A stretch of DNA of 64,000 bases, taken from Closterium sp. NIES-65. Taxonomy: Eukaryota > Streptophyta > Zygnematophyceae > Desmidiales > Closteriaceae. Both the position numbers and the translations under genes were made by a program. How positions within the stretch are numbered: the first letter of the stretch is position 1; each line of letters opens with the position of its first letter. The notes beneath the pieces are model-generated. The model made no database searches. It saw only the letters and a list, made by a program, of their open reading frames with translations, and was not told the origin of the DNA. Shown here in pieces: positions 1 through 64,000 of this stretch. The DNA lies in assembly GCA_948144175.1 (NCBI GenBank), contig CANXME010002104.1:312501-376500 (forward strand), in the 5' to 3' direction.

Positions 1-158
1 CTCATGAGCGCTGCACTCCGCCTGCCCATGCCGTGGGTCCCATTGCCACTCTCCGCTCTCGCATGCCTGAACCAGCCTCATTATCCTGCCACTTCGTTCT
101 GTATCCCACCCTGTAACAACACCCCGTGGCACCCACCCCTGGTGTGCGCTCCTGCCAG

Positions 159-2779
159 GCGTTGGAGGAGGCGTTTGGTCGCGGCCGGCAGAGAGGAGCC
201 GCCTCAGGAGGCGCCCCCACCATGCAGTTCGGACAGGTGCGCCTTGCTCTCTGAACCTGCAATGTTGTTACCGCCGGCAGTGCTGGCCGAGCCAGCCATG
301 TCTTCCCGGCACCCCTCGCCCTCCCCCTCACTTCTATCCGCTCTGCCACTCCGGTTCGCCCTCCTCTCCTCGTAAGAATGCCCTGAACACATGCACCTCG
401 CTCCCTTCCTCCCATGCCCCATGCCACGTCACCTCCCTACCCTGCCCACCCGTCCTCGTGTCCCCCCATGGGCAGGTGACGAGTGAGCTATGGCGCATGG
501 CGCTGCGCTTCCGCTTCCGCCTCCCCCCATACTACACCCTCGTGCTGCGCTCCCTCGCCTCCCTCGAAGGTGCGCTTTGCCCTCTTCCTGCGACTCCCCT
601 CCCCTCCACTCCCCTCGCTGCCACTGCTCTCCATGCCACCCTACTACACAATCATGCTGTGCTTGCCTGTGTGTCAAAGGTGGCCGTATTCCGCCTCTCT
701 GCGACCTCGCGTCGCATCTCCGTCACGCCTTGCCGCATTGAACATCTGCAACTTGAGAGTCCTCCTCCTCCCTTTTAACCGACCCCACCACCCTCCCTCC
801 TAATGAATCGATCAAAAAAATATATCTTCTGCCTCTCCCCATGCCCGTGCCCTTGCATGCAGGCATCGGTGTGGCGGTGGACCCATCCTTGCGGGTGTTG
901 GCCTGCACCTACCCCTACGCTATGGCGTCGAGTGCTCCTTCCCCCATCAGAACAACCTTCCACCTCTCCTGTACACATGCCCATCCCTGCAGGCATCGGT
1001 GTGGCGGTGGACCCGTCCTTCCGTGTGTTCGCCTCAGCCTATCCATACGTGGTGCGCCGCCTCCTCACGGACAGCTCGCCCTCGTCGCGCCACGTGCTGC
1101 GCCAGCTGGTGCAGACACGCGAGGGCAAGCTGCGGTGGGAGCGCTTCGCCTCCTTCGCTGCCAGCTCCACACAAGCCCAGCGGTACGTGGGATGAAGGCG
1201 AGGGTAGCAACACAGAGCGAGGGAGGCGGCAAGGGTGGTGGAGGGTATCAGCATGAAGCGAGGTGATCCAGTGCTCTCCTCTCATGCCAAGAGGCATTGC
1301 AACCTCTCTGTGCACTGAGAATCCTGTTCCGCCAATGTCGCTCCTCACCTCCCCCTCCTGTCCTCCGTCTCGCACCCACACTTTGCCCGTCTTCCCTCAA
1401 CGTCACCTGCTAATTCCCTCTTTCCTTGTGCCCCGTTTCTCCCTCCTGCCCCACCCATGCAGCGACCTGGTGGCATCACTGGCCATGCCGTCGCTGCAAT
1501 CCCCCATCCCCGGCATGCCCCCCATGCCCGGTGCCTCCCCCCTCTCCTCCTCCTCCGCCGCCACTGCTGGCGCCGCCTCTCCTCGCGCCACGCCCAGCCC
1601 GGCCGCGCTGGTGATGGATGTGCTGCTCTCCCGCCACGCTGCCAGCGCCCGCCGAGTCATCCTGGAGTCGGTAGGTTGCTTCCCAGTCTGTATGTGCCCC
1701 CCCTTGTTGCCAGAGTGCTTTCCCATATACCTGTCATGTTGATCTGAGAAAACTCCCCCTGGTGGCGCTGCTGATGGATGTGCTGCTCTCCTGCCACGCT
1801 GCCTGACTCATCCTTGAATTGGTACAATGCCGCTTCTCCCCTGTTCCCGACACTGCTTCCCCTCCAGCATGCCACATGCCTTCCATGCTGGGCAGTGGGC
1901 CGCAGGCTGTGCCTGCTTGTCCTGTGTCACCGGTGGACCCTGCAACTCACACATGCACGGCTCTTGCTGTCCCACTCGCCCCCACCCCCTTCCGCCCCAC
2001 CCTGAAGCTGCAGGCCATGCGTCGCTGGCTTTAACCCAACAACTCACTAGTAGCACTAGCCACTAGCAGAGGCATTTGTATCCCCGGAAACGGACGCGCT
2101 GTGCGCCTCACTGGTTCTAATCAAACAACTCTCCATCTACGTACCCACCGAACTCCACCACTCTCCGCCCCACCCCACCCCACTTCTCTCCTCCCCACCC
2201 AGGACATGCGGGCACTAGCAGAGGCGTTCGTATCCCCAGAGGCGGAAGTGGCGCGGGACAAGCTGGCGCGTGTGGTGGCAGACGCCCTGTGCGCCTCACT
2301 GGGCGTGGCCCAGCTGCCCCTCGACGCCATCACCGCCTCCCAGCTCTCCTCCTCTCCCACCCGCCTCCTCGCCCCCTACCCCCCGCCCCCCCCCGCCTGC
2401 TGCCGCTCTGGGATTCGCCAGTCAGAGACAGCCACCTGGCAGTGTTGGAGTGGCTGGTCTGTCTGGTAGTGGGGGTGGGTACGAGAGTGGGAGTGAGAGT
2501 GAGTGGGAGGAGAGGGAGGGGAGGGCGACAGCAGCGGAGGCGGTGGCGAGGAGGAAGCGGCTGTGGCTGTTGCTGGGAGCGGCGTTTGGGCGAATGGGCG
2601 GCAGTGTGGTGCTCAAGGTGAGGGTGGTGCTGGCAGCGCTGGCTGTGCTGCTTGCTGCACTGGGCCTGGCATTAAAGAGAGTGTTGTTGGATGCGGCAAT
2701 GCGCTTCAGGCGCCTCACCTCCCATTGGCTCCCCTCTCAAGACGACCCCGCAGCTGACCAGCCTGCCTATGCCACGTAG
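159..2779 (+). CDS. ABC1K: ABC1K (UbiB/ADCK-type atypical kinase) C-terminal part, 5' truncated by window edge
   Basis: Exons read from splice signals and phase: 159-236, 476-569, 993-1182, 1463-1670 and 2203 to about 2779. Joined, they give LPPYYTLVLRSLASLEG, then AVDPSFRVFASAYPY and RRLLTDSSP, followed by a basic/aromatic stretch (KLRWERF). This order is typical of the C-lobe and tail of ABC1 kinases, which in plants act in plastids or mitochondria on prenyl-lipid metabolism and stress. The kinase core lies upstream of the window. The last exon opens in the frame of DMRALAEAFVSPEAEVARDK, but a hydrophobic helix (VVLAALAVLLAALGLAL) and basic tail ending at 2779 lie in another frame. The frames meet in a poly-C tract near 2380-2397, so a one-base length error or an unseen intron is likely. 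Family call is firm; subgroup is not resolved. Confidence 0.72.
863..922 (+). repeat. Echo exon: decayed copy of the 993 exon start in the ABC1K intron
   Basis: After a good acceptor (ttgcatgcag) this segment reads GIGVAVDPSLRVLACTYPY. The true exon 130 bp downstream reads GIGVAVDPSFRVFASAYPY. The copy loses similarity after about 60 bp and has no matching donor. Confidence 0.75.
1764..1821 (+). repeat. Echo exon: decayed copy of the 3' end of the 1463-1670 exon
   Basis: The segment repeats gatggatgtgctgctctc, the 'VMDVLLSRHAA' part of the upstream exon, and ends at a GT donor-like site (ttg|gtacaa). An in-frame TGA and a short deletion have accumulated. It lies downstream of the real donor, on the side of the exon edge it copies. 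Confidence 0.7.
2058..2115 (+). repeat. Echo exon: internally deleted copy of the 2203 exon
   Basis: actagcagaggcatttgtat and gctgtgcgcctcactgg match the exon starting at 2203 (actagcagaggcgttcgtat and ccctgtgcgcctcactgg), with the stretch between them deleted. The copy sits in the intron just upstream of that exon. Confidence 0.65.
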
Positions 2780-4126
2780 GTCGAGGAGGTGGAATACCTT
2801 ACATGCTACGTAGGTAGGACTCGAGTATCTCGCAAGGGCTAGTGTGTAGCTCTTGTCTCTTTCCACCATCAGTTCTGGTGTAGGAACTGGTAATTATATC
2901 AAATTGTTGTGCTCTTTTATGGTGATTAGAATGCCATTGAATAGAGAAAGAATCTTATGCTTTCTTCACAAACGATGCCTAAAGAATCTATAACCAAGTG
3001 AGGAGGGATGTCGTTTGCATTAGGAGTAGATGAGTGAGCGTCATGCTGGGTTCATGGGTGCTCTGAGAAATTAGTTCTCCGTAGCGTTGCTATATCGTGT
3101 AAATCTACAATGGGCTTCACGTGGGGCGAAGAGTCATCCTTCAGGCCATAGAAACAAGCCACGTGTGTTTCGGCGGGCATTATCTACCAATTGGAACTCG
3201 CACGTGGTAACTTCAGTACCAAGCCAACCCGTTTTTCGTCTCCATCGCGTCAATCACTGCCTTGGGGTTGTCAACACAACACGATTCGAATGCTGGCTGC
3301 TGGCATTCAAAGAGAAATCAAACCAGGTTTGGATTGGATCTCGAAGTTGTCCTCCTCGAGTTGTTTCTTTGCCTAACCTCTCTCATCTCCACAGCAAGTC
3401 TAGGGAGTTGCGTGCTCGTTCTGCACTCGCGCCTGCAGCAGCAGTAGCACCATATCCTCTTGTCAGTCTTGCACTCGGGAACTAAATGCTCGTTACAGTC
3501 TTCCAGTGAATTGTGCTGCGAGGCCCTGAAACCACGCTCTTCTTTCCAAGAACGTCTATTTCGGTGGATTTTCAAGCGTACAACGAAGTGCGATTAGTTA
3601 GCGTTTGTTTTTTCTGCAGCATATAAGTAGAACACCGCAATGCAGTGCACTCTGACACACGGGTGACAGCCAATCGCGACGCATGCTGGCTTCCACAGAT
3701 GCTGGAAGAACTGAGCGAAGTTTCGTCGGCATCGGGCACCGTATCGCAGTGCGCCAGCTCACCCGTCGCCATGAATTCGCACTATGAATTCTCGTCGCCC
3801 TCTAGTAGCTGAACCCGCAGCGCGTTGCGGAAAGCCAGCACGCAGAAGCGGACCAAACGACCTCCGTGGGACGACCGGCGGATAGACTCCCGCGCGAGAC
3901 AAGTTAGCGGAGATCCGTGTCGCTGCTCGTTAAGAATGGCGGATGCTCGGTGAAAGATTAGAGCGGAGCCGAAGACTCTCGAGTCGCTCAATCACCTCTC
4001 GCGCATGCTTGGTGAAAGAAAAGAGCCGACCCGAAGCGTGGCGCGAAGTGAAAGTGAAAGTCGAGACAGTGAACACAAATTAGTCGCGTGGTAAGCGGAA
4101 GTTGAAGCGGAAAGAAGGCTGGGGAG
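2780..4126. other. Intergenic between ABC1K and the Raf-like kinase
   Basis: Base composition falls to near-balanced A+T and no reading frame shows family similarity. A TATA-like atataagtag lies at 3621-3630, about 500 bp before the kinase start codon. It could serve the kinase with a long 5' leader, but this is only a sequence match. Confidence 0.5.
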
Positions 4127-7028
4127 ATGGGGACGGAGGGCGGCGGAATGGTGCGCGCGGACCTGCTGGATCTGAGCACCATGGACGCGCTGGCGGGCGG
4201 GGGAGGCGCAGCCGCCAAGGGGAAGGCAGACGGGGGAGCGGCGGAGAAGGCGGAGGGCGGAATGGGTAAGGCGGCGGCGAAGGTGGCGGATGAGAGCGGT
4301 GGAGCGGCGCCGTGGACTCTGGATATGAGCAAGGTGAGTAGAGACGATTTGTGAGTATTTTCAAGGATTGTCTTTGACTAAAGAGCAGAGTGAGTTTTGA
4401 GCCGACTCAAATTACCTCTCGCCCGTTGATTTTTAAGGTCTCCTTCTCGCAACCCTGCCGTGTCCCTAGGTGATGTGCACGAACCAGCTGGCGGCGGGCG
4501 CGTTCGGAAAGGTGTTTCACGGGCTGTACGAGGGCGATGACGTGGCGGTGAAGCTGCTGAACGTGCCTGCTGACATGGCGGCCAAGGATCTGGAGGGATT
4601 GAAAAGCTCCTTCCTGCAGGAGATCAAAGTGTGGCACACACTCAGCCACCCCAACGTTGTGCAGGTACTGCCTTGTCTCACGCTTTCGCACGCCAACGTC
4701 GTGCAGGTAATGCGATGTCGCAGCTCTCGCACGCCAACGTCGCTGTCCCGCGCGAATGTCGTGCAGGTGATTCACCGTCGCAAGGCAACGTCGTGCTGAT
4801 AACAACATGGAATGGACCTAGCAATTTGGAATGCTCTGTAGTGTGCCTCCCCATCCCCTTATCACTCGCTCCCACCGCATCTGCCCCCCTCCCCTCTTTC
4901 CCTTCTCCCTTCCCATCTTTCGCCTCCCCTTCCTTCCGCCCTCCCCTTTTTCCTCCCCCACCCCTGCCCCCCTCGCCAGTTCATCGGCGCGTCGCTGAAC
5001 GCGGGGAACATCCGCGCGCCGAGCGACGCGAAGCCGCCGCCGGGACAGCCGCTGTGGGCGATCGTGACGGAGTACATGGGGGGCGGCACGCTGCGCGGGT
5101 ACCTCGCCCGCCGCGGCAAGCTTCCGCCCAAGGAGAGCGTCCGCCTCGCGCTGCACATCGCGCGCGGCCTCTGGTGCGCCGAAAGGGGGGAGTGGGGAGG
5201 AAGGGGAGTGTAAGAGAAAGAGGGGTGGTTGGGATGGGTGAGGGGGTTGGGCATGGAGGAGGGTGGTTGGGGCAGGTTGGGAAGGAAATAGATGAGAGCT
5301 GGGGGTTGGTGGCATGAATGGCCGTTGATGGAGGAGAAAGTGGTTGTCGCCCCGGGTTTTCGCCCCTCTTTCTCCCCGCACCTCTCTCCCCTCCTCCTCC
5401 TCTTTCCCCCTTCCACCCCCCCTTTCAACTTTCCAGCTACCTGCATGCGCGCGACGTGGTGCATCGCGATCTCAAGTCCGACAACCTGCTGCTGGACCAC
5501 AAGGGCACCGTTAAGATCGCCGACTTTGGCGTCGCGCGCACGGAGGCCAAGAACCCCAACGACATGACGTGCGAGACCGGCACCGTGCGGTGGATGGCGC
5601 CTGAGGTGAGGCGGTGGGGGTGGAGAGTGGGAGATGAGTGAGTGCATGGGTGTTGAGGGTAGGAAGGGCGCGCACGGAGGCCAAGAACCCCAACCACATG
5701 ACGTGCAAGACTGGCACCGTGCGCTGAATGGCGCCCGAGGTGAGCTGGCCAGTGTGCTGCATGTGAGTACATGAGATGCGTGCGTCCCTCCATACATACA
5801 CCCATCCATACATGCCCCCATACATGGCCCCATGCATCCCCCATGTGCCCCCCGCGCGCCCTTCATGTGCCCCCCATGCGCCCCAATGCGGGCCCCATGC
5901 ACTTCCCCATGCATGCACCCTCCAATGACACAAACCTTCCCCCAACCCCCCACAAACTTTCACACATAGGTGATAGACCACAAGCCGTGCCCACGCAGCG
6001 TGGACGTGTACAGCTTCAGCAGGCATGCTGCCTTGGAGAAAATTACAATTCACTCCCCGACTCCCCTTTCTGCTCCCTCCCCCTACCCCTGCTTCTCACA
6101 CGCACAGCTGATCGACCACAGGCCGGACACATGCAAGGTGGACGGGTACAGCTTGGGAGAGCATTATGCTGTGGGTCACTCGCATTTCACTCATCAATTC
6201 CCCTTCCCATCCGCACCCCTCCCCCCCTCCCCCTCTGTGCAGGTGATAGACCACAAGCCGTACACACGCAAGGTGGATGTGTACAGCTTCGGCATCGTGC
6301 TGTGGGAGCTGGTCAGCAGCGACCTGCCGTTCAAGGGGCTCACCTTCATCCAGCTCGCCTTCAACGTCGTTAACAAGGTGGGTGGGATGGGATGCATGCT
6401 TGCACACTTGTCAACACGGTCGGGGGTCGGGCGGTGGGCGGGTGAGTCTGAGATGAACTGTGGGCGCACAGGGAAGCATTCGTTTGCACAGATAAAGTGT
6501 TGTAGAACGAACACAGGAACGCAGAGAATGGAGAGCAGATAGCAGAGGGCAGAAAGAGTGTGTGCAGGCTGGTGGTAGAGGTTGAAGAATCCAGCTCTGC
6601 ACACTGCTGCCTTCATGCCCCACTTGTGCCTCCAGTGCCTGCCCCCATGCTTATCCCCATGCCCGTCATTATGCCCATCCCCATGCCTCTACACATGTGC
6701 CCTCGTGACTTTTCATAATGCTCACCCACCGCTTTTTTCCCTTTTCAAGTGACGACCAAGCAACCTCCCCTTTGATAGCTTCATCTTCCATCTCCTCCAT
6801 CCCGTCATCCCCACCCACTCCCCTCCCCTCCTCCCCCCATCACAGAACATGCGGCCGGAGGTGCCAGCGGGGTGTGAGCCAGAGCTAGCAGCGTTGATGC
6901 AGGAGTGTTGGGATGCGGATGCGGAGAAGCGCCCTGAGTTCACACAGGTGGTGGCCCGCCTGGAGGCGCTGCAGCAGGGCCTGGGCGGCACCATGGACGC
7001 ACAGGGTGGGTGCTGCACGCTGCTCTGA
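4127..7028 (+). CDS. Raf-like protein kinase (plant group C MAPKKK-like), six exons
   Basis: Exons 4127-4333, 4470-4664, 4980-5173, 5437-5605, 6243-6377 and 6846-7028 join in phase to 360 residues. A Gly/Ala-rich head of about 65 residues precedes WTLDMSK and the kinase domain: Gly loop [15 protein letters not shown] lysine, [21 protein letters not shown], catalytic loop [39 protein letters not shown], and a C-lobe ending near [22 protein letters not shown] with [10 protein letters not shown] is typical of plant Raf-like kinases of group C (HT1/ATMRK1 relatives), soluble Ser/Thr kinases of stress and CO2 signalling. By eye it is nearest ATMRK1-like members because of VWH..HPNV and EAKNPNDMT. 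All catalytic residues are present, so it should be active. Start chosen as the first ATG giving an open exon into GTGAGT. Confidence 0.9.
4680..4766 (+). repeat. Three echoes of the exon-2 donor edge in kinase intron 2
   Basis: Exon 2 ends ccccaacgttgtgcag|gtactg. Just downstream are gccaacgtcgtgcag|gtaatg (about 4692-4709), a truncated cgcacgccaacgtcg (about 4729), and gcgaatgtcgtgcag|gtgatt (about 4752-4769). Two of the three retain a donor-like GT. Confidence 0.75.
5668..5739 (+). repeat. Echo exon: copy of the kinase activation segment with a stop codon
   Basis: The last 72 bp of exon 4 (activation segment through the APE motif) recur 130 bp downstream, ending gcgcccgag|gtgagc. The copy has cgctgaatg where the exon has cggtggatg, so it has a premature TGA. 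The donor context is preserved. Confidence 0.85.
5970..6040 (+). repeat. Echo exon 1 of kinase exon 5
   Basis: After cacacatag the segment reads [18 protein letters not shown]. The real exon 5 at 6243 reads [18 protein letters not shown]. Similarity is confined to the exon's first 60-70 bp. Confidence 0.85.
6108..6175 (+). repeat. Echo exon 2 of kinase exon 5
   Basis: After cacacgcacag the segment reads [17 protein letters not shown], a second, more diverged copy of the start of exon 5. Both echoes keep their own acceptor, so exon 5 is preceded by two further potential 3' splice sites. Confidence 0.8.
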
Positions 7029-8160
7029 CCCCCTGCTCCCTGCTCTGACGGGATTACATCACATGGGGTGGGGCAAGGTTTGATAGGGGTAGGGCTGATG
7101 CGCGATGGGGTGGTCATGTGTTTTGCTGCTCTGGTGCGATCCTGGCATGTGGAGCAGTTTCTTCCCACTGCACTGCAGGCAGCCCCTGGGATCATCACAA
7201 TCACAAGGGTTGCTGAGCTGTTGTCGTGTGTTGCGGGGCCGCAGTGGATGGGGCTTGGCCGCTCACCACTCTACACTCCTCTCCTCTGTTTTTCCACCCA
7301 TTGCCTTGTTACCATGCTGTCGTGTGTGTGTGTCCGTTGAGTTGATATTGAGTTGCTTATCTCGAGCTGCTAAATCGGACGCGATCCAATCTAGAGCGTG
7401 TGTTCTTGAACTGTTCTTGAACCATTCCCGTGCTTCACCCCCTTCCAGAAGAGGCCTCGTGCGCCATCCTTTAGGGCACTTAGTGTGCTGCAAGACCCAC
7501 ACTGACCCATGGCTTGTGCGCATAGCGCATCATACCATGGCCCACGGACGAATGCAAGGCACACATGAGATTCCAAACAAGCGAGTGACTATGGGTATCT
7601 GGTAAAGAATTCTATGCAAGAGCCGTACACTGAAAGTCTATCAACATAATTACAGATAGGTACTGTGAACGAGCTTTGAGTACCGTACTGTGCATCAGGG
7701 TGTGGCATCGGGAACACGCGGACACTTGTCAGCCTCTGGTTGGGCCATGGAGCCTGCCAGGCATGGGCGTGTGGGTAGAGCACACAGGACAGCCAATGCA
7801 GTGGCAAAAGGAATTGTGATGAGAAATTGCAGCAATGCCCCATCCCACCCATGGCCCTGTGGAGAAGCTTTTGACAATTGTCACAAGGCAACAATGCCAC
7901 ATGGCCCATGGGGAGGCAGCAGCAGCCATGTGGGCTGAGACAGGTGCCGCTTGAGCTTAGCTCATGTCGTGAGACATGAGTGATGGTCACGGAGCAACGC
8001 ACATGTCCCCATGCTCCGTGCCACTGTTGGAAGTGGACACTAGGATGGCCCAAATGGGTCTTCCCATCACTGGCACTGGCACATGCAGGTGTTGTCCTGG
8101 GAGTATGGGTGCGCCTACCCAGCACCACACAAACATGGCCTACCGGTAAATTCCACCTGG
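7029..8160. other. Intergenic between convergent kinase and DWARF27 genes
   Basis: I find no reading frame with recognisable similarity, no tRNA and no tandem array. It should hold the 3' ends of both transcripts, but no convincing poly(A) signal stands out. Confidence 0.5.
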
Positions 8161-9602
8161 TTACTGAACTGGAGCCATCCTGCAGCCACCATACCGCCAT
8201 GCCACTATCCTGCCATGCCACCATGCGACCACCCCAGGCCTGTACTCACAGAGAGCAGCAAAGCAGGGCTGGGAGAGGGCGGGGTCCTCGGAGAGGGGAG
8301 GGGGCATCTGGCCGAACACCATCTCACAGCTCATGTTCTCAAAGTCTGCCCACGGGTGGGGAAGGAGGGGGTGTGGTGGGAGGGTGCGTGGTGGAACATA
8401 GGTGGTTGTGCGAGAACATGCTTGGGTGAGAGCATGGCAGAGAGCAGAGCAGATCGGCGAAGAGGGAAGGGAGGCGTGCAGTGAGGGAACTCAACCAGAA
8501 CAGCAAAGCAAGGGAGTGCAGCAGCTTGCAGTTGAGCAGGGTAAGCTTTCAAGAAGAGTCAGCAGCAGTGTCAGTAGTGCTAGGGTGGGACGTAGTGGGT
8601 GTCATGGTGAGGGGGAGACGGACTGGGTGTCATGGTGAGGGACGTACTGGGTGTCATGGTGAGGGACGTACTAGGTGTCATGGTGAGGGACGTACTGGGT
8701 GTCATGGTGAGGGACGTACTGGGTGTCATGGTGAGGGACGTACTGGGTGTCATGGTGAGGGACGTACTGGGTGTCATGGTGAGGGACGTACTGGGTGTCA
8801 TGGTGAGGGACGTACTGGGTGTCATGGTGAGGGACGTACTGGGTGTCATGGTGAGGGACGTACTGGGTGTCATGGTGAGGGACGTACTGGGTGTCATGGT
8901 GAGGGACGTACTGGGTGTCATGGTGAGGGACGTACTGGGTGTCATGGTGAGGGACGTACTGGGTGTCATGGTGAGGGACGTACTGGGTGTCATGGTGAGG
9001 GACGTACTGGGTGTCATGGTGAGGGACGTACTGGGTGTCATGGTGAGGGACGTACTGGGTGTCATGGTGAGGGACGTACTGGGTGTCATGGTGAGGGACG
9101 TACTGGGTGTCATGGTGAGGGACGTACTGGGTGTCATGGTGAGGGACGTACTGGGTGTCATGGTGAGGGGGAGCCCAAAGTCGTTGGTGAAGAAGTCCTG
9201 AGTGGGCAGCTTGCACATGTTGACGCACATGCCCACACACCCACTCACCTCCAGGTACCTGCTTGCACCGCACCGCAAGGAGGATGGGAAAAGGAGAAGG
9301 GGGAGTAGCAGAGTGGGGCGTATGTTGTGGCGCGTACAGAAGGGGTGCAGACACAGAGGGCGGGTGAGAGTGGCAAGCGGGGTAGCTGGTAGGTCAGTTT
9401 GATGACCCAAGTCTGTGTGTTTGGTGAGGTGACAATGGGGAATGCCAAGTGGAGCATGAGGCATGCAACATGAAGAAACAGATGGGAAGTGGTGGGAAGA
9501 GGTGGGCAGAGGTAGGGAGGAGTTTGTCACCTGCACTTGGTGATCTGCACGCCGCTCATCTGCTTCTGCCCGTTCACCTCCACCTCCTTCAGCTGTCCCC
9601 GT

Positions 9603-9639
<37 letters not shown>

Positions 9640-12079
9640 TGGGTAACAGCAGCAGTAGAGCATGGAGGGCAGGGCGGACGCACCGAGAGAGGGACATACC
9701 GGGTGCAGGATACGAACGAGACAGCGTTATCAGCATACGAGGAGAGGCAGAGTGAGGAGCAGGGACATGGTGGGGTGCACAGAAAGACTGGCATGCACGC
9801 AAAGCAGCAGTGGGACACATGGCATGGAGCATGGTGCAGCATGAGTGGCACGGCATGCAAGGCATCTGGCTGAAGTGGCACAGCGCACCTGGCAGGGCCC
9901 CACGAGCCACTGGAAGGCGCACCTGGCAGGGCCCCACGAGCCACTGGAAGGCGCACCTGGCAGGGCCCCACGAGCCACTGGAAGGCGCACCTGGCAGGGC
10001 CCCACGAGCCACTGGAAGGCGCACCTGGCAGGGCCCCACGAGCCACTGGAAGGCGCACCTGGCAGGGCCCCACGAGCCACTGGAAGGCGCACCTGGCAGG
10101 GCCCCACGAGCCACTGGAAGGCGCACCTGGCAGGGCCCCACGAGCCACTGGAAGGCGCACCTGGCAGGGCCCCACGAGCCACTGGAAGGCGCACCTGGCA
10201 GGGCCCCACGAGCCACTGGAAGGCGCACCTGGCAGGGCCCCACGAGCCACTGGAAGGCGCACCTGGCAGGGCCCCACGAGCCACTGGAAGGCGCACCTGG
10301 CAGGGCCCCACGAGCCACTGGAAGGCGCACCTGGCAGGGCCCCACGAGCCACTGGAAGGCGCACCTGGCAGGGCCCCACGAGCCACTGGAAGGCGCACCT
10401 GGCAGGGCCCCACGAGCCACTGGAAGGCGCACCTGGCAGGGCCCCACGAGCCACTGGAAGGCGCACCTGGCAGGGCCCCACGAGCCACTGGAAGGCGCAC
10501 CTGGCAGGGCCCCACGAGCCACTGGAAGGCGCACCTGGCAGGGCCCCACGAGCCACTGGAAGGCGCACCTGGCAGGGCCCCACGAGCCACTGGAAGGCGC
10601 ACCTGGCAGGGCCCCACGAGCCACTGGAAGGCGCACCTGGCAGGGCCCCACGAGCCACTGGAAGGCGCACCTGGCAGGGCCCCACGAGCCACTGGAAGGC
10701 GCACCTGGCAGGGCCCCACGAGCCACTGGAAGGCGCACCTGGCAGGGCCCCACGAGCCACTGGAAGGCGCACCTGGCAGGGCCCCACGAGCCACTGGAAG
10801 GCGCACCTGGCAGGGCCCCACGAGCCACTGGAAGGCGCACCTGGCAGGGCCCCACGAGCCACTGGAAGGCGCACCTGGCAGGGCCCCACGAGCCACTGGA
10901 AGGCGCACCTGGCAGGGCCCCACGAGCCACTGGAAGGCGCACCTGGCAGGGCCCCACGAGCCACTGGAAGGCGCACCTGGCAGGGCCCCACGAGCCACTG
11001 GAAGGCACACCTGGCAGGGCCCCACGAGCCACTGGAAGGCGCACCTGGCAGGGCCCCACGAGCCACTGGAAGGCGCACCTGGCAGGGCCCCACGAGCCAC
11101 TGGAAACCGGGCACTGTGATGGCGGCGTTGATCTCCGCCGACCACTTGCTGGGCGGGAACCACTTGCGGAACTGGGGGGAGTGGGGTGGGGAGAGAGGGG
11201 CGGGGAGAGGGGGGTTGGGTAAGAGGTGGCGTGGGAAAGAGGGCGAGTGGGGCCGCAGAAGGGAATGAAGTGATTGAAAGGCGTGGGGAATGTAGGGAGA
11301 GCGAGGAGAGCAGCGGGGCTGGGGAGAGAAGCGAGTGCGGCGGTGCAGCGTGCATGCACATTCGAGAGAGCAGAGCACGCATGTGTGGGGCAGCAGCAGG
11401 AGGAGTGACGGGAGGCGGGCTGTTCACAGTGGCAGGGGCGTTGGGTGGCAGCAGCGACACGAGCACGTTGGCCACGATGGCGCGCTGCTCCGCGGCTGAC
11501 CGCCCTTGCATCACCCGCCGCGACACCTCCACGAACGCCTCGTACCCGCGCTTCCTCGTCGCCACCTCTGATTCCTCGTGCCGCCGGGACGTCATGTCGT
11601 CATGCCGCCATGCCACCATGCCGCCATGCCATGAAGCAGGAGGGGAGCAAGAGGCACAGTTGGTCACACATTCAAGAAACCGCCATGCATCGTTTATTTC
11701 AGCTGAGCACGCCCAAACGTGTCTGTAACCACCACTCACCACTCATCACACCTCACCGCTTACGACTCTTATCAACGCTCACCGTGCGGCACCGCTCACC
11801 ACCGATTTGTTGCTCCATCTTGCGGCGGAAGAGCCCCATGAGCGCGAGGTCGATGAACGAGTCGTTGTACCGCGTCACCTGCCCCATCGGCGCCGGCTCC
11901 CCGCCCGCCTCCGCCACGCCCGCGCGCACCCCCTGCGCCGCGCGGCGCACCGCCCCGCGCATCATCCCCCGCGGGTGGAGCGGCAGGGAGGAGGCGCGGA
12001 AGGGGGAATGGCGCGCGGCGAGGCGAAGGGGCGGCGGAGAGAGCGCGGAGTGGCATGGTGGCGCAAGCGATGCCGCCAT
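8161..12079 (-). CDS. D27: DWARF27-like beta-carotene isomerase, plastid, six exons
   Basis: Minus-strand exons 12079-11800, 11567-11428, 11171-11079, 9592-9531, 9258-9152 and 8345-8161 (stop TAA) join in phase to 288 residues. Residues 1 to about 45 resemble a plastid transit peptide. Then come [67 protein letters not shown], the Cys-rich [26 protein letters not shown] and [20 protein letters not shown]. This is the D27 order; D27 enzymes isomerise all-trans to 9-cis beta-carotene at the head of strigolactone/carlactone synthesis, in the chloroplast. Two introns are inflated by arrays grown from their donors (9889-11078 and 8596-9151). The last exon holds a strong donor-like site (ctct|gtgagtac near 8243), so the C-terminus may differ. 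Confidence 0.88.
8596..9151 (-). repeat. Donor-anchored array, about 24 copies of a 24-bp unit, D27 intron 5
   Basis: On the gene strand each unit is the last 16 nt of exon 5 (ctcaccatgacaccca) plus the first 8 nt of the intron (gtacgtcc). The true junction is 9152|9151. Downstream are 22 exact-length units, then a 28-bp variant and a terminal copy. Each unit recreates a strong GTACGT donor. Because 24 is divisible by 3 and there is no stop, unspliced reading gives LTMTPSTS repeated. Confidence 0.93.
9889..11078 (-). repeat. Donor-anchored array, 35 copies of a 34-bp unit, D27 intron 3
   Basis: Exon 3 ends ttccagtggctcgtgg...ccctgccag and the intron begins gtgcgcc. The unit is those 27 exon bases plus 7 intron bases. 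From the true junction (11079|11078) to 9889 the spacing is exactly 35 x 34 bp. Copies are almost identical (one visible change near 11007). Each copy encodes FQWLVGPCQ before a donor and also presents ccttccag as an acceptor-like site. Confidence 0.95.
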
Positions 12080-12884
12080 TGGCGGAGGCGGGGGGATGGG
12101 CGCTGGTGAGCGGAGGCTGGGGAGAGAAATTAGCGAGCGCAGCGAACGCAGAGAATGCGGAATGTGCCTGCGCGCGCGCGTGTGTTTTTGCCACGGAGAC
12201 TGAACGGTGGTGTGGGAGCGCGCGACAGGTGGTGTCAGTTGTGCGGTGCGTGGCAGGACAGAGCAGCACTGCGGACTGGATTATGAAAGACTGGGGCCAC
12301 TGGCACGCCAAAACAAACCAACCTGGAAGAGTTTGCTTCGCCACAAACACGCTTCGTTTCGGTTGGAAGCGGCGAGTGGGAAGATATGATTGGCCTATAT
12401 CAGAAGAAATGTGATTTCAAATTCGCCACACACCTGGAAATCCCTGATCGTACAACATTGGGCGAAAATAATACGATGCGCACGCCAAGCACGTCAGCGT
12501 CGCCGTTGTGAGTCCGCGCGAAACGACGCGCTGCCAGCCGCGCACGGCTCACGGCGATGGCGCACGAATCTCTGCCCGCGACCTCCGCGCTTGCCGCTAC
12601 TCACGGCGCGTCGTCCTCGCTGTGACTCGTCCCCCGCTCTCATCCACTCCGAAGCGCGCTCGACGGCTCGGCGCCATGCCCGCCTGCTCGTCCCGCGCCG
12701 CTGCCGCCCTCGCCTCCGCCGCACCCGCGTACGTCGAGCCGCTCGCTCATCATGCGCTGCCGCCTGGGAAGCGCGACCGTCCCTCCGCCGCGCTGTTGCG
12801 CCGGCGCTCCTTTGGCTGCCAGATACGGTCGTGTGGCGGCGATTGTCTGGCACACGACCATAACCCTAACCACTCCATTCCTGA
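12080..12884. promoter_or_regulatory. Shared divergent promoter region of D27 (-) and EAF1 (+)
   Basis: The two genes point away from each other across about 0.8 kb that holds no supported exon. The left 150 bp is CpG-rich, the middle (12.2-12.5 kb) is A+T richer, and the right end is C-rich. Use as a bidirectional promoter is inferred from arrangement only. The EAF1 start is uncertain, so the right edge may move. Confidence 0.4.
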
Positions 12885-15800
12885 ATGCGCGCCACGGCCA
12901 CGTGGCAACGCGTCCTTACCTCCGTGTGCTCACGTTTCCTTCGTTCTCATGATCCCTCATTATGCCCGCCTGTCCCTGTCCGCGCTGCCTCCCTTCCACC
13001 CGCCCGCACCAGCAGCGCATTGGCGGCGGGTGACGATCGCAGCGCGTGCGCGGCGGAACTGCTGCGATTCCTGGAGGAGGTGAGCGTGGCGAGGTGTGAC
13101 TATAATCAAATGGGTGAACGAGGTGCGATTATGAGGAGGTGAGTGAAGCGAATTGAAGATCCGCTGCTGCTGCCTCCGCCTCCTCCCCCGCTTTCTCTCC
13201 CTCCCTCCCCCATCCCATCCGTCCGCCCTCACGTTCTCATGCGCCTGCCTGCCCCCCACCCCCCAACCGTGTCCCCCCAACCGTGTCCCCCCAACCGTGC
13301 CCCCCCACCCCACCCTCTTCAGGGCGGGGACGTATTCGACTTCCCCTTCTCCGCCCGCCTGCCGTCCCCCCTCCTGCTGCCGCTCTCCCCCGCCTCCTCC
13401 CCGTCCCCCTCTCCCCCACCCTCTGCGCCCACCCGGTTCGACCTTCCGACGTGCCCCAGGTGCGCTCACGCCCCTCATGCCCCAATCGTCCCCCAGGTGC
13501 GCTCACGCCCCTCATGCCCCAATCGTGCCCCAGGTGCGCTCACGCCCCTCATGCCCCAATCGTCCCCCAGGTGCGCTCACGCCCCTCATGCCCCAATCGT
13601 CCCCCAGGTGCGCAGCCCACTTGTGGTGAACTGTGGACTTTTAGAGAGCACTGCAACCATGCGCTCTCCATTCACCCCCACCGCGCCACACATGCACTCC
13701 TTTGGCTCTGCTTGCTAAGAGCTTCCTGTCCCTCCCTGCCTCTGCCGCACGTCCACTTGCCTGTCTTCACTGCGCTGCCCTCTGCTCTGCTCCCTCCGTC
13801 CTGCCATGCCCCCTGCCGTGCGCACTGCCTGCAGCCCTGCCGCGGAGCATGCAAGGGAGGATGGTGTGGAGGACGAGACACAGGATGGCGGCGAAGCAGC
13901 AACACTAGATGAGAGTGTGGTGGGGGAGCAACAGGGGACGGAGGGTGGGAATGGAGGAGGAGGAGGTGAAGGGGAGGGGGATGAGGAGGAGGAGCGGGAG
14001 GAGGAAGGGGAGAGGCGGCGTGCATGTGAGGTTGATGCTGATGTGGGTGGGGGGGATGGGAGGAGCATTGGAGGAGCTTTGAGTGTTGATGCTGCTGACG
14101 CTGCTGATGCCGGTGTGAATGCTGATGCTCATGCGCATGCTGCTTCTGATGCGGTTTCTGATGACGATGATGGCACAGCTGACGTTGTGTGCATGGACAC
14201 GGATGAAGATACCTGCACCGCAGCAGACCCCCCTCAACCCCCCCACACCGCCACAAATGCAACCCCTCCCAGCGCGGGCGCGGGTGAGGAGGAGGAGGAG
14301 GGGGCGGGCGAGTGTGTGGTGGTGACGCTGCAGGTGGGGGCGCCCCTGCAGGCCATGCTGCACTCGCACTCGCACATGCTCGCCCGCCTGCACTCCACCC
14401 TGCCCCCCCACGCCCCGCGCCCCCGCCCCCTCGCCTCCTCCCTCTCAGGCGCCCCCATCCCCGTTGAGGTCACCCTCCCCGCCAGCCCCCCTGGTGGTTC
14501 CGCGCAAGGGGAGCTGGGGGAGGGGAAGCGGGGAGAGGGGAGCGGAGGGGGCGCGGGTGGTAGCAGGGGTGGCAGGGAGGGGGCGCAGGAGGAGAGAGGG
14601 CAAGGGGAGGGAGGGGTGGATGGGTGGCGGTCGGGCATTGGAGGGATGGAGCGAGGGAGGAAGAGGGGGAGGGAGGAGGAGGGGGCGGAGGGCGAGAGCA
14701 GCAGCCGCATGTACGAGGTGGGGCGTGCCCACTCACAAGCACACGCGCTGCCTGCTGGGGAGGCGGGTGGCGCGTCAGAAATCCAAAGGGAGATGGGAGC
14801 TGGCACTGGTGGTGCCGGCAGTGGCAATGGTGGGGGCAGCGGCGGTGGTAGCGGGAGCGGTAGCGGTGGTGGGAGCGGCAGGGGTAGGGCAGGAGGGGGA
14901 GGCGGGCAGGGTAGCAGCGAGGGGGGGGGAAGGGCAAGCAGCTTCAGCGGGCATGAGTGGCAGGCAGGGCAAGTGCAGCAGCGGCACGCGCCTACAGCAT
15001 CCAGAGACCCTCTCGGGCTGCTGCTCACACAGCAGCGTGCCCCTCCACCCACCCCCCACGCGCCCCTGTCGCACGTGCCCGTGCCCATCCCCATGCCCGA
15101 CCCCTCCTCTGTGCCCATCCCCACCGTCTCCTCCTCCTCCGCCCTCGCCGCCTCCCCCTCCGCCCTCGCCCCCTCGCTGCCCTCGCTGCCCTCCCTCGCC
15201 TCGCTCTCCTCTCTCCTGCCTGATGCTCTGGAGGGAGCGCGGACTGACGCGTGGGGGGAAGGGGGCGGGGCTGGGGGGAGTGGCGGGGGCAGGGGAGGAG
15301 AGGCCGTGGCAGGGGCAGGGGGAGGAGAGGGCGAGGGGGGCCGTGGGGGAGCGGGAGTGGCTGGGCGGGCAGCAGCAGGCGGGGCAGGGTGGAGTGGGTG
15401 GGGCGGCGGTGGAGGAGGGGCGGATGGGGGTGCAGCGGCAGGGGGGGGCGTGGGGAGGACGGGGGAGGCGGGGGAGTGGGTGGCGAGGCATGTGTGGGAG
15501 GGGAGGCGGGCGGAGGAGGAGGAGGGGCGGAGGCGGGGCGAGCTGGCTGCAGCGGCAGCGAGGGCGCATGAGGAGTGCGTGCTGGAGGAGGCTGACGGCA
15601 TCTGGGTGAGTGGGGGGGCAGTGTCGTCAGTGGGTCAGGGGTCGGTGTGTTGCGGTAGGTACAGGGCGTGGTAAGACAGTGAGAGAGGGTGGTGGGGCAG
15701 TGACACATACTTACCCATTCTCCTCCACTCTCTCCGCCCCCCACCTCCCCCTTCCTCAGGCCAACCGTTGCCTGCTCGCTGCAGCTTCCCCTACTGCCAC

Positions 15801-18800
15801 CACCTCTGCTGCTGCTGCTGCTGGCGGCACTGGCAGCACAGAGGCAGGCATAGGGGGCGCATGGAGGGAGATGGGGATGGGCGAGGAGGGCGGGGCAGAG
15901 AAGGGAGACGCATGGAGGGTGCGGGCGGGGGGCAGCAGTCAGTGGGACTACGTGTTGCAGGAGATGGCATGGCTCGCCCTTGATTTCCAACAGGTGCTGC
16001 CCCCCCTCACTCCCTGCCGCCCCGCCTGTGCGCTCCTTCCACCTTCGTCTTTGCTTCTCCCCGGGCCTCCTTGTCTCTCCTGTCCTCACCTCCACACTCA
16101 CATGTGTACTTTCTGCTGCCACTAGCCACTCTGACTCACGCCCATCTCTTCCCTCTCGTTCCTCTCTTTGCCCTCATATTGCCTGCACCCTGCGCCCCAC
16201 CCCACTCTGCACCCACACCTCCTTGCACCCACCCCACCCCACTCCATCCATCCCAACCTACCCTACCCACCCCACCCCATTCCACCCGACCCCACCCCAC
16301 CCCGCTCTGCATGGGTGGCAGGAGCGGCTGTGGAAGAGAGCAGCGGCGAGCCACCTAGCCACTTGTGCACAGAGGGTGGGCAGGGAGAGGGCGGAAGGTG
16401 CAGGCGAGGGGAGGGCGGGGCATGAGCCGATGCATGGACGAGGAGGGGAAGAGGAGAGGAGAGGGGAGCGAAGTGACGAGGGAAGGGAGGAGGAAAGCAA
16501 GGCAGGTTGGAGAAGCTGTGGTGCTGCTATTGCTCGCCCTCTCTCCTCGGGGCAAGGCCAGCGGACACCACGCGATGGTGGCGGGCCGAGGAACCGGAAG
16601 CAAGAGGAGGGGGCGTATGGGGACGTGGAGGGGAAGGGCGCGGGGAGAAAAGCGAGGGTTCAAGTGGAGGTGCCAGGGGGAGAGGCTGGCAGAGGGGCAG
16701 CGGAAAAAGGGGCAGAGGGGCGACGGGCGGAGGGGGAAGGGGGCATGGAGGGAGGGGCAGAGGGTGGAAGCGGCGCAGCAGAGAGAGGGGCGAGTGCACC
16801 GGTGACGCCAGAGAGGGAGGAGGGCCGAGGGGCGGACATGAGCTGCAGTGACTGGTGGTCGTGGGTGGACGAGGTGAGGGGCGCGGTGAAAGAGGGGCGA
16901 GGTGAGGGGCGAGGTGAGGGGCGAGGTGAGGGGCGAGGTGATGATGGGGTGATGGGTGAGTGAGGTGCGAGTGGGCGAGGGGTTGAGGGGGTGAGGGAAG
17001 TGTGTTGCACTGCGTTTCCGTTGGTCGTCCTTCCCACCCACCGTGAGCTTTTTTTGGCTCGTACATGCCCCATGTCTCATGCATCATGCCTCATGCACCA
17101 TGTCCCATGCCCCCCATGCCCCATGCCTTCCACACCATTCGCCCTGCTCTTATCCCTTGCATGCACTTGAGTCCCCTCCCCCCCCTCCCTCCCTCCCTCC
17201 CTCCCTCCCTCCCTCCCTCCCTCCCTCCCTCCCTCCCTCCCTCCCTCCCTCCCTCCCTCCCTCCCTCCCTCCCTCCCTCCCTCCCTCCCTCCCTCCCTCC
17301 CTCCTTCCCTCCTCTTCCCCGCGGGCCTCCCTCCTCCTCTCTCTCCCCCGCTACACCTCCGCCTCTTCCCATGTGTGCACCCCGGGGGCCACCAGGCGCC
17401 ACTCACCTTCCCCATGCCACAGCCTGCCGTCACAGCCCTCGCCCTCTGCCTCATGCCGCCCCTCCACTCCGCCCCTGTAAGGCCGCCTTACCCATGTACG
17501 CCTTTCCACCCCATGTACGGCTTTTCTGCCCATGTACCGCCCACGTATGCCTTTTCTGCCCATGTACCGCCCACGTATGCCTTTTCTGCCCATGTACCGC
17601 CCACGTATGCCTTTTCTGCCCATGTACCGCCCACGTATGCCTTTTCTGCCCATGTACCGCCCACATATGCCTTTTCTGCCCATGTACCGCCCATGTATGC
17701 CTTTTCTGCCCATGTACCGCCCACATATGCCTTTTCTGCCCATGTACCGCCCACATATGCCTTTTCTGCCCATGTACCGCCCACGTATGCCTTTTCTGCC
17801 CATGTACCGCCCACGTATGCCTTTTCTGCCCATGTACCGCCCACGTATGCCTTTTCTGCCCATGTACCGCCCACGTATGCCTTTTCTGCCCATGTACCGC
17901 CCACATATGCCTTTTCTGCCCATGTACCGCCCACATATGCCTTTTCTGCCCATGTACCGCCCACATATGCCTTTTCTGCCCATGTACCGCCCATGTATGC
18001 CTTTTCTGCCCATGTACCGCCCACATATGCCTTTTCTGCCCATGTACCGCCCACGTATGCCTTTTCTGCCCATGTACCGCCCACGTATGCCTTTTCTGCC
18101 CATGTACCGCCCACATATGCCTTTTCTGCCCATGTACCGCCCATGTATGCCTTTTCTGCCCATGTACCGCCCACATATGCCTTTTCTGCCCATGTACCGC
18201 CCATGTATGCCTTTTCTGCCCATGTACCGCCCATGTATGCCTTTTCTGCCCATGTACCGCCCACATATGCCTTTTCTGCCCATGTACCGCCCACGTATGC
18301 CTTTTCTGCCCATGTACCGCCCACATATGCCTTTTCTGCCCATGTACCGCCCATGTATGCCTTTTCTGCCCATGTACCGCCCACATATGCCTTTTCTGCC
18401 CATGTACCGCCCATGTATGCCTTTTCTGCCCATGTACCGCCCACGTATGCCTTTTCTGCCCATGTACCGCCCACGTATGCCTTTTCTGCCCATGTACGCC
18501 CGCCTTGCATCTGCTGTTCATGCCCATCCTCCCATCTCTCTCTTCCACCCCCTCGTTCCCTCTTCTTGCGCCCTCCCTTCTGCCCTCAGCTACATTCCCT
18601 TCTCACCACTATCTGCCCCTCTCGTTTCCTCCTGCTTCCATTTTCAACCCCCTTTTTCCGCACCCCGTCCCTCTTCCCCCCACTTTACAGGACCACATGA
18701 CACTCCCCCCTGCCTCTTCCCCCGACCCCTTCCCCCTCCTCCTCCCTGACTTCCTCCTCTCCCCCTCCCCCTCTCACCCCCTCCCCTCGCTCCACCCGTC

Positions 18801-21800
18801 CCCCTCTCCCCACCTCTCGTCCCAACCCCATGCATCTATCCCCATCCACCCTCCCTCCGCCTCACCCCTCCCTGCTGCCACTGCCCCTTTTGCTGCCGGG
18901 TCTGCTTCCATGTTGGATGGCCCAGTGGGGCTGGGCGGGCGGGCAGGGGTAGCTGTGAAGGAAGAAGGGTATTTAGGTGGGGGGACAGAGAAATGGGGAG
19001 AGGACAAGGGGAGGGAGGACATGGGGAGGGCAGGTGGGCAAGAGGTGGTGGGGGGAGTGAGCGGCGCAAGGGAGGGGGAGGAGGGGGTGCTCGAGAGGGC
19101 GGTGGCAGTGGGGGTGCAGGGGCAGAAGCAGCAGCAGGGGGGTGTTGGTGCAGTGGGGCACAAGGGGCAGCAGATAGCGCAGAGGCAGCAGGGGAAGAAG
19201 CAGGTGCAGGTGAGGCAGCGACCCCTCACACAGCTGCAGCAGCGCAAAGAGGGCGAAGCAGGGGGAGACGGCTTGTGTGGGGAGAGAGAGGGGGAGGCGG
19301 AGGGGTGGGCGGAGGTGAGGAGGAGTGATGGGGACTCTGGTGAGCCGAGTGCGATGCTATTGGCGGGGCAGAAACAAGCAGGGCAGGCAGCAGGGGGCGC
19401 AGGGCAGCACGGCGCAATGGCGGGAGATGGGGAGACGGGCGGGGTGAGTGTTGCAAGGGTGGGGGGCGAAGGGGCGGGTGCAGGGATGCAGGGAGTGGGG
19501 GCACAGGATGGGGGGAAGGCGCAGCTGGCTCAGGGCAGTGGTGCATTGGGGGCAGGGGGTGCAGTTGAGGCGGCACAGCTAGCAGGGAGCGCAGGCCCGG
19601 GCAGAGGGGGGTTGGGCAGAGGAGGGTTGGGCAGAGGGCAAGGTATGAAAGGCGTGGGGGCGAAGGGAGGGGGCGAGGGGCGAGGACGTGGAACAGGGGC
19701 AGGGAGGGGGCTGGGTGGGACGAAGGTGGGTGGCATGGGGAGGGGGGGCAAGGGGAAGCAGCAGGGGGAGGGGCGCGGGCAGAAGGGGAAGGCATTGGGA
19801 GTGGGGGAGAGAGGGGGTGCTAGTGTGGAAGGGGAAGGGGCAATGCAGCAATGCGCATGGGGTGGGAAGCAAGGGCAGGGCGTGGCCGCAAGGGAGGCTG
19901 CAGCAGCAGCAGGAGGGGGAGGGGGAGGGGGAGGGAAGGCGGGCAGCAAGGATGGTGGCATGTTGGCTGCGTCTCCCTCCGCTGACCGCTCTTCCCAGGA
20001 CATGGCGGGTGGCAGAGGCGAGGGAGAGGTGGAGGGGGGCGCGGAGCAGCAAGGCATGGGTGGTGGGCAGAGGGGGGTGGGAGTTGCGATTAGTGCTGAT
20101 GCGGGAGCAAGCAGTGTGGGTGGTGGGGTTGGGGGTGGGGGTGGGGGTGGGGGTGGGGGTGGGGGTGGTGAGGGAGGCAGTGTGTGCAGCCCAGCAGTGG
20201 GAGCAGCGGCGGCAACAACAGCAGCAGGGGATGCTGCTGCTGTGGCTGGCAAGGTAAAGTCAAGCGTTCTGCTGTGGTATGTGTGTGGACCATGACGTGC
20301 ATGTGGTATGTGTGTGGACCATGACGTGCATGTGGTGTGTGTGTGGACCATGACGTGCATGTGGTATGTGTGTGGACCATGACGTGCATGTGGTATGTGT
20401 GTGGACCATGACGTGCATGTGGTATGTGTGTGGACCATGACGTGCATGTGGTATGTGTGTGGACCATGACGTGCATGTGGTATGTGTGTGGACCATGACG
20501 TGCATGTGGTATGTGTGTGGACCATGACGTGCATGTGGTATGTGTGTGGACCATGACGTGCATGTGGTATGTGTGTGGACCATGACGTGCATGTGGTATG
20601 TGTGTGGACCATGACGTGCATGTGGTATGTGTGTGGACCATGACGTGCATGTGGTATGTGTGTGGACCATGACGTGCATGTGGTATGTGTGTGGACCATG
20701 ACGTGCATGTGGTATGTGTGTGGACCATGACGTGCATGTGGTATGTGTGTGGACCATGACGTGCATGTGGTATGTGTGTGGACCATGACGTGCATGTGGT
20801 ATGTGTGTGGACCATGACGTGCATGTGGTATGTGTGTGGACCATGACGTGCATGTGGTATGTGTGTGGACCATGACGTGCATGTGGTATGTGTGTGGACC
20901 ATGACGTGCATGTGGTATGTGTGTGGACCATGACGTGCATGTGGTATGTGTGTGGACCATGACGTGCATGTGGTATGTGTGTGGACCATGACGTGCATGT
21001 GGTATGTGTGTGGACCATGACGTGCATGTGGTATGTGTGTGGACCATGACGTGCATGTGGTATGTGTGTGGACCATGACGTGCATGTGGTATGTGTGTGG
21101 ACCATGACGTGCATGTGGTATGTGTGTGGACCATGACGTGCATGTGGTATGTGTGTGGACCATGACGTGCATGTGGTATGTGTGTGGACCATGACGTGCA
21201 TGTCCCGCCCTGCATGGACCATGACGTGCATGTCCCGCCCTGCACTATCCTCTGCCATGCACTCCTCTCTACCACCCACTCCCCACTACCATCCACCTAT
21301 TCCCCCATTCCCCTCTACCATCCATTCCCCTCTACCATCCATCTCTTTCCCCTCCGCCCTGCACTCCTCTCTGCCCTGTGTGCTCCCCATCCCTGCCAGC
21401 AACGCCAGCGCCCATCTGCTCACCGCAAGCCCAAGGGTCCTCCTGCTTCCCCAAAGGTCACATGTGCGCCCTCTGCCAGCCCCGCCCTCCCTCCTCGCCT
21501 GGCTGCTTCTGCTCCCTCCGACGCCACTGCTGCTGCTGATGGCGCGGCATTGGCCACAGGTGAAACGGATGTGCTGTGGGTCACTCTCTGCGTGTCACAC
21601 GACTTCTCCTCGGCGATGCTCTGTTCTACTGCTCCATTCTGCTTGCCGTGCTGCTTGCCACTCCTGCTGCAGCTTCACCGGCCACCACGCTGTTGCCTTT
21701 GCCAGAACAAGGCCTTTGCCAGAACAAGGCCTTTGCCAGAACAAGGCCTTTGCTCATCTGTGAAATCCCACACTGTTGTTGTCCTCCCATCCGCAACTTC

Positions 21801-24800
21801 TCCCACCTCCCCCTTCCCCAATGCTATCCCTCTTCGCATCTCTTCTTCTCTCCCCCACCAGCCACTGGCTCTCAGCCTGCTGCGATAACACCCTCGCTGC
21901 ACCCCCACACCCATGTGCTCGCTGGGGCGAGGAAGCAGGGGCAGGCAGAGGGCGGGGAGGGGGGAAGGCTGGAGACGGATGGTAGAGATGGGGAGGCATG
22001 GGCGGAAGGCATGGGGCGGGCCGATGGCGAGGTGGGCGGCGGGAGGAGGGACGTGGCGGCGGGTGGCATGGGCAGGGAGGCGAAGAAGAAAGGCAGCAAG
22101 CGACAGTCGGTGAGTGGCAGCAGGCAGGGAGACATTCTAGGTGATACACACAACTGTGGCTCCAGTGTATGACTTCCTCTCACGCTAATGCTTCAAGTTT
22201 TGTCCCTACTTTTACCCACATTCAAACTCTCGCTAGTTCTGTTCTGCCACACCCCTCCCTGCCCCTCCCACTCTCCAGTCCCCCCACCATCTGCCCTCAC
22301 CGCCAGGAGCGCACGCCCTGCCACCTGCCACCACACCCTCGCAAGTGGAGGCAGCAGGCGCTCTCCCTCTGCCGCCCGCCCATGGCGATGTGCTGGGCGG
22401 GTCCCCGGGCAGCATGGACCTCGCTGCTGCACGCGTGCCTGGCAGCGATGTTGCTGATGATGCTGATGGTGCTGATGACGCCCTGCCATGGTCTCCCATG
22501 GAGGAGCAGGTGCGTGCATGCCATGACATGGCCATGGCCATGGTGTCACATGCCTCGTTCGTAAGCACGTATCCTTGTTGTTCCCCCCCGCGTCTCACGT
22601 TCCATTCGGCCACAATCTTCCATCACTGACCCCTCCCCGCGGTGTGCGCTGCTGGCAGGTGCTGCTGGCAGAGGTGGGCGAGCTGGATTTTGAATGCCAA
22701 GCCTCTTCCCTTGTGGTGTGCCGTGCTGGCAGGTGCTACTGGCAATGGTGAGCGACCTGGGCACCAACTGGCGCCTTCTTAATCGCAATGCCCCCCCTTC
22801 CCGCCCCTCCCTCCCCATGGTGTGCCCTCCCTGGCAGGTGCTACTGGCAGTGGTGAGCGACCTGGGCACCAACTGGCGCCTTGTCACCGATGTGCTGCTC
22901 TCCATCACGCACCTCACTGTGAGCCCGCCCTCTCCATCACGCACCTCACTGTGACCCCGCCCTCTCCATCACGCACCTCACTGTGACCCCGCCCTCTCCA
23001 TCACGCACCTCACTGTGACCCCGCCCTCTCCATCACGCACCTCACTGTGACCCCGCCCTCTCCATCACGCACCTCACTGTGACCCCGCCCTCTCCATCAC
23101 GCACCTCACTGTGACCCCGCCCTCTCCATCACGCACCTCACTGTGACCCCGCCCTCTCCATCACGCACCTCACTGTGACCCCGCCCTCTCCATCACGCAC
23201 CTCACTGTGACCCCGCCCTCTCCATCACGCACCTCACTGTGACCCCGCCCTCTCCATCACGCACCTCACTGTGACCCCGCCCTCTCCATCACGCACCTCA
23301 CTGTGACCCCGCCCTCTCCATCACGCACCTCACTGTGACCCCGCCCTCTCCATCACGCACCTCACTGTGACCCCGCCCTCTCCATCACGCACCTCACTGT
23401 GAGCCCGTCCCCGGCCAGCCTTTGCTGATTCCGTGCACACACCACAGTGACCCCATGCTCTCCTCTGTGCACTGTATGCCGCCATCATGTGTTCTCATAC
23501 CCCCCTCACCAGGGCGTGTATCGCAGTCCCAGTCAGTGTGAGCGCCGTCACAGCGCCCTCCTCTCCTCGCCCCCTGTCCCCTCCTCTGCGCCCTTAAAGG
23601 TCAGTCGCATCTCCACCTTCGATTCCCCTTCCCATCCCGCCCTTTCCCCCTTCCTGCACCACTCGTTGCACATTCCAACCGCCCTCTCATGCCACTGACG
23701 AGGTCATGTGGGAACGTACTGCAGCAATGTGTAAAGTGTCACATCACCCACCCCTCGCCCCCTGTTGCCTTGTGTGCGTCGGCAGGAGGCGGGGCGGGGC
23801 GGGGGGCAGTGGGTGGGGGGCGAGGAGGACGTGTTGAGGGAGCACCGACAGGCAGTGCTGACAATCTTCTCCAAACACCATGCTCGCATGCTGGCCGTGA
23901 GTCCTTTGGAAGAAACTTAAAGCCCAAGACCTGAATTGCTCAACGCAAGTCAACGCGGGACAAAACTGTGGGCAGCGGGAGGCAAACTGTTGTAATTCGG
24001 GTTTTGGGATTTAAGTGCATGCTATGAGTCAACAAGTGAATGCTAGCCCTGATTGTACACTCACTTTCTGTTTTTTGCGTGTCTGTGCTGGGTGTGCGCG
24101 CGCGCTCGTACACGTGCGTTTTTGTGTTGACATATGCATGCGCGCATGCGTGGGGGAGCAGTTGGAGGCACAGGAGTTGAAGCAGCAGGTGCAGCCACAC
24201 GCCTCTCACCTCCTCGTCCTCTCCAACGTCGCTGCCTCCTCGCCCTCCGCGCCCATGCCACCCAGGTGTGTGTGACACGTCACCCATCCTCTGGTGCCGC
24301 CCAGGTATGTATGTATGACACGTCATCCACCCTCCTGTGCCTCTCATGTATGTACGACAGGTAACGCACTCTCCTCTGCTCCCATCTCGCCCATCCATTC
24401 CCGCTGCTACGCCACCATGCTCTCCTGTCTCTGTCACCCCACTCCACTCTCTCCCCCATCTACCCCGTCCCCATCCCCTCCTCCCCATTTCTTCCTTCCC
24501 ATTCCGTCATCACAACCCCATCACCGCTGTTTAACACATCCTCCAGTTTGCCTACCCTGTGCCCACCCTCCGTGCTCCCTGTGCGGCGCCACAGCCCCTT
24601 GGATCTCAGCAGCAGCCCCCCGCTCCCACCAGTTGATGCACCCACGCTCGCTCTCACTACTGCTGCTGCTGCCACATATGCTGCCTCGGGAGCCACACTG
24701 CCAGCCGCCACCATTGCAACAGCAGCAGCGGCAGCAGGGGCTGGCAGTGGTGCAGAGGGGGCAAGTGGTGCAGCAGTGGCATCAGCAGCGTCTGCAAACT

Positions 24801-26403
24801 ATGTGTCAGCATCAACCCCACCACAGGCCCACATGCCCACTCAGTCAATCGCCTCTCGCACTTCCCTCCCCTCCCTGCCACACTTCCCTTCCTTCTCCAC
24901 TACACTCCCCCACCCCGCCTTCCAATCCCCTTCACCTTCTCCCCACACCCCTCCCTTTCCCAGCAGACCCACTCCTCCTCCCACTCTCCCGCTCCCTCAC
25001 TCCATGCCCATTGCCTCCCCGCCCTCTCTCTCCACCACCCCCCCTCCTCCTGTCACGGGACCCATCCCCCAAGTCCCCCCAGCCCCCATGCAAGTGTCCT
25101 CTGCTGCCACTGCTGCCCCTACCATGGCCTCACCGACACCTGCTGCAATGGCTGCCACAAAAACAGGCACTGCCACTGCACACTCTGCTTCTCCCTCCGC
25201 CCCTGCTGCCTCCCCCTCCCTCCATGCATCTTCCACTCTCCACACTGCCTCTGCTGGAGCCGCTCCCACTGCCACTACTCCGTATGGTAACCAGACGGCC
25301 ATGGGACACAGTAACCAGACGGGCATGGCACATGGTAACCAGACGGGCATGGCACATGGTAACCAGACGGGCATGGCACATGGTAACCAGACGGGCATGG
25401 CACATGGTAACCAGACGGGCATGGCACATGGTAACCAGACGTCCATGGCACATGGTAACCAGACGTCCATGGCACATGGTAACCAGACGTCCATGGCACA
25501 CAGTCATGGTGGGAGCATGTCACAAGCCTCTATGCATGGCCATGGCCGCTCATCTCCTCACGGGGTACCTCATGGCTATGCACCTCCACACACCCACCCA
25601 CATCCCCATGCACACTCATACAGCCATACATACACCCATGCACACACCCATGCGCACACCCATGCGCGCACGCATCCTCACGCCCATCCTCACGCCCATC
25701 CACACATGCATGCCCACATGCAGCAGTCGGCACTGCCATTCCCCCAGTCCCCTGCACATGCGCACCCACATGCCTCTGCCCTCCCGCCATCGTCCACACC
25801 CCACGCCCCTTCGCCTACAACCGCCCCGCCACATGGCCCCCCAAGGGCTCCTGCTGCTGGGGGCGTAGCTAAGGGACCGTCAGCGCCCGTGGGGGGCACA
25901 GGGGGGCGCAGCGCGGGTGGTGGTGCAGGTCGGGGGGCTGGTGGGAATGTGCAGGGGGGCAGAGGAAGGGGTGCGGAGGTGGCGGGGATTGCATTGCCGG
26001 GCAGCAAAGCGACAGTGCCTCTCAGGTATGAGTTCATAGTTTTCCCCGTTATAGTGCCGTGGTTTACTGTTAACACTGGTGTGTTGTATGTCATGTGATT
26101 CTCACACCTGATATTGATACCCTTTTGTCCTTGGGCACCATGCACCTTTTTTCTGAATCAATACCCATCACTACTCAAACTGTTCCTCTGGCTATGTCTG
26201 TCTGCCTTTTCGCCCCAGCAACGTCAGAGGTCACACTCGGGTGCAGCAGCACCGAGGGCCAGCCATGCGGCCACAGCAGCAGCAGCAGGGACAGCAGCAG
26301 CAGCAACAACGGCAGCTGCAGCATCAACAGCAGCAGCAGCAACAACAGCAATGGCAGCAACAGCAGCAGCATCACCAGCAGCAGCAGACCCAGCAGCAGA
26401 AGC

Positions 26404-26439
<36 letters not shown>

Positions 26440-27510
26440 AGCAGCAGCAACAGAGGCAACAACAACAGCAACAGCAGCAGCAGCAGCAGCAGCAACCGTC
26501 GCAGCCGCAGCAGCAGCACCCCCATGGGAGCGGGCATTCTCAGCCTGCCAGCGGCTTTGCTCCATCTGTGTCTCCATCCGCACCACACCCACGTGCTGTG
26601 CCTGCCACGTCACCTCTTGTGCCTGCCACCCTCCCTGCTGCTGCAAGTCAATGCTTGCCAGGCCTCCCGTCCCTGCCCACTCCTCCCTCTCTCCCCGCCC
26701 CTCCCTCTCTCCCCACTGCCACCTCTCTCCCTACCCCCCCATCACTCCACACAGCACAGACGGTGGGTGCCCTACCTCATTCTGCTCCCGCCCATGCTCC
26801 TGCCACACTCCCTGCCTCCTCTGCTCCTCCACCCTCTTCCCTGCCCCCGTCTCCCGTTACTGCTGTGCCTTCCGCTGCCACCGTGTGTGCCACTGCTGCC
26901 ATGCCTGCCACTGCTGCCCCGGCCACTGCTGCCGTGCCGTCTACTGCTGCCCCGGCCACTGGCAACCGAACTGTGCCATTGGCCTCTGCTGTCCCCTCCT
27001 CCCAGCTGCCTGCTGTCGCCTCCTCCCAGCTGCCTGCTGTCGCCTCCTCCCAGCTGCCTGCTGTCGCCTCCTCCCAGCGGCCTTCTGTCGCCTCCTCCCA
27101 GCAGCCTTCTGTCGCCTCCTCCCAGCGGCCTTCTGTCGCCTCCTCCCAGCAGCCTTCTGTCGCCTCCTCCCAGCAGCCTTCTGTCGCCTCCTCCCAGCTG
27201 CCTGCTGTCGCCTCCTCCCAGCGGCCTTCTGTCGCCTCCTCCCAGCAGCCTTCTGTCGCCTCCTCCCAGCAGCCTTCTGTCGCCTCCTCCCAGCAGCCTT
27301 CTGTCGCCTCCTCCCAGCAGCCTTCTGTCGCCTCCTCCCAGCAGCCTTCTGTCGCCTCCTCCCAGTCACCCCTGGGCCGTGGAAGCAGCGGTCATGCGGC
27401 GAGTGCAGGAGGGGTGGGCAGAGGCAGGGGCGCGCCAGTCACAGGTGTGGCACGGACAGGGGGCACAGCTCCTGTGGCAGCACCAGCACCAGCACCAGCA
27501 CCACCAGCAG

Positions 27511-27556
<46 letters not shown>

Positions 27557-28895
27557 TGCAGTGCATCCTGTCACATCTGCTCTAACCCCGGCAGCATCAG
27601 CAGGTGCAGGAACAGTAGCAGGTAGCAGTGGGAGTGGGAGTGTAAGTCACTTGCCTCTGCAGCAACTGCCTGGCCACGTACCGTCAAGCAATGTGGCAAC
27701 ACATGCAGCAGCAGCAGCAGCAGTGACAGCAGCAGGATCAGCAGCACACACAACAGCAGGTGCGGTAAAAGCAGTGCCATACACAGCAGCAGGTGCAGGA
27801 AGGGGATATACACCTGCACAGCCAAGGCCACAGCAAGTCTTGCCGAGCCCTGCGCTGCCAAGCCAAACAGTGCCAAGCCAAGCTGTACGGAGCCGAGCAA
27901 TACCGAGCCAGGCACTGCCGAGCCAAGCAATGCCGAGCCGAGCAGGACCCAGCCAAGCAGTACCCAGCCAAGCAATACCGAGCCGAGCAGTACCGAGCCA
28001 AGTATTGGCGAGCCAAACAGTATCAAGGCAGGGCGTGGCGAGGCAAGGCATGGGAGGAGCATCAGTGGCAGGCGTGGTTCATGCAGCAAGTGGGCAGACC
28101 TCCATGCACCCCACAGTGCCACACCCACCTGCACTGACACACACAGCCTTTGCTGCCACTGCTTCAATTCCTGCTCGTCCTGCTGCTACTGCTGCCAGTG
28201 CTGCTTACAGTTCTGTTGCCGCTACTGTTGCTATTCCTGTTGCTAGTGCCGCAATTTCTGCTGCTACAGGTGGTGCTGCTGCTATTCCTGCTGGTGGTGG
28301 TGTTGCTGCTGATCGTGCAGGTGTGGCAGGAGCAGGTACGGCAGGTGTGCCTGGTGTGGAAATGGCTAAAGCAGTGGGAGTTGCGGGGGGCGAGAGGGCA
28401 GGAGGAGTAGCAGCACACACACGACATGTGGCGCTGCAGAATGGGCCGCAATCGCAATTGCAGCACACACACCCACAGCAACCACACTCACAGCAACCAC
28501 ATGCAGCTTTGTCAGGCTTGGGAGCACTGACCACCACGGCACCAACCACAGCAGCACCAATCACAGCAGCACCAATCACAGCAGCACCAATCACAGCAGC
28601 ACCAATCACAGCAGCACCAATCACAGCAGCACCAATCACAGCAGCATCAATCACAGCAGCACCAACCACAGCAGCACCAATCACAGCAGCACCAACCACA
28701 GCAGCATCAGTAGTACCAGTCACAGGAGCACACACAACAGTGTCAGCGGTGGGCTCAGCAGCAGTATCAGGTGACTCCCAGGCACGCCCCTCGCATGCAT
28801 CGCCAGCAGCAGACACAGCAGTGAGCCCAGGCTCTGCAGCACCAGCAGCAGGAGTGCCGTCTGTGGGAGCAGCAGCAGCGCCAACCCAGCTGTGA
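12885..28895 (+). CDS. EAF1: EAF1/Vid21-like scaffold of the NuA4 histone acetyltransferase complex, giant multi-exon gene
   Basis: Exons, all phase-compatible: 12885-13079, 13323-13459, 13835-15605, 15760-15993, 16322-16873, 18691-20253, 21400-21559, 21862-22109, 22279-22509, 22838-22918, 23513-23599, 23786-23896, 24162-24265, 24547-26025, 26219-28895; total about 3,200 residues. Plant EAF1 hallmarks occur in order: ELLRFLEEGGDVFDFPF near the N-terminus; an HSA helix WDYVLQEMAWLALDFQQ then ERLWKRAAASHLATC; PWSPMEEQ before a SANT-like VVSDLGTNWRLVTDVL; YRSPSQCERRH; and a long Gln-rich tail. HSA binds actin/Arp4 and SANT binds histone tails in this nuclear complex. It is longer than land-plant EAF1 through acidic, Gly-rich and repetitive inserts. 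Weak points: the start codon, the HSA 3' side, and whether coding sequence exists between 16.9 and 18.7 kb. Confidence 0.85.
13460..13607 (+). repeat. Donor-anchored array, 4 copies of 37 bp, EAF1 intron 2
   Basis: Exon 2 ends at cccag|gtgcgctc. The unit runs gtgcgctcacgcccc through cccccag and repeats four times, each copy ending in CAG|GT, so it looks like an acceptor and a donor at once. Only about 7 bp of exon are included. Confidence 0.85.
15760..16873 (+). other. HSA-domain exons of EAF1
   Basis: Exon 15760-15993 ends in WDYVLQEMAWLALDFQQ and the next opens with ERLWKRAAASHLATCAQR, the conserved core of the HSA domain. Past 16375 the frame stays open but turns into Gly/Arg/Glu-rich sequence. 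Another frame nearby gives RRKARQVGEAVVLLLLALSP, which looks more like the rest of an HSA helix, so an additional intron or frame change is possible here. Confidence 0.65.
16874..16945 (+). repeat. Donor-anchored short array, 12-bp unit, EAF1 intron 5
   Basis: The exon ends gtggacgag|gtgagggg. After a short divergent stretch, cgaggtgagggg is repeated four to five times, so the GAG|GTGAGG donor is offered repeatedly. Confidence 0.75.
17184..17303. repeat. (CCCT)n microsatellite
   Basis: About 30 nearly perfect copies of the tetranucleotide lie in the region assigned to an EAF1 intron, shortly before the 30-bp array. Confidence 0.95.
17476..18497 (+). repeat. 30-bp intronic tandem array, 32 full units, starting beside a donor-like site
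   Basis: Units from 17521 to 18480 run cttttctgcccatgtaccgc then ccNNNtatgc. The array starts right after gtaagg at 17476, following degenerate partial units. Variation is almost confined to one dinucleotide: 13 units have CG, 12 have CA and 7 have TG, exactly the two CpG-deamination products. All frames on both strands stay open, so long spurious reading frames cross it. Confidence 0.93.
18691..20253 (+). other. Large low-complexity EAF1 exon
   Basis: After tttacag a 521-codon frame opens with DHMTLPPASSPDPF and ends at aag|gtaaag. It is Pro/Ser-rich at first, then Gly/Gln/Glu-rich with GRGG-type repeats and a (GGGTGG)n tract near 20126-20168. Phase agrees with the exons on both sides. It has no recognisable domain and is probably disordered. 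Confidence 0.65.
20277..21244 (+). repeat. 29-bp intronic tandem array, about 32 copies
   Basis: The unit begins gtatgtgtgtgg and continues accatgacgtgcatgtg. It starts about 20 bp after the donor at 20253 and ends with two copies of a changed version carrying tcccgccctgca. Each unit contains GTATGT (donor-like), TGACGTG (bZIP-type ACGT core) and GCATG (RY-like). Confidence 0.93.
21701..21755 (+). repeat. 17-bp triplicate in an EAF1 intron
   Basis: tttgccagaacaaggcc occurs three times in direct tandem, between the 21400-21559 and 21862-22109 exons. It is not at an exon edge. Confidence 0.85.
22660..22790 (+). repeat. Two echo exons of the EAF1 SANT exon
   Basis: The real exon at 22838 follows ctggcag and opens gtgctactggcagtggtgag. 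Two earlier copies each follow ctggcag: gtgctgctggcagaggtggg at 22660, lost after about 30 bp, and gtgctactggcaatggtgag at 22732, which continues through gacctgggcaccaactggcg before decaying. The nearer copy is the better preserved. Confidence 0.9.
22838..23599 (+). other. SANT/Myb-like exons of EAF1
   Basis: Exons 22838-22918 and 23513-23599, after the PWSPMEEQ exon, give VLLAVVSDLGTNWRLVTDVL, LSITHLT, GVYRSPSQCERRHSALL. This follows the plant EAF1 SANT region (hydrophobic helix, G.NW, then a Cys.ER.H recognition-helix end). The intron between them is almost entirely the 32-bp donor array. Confidence 0.85.
22919..23398 (+). repeat. Donor-anchored array, 15 copies of 32 bp, in the SANT intron of EAF1
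   Basis: The exon ends ctctccatcacgcacctcact|gtgagc. The unit is about 21 nt of that exon end plus 11 intron nt (gtgaccccgcc). The span is exactly 15 x 32 bp and copies look identical except for gtgagc instead of gtgacc at the first and last junctions. Confidence 0.95.
24253..24362 (+). repeat. Donor-edge repeats, 2-3 degenerate copies, EAF1 intron
   Basis: The exon ends gccacccag|gtgtgtgacacgtcac; then gccgcccag|gtatgtatgtatgacacgtc and tgtatgtacgacag|gtaacg follow. The exon edge and intron start recur together at about 37-bp spacing. Confidence 0.7.
25288..25503 (+). repeat. Coding tandem repeat, 9 copies of an 8-residue unit (NQTGMAHG)
   Basis: Within the 24547-26025 exon of EAF1 a 24-bp unit repeats in frame: NQTAMGHS once, NQTGMAHG five times, then three NQTSMAH(G/S) units. 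A His/Pro-rich stretch follows. The codons are almost invariant, which suggests recent expansion. Confidence 0.9.
26998..27357 (+). repeat. Coding tandem repeat, 15 copies of SSQxPxVA
   Basis: In the last EAF1 exon a 24-bp unit repeats in frame as SSQLPAVA, SSQRPSVA and SSQQPSVA variants. It lies between a poly-Gln/CAG region (about 26262-26510) and an Ala/Pro-rich tail. Confidence 0.9.
28540..28711 (+). repeat. Coding tandem repeat, about 12 copies of a 15-bp unit (APITA)
   Basis: caccaatcacagcag and close variants repeat in frame near the EAF1 C-terminus as AAPITAAPTTA. The stop codon at 28893-28895 follows within 200 bp. Confidence 0.9.
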
Positions 28896-29417
28896 CAGCA
28901 GCAGCGAGAGCCGCAACACCACAGGCTCCTTCCGCAGTACCTTAGTAATGTAGTAATGCCAATTTGTGTACAGACAGGGAGTTTGCTTCTGCAAATGCAG
29001 TTTCATCAGCAAGCTTGTCCTGGAACAATGACAATAGGAACTTCTATAAGGGATTGTTTCTTTCCAGGTTGTGGGCAACTCGTTGGAAATTGGTTTAGTA
29101 TTTGTCTTAGGAATTCAAAAATGGGCCAACATATTACCAGTTGTAGTTGCGTTACCGAACCGAGTCTTTGTACAGCGCAACTGCCCCTCACCTATCACGG
29201 GTGGCGGTACTGTCAAGGGCGTACCCAACCGCGCGGCTCCCCCATTATCAACCGCACTTCCCTCCCCTTCCCCCGCGTGCATTGCCCCCCTGCGCGCACC
29301 CTTATCCCCTCTCCCCTTTTCTCCCTCATCTCATCATCCCTCCACCTGTTCTCTCATCGCGACCCCCACCGAACTAACTCCTGCCCGCGTAGCGTCTCCA
29401 CACCACCCATCCCTGAA
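28896..29417. other. Intergenic between EAF1 stop and bS6c start
   Basis: It holds the expected EAF1 3' untranslated end (A+T richer from 28930 to 29160) and a C-rich leader just before the bS6c start. No other gene is seen. Confidence 0.5.
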
Positions 29418-30506
29418 ATGGCGGGTGCTCTTGCCCTGCGCGTCCCCGTGGCGGCGGCAGCCGTGCCGGCCGCCGGCCTGACTCAACCCGCTGTACACTC
29501 CCTAAGGCGCGCCGCACTCGTGCCGCTGCGTGTACGTCAAGCCGCCTCACTCGCCGCGCAGCAGCAGGCGAAGCGCGGTGCCGTAGTAGCGCCGCGCAAC
29601 GTGGCAATGGCTGATTCGCTGACGGCGGAGGAGGAGGGCGCGGCGCGTCAGTCGTACCCGGCGGGCGTGCATCGGTACGAGGCGATGGTGGTGCTGCGAC
29701 CCGACCTCACGGAGGACGAACGCGTCGCGCTCACCGAGCGATACGAAGAGGTGTGTCGCAGGGATGGAGGGATGCGACGAGGTGCGTCGCAGGGACGGAA
29801 CGATGCGACGAGGTGCGTCGCAGGGACGGAACGATGCGACGAGGTGCGTCGCAGGGACGGAACGATTCGACGACGTGCGTCGCCGTCGCGCGACTGTGCG
29901 CGCATTCCGCTTTCCCCTGTTAGCCCTTCACGACCCGGCCCTCTGTCGGTCATTCGCTTGTACGAACCCCGACTGTGCCGTGTTTCTTGCTTCTCTCCCT
30001 TCGCCCTCGCAATTTTCCCCTGTCTTCCCGCTCACTCTTCCCCGTGTATACGCACCCCTCTCGTCTGCACTCACTTCATGTGCACTCCCCTCATGCGCAC
30101 TCCCCTCATGCGCACTCCCCTCATGCGCACTCCCCTCATGCGCACTCCCCTCATGCGCACTTCCCTTCTGCGCACTACCCGCATCGGCACTCCCCTCAAG
30201 CACACGTCTCTCATGCATCCTTCCCCCCTTCCGCTCCCCCTCCCCCCTCCCCCCCCCCACTTTCCGCACGTGCAGTTTCTCGTGGCGGGCGGCGCACTGG
30301 ACGTGGAGATCTTCAACCGCGGCATGCAGCCTTTGGCGTATAGCATAAAGACAAAGAACATGGGCGGCGTGATGAGCCGCTACCTGGACGGCATCTTCTT
30401 CCTGTTCATCTTCGCCGCGCGCTCCGAAGCGCAGGTGAATCTGCAGCAGCGCCTCAACCGCGACGATGACGTCATCCGCTCCACCACCTTCCGCCTCAAG
30501 GCGTGA
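29418..30506 (+). CDS. bS6c: Plastid ribosomal protein bS6c, two exons
   Basis: Exons 29418-29750 and 30276-30506 join in phase 0 to 187 residues. An Ala/Val/Arg-rich presequence without acidic residues covers about 1-60 and fits a plastid transit peptide. The mature part reads YEAMVVLRPDLTEDERVALT, then FLVAGGALDVEIFNRGMQPL, AYSIKTKNMGG, YLDGIFFLFIF, and LNRDDDVIRSTTFRLKA at the end. This is the bS6 fold with the conserved MVVLRPD strand, the R/G..LAY loop and the DDVIR tail. bS6 sits in the central domain of the small subunit next to bS18. The donor after RYEE seeds a short array. The ATG chosen is the first in the frame with a good presequence. Confidence 0.93.
   Translation: MAGALALRVPVAAAAVPAAGLTQPAVHSLRRAALVPLRVRQAASLAAQQQAKRGAVVAPRNVAMADSLTAEEEGAARQSYPAGVHRYEAMVVLRPDLTEDERVALTERYEEVCRRDGGMRRGASQGRNDATRCVAGTERCDEVRRRDGTIRRRASPSRDCARIPLSPVSPSRPGPLSVIRLYEPRLCRVSCFSPFALAIFPCLPAHSSPCIRTPLVCTHFMCTPLMRTPLMRTPLMRTPLMRTPLMRTSLLRTTRIGTPLKHTSLMHPSPLPLPLPPPPPHFPHVQFLVAGGALDVEIFNRGMQPLAYSIKTKNMGGVMSRYLDGIFFLFIFAARSEAQVNLQQRLNRDDDVIRSTTFRLKA
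29751..29877 (+). repeat. Donor-anchored array, about 4 copies of 31 bp, bS6c intron
   Basis: The exon ends gatacgaagag|gtgtgtcgcaggga. Downstream, gatgcgacgag|gtgcgtcgcaggga recurs three times and then a decayed copy appears. The unit joins 11 exon bases (two changes) to 20 intron bases. Confidence 0.9.
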
Positions 30507-30525
30507 CGCGCGCAAACCGCTGCAG

Positions 30526-30987
30526 GTAAGGCGCGGCCAGGGGAGGGGCGGGGAGGTGAGGGGAGGAGAGGAGGGGAGGCGAGACGAGGCGAGATGGGAT
30601 GAGGGGAATATGCGAGGGGAAGAGAGGCCGATTGGAAACAGGAGTGTAAGTGGGAACAGAAAGTGAGTGGATTAGGCACACAGTAAGTGGAATAGTCACA
30701 CGGTGAGTGGAATAGTCACACGGTGAGTGGAATAGGCATAGGGTCTTTGGAATAAGCATAGGGTGTTCGGAATAAGCATAGGGTGTTCGGAATAAGCATA
30801 GGGTGTTTGGAATAAGCATAGGGTGTTTGGAATAAGCATATCGAGTGAAACAGACAGCGGTGGAGTGGAACAGAGAGTTTGAGCATTGATGAGGCAGCGG
30901 AGGGCAGAGTAGGGTAGGGCGAGTGGGGTAGGGCGAGTGGGGTCGCCCCCCTCCTCATGCCTGCAGGAGTGCATGATTGTTTTGCAG
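30526..30987 (+). other. Possible 3'-UTR intron of bS6c with a 20-bp tandem array
   Basis: Twenty bases after the stop codon is a strong donor (gctgcag|gtaagg), and ttttgcag|ggctc at 30980-30987 is a good acceptor. Inside, 30661-30843 carries about nine 20-bp units of two types: ggtgagtggaatagtcacac and a ggaataagcatagggtgtt type. The intron is inferred from motifs only. Confidence 0.45.
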
Positions 30988-31567
30988 GGCTCTACATGGG
31001 GGCATTGTCATACCCATTTTGCTACTTGTCAATCATGCACTCCTGCATCTGATGCCTGTACCAGTAACAATCAAATCTGCTGTTTTTGCCTGGATCATCC
31101 TTGAAAACCTTGGCAGCTGAAGAATCAGATCCCGCTTGAGTTTCGTTTGAAGACCCCACTCATTGTGTTTTCTGCTTTGAAAGGAAGTTGCTGCAATGCC
31201 ACCTCACCTGCTTGGTTTTTGCTGTAGCATAGATAGTCAAAGACTACAATGTGAATATATGATATCACATCAACTCGAGAAACTATTTGCAGGAGATGTA
31301 GAAATTGCTAACAGGGCCAAATTGATAATGGTTGCCCAGATCCAACGGTTGTCAGAACTGACTCGCTTTCGAAATATCACGGGTTTCCTGGCTGGTGATC
31401 TGTGACGAACAAACTTCAGGGGGTTCCGTCGTGAGGGAGCACTCCCGTGCTCGCCCGCTCATGCACTCACCGCTCCGAGTTCATTGTCCCTTTCACCAAC
31501 TGATGAGATGACACGATCCTCTGCCCTCCGAGTTAGCATGCCACATCATACCGTACCTTCCTCTACG

Positions 31568-32059
31568 TACCGTCCGCCCCCGGATAGAAGCGCCCCTGGG
31601 GGTATAAAAAACACTGTTTTTTGGGGGGTGCGCTTATAATTGAGGAATTTCATAAGCGCCGGCGCTTATAAAATGGCAAAAAGAATATATATTTGTTTTA
31701 CACCAAACTGTATATCTCGTTCTACCGATTGTAATCGAGTCAAAAACATATAGGGTCGCAAATCTGATTCTCGCGCAGCTTGGCAGGGAGTGATTCCCTG
31801 CCAGCTCGCCCTGACAAAATTACAGCACATGCTGACTAGACGCGCAAAAAGTGAGTTCAGAGTGTGGGAAATCGAAATTGTAGTTAGTTTCCCTGATTAT
31901 GCGAAATTCGTTTCTGAAATTTGAAAGGTTTTCAAATGAAAAACAAACATGCGCTTATAATATATCATCTTTTTCTAGGGGGTGCGCTTATAATCGAGGA
32001 CAGGATATAAGCGCCGGCGCTTATCCGAGGCCTGCGCTTCTATCCGGGGGCTTACGGTA
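31568..32059. mobile_element. Short terminal-inverted-repeat (MITE-like) element, about 0.49 kb
   Basis: The left end ta|ccgtccgcccccggatagaa matches the reverse complement of the right end (ta|ccgtaagcccccggatagaa) with two mismatches, and both are bordered by TA, a possible target duplication. Near each end is a copy of ggtgcgcttataatNgagg followed by the perfect 18-bp palindrome ataagcgccggcgcttat (31652-31669 and 32007-32024). The interior is A+T-rich and has no transposase. The family is unknown; TA flanks suit Tc1/mariner-like or related elements. Confidence 0.75.
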
Positions 32060-32315
32060 TTGGGATTGTCCATCGACCCACCTGCTTATCCCCTCCACTG
32101 TGCCACCTAGCTCAGGTAGAATCCATGGCCAAATTCGCCGTCACCTTGAAATCAACCAGCACCCGTCAGACTGGCCAAATCTTTATTAAGGTTCCCGTCA
32201 AACTGTTGGCATGGTGTCTCGCGAGTAGTTATACCAAATCCACCTACCAACGCGAACTAGCACAGGTTCGGGGGATCTACAAATCGAGTTAGGTACGGTA
32301 GCTGCGACCAGTACA

Positions 32316-33427
32316 TTGCTGTGTGGTGGCGCGAGCAACAGCGTTGGCGAGGAGGGTATGGCCGAAAATGTGAGGAAAAGGGAAGTTTCGGATGTTATCA
32401 GCGATGCTGACGCTTTGATAAGCATTAAGCTTTCCATAATTTATCCTCTTTGTTATAGTTTCCGAATGAAAATTAACTCAGTACGAATTCTGTCCATGCA
32501 GGAACTTCTAATCGCGTTGGACTCTTCAACAATTGCAGAGGACCCATTCAAGGGGTACTACGACAACGATATGGAAATCCTAGCTCGGGCTTATCCGAGA
32601 TTGGGAAACAGGCCAGCTGATGTAAGTGACGTCTTTTAATCTCCCCTTGAAAACCATGCAATAAGTGGCACTTTTCGAGATCGTTACATGCCACCTGGTG
32701 AAAGAGATGTACCTATGTTCATGTCGTGCAGAATGCGAAGCGATGTGAAATTCAGAGGGACTATATCCGTCATTTGAAGGCATGCGTCAACGCTGCTGTC
32801 AAGTCTTACTCTTTGAAAATAATCGCAGGTAAGCATCCACCTGAAAGCTCTAGTTGATAATTTTTCCGCATCGACTAGTAATAATACTGTGTTACGTATG
32901 TCGCAGAGGCCACGCTTGAAGAAGAGAGGAATATGAGGCAAAGTGCAGAAGGCAAAGTGTCGGTGAGAAGTACCTTGCAAGGCCCCGTGCTTTGTACTGC
33001 CGTGGAGTTGGAGGCGGAGGTGCTGTTGCATATGTCTCATGCTGCCCTGCTCCACCCGTCCATCACCAGAAGCTGGAGGCACAAGTGGTGCAGCTGAAGG
33101 AAGAGAAGGAGCAACTTCGCGCCCAGCTGCTGCTGCTGCAGTCCCACATCCACGCGGTGAGTCAACGGTCATGGGTTGAGTGCACAAATGCCGCTGCTGC
33201 CTATGCGTAGCCGCCTTGCGCGTGTGCATGCACGTCTGCATGGTACCCACGCGTACCCAAAAGTCATGTGCTGTGTGTGTGTGTGCGTATGTGTGTGCGT
33301 CTGTGTGTGTGTGTGTATGTGTGTGTGTGTGTGTAAGCCACACTCTACTCACCTCGACCAGTGTCTTCACTTGCCTTTCTGTCAGACCCGCAGGCAACAC
33401 AAGCTGAACAACACCGTGGCAAACTGA
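32316..33427 (+). CDS. Small coiled-coil protein of unknown function, about six exons
   Basis: Phase-compatible exons: a first exon ending near 32375 (ATG at 32316 or 32358) or continuing uninterrupted to the next, 32502-32621, 32732-32828, 32907-32962, 33070-33156 and 33386-33427. The product is about 150 residues: an acidic/hydrophobic part (LLIALDSSTIAEDPFKGYYD, ARAYPRLGNRP), a basic helix (KRCEIQRDYIRHLKAC), then a heptad-like coiled coil (KLEAQVVQLKEEKEQLRAQL, LLLQSHIHA). I do not recognise the family. Introns carry clean GTAAGT/GTAAGC donors and, unlike neighbouring genes, no echo exons. A+T-rich flanks and a (GT)n tract in the last intron (33272-33335) mark the locus. Confidence 0.6.
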
Positions 33428-33960
33428 TAAAGCACTTCTTTATTCTATTCAACTCAATGGCGCACACATGTGAATGATTCCCTTTTCACCCCTCCTTCGC
33501 TCTTGTTCCTCCCCCCCTCCTGCCCAATCTCCAATGAATTCCTCAGTTGATTCTCTTCTATCCGTTCCTTCTGTTTCACACCTCTACCCCCCTCGACCTT
33601 GTCCCTCTCCTCACCTCCCATGCTCTGCACCATGGCTACAACATCGACTATTTCTCCCCTCAATCCTGTCCTTCTCACCTCACCCTTCATGCCATGTAGC
33701 TAGCAGCCACTGTCAAAATTCTTAGCAAGGCTTAGGAGCCATGGCTAGTGAGGTAGGAGAAGTTGAGTTCGAGTTAAAGGAAAAGTGTCGAGAGAATGAG
33801 GGTTTCACTATAGGTTCAAGGGTACAAATATGAGAGAACAAGCAAGAAAGGTGCACCACCAAATAGGAAAACGCTATAACTACAGTAACCAATCCTACAG
33901 GCAGTTACATATAGAAAATATTAAATTATATTTTCCGACACGCCCCCATAACTGGCTGTA
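33428..33960. other. Non-coding, no feature recognised
   Basis: Mostly pyrimidine-rich, then A+T-rich sequence without a supported frame. It probably holds the 3' end of the coiled-coil gene. Confidence 0.45.
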
Positions 33961-34454
33961 GGAGATGAGTATGCAGTTAGCGCCCTCTGAAGGGGTACAT
34001 CACGATTGCGCAGGAGGAGAAAAGTGTTTCAATAATAGTGGGAACGAAAGGAGGAGGCGGGCTGGCGCTGGCTGGTCTCCCACTCCATCCCCTCACCCTC
34101 CCCCTCCCCCTCCCCTTCCCCCTCCCCCACACACTGCTGCAGGAGCAGCAGAGGGGGGGAAGAGAGGAGAGGTGGAGGGACGGCTGCTGGGTGGTCTCAC
34201 ACCCGCCACCCCAGTGCCACTCCCCGGGCTCCCCCACACCCTCACACCCTCCCATCCAGCGGCAGCTGCAGCAGTGGGAACAAAAGGAGGAGGAGGGGGG
34301 GGGGGGCCGACGCACGGCCTCCCCGGGCGCCAAAGCAGGCGGCAGAGGGGGCGGCACCTGCCCCCCCCTTCCAGGTCGCGGCCCCCTCAGGTCGCCTCGA
34401 CAAGTGACGGGAAAAGGGGGGGGGGGGGGCGGTGCACGTGCCCACGGTGTGCCG
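33961..34454. other. GC-rich non-coding stretch with poly-G runs
   Basis: Contains G8-G12 homopolymers (for example near 34298 and 34418) and C-rich tracts. No frame shows family similarity. The poly-G runs are likely places for assembly length errors. Confidence 0.4.
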
Positions 34455-35075
34455 CGACTGGCGACGGGGCATGGCCGGGGCGGGGTCGGGGCCGAAGTGG
34501 GCGACGGGGCCGCAAGGGTGGGCGGGGCCGCAGGTGGCGACGGGGCCGTAGGTAGGCGACGAGGCTGGGGCCGCAGGTAGGCGACAGGGGCCAGAGGCCG
34601 CAGGTAGGTGACGGGGCTGTGGCCGCAGGTAGGCGACGGGGCCGTAGGTAGGCGACGGGGCCGCAGGTAGGCAACGGGGCCGCAGGTAGGCAGGTAGGCG
34701 ACGGGGCCGTAGGGCCGCGGGTAGGAGACGGAGCCGGGGCCGCAGGTAGGCGACGGGGCCGTAGGTAGGCGACGGGGCCACAGGTAGGCGACGGGGCCGC
34801 AGGTAGGCAGGTAGGCGATGGGGCCGTAGGGCCGCAGGTAGGAGACGGGGCCGTAGGGCCGCAGGTAGGCGACGGGGCCGTAGTTAGGCGACGGGGCCGC
34901 AGGTAGGCGACGGGGCCGGGGCCGCAAGTAGGCGACGAGGCCGGGGCCGCAGGTAGGCGACATGGGCCAGAGGCCGCAGGTAGGTGATGTGGCCGGGGCC
35001 GCAGGTAGGCGACGGGGCCGTAGGTCCGCAGGTAGGCAACGGGGCCGTAGGGTCGCAGGTAGGCGACGGGGCCGT
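34455..35075. repeat. GC minisatellite, about 20-bp unit
   Basis: Variants of gcaggtaggcgacggggcc repeat irregularly about 25-30 times, with longer compound units including 'aggtaggcaggtaggcg'. Each unit contains CAG|GTAGG, a donor-like hexamer, but I found no exon attached to it. Confidence 0.85.
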
Positions 35076-35171
35076 AGGGCAAGGGGCACGTCACGGGGCG
35101 TGCCAAACACAGATTAGCAGCGGAAGCTGTAGGGTGGGCCACAGGTCAAGACCTTGGTCACTCTGATAACA

Positions 35172-35546
35172 TGTCAGAATCCCAACCACTAGACCATTGG
35201 GATAAAAGGGCTTATTTCAGTAGTGGGTCAGTGCGCCCATAACCCCCCAGGCGAACGCGCCTGTAACCCTCTCTAGGATCAATCGGGCATCCACAGTGCA
35301 GATCTACTGACACCCCCCGATACTGGGAGGCCCAGGACTAAGCACAGCGGCAACGGCCTACATGTGCATACACAGGGAATCGAACCCGAGACCGCTCTGA
35401 TACCATGTCAGAATCCCAACCACTAGACCATTGGGATAAAAAGGCTTATTTCAGTAGCGGGTTAGTGCGCCCATAACCCCCCAGGCGAACGCGCTTGTAA
35501 CCCTCTCCAGGATCAATCGGGCATCCACAGTGCAGATCTACTGACA
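35172..35546 (-). mobile_element. TRIM-type miniature LTR retroelement
   Basis: Two 141-bp direct repeats, 35172-35312 and 35406-35546, differ at five positions by eye and each begin TGTCAG and end CTGACA. Between them are 93 bp. Read on the minus strand, the upstream LTR ends ...TGACA and is followed at once by TGGTATCAGAGCGGTCTCGG, the usual plant primer-binding site complementary to initiator Met tRNA. The interior ends in a G-rich polypurine run directly before the next TGTCAG. No coding sequence. LTR, primer site and polypurine tract in 375 bp fit a terminal-repeat retrotransposon in miniature. No target duplication is seen, and a second primer-site-like sequence (tgttatcagag) lies just beyond the other LTR. 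Confidence 0.85.
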
Positions 35547-35549
35547 GCC

Positions 35550-35755
35550 ACGTCTACTTCTGTAATTACAACAGCAACACCAACACCAACAGTAGCACCA
35601 GCAGAGCCAACAGCAGCACCAGCAGAGCCAACAGCAGCACCAGCAACGGCAGCAGCAGTGGCAGCCGCAGCAGGTGTGCCACTCACTCTGCTACCACCAG
35701 CAGCAGTTGGGTCTTGCAATCCGCCTGCACACCCCCCCTCAACTGCTTGACATCT
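35550..35755 (+). other. Ala/Thr/Pro-rich open fragment beside the TRIM
   Basis: From acgtctacttctgtaatt a frame reads TTATPTPTVAPAEPTAAPAE and continues Ala-rich to a stop near 35750. Composition resembles the EAF1 C-terminal repeats, but I cannot tell whether it is a gene fragment or a simple repeat. Confidence 0.3.
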
Positions 35756-36500
35756 GCACACAGACTCACACAAGTGTTTAGCTGAATGCATTCTTTATGC
35801 CATATTTGTTTGTACGGTAAGCGAGAGTGAGAACTCTGTACTGGAAGCGATGATGAGATAAGCCGATGCAGCAAGATGAGTCTGCTCAGCCGTTTATTGA
35901 ACAACAACTTTGGATGTAGGATACCGGAAGGCAATCTTGCATCACATACAGGAAGAAGTTGCCAAGATCATCCTACCAGTCATCTAGATACCGTTACAAT
36001 TTGTTTCTGTAATCCGTTATTTTTTGTTAGCGTGTTTTTCCGTACCAAGGCTGATGGATCAGTCTGGTCCAAAACGAATATATGGGCCTCCCCACATCTA
36101 ACATGAGTTGAGCATCTACGTCTCACCAACAACACGTGCTCAAGTATCCAACGTTTGGGCACAACCAATCCAAGCTTCAAGGGACACTAGTACTGAGGCG
36201 CGCAATTTTTCAAGGTCATTGTTATAAATTCCATGCCAAAAGACGTGAGATGAACTGCATAAGCATGGTTGGCTTGCCGGAGATGCTGGGTAGTGAAAAT
36301 AGGCCCCAATCGAATATGATGGGATTCGAATAGCTGCAAATCGCCCCCTGCTGTGCCGCTTGTGCTGCCTAAGCTGCAAACTCCGCCATTTTGTCCACTC
36401 CGCCCTTCAGCCTCGTGCATCTCACGTGGTGGGCAGCACGGGTGGCGGCTCGTTCCTCATCCAACGCGGAGGAGGGCAGTGCCACGAGTATGCCAGCACC
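35756..36500. other. Non-coding, no feature recognised
   Basis: Balanced base composition to 36360, then C-rich. No supported exon, RNA gene or array found. Confidence 0.4.
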
Positions 36501-36508
36501 GTCGCCGC

Positions 36509-37063
36509 CTTTTGAGGCGCCTCCAAAGACAGGCGCTCCTCCGCCGGCACGGAGGAGGTGAGCAAGGAGGTGCCTTGTCAGTCCGTCCCTCGCCCGCGCC
36601 TCGTCCGTGTTTTTGCAAAGAGAGTATGAGAGGAGGTGGGGGCAGGTGAGCAGGCAGTGCAACGAACGGGTCGGATGGGTTTGGGCCGACAGCAACGCAG
36701 TCAGGGGAGCGAGTGGAGCAGCTACGGCATCAGCACCTAGGTCAATGTGGGTGGTGGAGGTGGGAGCAATGGAGGTGGGACAGAGAGCGTGGGAGCGCGG
36801 AGGTAGGGAAGAGCTGCATGGAGCATGCAAGGGTGGTGCAGTGGGAGTGAGGAGGATTGGTGGCATCTGTGAGGTGATGGGGACAGGGAAGGCCTTCTGA
36901 GGCGCCTCAAAAGTGCTCCCTGCCCCGTTGCACCCTCCCCTGCCCATCCCCCCCCCCTTTCCACCCCGACCTCCCCTCCCTGCCCCCACCTTGGTGCACC
37001 TCACCTGACGACAGCGCCCTCGCCCGTGGCGGCAGAGAACACTTTTGAGAATTCTCAAAAGTG
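36509..37063. repeat. Three related palindromes with TTTTGAG/CTCAAAA arms
   Basis: cttttgaggcgcctccaaag (36509-36528), cttctgaggcgcctcaaaag (36894-36913), and a perfect 24-bp palindrome at 37040-37063 with arms cacttttgag and ctcaaaagtg around aatt. The three share the arm sequence and differ in the centre (GCGC or AATT). Confidence 0.8.
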
Positions 37064-37448
37064 ATTTCCAGGACAGCGCCGCCCACCACCGTCGCCCGTA
37101 TCAAATCTCATGCTTGGCCGTCGCCAGCACTGCCTCTCTCCTCAACTGAGTCGCAGCGATCATGCCCCCCGGGCATGCCCCCAGGGACAAGCTGTAGCAT
37201 GCCTTGTTGAGAAATACAGGAAACATGGGCGGGAAAAACGGGGAAGGGAGGGGGAGGGGAAGGGGTGATTTGGTCTAATATTCCCTCTCTTCCCTGCCCA
37301 CAAGAACCCCCCGCGAGGGAAGAGCCGTACCCAGCCTCATAGAGAAACTAGGAAGAGGGAGGGTTCAGGGGTCTAAGGGAAGGGAGGTTTTGCCACGCCC
37401 TGCTTGCCCCCACGCTTTGCCTCCCCCACCCGCCTCGCCCGCACGCAC

Positions 37449-37621
37449 CTGGGGCAGTTGTGTTGTGTGGTCTTGCCCGACCCCGTCTAGCCGCACACCA
37501 GGCTGGCAGGGCTCCCCCCACTGTACCTTTTCCCCCCACCGCATGCACCCTCCCCCCCACCCAAACGCACCTGGGGCACTTGTGTGGTTTGCCCAACCCA
37601 TCTCGCCATACACAAGGGTGC
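37449..37621 (-). repeat. Duplicated exon-like segment with CAG|GTGCGT donors
   Basis: Two segments, 37502-37449 and about 37621-37571 on the minus strand, align through gtgtgcggctagacggggtc versus gtgtatggcgagatgggttg and both end tgccccag|gtgcgt. The 54-nt copy is open (GVRLDGVGQDHTT), the other reads VYGEMGWANHTS. I cannot say which, if either, is used. Confidence 0.6.
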
Positions 37622-37656
37622 CAAGGCCACCCCCATGCACCTCTCCCCTCAGACAC

Positions 37657-38156
37657 CTCTCGCTCTGAGATGGTACCCATGCGGTAGAAGTGGACGTAAA
37701 AAATTCCCCACTGCTGCACTGCCCCGTGCTGGTGCCACTTCGCAGAGATGCCCCACGCCCACTCCTGCCGAGGGTGAAGATGGCGGAGGAGGGAAGGAGG
37801 CTGTTCTTGTGCGGTTCTGCCTCGTTTTACCCTATGCGCTGTATGTACCACCAATTGACTACATAGTATCTTCTTGTTGCCGGTAACGACCAAGCTCATC
37901 ACTGGGCACACTACCTGGTGTCTGGGCGGCACGGGTGGCAATCGTACCTGCTGGCTGGGCGGGAAGAATAGAGGTCTCCAAAGATGGTGGGACGCGCGTT
38001 GGCAAGGCCACTCCACCCCGGGATCTGCGCGTTGCTGCACACATGTACAGTATGCTAGTGGGTTGAGCGGCTACATACCTGCTGGCTGGGCGGCAGGGGG
38101 TAGTGGTCCCCAAAGATGGTGGCGCATGCGTTGGCGAGGCCGCTCCACCCCGGGAT
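37657..38156 (-). CDS. Unidentified minus-strand gene, two clear exons
   Basis: Exon 38156-38079 (78 nt) reads IPGWSGLANACATIFGDHYP then LPPSQQ and ends cag|gtatgt. Exon 37764-37657 (108 nt), after ctcggcag, reads EWAWGISAKWHQHGAVQQWG, then IFYVHFYRMGTISERE. Both have multiple-of-three lengths and proper splice edges. I do not recognise the family. Downstream on the same strand there may be an exon ending cccaactg...cccag|gtgcgt (two copies, next entry). 5' and 3' ends are not defined. Confidence 0.55.
37948..38024 (-). repeat. Echo exon of the IPGW exon, frameshifted
   Basis: 77 of the 78 nt of exon 38156-38079 recur 130 bp downstream on the gene strand, with the same acceptor end (gcgcag|atcccgggg) and donor end (cagccagcag|gtacga). 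One base is missing, so the copy is out of frame. Confidence 0.85.
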
Positions 38157-38867
38157 CTGCACCACCACAGTGCAGCGTGGGTCGGATTGGAGGTTGCGCG
38201 GGTGAAGGTGTGTTTGAGTGCACTCTCACATCGTATCTGACCTGAGTAGGGCTGTGACGCCAAGGACCACAACAGCCCACCCCATGCAGACACCTCACGT
38301 CTCAAGGGACCCTACATCACAACACATCTTGCATAGCACAATGACTCACTAGGCAAAAGACAGTTATAGCAATGGCCCATCCATTGCAGACCGAAAGGAA
38401 CTTGATCAGTGCAACTGGAATCACTGCAACACCTTTCCAGGCACGTCCTTCCAACCCCCCTAACTGATGCGGTGCCTGACACGTGGCGTGTCGCCATGCT
38501 GGCGAGCATTCCTAGTCAGCCGCGGTGTCCTCATCAAGGCAGGAGCACAAACTGCGAGAGATAGGGAGGGAGATGGGGAGGGAAGATGGGGAGGGGAAAT
38601 AGGAACAGGAGATGGGAAGGGTAGATGGGGAGAGGGCAAATGGGGCGAACTGCGGCAAGGTGAATGATCTGCTTCTCTCGTCCATGGAGAAACGAAAGGC
38701 GTGCGGTGATGACGACAGGGGAGGGGCGATTACTCGCAGCGCGCACAACGAGACAACCACACACGAGCATCTGACACACGAGCATCTGAGTGCAAGCGTG
38801 CTTAAACTTGGTGCAATATGGAGCGGCAGCGACAAGCCAGCGAGCCACCACAGCACCAACACGAGCA

Positions 38868-41800
38868 GGCGGGGTGATGGAAAGCGGGAGAATGGGAAGG
38901 GGTGATGGAAAAGGGGGAAAGAGGCGGGCTGATGGAAAGCGGGAGACTGGGGCTGGGTGATGGAAAGCGGGTGAATGGGGCGGGGTGATGGAAAGAGGGA
39001 GAATGGGGACGGGTGATGGAAAGAGGGAGAATGGGGCGGGGTGATGGAAAGCGGGAGAATGGGGCGGGGTGATGGAAAGAGGGAGAATGGGGTGGGGTGA
39101 TGGAAAGCGGGAGAATGGGGCGGGGTGATGGAAAGCGGGAGAATGGGGCGGGGTGATGGAAAGCAGGAGAATGGGGCGGGGTGATGGAAAGCGGGAGAAT
39201 GGGACGGGGTGATGGAAAGCGGGAGAATGGGGCGGGGTGATGGAAAGAGGGAGAATGGGGTGGGGTGATGGAAAGCGGGAGAATGGGGCGGGGTGATGAA
39301 AAGAGGGAGAATGGGGCGAGGTGATGGAAAGAGGGAAAATGGGGCAGGGTGATGGAAAGAGGGCGAATGGGGTGGGGTGATGGAAAGAGGGCGAATGGGG
39401 AGGGGTGATGGAAAGAGGGAGAATGGGCCGGGTTGATGGAAAGCGGGAAAATGGGGCGGGGTGATGGAAAGCGGGAGAATGGGGCGGGGTGATGGAAAGC
39501 GGGAGAATGGGACGGGGTGATGGAAAGCGGGAGATTGGGGCGGGGTGATGGAAAGCAGGAGAATGGGGCGGGGTGATGAAAAGAGGGAGAATGGGGCGAG
39601 GTGATGGAAAGAGGGAAAATGGGGCAGGGTGATGGAAAGAGGGCGAATGGGGTGGGGTGATGGAAAGAGGGCGAATGGGGAGGGGTGATGGAAAGAGGGA
39701 GAATGGGCCGGGTTGATGGAAAGCGGGAAAATGGGGCGGGGTGATGGAAAGCGGGAGAATGAGGCCGGGTGATGGACAGGGGGAGAATAGGGCGGGGTGA
39801 TGGAAAGAGGGAGAATGGGGCGGGGTGATGGAAAGCGGGAGAATGGGGCGGGGTGATGGAAAGCGGGAGAATGGGGCGGGGTGAAAGAAAGTGGGAGAAC
39901 GGGGCGGGGTGATGGAAAGCGGGAGATGGGGCGGGGTGATGGAAACAGGGAGAATGGGGCGGGGTGATGGAAAGAGAAACAATGGGGCGATGTGATGGAA
40001 AGCAAGAGGATGGGGCGGGGTGTTAAAGAGAGGTAGAATAGGGAAAGGTGATGGAAAGAGGGAGAATGGGGCGGGGTGATGGAAAGGGGGTGAATGGGGC
40101 GGGGTGATGGAAAGAGGGAGAATGGGGCGGGGTGATGGAAGGAGGGAGAATGGGGCGGGGTGAGGGAAAGAGGGAGAATGGGGTGGGGTGATGGAAAGCA
40201 GGAGAATGGAGCGGGGTGATGGAAAGCGGGAGAATGGGGCGGGGTGATGGAAAGCGGGAGAGGGGGGCATGGTGATGGAAAGCGGGAAATGGGGCGGGGT
40301 GATCGAAAGCGGGAGAATGGGGCGGGGTGATGGAAAGCGGAAGAATGAGGCGGGGTGATGGAAAGCGGGAGAATGGGGCGGGGTGATGGAAATAGGAAGA
40401 ATGGGGAGGGGTGATGGAAAGAGGGAGAATGGGGTGATGTGATGGAAAGCAGGAGAATGGGGCGGGGTGATAAAAAGAGGGAGAATAGAGCGGGGTGATG
40501 GAAAGGGGGCGAATGGGGCGGGGTGATGGAAAGAGGGAGAATGGGGCGGGGTGATGGAAGGAGGGAGAACGGGGCAGGGTGATGGAAAGAGGGAGAATGG
40601 GGCGGGGTGATGAAAGGAGGGAGAATGGGGCAGGGTGAAGGAAAAAGGGAGAATGGGGCGGGGTGATGGAAAGCGGGAGAATGGGGCAGGGTGATGGAAA
40701 GCGGGAGAATGGGGCGAGGTGATGGAAAACAGAGAATGGGGCGGGGTGATAGAAAAGGGGAGAATGGGGTGGGGTGATGGAAAGCAGGAGGATGGGGCGG
40801 GGTGATGGAAAGCAGGAAGATGGGGCGGGGTGATGGAAAGCGGGAAGATGGGGCGGGGTGATGGAAAGCGGGAGAATGGGGCGGGGTGATGGAAAGGGGG
40901 AGAAGGTGGCGGGGTGATGGAAAGCGGGAGAATGGGGCGGGGTGATGGAAAGCGGGAGAATGGGCCGAGGTGATGGAAAGCAGGAGTATGGGGTGAGGTG
41001 ATGGAAAGCGGGAGAACGGGGCGGGGTGATGGAAAGTGGGAGATTGGGGCGGGCTGATGGAAAGCGGGAGATTGGGGCGGGGTGATGAAAAGAGGGAGAA
41101 CAGGGCGGGGTGATGGAAAGGGGGCGAATGGGGCGGGGTGATGGAAAGAGGGAGAATGGGGCGGGGTGATGGAAAGAGAGGGAGAATGGGGCGAGGTGAT
41201 GGAAAGAGGGAGAATGGGGCGGGGTGATGGAATGAGGGTGAATGGGCCGGGGTGATGGAAAGAGGGAGAATGGGGCGGGGTGATGGAAGGAGGGAGAATG
41301 GGGCGGGGTGATGGAAAGCGGGAGAATGAAGTGGGGTGATGGAAAGCGGGAGAATGGGGCGGGGTGATGGAAAGCAGGAGAATGGGGCGGGGTGATGGAA
41401 AGCAAGAGAATGGGGCGGGGTGATGAAAAGAGGGAGAATAGGGCGGGGTGATGGAAAGAGGGAGAATGGGGCGGGGTGATGGAAAGAGGGCGAATATGGC
41501 GGGGTGATGGAAAGAGGGAGGATGGGGCGGGATGATGGAAGGCTGGAGAACGGGGCGGGGTGATGGAAAGAGGGAGAATGGGGCGGGGTGATGGAAGAAG
41601 GAAGAATGAGGCGGGGTGAAGGAAAACGGGAGAATGGGGCGGGGTGATGGAAAGCCGGAAAATGGGGCGGGGCGCTGGAAAGCGGGATAAAAGGGCGGGG
41701 TGATGGAAAGCGGGAGAATGAGGCGGGGTGATGGAAAGTGGGAGAATGGGGCGGGGTGATGGAAATAGGGAGAATGGGGCGGGGTGATGGAAAGAGGGAG

Positions 41801-44800
41801 AATGGGGCGATGTGATGGAAAGCAGGAGAATGGGGCGGGGTGATAAAAAGAGGGAGAATAGGGTGGGGTGATTGAAATAAGGAGAATGGGGCTGGGTGAT
41901 GGAAAGGGGGCGAATGGGGCGGGGTGATGGAAAGAGGGAGAATGGGGCGGGGTGATGGAAGGAGGGAGAATGTGGCGGGGTGAAGGAAAGAGGGAGAATG
42001 GGGCGGGGTGATGGAAAGTGGGAGATTGGGGCGGGCTGATGGAAAGCGGGAGATTGGGGCGGGGTGATGAAAAGAGGGAGAACAGGGCGGGGTGATGGAA
42101 AGAGGGAGAATAGGGCGGGGTGATGGAAATAGGGAGAATGGGGCGGGGTGATGGAAAGGGGGCGAATGGGGCGGGGTGATGGAAAGAGGGAGAATGGGGC
42201 GGGGTGATGGAAAGAGAGGGAGAATGGGGCGAGGAGATGGAAAGAGGGAGAATGGGGCGGGGTGATGGAATGAGGGTGAATGGGCCGGGGTGATGGAAAG
42301 AGGGAGAATGGGGCGGGGTGATGGAAGGAGGGAGAATGGGGCGGGGTGATGGAAAGCGGGAGAATGAAGTGGGGTGATGGAAAGCGGGAGAATGGGGCGG
42401 GGTGATGGAAAGCAGGAGAATGGGGCGGGGTGATGGAAAGCAAGAGAATGGGGCGGGGTGATGAAAAGAGGGAGAATAGGGCGGGGTGATGGAAAGAGGG
42501 AGAATGGGGCGGGGTGATGGAAAGAGGGCGAATATGGCGGGGTGATGGAAAGAGGGAGGATGGGGCGGGATGATGGAAGGAGGGAGAACGGGGCGGGGTG
42601 ATGGAAAGAGGGAGAATGGGGCGGGGTGATGGAAGAAGGAAGAATGAGGCGGGGTGAAGGAAAACGGGAGAATGGGGCGGGGTGATGGAAAGCCGGAAAA
42701 TGGGGCGGGGCGCTGGAAAGCGGGATAAAAGGGCGGGGTGATGGAAAGCGGGAGAATGAGGCGGGGTGATGGAAAGTGGGAGAATGGGGCGGGGTGATGG
42801 AAATAGGGAGAATGGGGCGGGGTGATGGAAAGAGGGAGAATGGGGCGATGTGATGGAAAGCAGGAGAATGGGGCGGGGTGATAAAAAGAGGGAGAATAGG
42901 GTGGGGTGATTGAAATAAGGAGAATGGGGCTGGGTGATGGAAAGGGGGCGAATGGGGCGGGGTGATGGAAAGAGGGAGAATGGGGCGGGGTGATGGAAGG
43001 AGGGAGAATGTGGCGGGGTGAAGGAAAGAGGGAGAATGGGGCGGGGTGATGGAAAGCGGGAGAATGGGGCGGGGTGATGGAAAGCGGGAGAATAGGGCAG
43101 GGTGATGGAAAGTGGGAGAGGGGGGCTGGGTGATGGAAAGCGGGAAAATGGGGCGGGGTGATGGAAAGCGGGAGAATGGGGCGGGGTGATGGAAAGCGGG
43201 AGAATGAGGCGGGGTGATGGAAAGCGGGAGAATGGGGCGGGATGATGGAAATAGGGAGAATGGGGCAGGGTAATGGAAAGAGGGAGAATGGGGTGAGAGA
43301 TGGAAAGCAGGAGAATGGGGCGGGGTGATAAAAAGAGGGAGAATAGGGCGGGGTGATGGAAAGTGGGAGATTGGGGCGGGCTGATGGAAAGCGGGAGATT
43401 GGGGCGGGGTGATGAAAAGAGGGAGAACAGGGCGGGGTGATGGAAAGAGGGAGAATAGGGCGGGGTGATGGAAATAGGGAGAATGGGGCGGGGTGATGGA
43501 AAGGGGGGGAATGGGGCGGGGTGATGGAAAGAGGGAGAATGGGGCGGGGTGATGGAAAGAAAGGGAGAATGGGGCGAGGTGATGGAAAGAGGGAGAATGG
43601 GGTGGGGTGATGGAATGAGGGTGAATGGGCCGGGGTGATGGAAAGAGGGAGAATGGGGCGGGGTGATGGAAGGAGGGAGAATGGGGCGGGGTGATGGAAA
43701 GCGGGAGAATGAAGTGGGGTGATGGAAAGCGGGAGAATGGGGCGGGGTGATGGAAAGCAGGAGAATGGGGCGGGGTGATGGAAAGCAAGAGAATGGGGCG
43801 GGGTGATGAAAAGAGGGAGAATAGGGCGGGGTGATGGAAAGAGGGAGAATGGGGCGGGGTGATGGAAAGAGGGCGAATATGGCGGGGTGATGGAAAGAGG
43901 GAGGATGGGGCGGGATGATGGAAGGAGGGAGAACGGGGCGGGGTGATGGAAAGAGGGAGAATGGGGCGGGGTGATGGAAGAAGGAAGAATGAGGCGGGGT
44001 GAAGGAAAACGGGAGAATGGGGCGGGGTGATGGAAAGCCGGAAAATGGGGCGGGGCGCTGGAAAGCGGGATAAAAGGGCGGGGTGATGGAAAGCGGGAGA
44101 ATGAGGCGGGGTGATGGAAAGTGGGAGAATGGGGCGGGGTGATGGAAATAGGGAGAATGGGGCGGGGTGATGGAAAGAGGGAGAATGGGGCGATGTGATG
44201 GAAAGCAGGAGAATGGGGCGGGGTGATAAAAAGAGGGAGAATAGGGTGGGGTGATTGAAATAAGGAGAATGGGGCTGGGTGATGGAAAGGGGGCGAATGG
44301 GGCGGGGTGATGGAAAGAGGGAGAATGGGGCGGGGTGATGGAAGGAGGGAGAATGTGGCGGGGTGAAGGAAAGAGGGAGAATGGGGCGGGGTGATGGAAA
44401 GCGGGAGAATGGGGCGGGGTGATGGAAAGCGGGAGAATAGGGCAGGGTGATGGAAAGTGGGAGAGGGGGGCTGGGTGATGGAAAGCGGGAAAATGGGGCG
44501 GGGTGATGGAAAGCGGGAGAATGGGGCGGGGTGATGGAAAGCGGGAGAATGAGGCGGGGTGATGGAAAGCGGGAGAATGGGGCGGGATGATGGAAATAGG
44601 GAGAATGGGGCAGGGTAATGGAAAGAGGGAGAATGGGGTGAGAGATGGAAAGCAGGAGAATGGGGCGGGGTGATAAAAAGAGGGAGAATAGGGCGGGGTG
44701 ATGGAAAGGGGACGAATGGGGCGGGGTGATGGAAAGAGGGAGAATGGAGCGGGGTGATGGAAGGAGGGAGAACGGGGCCAGGTGATGGAAAGAGGGAGAA

Positions 44801-47800
44801 TGGGGCGGGGTGATGGAAAGCGGGAGAATGGGGCGAGGTGATGGAAAGCGGAGAATGGGGCGGGGTGATGGAAAGCAAGAGAATGGGGCGGGGTGATGGA
44901 AAGGGGGAGAATGTGGCGGGGTGATGGAAAGCGGGAGAACGGGGCGGGGTGATGGAAAGCGGGAGAATGGGGCGGGGTGATGGAAAGCGGGAGAATGGGA
45001 CGGGTTGATGGAAAGCGGGAGAGTGGGGCGGGGTGATGGAAAGCGGGAGAATGGGGCGGGTTGATGGAAAGCGGGAGAACAAGGCGGGGTGATGGAAAGT
45101 GGGATATTGGGGCGGGATGATGAAAAGAGGGTGAACAGGGCGGGGTGATGGAAAGAGGGAGAATGGGGCGGGATGTTGGAAAGAGGGAGAATGGGGTGGG
45201 GTGATGGAAAGGGGGCGAATGGGGCGAGGTGATGGAAAGAGGGAGAATGTGGCGGGGTGATGAAAAGAGAGGGAGAATGGGGTGGGGTGATGGAAAGAGG
45301 GAGAATGGGGCGGGGTGATGGAAAGCGGGAGAATGAAGTAGGGTGATGGAAAGCGGGAGAACGGGGCGGGGTGATGGAAAGCAGGAGAATGGGGCGGGGT
45401 GATGAAAGGAGGGAGAATGGGGCAAGGTGATGGAAAGAGGGAGAATGGGGCGGGGTGATGGAAAGAGGGCGAATGGGGCAGGGTGATGGAAAGAGGGAGA
45501 ATGGGGCGAGGTGATGGAAAGAGGGCGAATGGGGTGGGGTGATGGAAAGAGGGAGAATGGGGCGGGGTGATGGAAGGAGGGAGAACGGGGCAGGGTGATG
45601 GAATGAGGGAGAATGGGGCAGGGTGATGGAAGGAGGGAGAATGGGGCAGGGTGAAGGAAAGAGGGAGAATGGGGCGGGGTGATGGAAAGCGGGAGAATGG
45701 GGCGGGGTGATGGAAAGCGGGAGAATGGGGCGAGGTGATGGAAAGCAGAGAATGGGGCGGGGTGATGGAAAGCAGGAGGATGGGGCGGGGTGATGGAAAG
45801 CGGGAAGATGGGGCGGGGTGATGGAAAGCGAGAAGATGGGGCGGGGTGATGGAAAGCGGGAGAGTGGGGCGGGGTGATGGAAAGCGGGAGAATGGGGCGG
45901 GGTGATGGAAAGCAGGAGGATGGGGCGGGGTGATGGAAAGCGGGAAGATGGGGCGGGGTGATGGAAAGCGGGAAGATGGGGCGGGGTGATGGAAAGCGGG
46001 AGAGTGGGGCGGGGTGATGGAAAGCGGGAGAATGGGGCGGGGTGATGGAAAGCGGGAAATGGGGCGGGGTGATCGAAAGCGGGAGAATGGGGCGGGGTGA
46101 TGGAAAGCGGGAGAATGAGGCGGGGTGATGGAAAGCGGGAGAATGGGGCGGGTTGATGGAAATAGGGAGAATCGGGAGGGGTGATGGAAAGAGGGAGAAA
46201 GGGGTGATGTGATGGAAAGCAGGAGAATGGGGCGGGGTGATAAAAAGAGGGAGAAAAGGGCGGGGTGATGGAAAGGGGGCGAATGGGGCGGGGTGATGGA
46301 AAGAGGGAGAATGGGGCGGGGTGATGGAAGGAGGGAGAACGGGGCAGGGTGATGGAAAGAGGGAGAATGGGGCGGGGTGATGGAAGGAGGGAGAATGGGG
46401 CGGGGTGAAGGAAAGAGGGAGAATGGGGCGGGTTGATGGAAAGCGGGAGAATGGGGCGGGGTGATGGAAAGCGGGAGAATGGGGCGAGGTGATGGAAAGC
46501 AGAAAATGGGGCGAGGTGATTGAAAGCGGGAGAATGGGGCGGGGTGATGGAAAGCAGGAGGATGGGGCGGGGTGTTGGAAAGCGGGAAGATGGGGCGGGG
46601 TGATGGAAAGCAGGAAGAAAGGGCGGGGTGATGGAAAGCGGGAGAATGGGCCGGGGTGATGGAAAGCAGGAGAATGGGGCGGGGTGATGGAATGCGTGAG
46701 AAAAGGGCGGGGTGATGGCAGCGGGAGAACGGGGCGGGGTGATGTAAAGTGGGAGATTGGGGTGGGGTGATGGAAAGCGGGAGATTGGGGCGGGGTGATG
46801 AAAAGAGGGAGAACAGGGCGGGGTGATAGAAAGAGGGAGAATGGGGCGGGGTGTTGGAAAGAGGGAGAATGGGGTAGGGTGATGGAAAGGGGGCGAATGG
46901 GGCTGGGTGATGGAAAGAGGGAGAATGGGGCGAGGAGATGGAATGAGGGAGAATGGGGCGGGGTGATGTAAAGAGGGAGAATGGGGCTGGGTGATGGAAA
47001 GAGGGAGAATGGGGCGGGGTGATAGAATGAGGGAGAATGGGGCGGGGTGATGTAAAGAGGGAGAATGGGGCTGGGTGATGGAAGGAGGGAGAATGGGGCG
47101 GGATGATGGAAAGCTGGAGAATGAAGTAGGGTGAAGGAAAGCGGGAGAACGGGGCGGGGTGATGGAAAGCGGGAGAATGGGGCTGGGTGATGGAAAGCAG
47201 GAGAATGGGGCGGGGTGATGAAAGGAGGGAGAATGGGGCAGGGTGATGGAAAGAGGGAGAATGGGGCGGGGTGATGGAAAGAGGGCGAATGGGGCAGGGT
47301 GATGGAAAGAGGGAGAATGGGGCGGGGTGATGGAAAGAGGGAGAATGGGCCGGGGTGATGGAATGCGGGAGAATGGGGCGGGGTGATGGAAAGCAGGAGA
47401 ATGGGGCGGGGTGATGGAAAGAGGGCGAATGGGGCGGGGTGATGGAAAGAGGGAGAATGGGGCGGGATGATGGAAAGCGGGAGAATGGGGCGGGGTGATG
47501 GAAAGCGGGAGAATGGGGCGGGGTGATGGAAAGCGGGAGTATGGGGCGGGGTGATGGAAATAGGGAGAATGGGGTGGGGTGATGGAAAGAGGGAGAATGG
47601 GGCGATGTGATGGAAAGCAGGAGAATGGGGCGGGGTGATAAAAAGAGGGAGAATAGGGCGGGGTGATGGAAAAAGGGAGGATGGGGCGGGGTGATGGAAA
47701 GGGGGTGAATGGGGCGGGGTGATGGAAAAAGGGAGAATGGGGCGAGGTGATGGAAAGAGGGACAATGGGGCGGGGTGATGGAAGGAGGGAGAATGTGGTG

Positions 47801-48397
47801 GGGTGAAGGAAAGAGGGAGAATGGGGCGGGGTGATGGAAAGCGGGAGAATGGGGCGAGGTGATGGAAAGCAGGAGAATTGGGAGGGGTGATGGAAAGCGG
47901 GAGAGGGGGGCTGGGTGATGGAAAGCGGGAAAATGGGGCAGGGTGATGGAAAGCGGGCGAATGGGGCGGGGTGATGGAAAGCGGGAGAATGAGGCGGGGT
48001 GATGGAAATAGGGAGAATGGGGCGGGGTGATGGAAAGAGGCATAATGGGGTGAGAGATGGAAAGCAGGAGAATGGGACGGGGTGATAAAAAGAGGGAGAA
48101 TAGGGCGGGGTGATGGAAAGGGGGCGAATGGGGCAGGGTGATGGAAAGAGGGAGAATGGGGCGGGGTGATGGAAAGCGAGAGAATGGGGCGGAGTGATGG
48201 AAAGCGAGAGGATGAGGCGGGGTGATGGAAAGCGGGAAGATGGGGCGGGGTGATGGAAAGCGGGAAGATGGGGCGGGGTGATGGAAAGGGGGAGAATGTG
48301 GCGGGTTGATGGAAAGTGGGAGAACGGGGCGGGGTGATGGAAAGCGGGAGAATGGGGCGGGGAGATGGAAAGAGAGGAGAATGGGACGGGGTGATGG
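38868..48397. repeat. 28-bp satellite, about 9.5 kb
   Basis: Unit tgatggaaagcgggagaatg plus gggcgggg, about 340 copies with point variants (aagagggag, aaagggggcg, and others). Large higher-order copies are visible: a block containing the rare string gctggaaagcgggataaaag recurs near 41681, 42711 and 44053. The unit has no TAA/TAG/TGA on the minus strand in any frame, so giant open frames appear there; they follow from unit composition and are not genes. Confidence 0.97.
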
Positions 48398-51300
48398 TAT
48401 GACGTGGACGTGGAGATGGACGTGGACGTGGACGTGGATGTGGACATGGACGTGGACATGGACGTGGACGTGGACGTGGACATGGACGTGGACGTGGACA
48501 GGGACGTGGACGTGGACGTGGACGTGGACGTGGAGGTGGACATGGACGTGGACGTGGACGTGGACGTGGACCTGGACGTGGACGTGGACGTGGTCGTGGT
48601 GGTCGTGGACGTGGACATGGACGTGGTCGTGGACATGGACGTGGACGTGGACGTGGACATGGACGTGGACGTGGACGTGGACGTGGACGTGGACGTGGAC
48701 ATGGACGTGGAGGACGTGGACGTGGACGTGGACGTGGACGTGGACGTGGAGGACTTGGACGTGGACGTGGACGTGGACGTGGACGTGGACGTGGACGTGG
48801 ACGTGGCCATGGTCGTGGACGTGGACGTGGTCGTGGACGTGGCCATGGTCGTGGACATGGACGTGGACGTGGACCTGGACGTGGACGTGGACGTGGACTT
48901 GGACGTGGACGTGGACGTGGACCTGGACGTGGACGTGGACGTGGACCTGGACCTGGACGTCGACGTGGACGTGGTCGTGGACGTCGACCTGGACGTGGAC
49001 GTCGACCTGGACGTGGACGTCGACCTGGACGTCGACGTCGACGTCGACGTGGACGTGGTCGTGGACGTGGACGTGGACGTGGACGTGGTTGTGGACGTTG
49101 ACGTGGTTGTGGACGTGGACGTGGACGTGGACGTGGACGTGGAGGACGTGGACGTGGACGTGGACGTAGACGTCGACGTGGACGTGGTCGTGGACATGGA
49201 GGACTTGGACGTAGACGTCGACGTGGACGTCGACGTGGAGGATGTGGACGTGGAGGACGTGGACGTGGACGTGGAGGACGTGGACGTGGATGTGGACGTG
49301 GACGTAGACGTGGACGTGGTCGTGGACATGGAGGACTTGGACGTGGACGTGGACGTGGATGTGTTCGTGTTCGTGGTCGTGGACGTGGACGTGGACGTGG
49401 AAGACGTGGACGTGGACGTGGACGTGGACGTGGACGTGGTTGTGGACGTGGACGTGGACGTGGTCGTGGACGTGGACGTGGACTTGGGCGTGGACGTGGA
49501 CGTGGACGTGGACGTGGAGGACGTGGACGTGGACATGGACGTGGACATGGACGTGGACGTGGACCTGGAGGTGGACGTGGACGTGGACCTGGACGTGGAC
49601 GTCGACGTGGACTTGGACGTGGACGTGGACGTGGACGTGGACGTGGACGTGGATGTGGACGTGGTCGTGGAGTGGACGTGGTCGTGGACGTGGTCGTGGA
49701 CATGGACGTGGTCGTGGAGGACGTGGACGTGGACGTGGAGTACGTGGACATGGACGAGGACGTGGACGTGGACGTCGAATAGTACGTGGACGTGGACGTG
49801 GACCTGGGCGTGGACGTGGACGTGGACCTGGACTTGGACGTGGACATGGTCGTGGAGTGGACGTGGTCGTGGACATGGACGTTGACGTGGTCGTGGACGT
49901 GGTCGTGGTCGTGGTCGTGGACGTGGTCGTGGTCTTGGACGTGGACGTGGTCGTGGACGTAGACGTGGACGTGGACGTCGTCGCGAACGTGGAGGACTTG
50001 GACGTGGACGTGGACGTGGTCGTGGACGTGGACGCGGACCTGGACGTGGACGTGGTCGTGGACGTGGTCGTGGTCGTGGACGTGGAGGACGTGGTCGTGG
50101 ACGTAGACGTGGACGTGGAAGTGGACGTGGTCGTAGTCGTGGACGTGGTCGTAGACGTGGACGTGGTAGTCCACGACGTGGACGTGGACGTGGACGTGGA
50201 TATGGACGTGGTCGTGGACGTGGAGGACTTGGACGTGGACGTGGACGTGGTCTTGGACGTGGACGTGGACGTGGACGTGGTCGTGGACGTGGACGTGGTC
50301 GTGGACGTGGACGTGGACTTGGACGTGGACGTGGACGTGGACGTGGTCGTGGATGTGGAGGACTTGGACGTGGACATGGACGTGGACGTGGACGTGGACG
50401 TGGACCTGGAGGTGGTCGTGGACGTGGACGTGGTCGTGGACGTGGACGTGGTCGTGGAGGACGTAGACGTGGACGTGGACGTGGTCTTGGACGTGGACGT
50501 GGACGTGGACGTGGTCGTGGACGTGGACGTGGTCGTGGACGTGGACGTGGACGTGGACTTGGACGTGGACGTGGACGTGGACGTGGTCGTGGATGTGGAG
50601 GACTTGGACGTGGACATGGACGTGGACGTGGACGTGGACGTGGACCTGGAGGTGGTCGTGGACGTGGACGTGGTCGTGGACGTGGACCTGGACGTGGACG
50701 TAGACGTGGACGTGGACCTGGACGTGGACGTGGACGTGGACATGGACTTGGATGTGGACGTGGATGTGGACGTGGTTTTTGAGTGGACGTGGTCGTAGAC
50801 GTCGACGTCGACGTGGACGTGGACGTGGTCGTGGACGTGGACGTGGACGTGGACGTTGACGTGGTCGTGGACGTGGTCGTGGTCATGGTCGTGGACGAGG
50901 TCATGGACGTGGACGTGGATGTGGACGTGGACGTGTTCGTGGACGTGGACGTGGACGTGGACGTGGTCGTGGACGTGGTCATGGACGTGGACGCGGTCGT
51001 GGACGTGGTCGTGGACGTGCACGTGGACATGGTCGGGGACGTGGACGTGGAGGACGTGGACGTGGAGGACGTGGACGTGGCGGACGGGGACGTGGTCGTG
51101 GTCGTGGACGTGGTCGTGGACGTGGACGTGGACGTGGTCGTGGACGTGGACGTGGACGTGGACGTGGACGTGGACGTGGACCTGGACGTGGACGTGGACC
51201 TGGACCTGGACGTGGACCTGGACCTGGACCTGGACGTGTACGTGGACGTGGTCGTGGACGTCGACGTGGACGTGGACGTGGACGTGGTCGTGGACGTCGA

Positions 51301-54300
51301 CGTGGACGTGGACGTGGACGTCGTCGTGGACGTGGACGTGGTCGTGGACGTGGACGTGAACGTGGACGTGGTTGTGGACGTGGACGTGGTTGTGGACGTG
51401 GACGTGGACGTGGACGTGGACGTGGACGTGGACATGAACGTGGACGTGGACGTGGACGTGGAGGACTTGGACGTGGACTTGGACGTGGACGTCGATGTGG
51501 ACGTGGACGTGGACATGGAGGACTTGGACGTGGACTTGGACGTGGACGTGGACGTGGACGTGGTCGTGGACGTGGACGTGGACGTGGTCGTGGACGTGGA
51601 CGTGGTCGTGGACGTGGACGTGAACTTGGACGTGGACGTGGACGTGGACGTGGACGTGGACGTGGACGTGGAGGACGTGGACGTGGACGTGGACTTGGAG
51701 GTGGACGTGGACGTGGACCTGGACGTGGACGTCGACGTGGACCTGGACGTGGACGTGGACGTGGACCTGGACGTGGACGTGGACGTGGATGTGGACGTGG
51801 TCGTGGAGTGGACGTGGTCGTGGACGTGGTCGTGGACGTGGACGTGGTCGTGGAGGACGTGGACGTAGACGTGGACATGGACGAGGACGTGGACGTGGAC
51901 GTGGACGTCGAATAGGACGTGGACGGGACGTGGACGTGGACCTGGGCGTGGACGTGGACGTGGACGTGGACTTGGACTTGGACGTGGACGTGGTCGTGGA
52001 GTGGACGTGGTCGTCGAAGTGGACGTTGACGTGGTCGTGGACGTGGTCGTGGTCGTGGTCGTGGACGTGGTCGTGGTCTTGGACGTGGACGAGGTCGTGG
52101 ACGTGGACGTGGACGTGGACGTCGTCGCGAACGTGGAGGACTTGGACGGGGACGTGGACGTGGTCGTGGACGTGGACGCGGACCTGGACGTGGACGTGGT
52201 CGTGGACGTGGTCGTGGTCGTGGACGTGGAGGACGTGGTCGTGGACGTGGACGTGGACGTGGAAGTGGACGTGGTCGTGGTCGTGGACGTGGTCGTAGAC
52301 GTGGACGTGGTCGTCCACGACGTGGACGTGGACGTGGACGTGGACATGGACGTGGTCGTGGACGTGGAGGACTTGGACATGGACGTGGATGTGGACGTGA
52401 CCTGGACGTGGACGTGGACGTGGACGTGGTCGTGGACGTGGACGTGGTCGTGGAGGACGTGGACGTGGACGTGGACGTGGTCTTGGACGTGGACGTGGAC
52501 GTGGACGTGGTCGTGGACGTGGACGTGGTCGTGGACGTGGACGTGGACGTGGACTTGGACGTGGACGTGGACGTGGACGTGGTCGTGGATGTGGAGGACA
52601 TGGACGTGGACATGGACGTGGACGTGGACGTGGACGTGGACCTGGAGGTGGTTGTGGACGTGGACGTGGACGTGGACGTGGACGTAGACGTGGACGTGGA
52701 CATGGACTTGGATATGGACGTGGATGTGGACGTGGTTTTGGAGTGGACGTGGTCGTGGACGTCGACGTGGACGTGGACGTGGACGTGGTCGTGGACGTGG
52801 ACGTGGACGTTGACGTGGTCGTGGACGTGGTCGTGGTCATGGTCGTGGACGAGGTCGTGGACGTGGACGTGGACGTGGACGTGTTCGTGGACGTGGACGT
52901 GGACATGGACGTCGTTGTGGACGTGGTCGTGGACGTGGACGTGGACGTGGTAGTGGACGTGGTCGTGGACGTGCACGTGGACGTGGTCGTGGACGTGGAC
53001 GTGGAGGACGTGGACGTGGAGGACGTGGAGGACGTGGACGTAGATGTGGACGTGGATCTAGATGTCGATGTGGACGTGGTCGTGGACATGGAGGACTTGG
53101 ACGTGGACGTGGACGTGGAAGTGGAGGACCTGGACGTGGACGTGGACGTAGACGTGCACGTGGACGTGGTCGTGGACATGGAGGACTTGGACGTGGACGT
53201 GGACGTGGACGTGGTCGTGGACGTGGACGTGGACGTGGTCGTGGACGTGGACGTGGACGTGGACGTGGACGTGGACTTGGACGTGGACGTGGACGTGGAC
53301 GTGGACGTGGACGTGGATGTGGACGTGGACGTTGACGTGGTCGTGGACGTGGTCGTGGTCGTGGACGTGGACGTGGTCGTGGTCTTGGACGTGGACGTGG
53401 TCGTGGACGTGGACGTCGTCGTGGACGTGGTCGTGGACGTGGACGTGGACGTGGACGTGGTCGTAGACGTGGACGCGGACCTGGACGTGGACGTGGTCAT
53501 GGACGTGGTCGTGGTCATGGACGTGGAGGACGTGGTCGTGGACGTGGACGTGGACGTGGTCGTGGTCGTGGACGTGATCGTAGACGTGGACGTGGTCGTC
53601 CACAATGTGGACGTGGACGTGGACGTGGACATGGACGTGGTCGTGGACGTGGAGGACTTGGACGTGGAGGTGGACGTGGACCTGGACGTGGACGTGGACG
53701 TGGTCGTGGAGGACGTGGACGTGGACGTGGACGTGGACGTGGACGTGGACGTGGTCGTGGAGGACGTGGACGTGGACGTGGACGTGGACATGGACGTGGA
53801 CGTGGTCGTGGACGTGGACGTGGACGTGGTCGTGGACGTGGACGTGGACATGGTCGTGGACGTGGAGGACGTGGACGTGGACGTGGACGTGGACTTGGAC
53901 GTGGACGTGGACGTGGACGTGGACGTGGACGTGGTCGTGGACGTGGATGTGGACGTGGACATGGACGTGGACGTGGACGTGGACGTGGACGTGGACCTTG
54001 ACCTGGACGTGGACGTGGACGTGGACCTGGACGTGGACGTGGACGTGGACCTGGACTTGGACGTGGTCGTGGACGTCGACGTGGACGTGGACGTGGACGT
54101 GGACGTGGTCGTGGACGTGGACGCGGACCTGGACGTGGACGTGGTCATGGACGTGGTCGTGGTCGTGGACGTGGAGGACGTGGTCGTGGACGTGGACGTG
54201 GACGTGGTCGTGGTCGTGGACGTGGTCGTAGACGTGGACGTGGTCGTCCACAACGTGGACGTGGACGTGGACGTGGACATGGACGTGGTCGTGGACGTGG

Positions 54301-57300
54301 AGGACTTGGACGTGGAGGTGGACGTGGACCTGGACGTGGACGTGGACGTGGACGTGGACGTGGACGTGGACGTGGTCGTGGAGGACGTGGACGTGGACGT
54401 GGACATGGACGTGGACGTGGTCGTGGACGTGGACGTGGACGTGGACGTGGTCGTGGACGTGGACGTGGACATGGTCGTGGACGTGGACGTGGACGTGGAC
54501 GTGGACGTGGACTTGGACGTGGACGTGGACGTGGACGTGGACGTGGACGTGGTCGTGGACGTGGATGTGGACGTGGACATGGACGTGGACGTGGACGTGG
54601 ACGTGGACGTGGACCTTGACCTGGACGTGGACGTGGACGTGGACCTGGACGTGGACGTGGACGTGGACCTGGACTTGGACGTGGTCGTGGACGTCGACGT
54701 GGACGTGGAGTGGACGTGGACGTCGATGTCGACGTGGACATGGACGTGGACGTGGTCGTGGACGTCGACGTGGACGTGGACGTGGACGTGGAGGACGTGG
54801 ACATGGACGTGGACGTGGACCTGGACGTGGACGTGGACGTGGACGTGGACGTGGAGGACGTGGACGTGGACGTGGACGTGGACGTGGACGTGGACGTGGT
54901 CGTGGACGTGGACGTGGACGTGGACGTGGACGTGGCCGTGGACGTGGACGTGGACGTGGACGTGGACGTGGAGGTGGACCTGGTCGTGGAGGTGGACGTT
55001 GACGTGGACGTGGACGTGGACGTGGACGTGGACGTGGACGTGGACGTGGACGTGGACGTGGACGTGGACGTGGACGTGGACGTGGACGTGGACGTGGACG
55101 TGGACGTGGACGTGGACGTGGACTGGACGTGGACGTGGACGTGGACGTGGACGTGGACGTGGACGTGCACGTGGACGTGGACGTGGACGTGGACGTGGAC
55201 GTGGACGTGGACGTGGACGTGGATATGGACGTGGACGTGGATATGGACGTGGATATGGACGTGGTTTTGGAGTGAACGTGGTCGTGGACGTCGACGTGGA
55301 CGTGGACGTGGACGTGGACGTAGACGTGGTCGTGGACGTGGACGTTGACGTGGTCGTGGACGTGGTCGTGGTCATGGTCGTGGACGAGGTCGTGGACATG
55401 GACGTGGACGTAGACGTGTTCGTTGACGTGGACGTGGACGTGGACATGGACGTCGTCGTGGACGTGGTCGTGGACGTGGACGTGGACGTGGTAGTGGACG
55501 TGGTCGTGGACGTGCACATGGACGTGGTCGTGGACGTGGACGTGGAGGACGTGGACGTGGAGGACGTGGACGTGGACGTGGAGGACGTGGACGTAGACGT
55601 GGACGTGGACGTGGACGTGGACGTGGACCTTGACCTGGACGTGGACGTGGACGTGGACCTGGACGTGGACGTGGACGTGGACCTGGACTTGGACGTGGTC
55701 GTGGACGTCGACGTGGACGTGGAGTGGACGTGGACGTCGATGTCGACGTGGACATGGACGTGGACGTGGTCGTGGACGTCGACGTGGACGTGGACGTGGA
55801 CGTGGAGGACGTGGACATGGACGTGGACGTGGACCTGGACGTGGACGTGGACGTGGACGTGGACGTGGACGTGGAGGACGTGGACGTGGACGTGGACGTG
55901 GACGTGGACGTGGACGTGGTCGTGGACGTGGACGTGGACGTGGACGTGGACGTGGCCGTGGACGTGGACGTGGACGTGGACGTGGACGTGGAGGTGGACC
56001 TGGTCGTGGAGGTGGACGTTGACGTGGACGTGGACGTGGACGTGGACGTGGACGTGGACGTGGACGTGGACGTGGACGTGGACGTGGACGTGGACGTGGA
56101 CGTGGACGTGGACGTGGACGTGGACGTGGACGTGGACTTGGACGTGGACGTGGACGTGGACGTGGACGTGGACGTGGACGTGCACGTGGACGTGGACGTG
56201 GACGTGGACGTGGACGTGGACGTGGATATGGACGTGGACGTGGATATGGACGTGGATATGGACGTGGTTTTGGAGTGGACGTGGTCGTGGACGTCGACGT
56301 GGACGTGGACGTGGACGTGGACGTAGACGTGGTCGTGGACGTGGACGTTGACGTGGTCGTGGACGTGGTCGTGGTCATGGTCGTGGACAAGGTCGTGGAC
56401 ATGGACGTGGACGTAGACGTGTTCGTGGACGTGGACGTGGACGTGGACATGGACGTCGTCGTGGACGTGGTCGTGGACGTGGACGTGGACGTGGTAGTGG
56501 ACGTGGTCGTGGACGTGCACATGGACGTGGTCGTGGACGTGGACGTGGAGGACGTGGACGTGGAGGACGTGGACGTGGACGTGGAGGACGTGGACGTAGA
56601 CGTGGACGTGGATGTAGACGTCGACGTGGACGTGGTCGTGGACATGGAGGACTTGGACGTGGACGTGGACGTGGAAGTGGAGGACGTGGATGTGGAGGAG
56701 GTGGACGTGGACGTGGAGGACCTGGACGTGGACGTGGACGTAGACGTGCACGTGGACGTGGTCGTGGACATGGAGGACTTGGACGTGGACGTTGACGTGG
56801 ACGTGGTCGTGGACGTGGACGTGGACATGGAGGACGTAGACGTGGATGTGGACGTGGTCGTGGACGTGGACGTGGACGTGGTCGTGGACGTGGACGTGGA
56901 CGTGGACTTGGACGTGGACGTGGACGTGGACGTGGACGTGGATGTGGACGTGGACGTTGACGTGGTCGTGGACGTGGTCGTGGTCGTGGTCGTGGACGTG
57001 GTCGTGGTCTTGGACGTGGACGTGGTCGTGGACGTGGACGTGGACGTGGACGTCGTCGTGAACGTGGAGGACTTGGACGTTGACGTGGACGTGGTCGTGG
57101 ACGTGGACGCGGACCTGGACGTGGACGTGGACATGGACGTGGTCGTGGACGTGGAGGACTTGGACGTGGACGTGGAGGTGGACGTGGACCTGGACGTGGA
57201 TGTGGACGTGGACGTGGACGTGGTCGTGGAGGACGTGGACGTGGACGTGGACTTGGACATGGACGTGGTCGTGGACGTGGAGGACTTGGACGTGGACGTG

Positions 57301-60300
57301 GAGGTGGACGTGGACCTGGACGTGGATGTGGACGTGGACGTGGACGTGGTCGTGGAGGACGTGGACGTGGACGTGGACGTGGACATGGACGTGGACGTGG
57401 TCGTGGACGTGGACGTGGTCGTGGACGTGGACGTGGACATGGTCGTGGACGTGGACGTGGACGTGGACGTGGACGTGGAATTGGACGTGGACGTGGACGT
57501 GGACGTGGACGTGGTCGTGGACGTGGAGGACTTTGACGTGGACATGGACGTGGACGTGGACGTGGACGTGGACCTTGAGGTGGTCGTGGACGTGGACGTG
57601 CTCGTGGACGTAGATGTGGACCTGGACGTGGACGTGGACGTGGACCTGGACGTGGACGTGGACGTAGACGTGGACGTGGACGTGGACGTGGATGTGGACG
57701 TGGTCGTGGAGTGGACGTGGTCGTGGACGTCGACGTGGATGTGGACGTGGACGTGGTCGTGGACGTCGACGTGGACGTGGACGTGGACGTGGTCGTGGAC
57801 GTGGACGTGGACGTGGACGTTGACGTGGTCGTGGACGTGGTCGTGGTCATGGTCGTGGACGTGGTCGTGGACGTGGACGTGGACGTGGACGTGGTCGTGG
57901 ACGTGGACGTGGACGTCGTCGTGGACGTGGACGTGGTCGTGGACGTGGACGTGGACGTGGACGTGGTTGTGGACGTGGACGTGGTTGTGGACGTGGACGT
58001 GGACGTGGACGTGGACGTGGAGGACGTGGACGTGGAGGACGTGGACGTGGACGTGGAGGACGTGGACGTGGACGTGGACGTGGACGTAGACGTCGACGTG
58101 GACGTGGTCGTGGACATGGAGGACTTGGACGTGGACGTCGACGTGGACGTGGACGTGGAGGATGTGGACGTGGAGGACGTGGACGTGGACGTGGAGGACG
58201 TGGACGTGGACGTAGACGTGGACGTGGTCGTGGACATGGAGGACTTGGACGTGGACGTGGACGTGGACGTGGATGTGTTCGTGGTCGTGGATGTGGACGT
58301 GGACGTGGAAGACGTGGACGTGGACGTGGACGTGGAAGACGTGGACGTGGACGTGGACGTGGACGTGGACGTGGACATGGTCATGGACGTGGACGTGGAC
58401 GTGGACGTGGACGTGGACGTGGTCGTGGACGTGGTCGTGGACGTGGACATGGACGTGGACATGGACGTGGACATGGACGTGGACATGGACGTGGACGTGG
58501 ACGTGGACGTGGACGTGGACGTGGACGTGGACGTGGACGTGGACGTGGACGTGGACGTGGACGTGGACGTGGACGTGGACGTGGACGTGGACGTGGACGT
58601 GGACGTGGACGTGGACGTGGACGTGGACATGGACATGGACGTGGACGTAGACGTGGACATGGACGTGGACGTGGACGTGGACATGGACGTGGACGTGGAC
58701 GTGGACGTGGACATGGAGGTGGACATGGACGTGGACATGGACGTGGTGGACATGGACGTGGACGTGGACGTGGACGTGGACATAGACGTGGAGGTGGACG
58801 TGGACGTGGACGTGGACGTGGACGTGGACGTGGAGGTGGACGTGGACGTGGACGTGGACGTGGACGTGGAGGTGGACGTGGACGTGGACGTGGACTTGGA
58901 CGTGGACGTGGACGTGGACGTGGACGTGGACGTAGACGTGGACGTGGACGTGGACGTGGACGTGGACGTGGACTGGACGTGGACGTGGACGTGGACGTGG
59001 ACGTGGACGTGGACGTGGACGTGGACATGGACGTGGACGTGGACGTGGACGTGGACATGGACGTGGTGGACGTGGACGTGGACATGGACGTGGACGTGGA
59101 CGTGGACGGTCGTGGACGTGGACGTGGACGTGGACGTGGTCGTGGACGTGGACGTGGACGTGGACGTGGACCTGGTCGTGGACGTGGACGTGGACGTGGA
59201 CGTGGACCTGGTCGTGGACGTGGACGTTGACGTGGACGTGGTCGTGGACGTTGACGTGGACGTGGTCGTGGACGTGGACATGGACGTCGACATGGTCGTG
59301 GACGTGGACGTCGACGTGGACGTGGACATGGACGTGGATATGGACATGGACGTGGACGTGGACATGGACATGGACGTGGACGTGGACATGGACGTGGACA
59401 TGGACGTGGACGTGGACCTGGACGTGGACGTGGACCTGGACGTGGACCTGGACGTGGACGTGGACGTGGAGGTGGACATGGACGTGGACCTGGACATGGA
59501 CGTGGACATGGACGTGGACGTGGACATGGACGTGGACATGGACGTGGACGTGGACGTGGACATGGACGTGGACGTGGACGTGGACGTGAACGTGGACGTG
59601 GACGTGGACGTGGACATGGACGTGGACGTGGACGTGGAGGACTTGGACGTGGACATGGACGTGGACGTGAATGTGGACGTGGACATGGACGTGGACGTGG
59701 ACATGGACGTGGACGTGGACGTGGACGTCGACCTGGACGTGGACGTGGACCTGGACTTGGACGTGGACGTGGATGTGGACGTGGTCGTGGAGTGGACGTG
59801 GTCGTGGACGTCGACGTGGACGTGGTCGTGGACGTGGACGTGGACGTGGACGTTGACGTGGTCGTGGACGTGGTCGTGGACATGGTCGTGGACGTGGTCG
59901 TGGTCGTGGATGTGGACGTGGACGTGGACGTGGTCGTGGACGTGGACGTGGTTGTGGTCGTGGACGTGGAGGACGTGGTCGTGGACGTGGACGTGGTCGT
60001 GGACGTGGACGTGGACGTGGTCGTGGACGTGGACGTGGTCGCGGACGTGGAGGACTCGACGTGGACGAGGTCGTGGACGTGGACGTGGACGTGGTCGTGG
60101 ACGTGGACGTGGACGTGGTCGTGGACGTGGAGGAGTGGACGTGGACGTGGACGTGGACATGGACGTGGTCGTGGAGGTGGAAGACTTGGACGTGGACGTG
60201 GACGTGGAGGACTCGGACGTGGACGTGGACCTGGACGTGGACGTGGACGTGGTCGTGGACGTGGACGTGGTCGTGGACGTGGTCATGAATGTGGACGTAC

Positions 60301-60996
60301 ATGGACGTGGACGTACGTGGTCGTGGACGTCGATGTATATGTGGACGTGGTTGTGGACGTGGTCGTGGACGTGGTCGTGCAGTCGCGGACGCGGTCGCGG
60401 ACTCGGTTGTGGACGTAGACGCGGACGGGGGCGGACATGGACGCGTTCGTGGGGGCGGACGTGGACGCGGTCGTGGATGCGGACGCGGACGCGGTCGCGG
60501 ACGTGGACGCGGACGTGGACGCGGTCGTGGACGCGGACGTGGACGTGGACGTGGTCGTGGTCGTGGTAGTGGAGGACGTGGTCGTGGACGTGGTCGTGGA
60601 CGTGGACGTGGACGTGGACGTGGTCGTGATCGTGGACGTGGACGTGGTCGTGATCGTGGACCTGGACTTGGACGTGGACGTGGTCATGGACCTGGACGTG
60701 GACGTGGTTGGGTCGTGGACGTGGACACGTGGACGTATACGTGGACGTGGACATAGTCGTGGTCATGGACGTGGACGTGGACGTGGACGTGGACATGGTC
60801 ATGGACGTGGACGTGGACGACGTGGACGTGGTCGTTGACGTGGAGGACGTGGACGTGAACGTGGTCGTGGACGTGGACGTGGACGTGGTCCTGGACGTGG
60901 ACGTGGTCGTGGACGTGGTCGTGGGCGTGGACGTGGTCGTGGTCGTGCACGTGGACGTGGGCGTGGACGTGGGCGTGGGCGTGGGCGTGGACGTCC
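48398..60996 (+). repeat. Hexamer satellite, GGACGT orientation, about 12.6 kb
   Basis: Almost the whole segment is ggacgt repeated about 2,100 times, with recurring variants ggacat, ggatgt, ggacct, ggactt and ggtcgt and inserted ggagga. The switch from the 28-bp satellite at about 48397 is abrupt. Higher-order repeats of about 1.0 kb (54.7-56.7 kb) and about 2 kb (50.8 versus 52.7 kb) share rare marks such as ggttttggagtg. No stops occur in most frames, so the very long Asp-Val, Thr-Trp or Arg-Gly frames are artefacts of the repeat. Confidence 0.97.
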
Positions 60997-61074
60997 AGGG
61001 TTTAGGGTTTAGGGTTTAGGTTTTAGGGTTTAGGGTTTAGGGTTTAGGGACGTAAACCATAAACCCTAAACCCT
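60997..61074. repeat. Interstitial telomeric tract, head-to-head TTTAGGG / CCCTAAA
   Basis: About seven TTTAGGG units (one altered to tttaggt) read left to right up to 61049, then acgtaaaccat, then two CCCTAAA-sense units (aaaccctaaaccct). G-rich repeats pointing in from the left and C-rich ones out to the right is the orientation left by joining two chromosome ends. Confidence 0.93.
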
Positions 61075-64000
61075 CCACGACCACGTCCACGTCCACGTCC
61101 AAGTCCACGTCCACGTCCACGTCCACGTCCAGGACCACGTCCACGTCCACGTCCACGTCCAAGTCCTCCACGTCCACGACCACGTCCATGTCCACGTCCA
61201 CGTCCACGTCCACGTCCACGTCCAAGTCCACGTCGTAGACGATCACGTGCACGTCCACGACCACGTCCACCACCACGTCCACGTCCACGTCCACGACCAC
61301 GTCCACGTCCACGTCCAAGTCCAGGGCCACGTCCGCGTCCACGTCCACTAGCACGTCCGCGTCCACGTCCACGTCCACGTTGAAGTCCTCCACGTCCATG
61401 TCCACGTCCTCCACCACGTCCACGTCCACGTCCATGTCCACGTCCAGGTCCACGTCCATGACCACGTCCACGACCACGTCCACGTCCATGTCCTCCACGT
61501 CCACGTCCAAGTCCTCCACGTCCAAGTCCAAGTCCTCCACGTCCACGACCACGTCAACGTCCACGTCAACGTCAACATCCACGTCCACGTCCACGACCAC
61601 GTCCACGTCCACGTCCACATCCACGTCCACGTCCTCGACCACGTCCATGACCACGTCCACGTCCACGACCACGTCCACGTCCACGTCCAAGTCCAGGTCC
61701 ACGTCCGCGTCCACGTCCACGACCACGTCCGCGTCCACGTCCACGTCCACCTCCACGTCCTCCACCACGTCCACGTCCAGGTCCACGTCCATGACCACGT
61801 CCACGACCACGTCCACGTTCATGTCCACGTCCACGTCCACGTCCACGACCACGTCCACGTCCACGTCCTCCACGTCCAGGTCCACGTCCACGACCACGTC
61901 CACGTCCACGTCCACGTCCACGTCCACGTCCAAGTCCTCAATGTCCACGACCACGTCCACGTCTACGTCCACGTCCACGTCCACGTCAACGTCCACGTCC
62001 TCGACCACGTCCTCCACATCCACGACCACGACCACGTCCACGACCACGTCCACGTCCAGGTCCGCGTCCACGTCCACGTCCACGTCCAAGTCCACGTCCA
62101 CGTCCACGTCCACGTCCAAGTCCACGTCCACGTCCACGACCACGTCCACGTCTACGACCACGTCCACGACCACGACCACGTCCATGTCCACGTCCACGTC
62201 CACGACCACGTCCTCCACGTCCACGACCACGACCACGTCCACGACCAGGTCCACGTCCAGGTCCGCGTCCACGTCCACGACCACGTCCACATCCAGGTCC
62301 ACCTCCACCTCCACGTCCACGTCCACGTCCACGTCCACGACCACGTCCACGACCACGTCCACGTCCAGGTCCGCGTCCACGTCCACGACCACGTGCACGT
62401 CCAGGTCCACGTCCACGTCCATGTCCAAGTCCACGCCCACGTCCACGTCCACGTCCAAGTCCACGTCCACGTCCACGCCCACGTCCACGTCCACGACGAC
62501 GTCCACGTCCACGTCCACGTCCACGTCCAAGTCCACGTCCAGGTCCACGTCCACGACCACGTCCACGTCCATGACCACGTCCACGTCCACGTCCACGTCC
62601 ACCTCCAAGTCCTCCACGTCCACAACCACGTCCACGTCCACGTTTACGTCCACGTCCACGTCCTCCACGACCACGTCCACGTCCACAACCACGTCCACGT
62701 CCACGTCCACGACCACGTCCACGTCCACGACCACGTCCACGTCCACGTCCACATCCACGACCACGTCCACGTCCACGACCACGTCCACGTCCACGTCCAT
62801 GTCCACGACCACGTCCACGTCCACGACGACGTCCACGTCCACGTCCACGTCCACGACCACGTCCACGTCCACGTCCACGACCACGTCCACGACCATGACC
62901 ACGACCACATCCACGACCACGTCAACGTCCACGTCCACGTCCACGTCCACGACCACGTCCACGTCCACGTCGACGTCCACGACCACGTCCACGACCACGT
63001 CCACGACCATGACCACGACCACGTCCACGACCACGTCAACGTCCACGTCCACGTCCATGACCACGACCACGTCCACGACCACGTCAACGTCCACGTCCAC
63101 GTCCACGTCCACGACCACGTCCACGTCCACGTCGACGTCCACGACCACGTCCACTCCACGACCACGTCCACATCCACGTCCACGTCCAAGTCCAGGACCA
63201 CGTCCACGTCCACGTCCAGGTCCACATCCACGTCCACGTCCAGGTCCACGTCCACGTCCACGACCACGTCCACGTCCACGACCACCTCCAGGTCCACGTC
63301 CAAGTCCACGTCCATGTCCACGTCCAAGTCCTCCACGTCCACGACCACGTCCACGTCCACGTCCACGTCCACGTCCAAGTCCACGTCCACGTCCACGTCC
63401 ACGTCCACGTCCACGACCACATCCACGTCCAAGTCCACGACCACGTCCACGTCCACGTCCACGTCCTCCACGTCCACGTCCACGTCCACGTCCACGTCCA
63501 CGTCCAAGTCCTCCATGTCCACGACCACGTCCACGTGCACGTCTACGTCCACGTCCACGTCCACGTCCTCCACGTCCACGTCCACCTCCTCAACATCCAC
63601 GTCCTCCACGTCCACGTCCACGTCCACGTCCAAGTCCTCCATGTCCACGACCACGTCCACGTCGACGTCTACGTCCACGTCCACGTCTACGTCCACGTCC
63701 TCCACGTCCACGTCCACGTCCTCCACGTCCACGTCCTCCACGTCCACGTCCACTACCACGTCCACGTGCACGTCCACCACCACGTCCACGTCCACGACCA
63801 CGTCCATGTCCACGTCCACGACCACGTCCACGACGACGTCCACGTCCACGTCCACGTCCACGTCCACGAACACGTCCACGTCCACGTCCACGTCCACGAC
63901 CTCGTCCACGACCATGACCACGACCACGTCCACGACCACGTCAACGTCCACGTCCACGTCCACGTCCACGACCACGTCCACGTCCACGTCCATGTCGACA
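61075..64000 (-). repeat. Hexamer satellite, inverted (CCACGT on + strand)
   Basis: The same hexamer as on the left, in reverse orientation (ccacgt, with ccacga, ccaagt, ccaggt variants), runs to the window edge. Its higher-order marks (for example near 63150) resemble the left side, but the sequence next to the telomeric tract is not its mirror image. Confidence 0.96.

Follow-up and report, generated by a model that had tools for sequence, protein, structure and literature searches.

Introns of several unrelated genes in the 64,000-nt stretch of Closterium sp. NIES-65 DNA analysed here (the window) contain displaced copies of the adjacent exon edge together with its splice site, as a preliminary description of this sequence had claimed. 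For 12 of 68 exon edges, the adjoining intron held such a copy at an off-diagonal rate of at most 0.006, compared to 0.41 expected for the 34 introns of six genes, and it did so for none of the 68 reverse-complement edges. We consider it likely that these copies are minisatellites of the 'mirage' type, which would result from general repeat birth, selection on protein and splicing, and later expansion or decay.

Gene models and exon-edge tests

Exon models of six genes in the window yielded 34 introns and 68 exon edges, and all 34 introns have GT-AG borders. The final D27 model is identical across 278 residues to the annotated Closterium sp. NIES-64 D27 protein P0121, and the Raf-like kinase model shows 97-99% identity to a Naga37s-1 protein. 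The name EAF1 is based on the HSA domain, hence we speak of an EAF1-like gene; the in-window piece of the gene called 'ABC1K' (here ABC1K-like) had no match in Pfam. Each exon edge was compared to its own intron, with pairs of edges and other introns (off-diagonal pairs) as null and reverse-complement edges as control. The cut-off was the score reached by at most 0.6% of the edge-to-other-intron pairs (rate 0.006). Tandem arrays were taken from TRF rows, excluding periods below 10, scores below 60 and lower-scoring overlapping rows. The final array counts take in the array at 8175-8224 in D27 intron 6; array and edge counts omit two features that lack a confirmed gene model, namely an array at 34.5 kb and the gene on the minus strand near 38 kb.

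The 12 edges, seven donors and five acceptors, are spread over 10 of the 34 introns. One of the acceptors, that of EAF1-like intron 6, was discounted because its match consists of the low-complexity pyrimidine tract only, leaving 11 edges in nine introns. At the looser rate of 0.02, 16 of 68 edges were found against 1.36 expected, together with one reverse-complement edge, and only seven of 66 edges matched their own intron in a stricter test that was ungapped and confined to 24 exon bases. When 40-mers were compared at a score of at least 20, four of 34 donor edges and four of 34 acceptor edges matched their own intron. Exon-interior 40-mers gave no match, neither on the donor side from 60 bp inward (0 of at most 24) nor on the acceptor side from 100 bp inward (0 of at most 18). 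Edge 40-mers did not match other introns in any of 2244 trials. Identity between the significant echoes and the exon edges they derive from is 83-92%. Because the off-diagonal null reached a maximum score of 46, probably from low-complexity pairs, edge scores in the twenties are individually not strong. Chance similarity as the cause of the edge copies is rejected on the edge tests. By the test, about a quarter of the introns carry edge copies, and up to a third do so if Raf-like intron 2 and EAF1-like intron 14 are added.

Arrays and echoes at individual junctions

Donor-edge arrays and copies were found at the following positions (a slash marks the exon-intron junction):

4647-4742, plus strand: donor-edge copies, Raf-like kinase intron 2, 42-bp unit x 2.3 (TRF)
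8587-9169, minus strand: donor-edge array, D27 intron 5, 24-bp unit x 24, CCCA/GTACGT (TRF, copies counted)
9883-11105, minus strand: donor-edge array, D27 intron 3, 34-bp unit x 36 (TRF, copies counted)
13450-13613, plus strand: donor-edge array, EAF1-like intron 3, 37-bp unit x 4.4, CCCCAG/GTGCGC (TRF)
16870-16941, plus strand: short donor-edge array, EAF1-like intron 6, 12-bp unit CGAGGTGAGGGG x 5.7, low complexity (TRF)
22898-23407, plus strand: donor-edge array, EAF1-like intron 11, 32-bp unit x 16 (TRF, copies counted)
24257-24354, plus strand: donor-edge copies, EAF1-like intron 14, 43-bp unit x 2, CCCAG/GTRTGT (TRF, start by eye)
29739-29883, plus strand: donor-edge array, bS6c intron 1, 31-bp unit x 4.7, GTGYGT at five donors (TRF, copies counted)

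The copies of the D27 intron 3 array are nearly all identical, each unit including 27 exon bases; 35 of its donors read CAG/GTGCGC and one CAG/GTGTGC. In the D27 intron 5 array, GT is present at 23 of 25 register positions, and the array is open in frame, reading LTMTPSTS. If the 36- and 24-copy arrays are spliced at their first donor, the product is exactly the annotated NIES-64 protein P0121, and gene prediction in these Closterium strains used RNA-seq hints, according to the accessible text of PMC10407611. The EAF1-like intron 11 array has GTGAGC as its first and last donors, with 14 inner donors GTGACC. Two of the listed edges lie outside the 12 found at 0.006 with a score of 20 and an off-diagonal rate of 0.016, namely that of Raf-like intron 2 and that of the 12-bp array in EAF1-like intron 6, which includes four exon bases and was scored as intron-only. 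For EAF1-like intron 14 the edge alignment was not significant, although copies are visible by eye; its TRF row (24269-24354) begins at the fourth intron base and was scored as intron-only, and the start was extended by eye. Intron arrays unrelated to any junction are also present (30 bp x 33, 29 bp x 32 and 15 bp x 10); the first of these lies far inside EAF1-like intron 6 and the second begins 19 bases into EAF1-like intron 7, so that neither is an edge copy.

The remaining features are echoes of one or two copies:

616-661, plus strand: weak donor-edge echo, ABC1K-like exon 2, displacement 110 (34/46, score 18, rate 0.03)
848-919, plus strand: acceptor-edge echo, ABC1K-like exon 3, displacement 130 (60/72 identical, crosses the junction)
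1758-1803, plus strand: donor-edge echo, ABC1K-like exon 4, displacement 160 (41/46 identical; alignment ends 27 bases before the junction)
2061-2094, plus strand: acceptor-edge echo, ABC1K-like exon 5, displacement 152 (29/34 identical; alignment begins 10 bases into the exon)
5668-5744, plus strand: donor-edge echo, Raf-like exon 4, 72 exon and 5 intron bases, displacement 134 (alignment)
5968-6160, plus strand: acceptor-edge echoes of Raf-like exon 5, two copies that start near 5968 and 6108 (alignment; second by eye)
22655-22814, plus strand: two acceptor-edge echoes of EAF1-like exon 11 (alignment; first copy by eye)
37947-38159, minus strand: predicted gene near 38 kb, exon-like segment 38159-38081 and diverged copy 38035-37947 (by eye)

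The echo of Raf-like exon 4 is identical at 71 of 77 positions and contains a stop codon; the junction motif of this exon has two copies in the window, at 5597 and 5731. An echo of Raf-like exon 5 (real start 6243) is identical at 54 of 62 positions at a displacement of 273, and one of EAF1-like exon 11 (real exon 22838-22918) at 83 of 98 at a displacement of 104, the latter crossing the junction. Echoes thus span the junction at the donor of Raf-like intron 4 and at the acceptors of ABC1K-like intron 2 and EAF1-like intron 10.

Six genes had been named as affected. Five of them are modelled and carry arrays or echoes, and the minus-strand gene near 38 kb, where segment and copy each appear by eye to be bordered by AG and GT, stands outside the statistics. 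The range given earlier, from one decayed echo to arrays of 15-35, holds for echoes and for arrays, which reach 36 copies, whereas all multi-copy edge arrays found sit at donors, six arrays spanning one, and acceptors in the window have one or two long echoes, never multi-copy arrays. Units shorter than 50 bp occur in seven of 10 donor cases and none of four acceptor cases, a difference that is not significant (Fisher P 0.07) and based on rows of our choosing.

Annotated proteins of sister strains show the same junctions duplicated at Raf exon 4, bS6c and D27 intron 5. The Naga37s-1 protein P0122 has the D27 intron 5 peptide unit LTMTPSTS three times, and the 24-bp unit is present in Naga37s-1 D27 in at least four copies, as judged from a protein in which intron copies would not show. 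In the Yama58-4 protein P0002 the homologous Raf exon 4 echo is read through, and two short copies follow in addition to the echo, which is intact, compared to one decayed echo in the window. The homologous bS6c array is read through in NIES-54 and NIES-53 proteins, by our reading over about three donor copies in NIES-54 versus five in the window. Judging by these annotated proteins, in which annotation errors are possible, the junction repeats appear to turn over, the copy count varying among strains at least at Raf exon 4 and bS6c. In a scan for internal protein repeats at score 40, eight of 21 Closterium proteins were positive versus seven of 319 others; as some of these repeats are of low complexity, this is merely supportive.

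Origin of the copies

In exons, 15 of 16 arrays have a period divisible by three, compared to nine of 28 arrays elsewhere (Fisher P 9e-5). The birth of duplications therefore seems to be blind to coding status, with selection acting as the filter. Tandem duplication, by slippage or by unequal or template-switch repair, would be frequent in exons, in introns and between genes, and chiefly frame-keeping duplications would persist within exons. A duplication crossing a splice site would persist only if the first of the donors, or the last of the acceptors, stays in use as the outermost site; the extra copy would then land in the intron and leave the mRNA unchanged, and would presumably be neutral. 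The surviving pair may grow to dozens of units, shrink by unequal exchange or decay to a single echo. Donor duplications may have short units because the first donor stays in use, while a duplicated acceptor would require a long unit that brings along a branch site and a tract, since otherwise the first AG past the branch site would be chosen. Confinement of the copies to introns is what selection on a general duplication process would give. That they lie always in the intron and never in the exon had been stated earlier, and edges indeed matched their own exons in one of 64 cases, this match being the Raf-like intron 4 echo viewed from the other side; the statement does not extend to arrays as such, which are common inside exons with frame-keeping periods.

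Random birth and selection are not a full account of the donors. Six of 22 intron-touching arrays span a donor, with 1.55 expected under uniform placement (P 0.003); at scores of at least 100 the ratio is six of 13 against 1.11 (P 3e-4), and among young arrays five of seven against 0.62 (P 1e-4), all these statistics being post hoc and based on small numbers from one window and six genes. This excess leaves room for a junction-specific cause, and junction-targeted duplication in Closterium is possible. Donor junctions could be duplication hotspots through something linked to the splice sites or to transcription running through them, such as nicks, R-loops or donor-motif microhomology, and the recurrence of copies at the same junctions in sister strains would fit, although shared presence may reflect common ancestry. 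Moreover, when junctions were circularly shifted, 15 of 60 junctions lay inside repeats at base level compared to a mean of 26.6, fewer than by chance, with 0.996 of the shifts reaching the observed value; this test weights arrays by length, and we preferred events over bases as the unit, a choice made after seeing the result. Echoes tied to a conserved exon also stay detectable longer than intron-only duplications, and the absence of acceptor-spanning arrays from the window is within chance (P of none 0.2) and not informative. We regard such a hotspot as rather unlikely. It is also doubtful that a donor-targeted process keeps seeding 5' splice-site copies, lengthening introns unit by unit and leaving series of up to 36 near-identical competing donors of which the first is used. 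On that view, the arrays may also provide long introns with further U1 binding sites and thereby aid splicing. The active boundary-duplication process of the preliminary description is in keeping with the count differences among strains and the donor excess, whereas selection on general repeat birth explains much of the pattern.

The introns themselves could, according to the Rogers model, have been gained by tandem duplication of AGGT-bearing exon segments. Many units do carry AG/GT, the EAF1-like intron 3 unit holds a C-rich tract with CAG plus a donor, and in potato RdRp a boundary-crossing tandem duplication with inherited splice signals, a feature shared by the Closterium copies, created a new intron (accessible text of PMC4974935). 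Under this model, the 3' end of a new intron should hold a copy of the upstream exon edge, and the 5' end a copy of the downstream one. The former exceeded the off-diagonal maximum in one of 34 introns, and barely so (EAF1-like intron 12, 17 versus 16), and the latter in none of 34, where the best score was 9 and the 99% point of the off-diagonal pairs 11. Neither a new intron, as in potato, nor, beyond this one marginal score, the arrangement expected of a gained intron is apparent among the 34 introns, and we reject intron gain of this type as very improbable. An artefact of assembly or annotation is hardly credible either. The longest arrays are near-perfect repeats, which assemblers may expand or collapse, but the longest junction array measures 1.2 kb and the NIES-64 assembly was made from PacBio reads with an N50 of 30 kb (accessible text of PMC10407611), and proteins from other strains' assemblies have related units at the same junctions; the significant echoes, at 83-92% identity, are too diverged for assembly duplicates. 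Introner elements, i.e. related mobile introns inserted at many sites, would account for several unrelated genes being hit within one window. However, introns at different loci bear no resemblance to one another: an all-versus-all blastn of the 34 introns with low-complexity filtering gave seven rows of 20-56 bp from four intron pairs, in line with the edge 40-mers, and this explanation has next to no probability.

Comparison with known boundary repeats

The preliminary description knew of no genome in which splice boundaries are so regularly amplified; the kind of repeat is already described, as the amphioxus 'mirages'. The accessible parts of PMC3087553 and PMC3902484 report them in Adh3, troponin C, the globin genes BflGb6 and BflGb9, and PGBD5, as tandem duplications across intron-exon boundaries with units of 10-160 bp, many with AG/GT. 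Both 5' and 3' boundaries are affected, copy number varies between haplotypes, inner units are homogenised, and regular splicing is reported to be undisturbed. The Closterium copies likewise are tandem or near-tandem, cross exon-intron boundaries and affect both boundary types (the seven donors and five acceptors above, one acceptor discounted). Length instability was seen here between strains, from annotated proteins. In one array, that of EAF1-like intron 11, the inner units are clearly alike at the donor while both ends differ, as in mirages; in D27 intron 3 nearly all copies are the same. Unlike amphioxus, Closterium is a streptophyte alga, its arrays reach 36 copies, multi-copy arrays occur at donors only, and the 10 introns found at 0.006 (nine without the discounted one) lie within 33 kb. 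The junction repeats are thus of a kind known from amphioxus, with Closterium as a streptophyte case.

Zhuo and colleagues (2007), to judge by the title, reportedly described human introns arising from tandem arrays. Human segmentally duplicated genes contain variable minisatellites at exon-intron boundaries with units of about 30 bp, and exon repeats there encode amino acid repeats (accessible text of PMC2812944). The Closterium units share the location and a similar size. The human differences are between recent paralogs and are read as making novel introns, whereas in Closterium existing introns were enlarged. The sister-strain proteins suggest that repeat variation may change splice structure, as between the human paralogs. 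A literature search on Closterium, algae and more widely found, in the texts accessible, no item describing junction repeats in an alga, and the accessible part of PMC8226300 has nothing on junction repeats.

In the literature found, such structures have been described mainly in amphioxus. If genome-wide, Closterium would offer a plant-lineage system for intron growth and for how junction duplications might seed new introns. The 36 tandem donors (35 identical) beside one conserved exon constitute a natural experiment on the choice of the spliceosome among equal 5' splice sites, for which sister strains with other copy numbers supply the comparison. The contrast in periods between exon and non-exon arrays shows that the places where such repeats are seen are in large part set by selection and not by mutation. 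For annotation, the arrays call for caution: public Closterium proteins include array copies read as exon, and the annotated proteins P0002, P0122, P0243 and P0244 keep array or echo copies in this way.

Genes of the window

The coding models of the window fit an origin from Closterium (Zygnematophyceae). Three of them are defined as follows.

Modelled genes
7753-12079, minus strand: D27, exons 12079-11800, 11567-11428, 11171-11079, 9592-9531, 9258-9152, 8345-8250 and a last one from 7753
4127 onwards: Raf-like kinase, exons 4127-4333 through 6846 onwards
EAF1-like gene: 16 exons, exon 8 lengthened to 21559 for frame

The naming of D27 in the preliminary description is supported by Pfam (PF13225, E 1.4e-37), and the annotated D27 of strain NIES-64 (P0121) shows identity to the window model over 278 residues. 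A protein of strain Naga37s-1 shares 97-99% identity with the Raf-like model. For this model two ends may exist at 7005-7474: the exon may stay open up to GGCCTLL at about 7028, the ending found in strain Yama58-4, or a splice may lead to EEASCAIL at about 7449, which resembles Naga37s-1 (window side compared by eye). The EAF1-like gene contains an HSA domain (Pfam, E 1.3e-8), and PF01250 is present in the relatives of bS6c. Pfam gave no match for the windowed part of the gene named ABC1K earlier, and this name is therefore used as putative only.

The window's right part consists of satellite and telomere-like repeat, and thus the genes may be subtelomeric. The stretch 38868-63996 begins with a 28-bp satellite of 340 copies, followed by 12.6 kb of a GACGTG hexamer satellite, roughly seven telomere repeats (AGGGTTT) that meet CCCTAAA head to head, and the hexamer satellite in inverted orientation. 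The two hexamer-satellite arms align over 2.5 kb with a score of 1742, as compared to 934 for a hexamer-shuffled control. This head-to-head structure may represent fused telomeres, a palindromic end or a read folded back on itself.

Copies of exon edges

Each exon edge, taken as 100 exon and 12 intron bases, was aligned to its own intron, with alignments to other introns as the null. At an off-pair rate of at most 0.6%, 12 of the 68 edges (34 introns) matched their own intron, where 0.41 were expected, and at the stricter rate of 0.1% nine of 68 did so (0.07 expected). None of the 68 reverse-complement edges matched at the 0.6% rate. The matching edges are seven donors and five acceptors in 10 introns; the acceptor match of EAF1 intron 6 was discounted for low complexity, leaving 11 edges in nine introns. 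Exon 40-mers matched their own intron in 4/34 cases at the donor edge and 4/34 at the acceptor edge. No match was obtained for those lying 60 bp or more into the exon from the donor edge (24 or fewer) or 100 bp or more into it from the acceptor edge (18 or fewer). Against their own exons, one of 64 edges matched, and this is the Raf intron 4 echo seen from the other side. Thus, the copies are intronic and mostly include or nearly touch the edge, as had been claimed from the sequence; in ABC1K-like intron 4 the aligned parts end 27 and 10 bases before it.

Donor arrays and long echoes (displaced, diverged copies, one or two per edge)
D27 intron 3, donor array: 34 bp x 36; 35 donors CAG/GTGCGC, one CAG/GTGTGC
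D27 intron 5, donor array: 24 bp x 24
EAF1 intron 11, donor array: 32 bp x 16
EAF1 intron 3, donor array: 37 bp x 4.4
bS6c intron 1, donor array: 31 bp x 4.7
Raf intron 2, donor array: 42 bp x 2.3
Raf exon 4, donor echo: displacement 134
ABC1K-like exon 4, donor echo: displacement 160
ABC1K-like exon 3, acceptor echo: displacement 130
ABC1K-like exon 5, acceptor echo: displacement 152
Raf exon 5, acceptor echoes: two copies, the farther at 273; second copy by eye
EAF1 exon 11, acceptor echoes: displacement 104 plus a farther copy; second copy by eye

Units below 50 bp account for 7/10 donor cases versus 0/4 acceptor cases (Fisher P 0.07, rows chosen by us). Donors were scored with a matrix built from the window's own donors. 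The first and last donors of the EAF1 intron 11 array are GTGAGC (score 7.2) and the 14 inner ones GTGACC (score 3.0); in the bS6c array, the real donor is outscored by all of its copies except the last.

Placement of tandem arrays

TRF was applied to the first 38,560 bases, and non-overlapping arrays with a period of at least 10 and a score of at least 60 were kept. The 44 arrays comprise 16 in exons, 16 confined to introns, six spanning a donor and six outside modelled genes; none of these TRF arrays spans an acceptor, which is within chance (P 0.2). Compared with uniform placement in collapsed introns, donor-spanning arrays are in excess (6/22 versus 1.55 expected, P 0.003), also at scores of at least 100 (6/13 versus 1.11, P 3e-4) and among young arrays (5/7 versus 0.62, P 1e-4), in a post hoc comparison on a single window. 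A base-level circular-shift test opposes this excess, with 15/60 junctions lying within repeats, below the 26.6 expected by chance, and easier detection of exon-anchored copies could account for part of it.

The 16 exon arrays are minisatellite-like and sit in EAF1-like exons (14838-28706). Their period is divisible by three in 15 cases, as compared to 9/28 of the other arrays (Fisher P 9e-5). The preliminary description had placed the copies never in the exon. This holds for the edge matches but not for tandem arrays as such, and the frame bias, read as the outcome of one blind birth process plus reading-frame selection, explains the apparent rule.

Proposed course of duplication across splice junctions

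The most likely account of how the junction copies work is the following. A tandem duplication spanning a donor would keep the first donor in place; with this donor in use, the mRNA would be unaltered and the copy would turn intronic. The annotated D27 of NIES-64 is consistent with use of the first donor at both arrays. For NIES-64 and related strains, PMC10407611 describes gene prediction with RNA-seq hints, and PacBio reads with an N50 of 30 kb for NIES-64.

Where a short unit is duplicated across an acceptor, an upstream AG should become active, so that the survivors should be long units carrying their own branch site, and the acceptor echoes of 104-152 bp agree with this expectation. The rule is deduced from the way in which 3' splice sites are generally selected. 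Pairs would then expand or contract via unequal exchange or slippage and later decay to echoes.

In the Raf protein of Yama58-4 (P0002), the echo homologue is read through exactly at the exon 4/5 junction, together with two more short copies; the window carries the junction motif twice, at 5597 and 5731. The D27 protein of Naga37s-1 (P0122) has three LTMTPSTS, the peptide of the 24-bp unit, ahead of the exon 5/6 junction, and thus the unit occurs at least four times in its gene; the protein also repeats a short piece of the exon 6 start. The bS6c proteins of NIES-54 (P0243) and NIES-53 (P0244) extend into the 31-bp array; by our reading of the protein, NIES-54 has about three donor copies, versus five in the window. 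Since these are annotated proteins, the copies are possibly annotation read-through and not real exon; in either case the proteins reveal the DNA units.

Three tested features of amphioxus mirages, minisatellites across intron-exon boundaries (PMC3902484), were found here: boundary-spanning copies, involvement of 5' and 3' boundaries, and length instability between strains, the last in annotated proteins. Two further mirage features gave a mixed picture. Homogeneous inner units with divergent ends are clear in the EAF1 intron 11 array, and the copies of D27 intron 3 are nearly all identical; as to undisturbed splicing, the annotated D27 of NIES-64 fits it, and P0002, P0122, P0243 and P0244 retain copies. 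Boundary minisatellites with units of about 30 bp are catalogued for human duplicated genes in PMC2812944. Rogers-type intron gain, by AGGT-bearing tandem duplication, and introners, which are related mobile introns, were tested as well and did not fit. A literature search, mostly of papers outside subscription, returned no report of junction repeats from an alga. The copies are therefore grouped with a known kind of repeat, with the donor excess as an additional feature.

The second Raf-like copy of Naga37s-1 (P0004) contains a 17-residue stretch twice in succession, with one change, beginning at the position of the window's exon 3/4 junction; this is possibly an in-frame acceptor-edge duplication read as exon. 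Another D27 protein of Naga37s-1 (P0123) has LLHGMAAC about nine times, where intron 1 of the window's D27 has only few GGCATGGC units. An array at 34487-35099, beyond the modelled genes, consists of CCGCAGGTAGGCGACGGGG-like units, and many of these carry a donor-like CAG/GTAGG. A direct repeat of about 165 bp, seen by eye, occurs at 35140-35550 in two copies about 240 bp apart.
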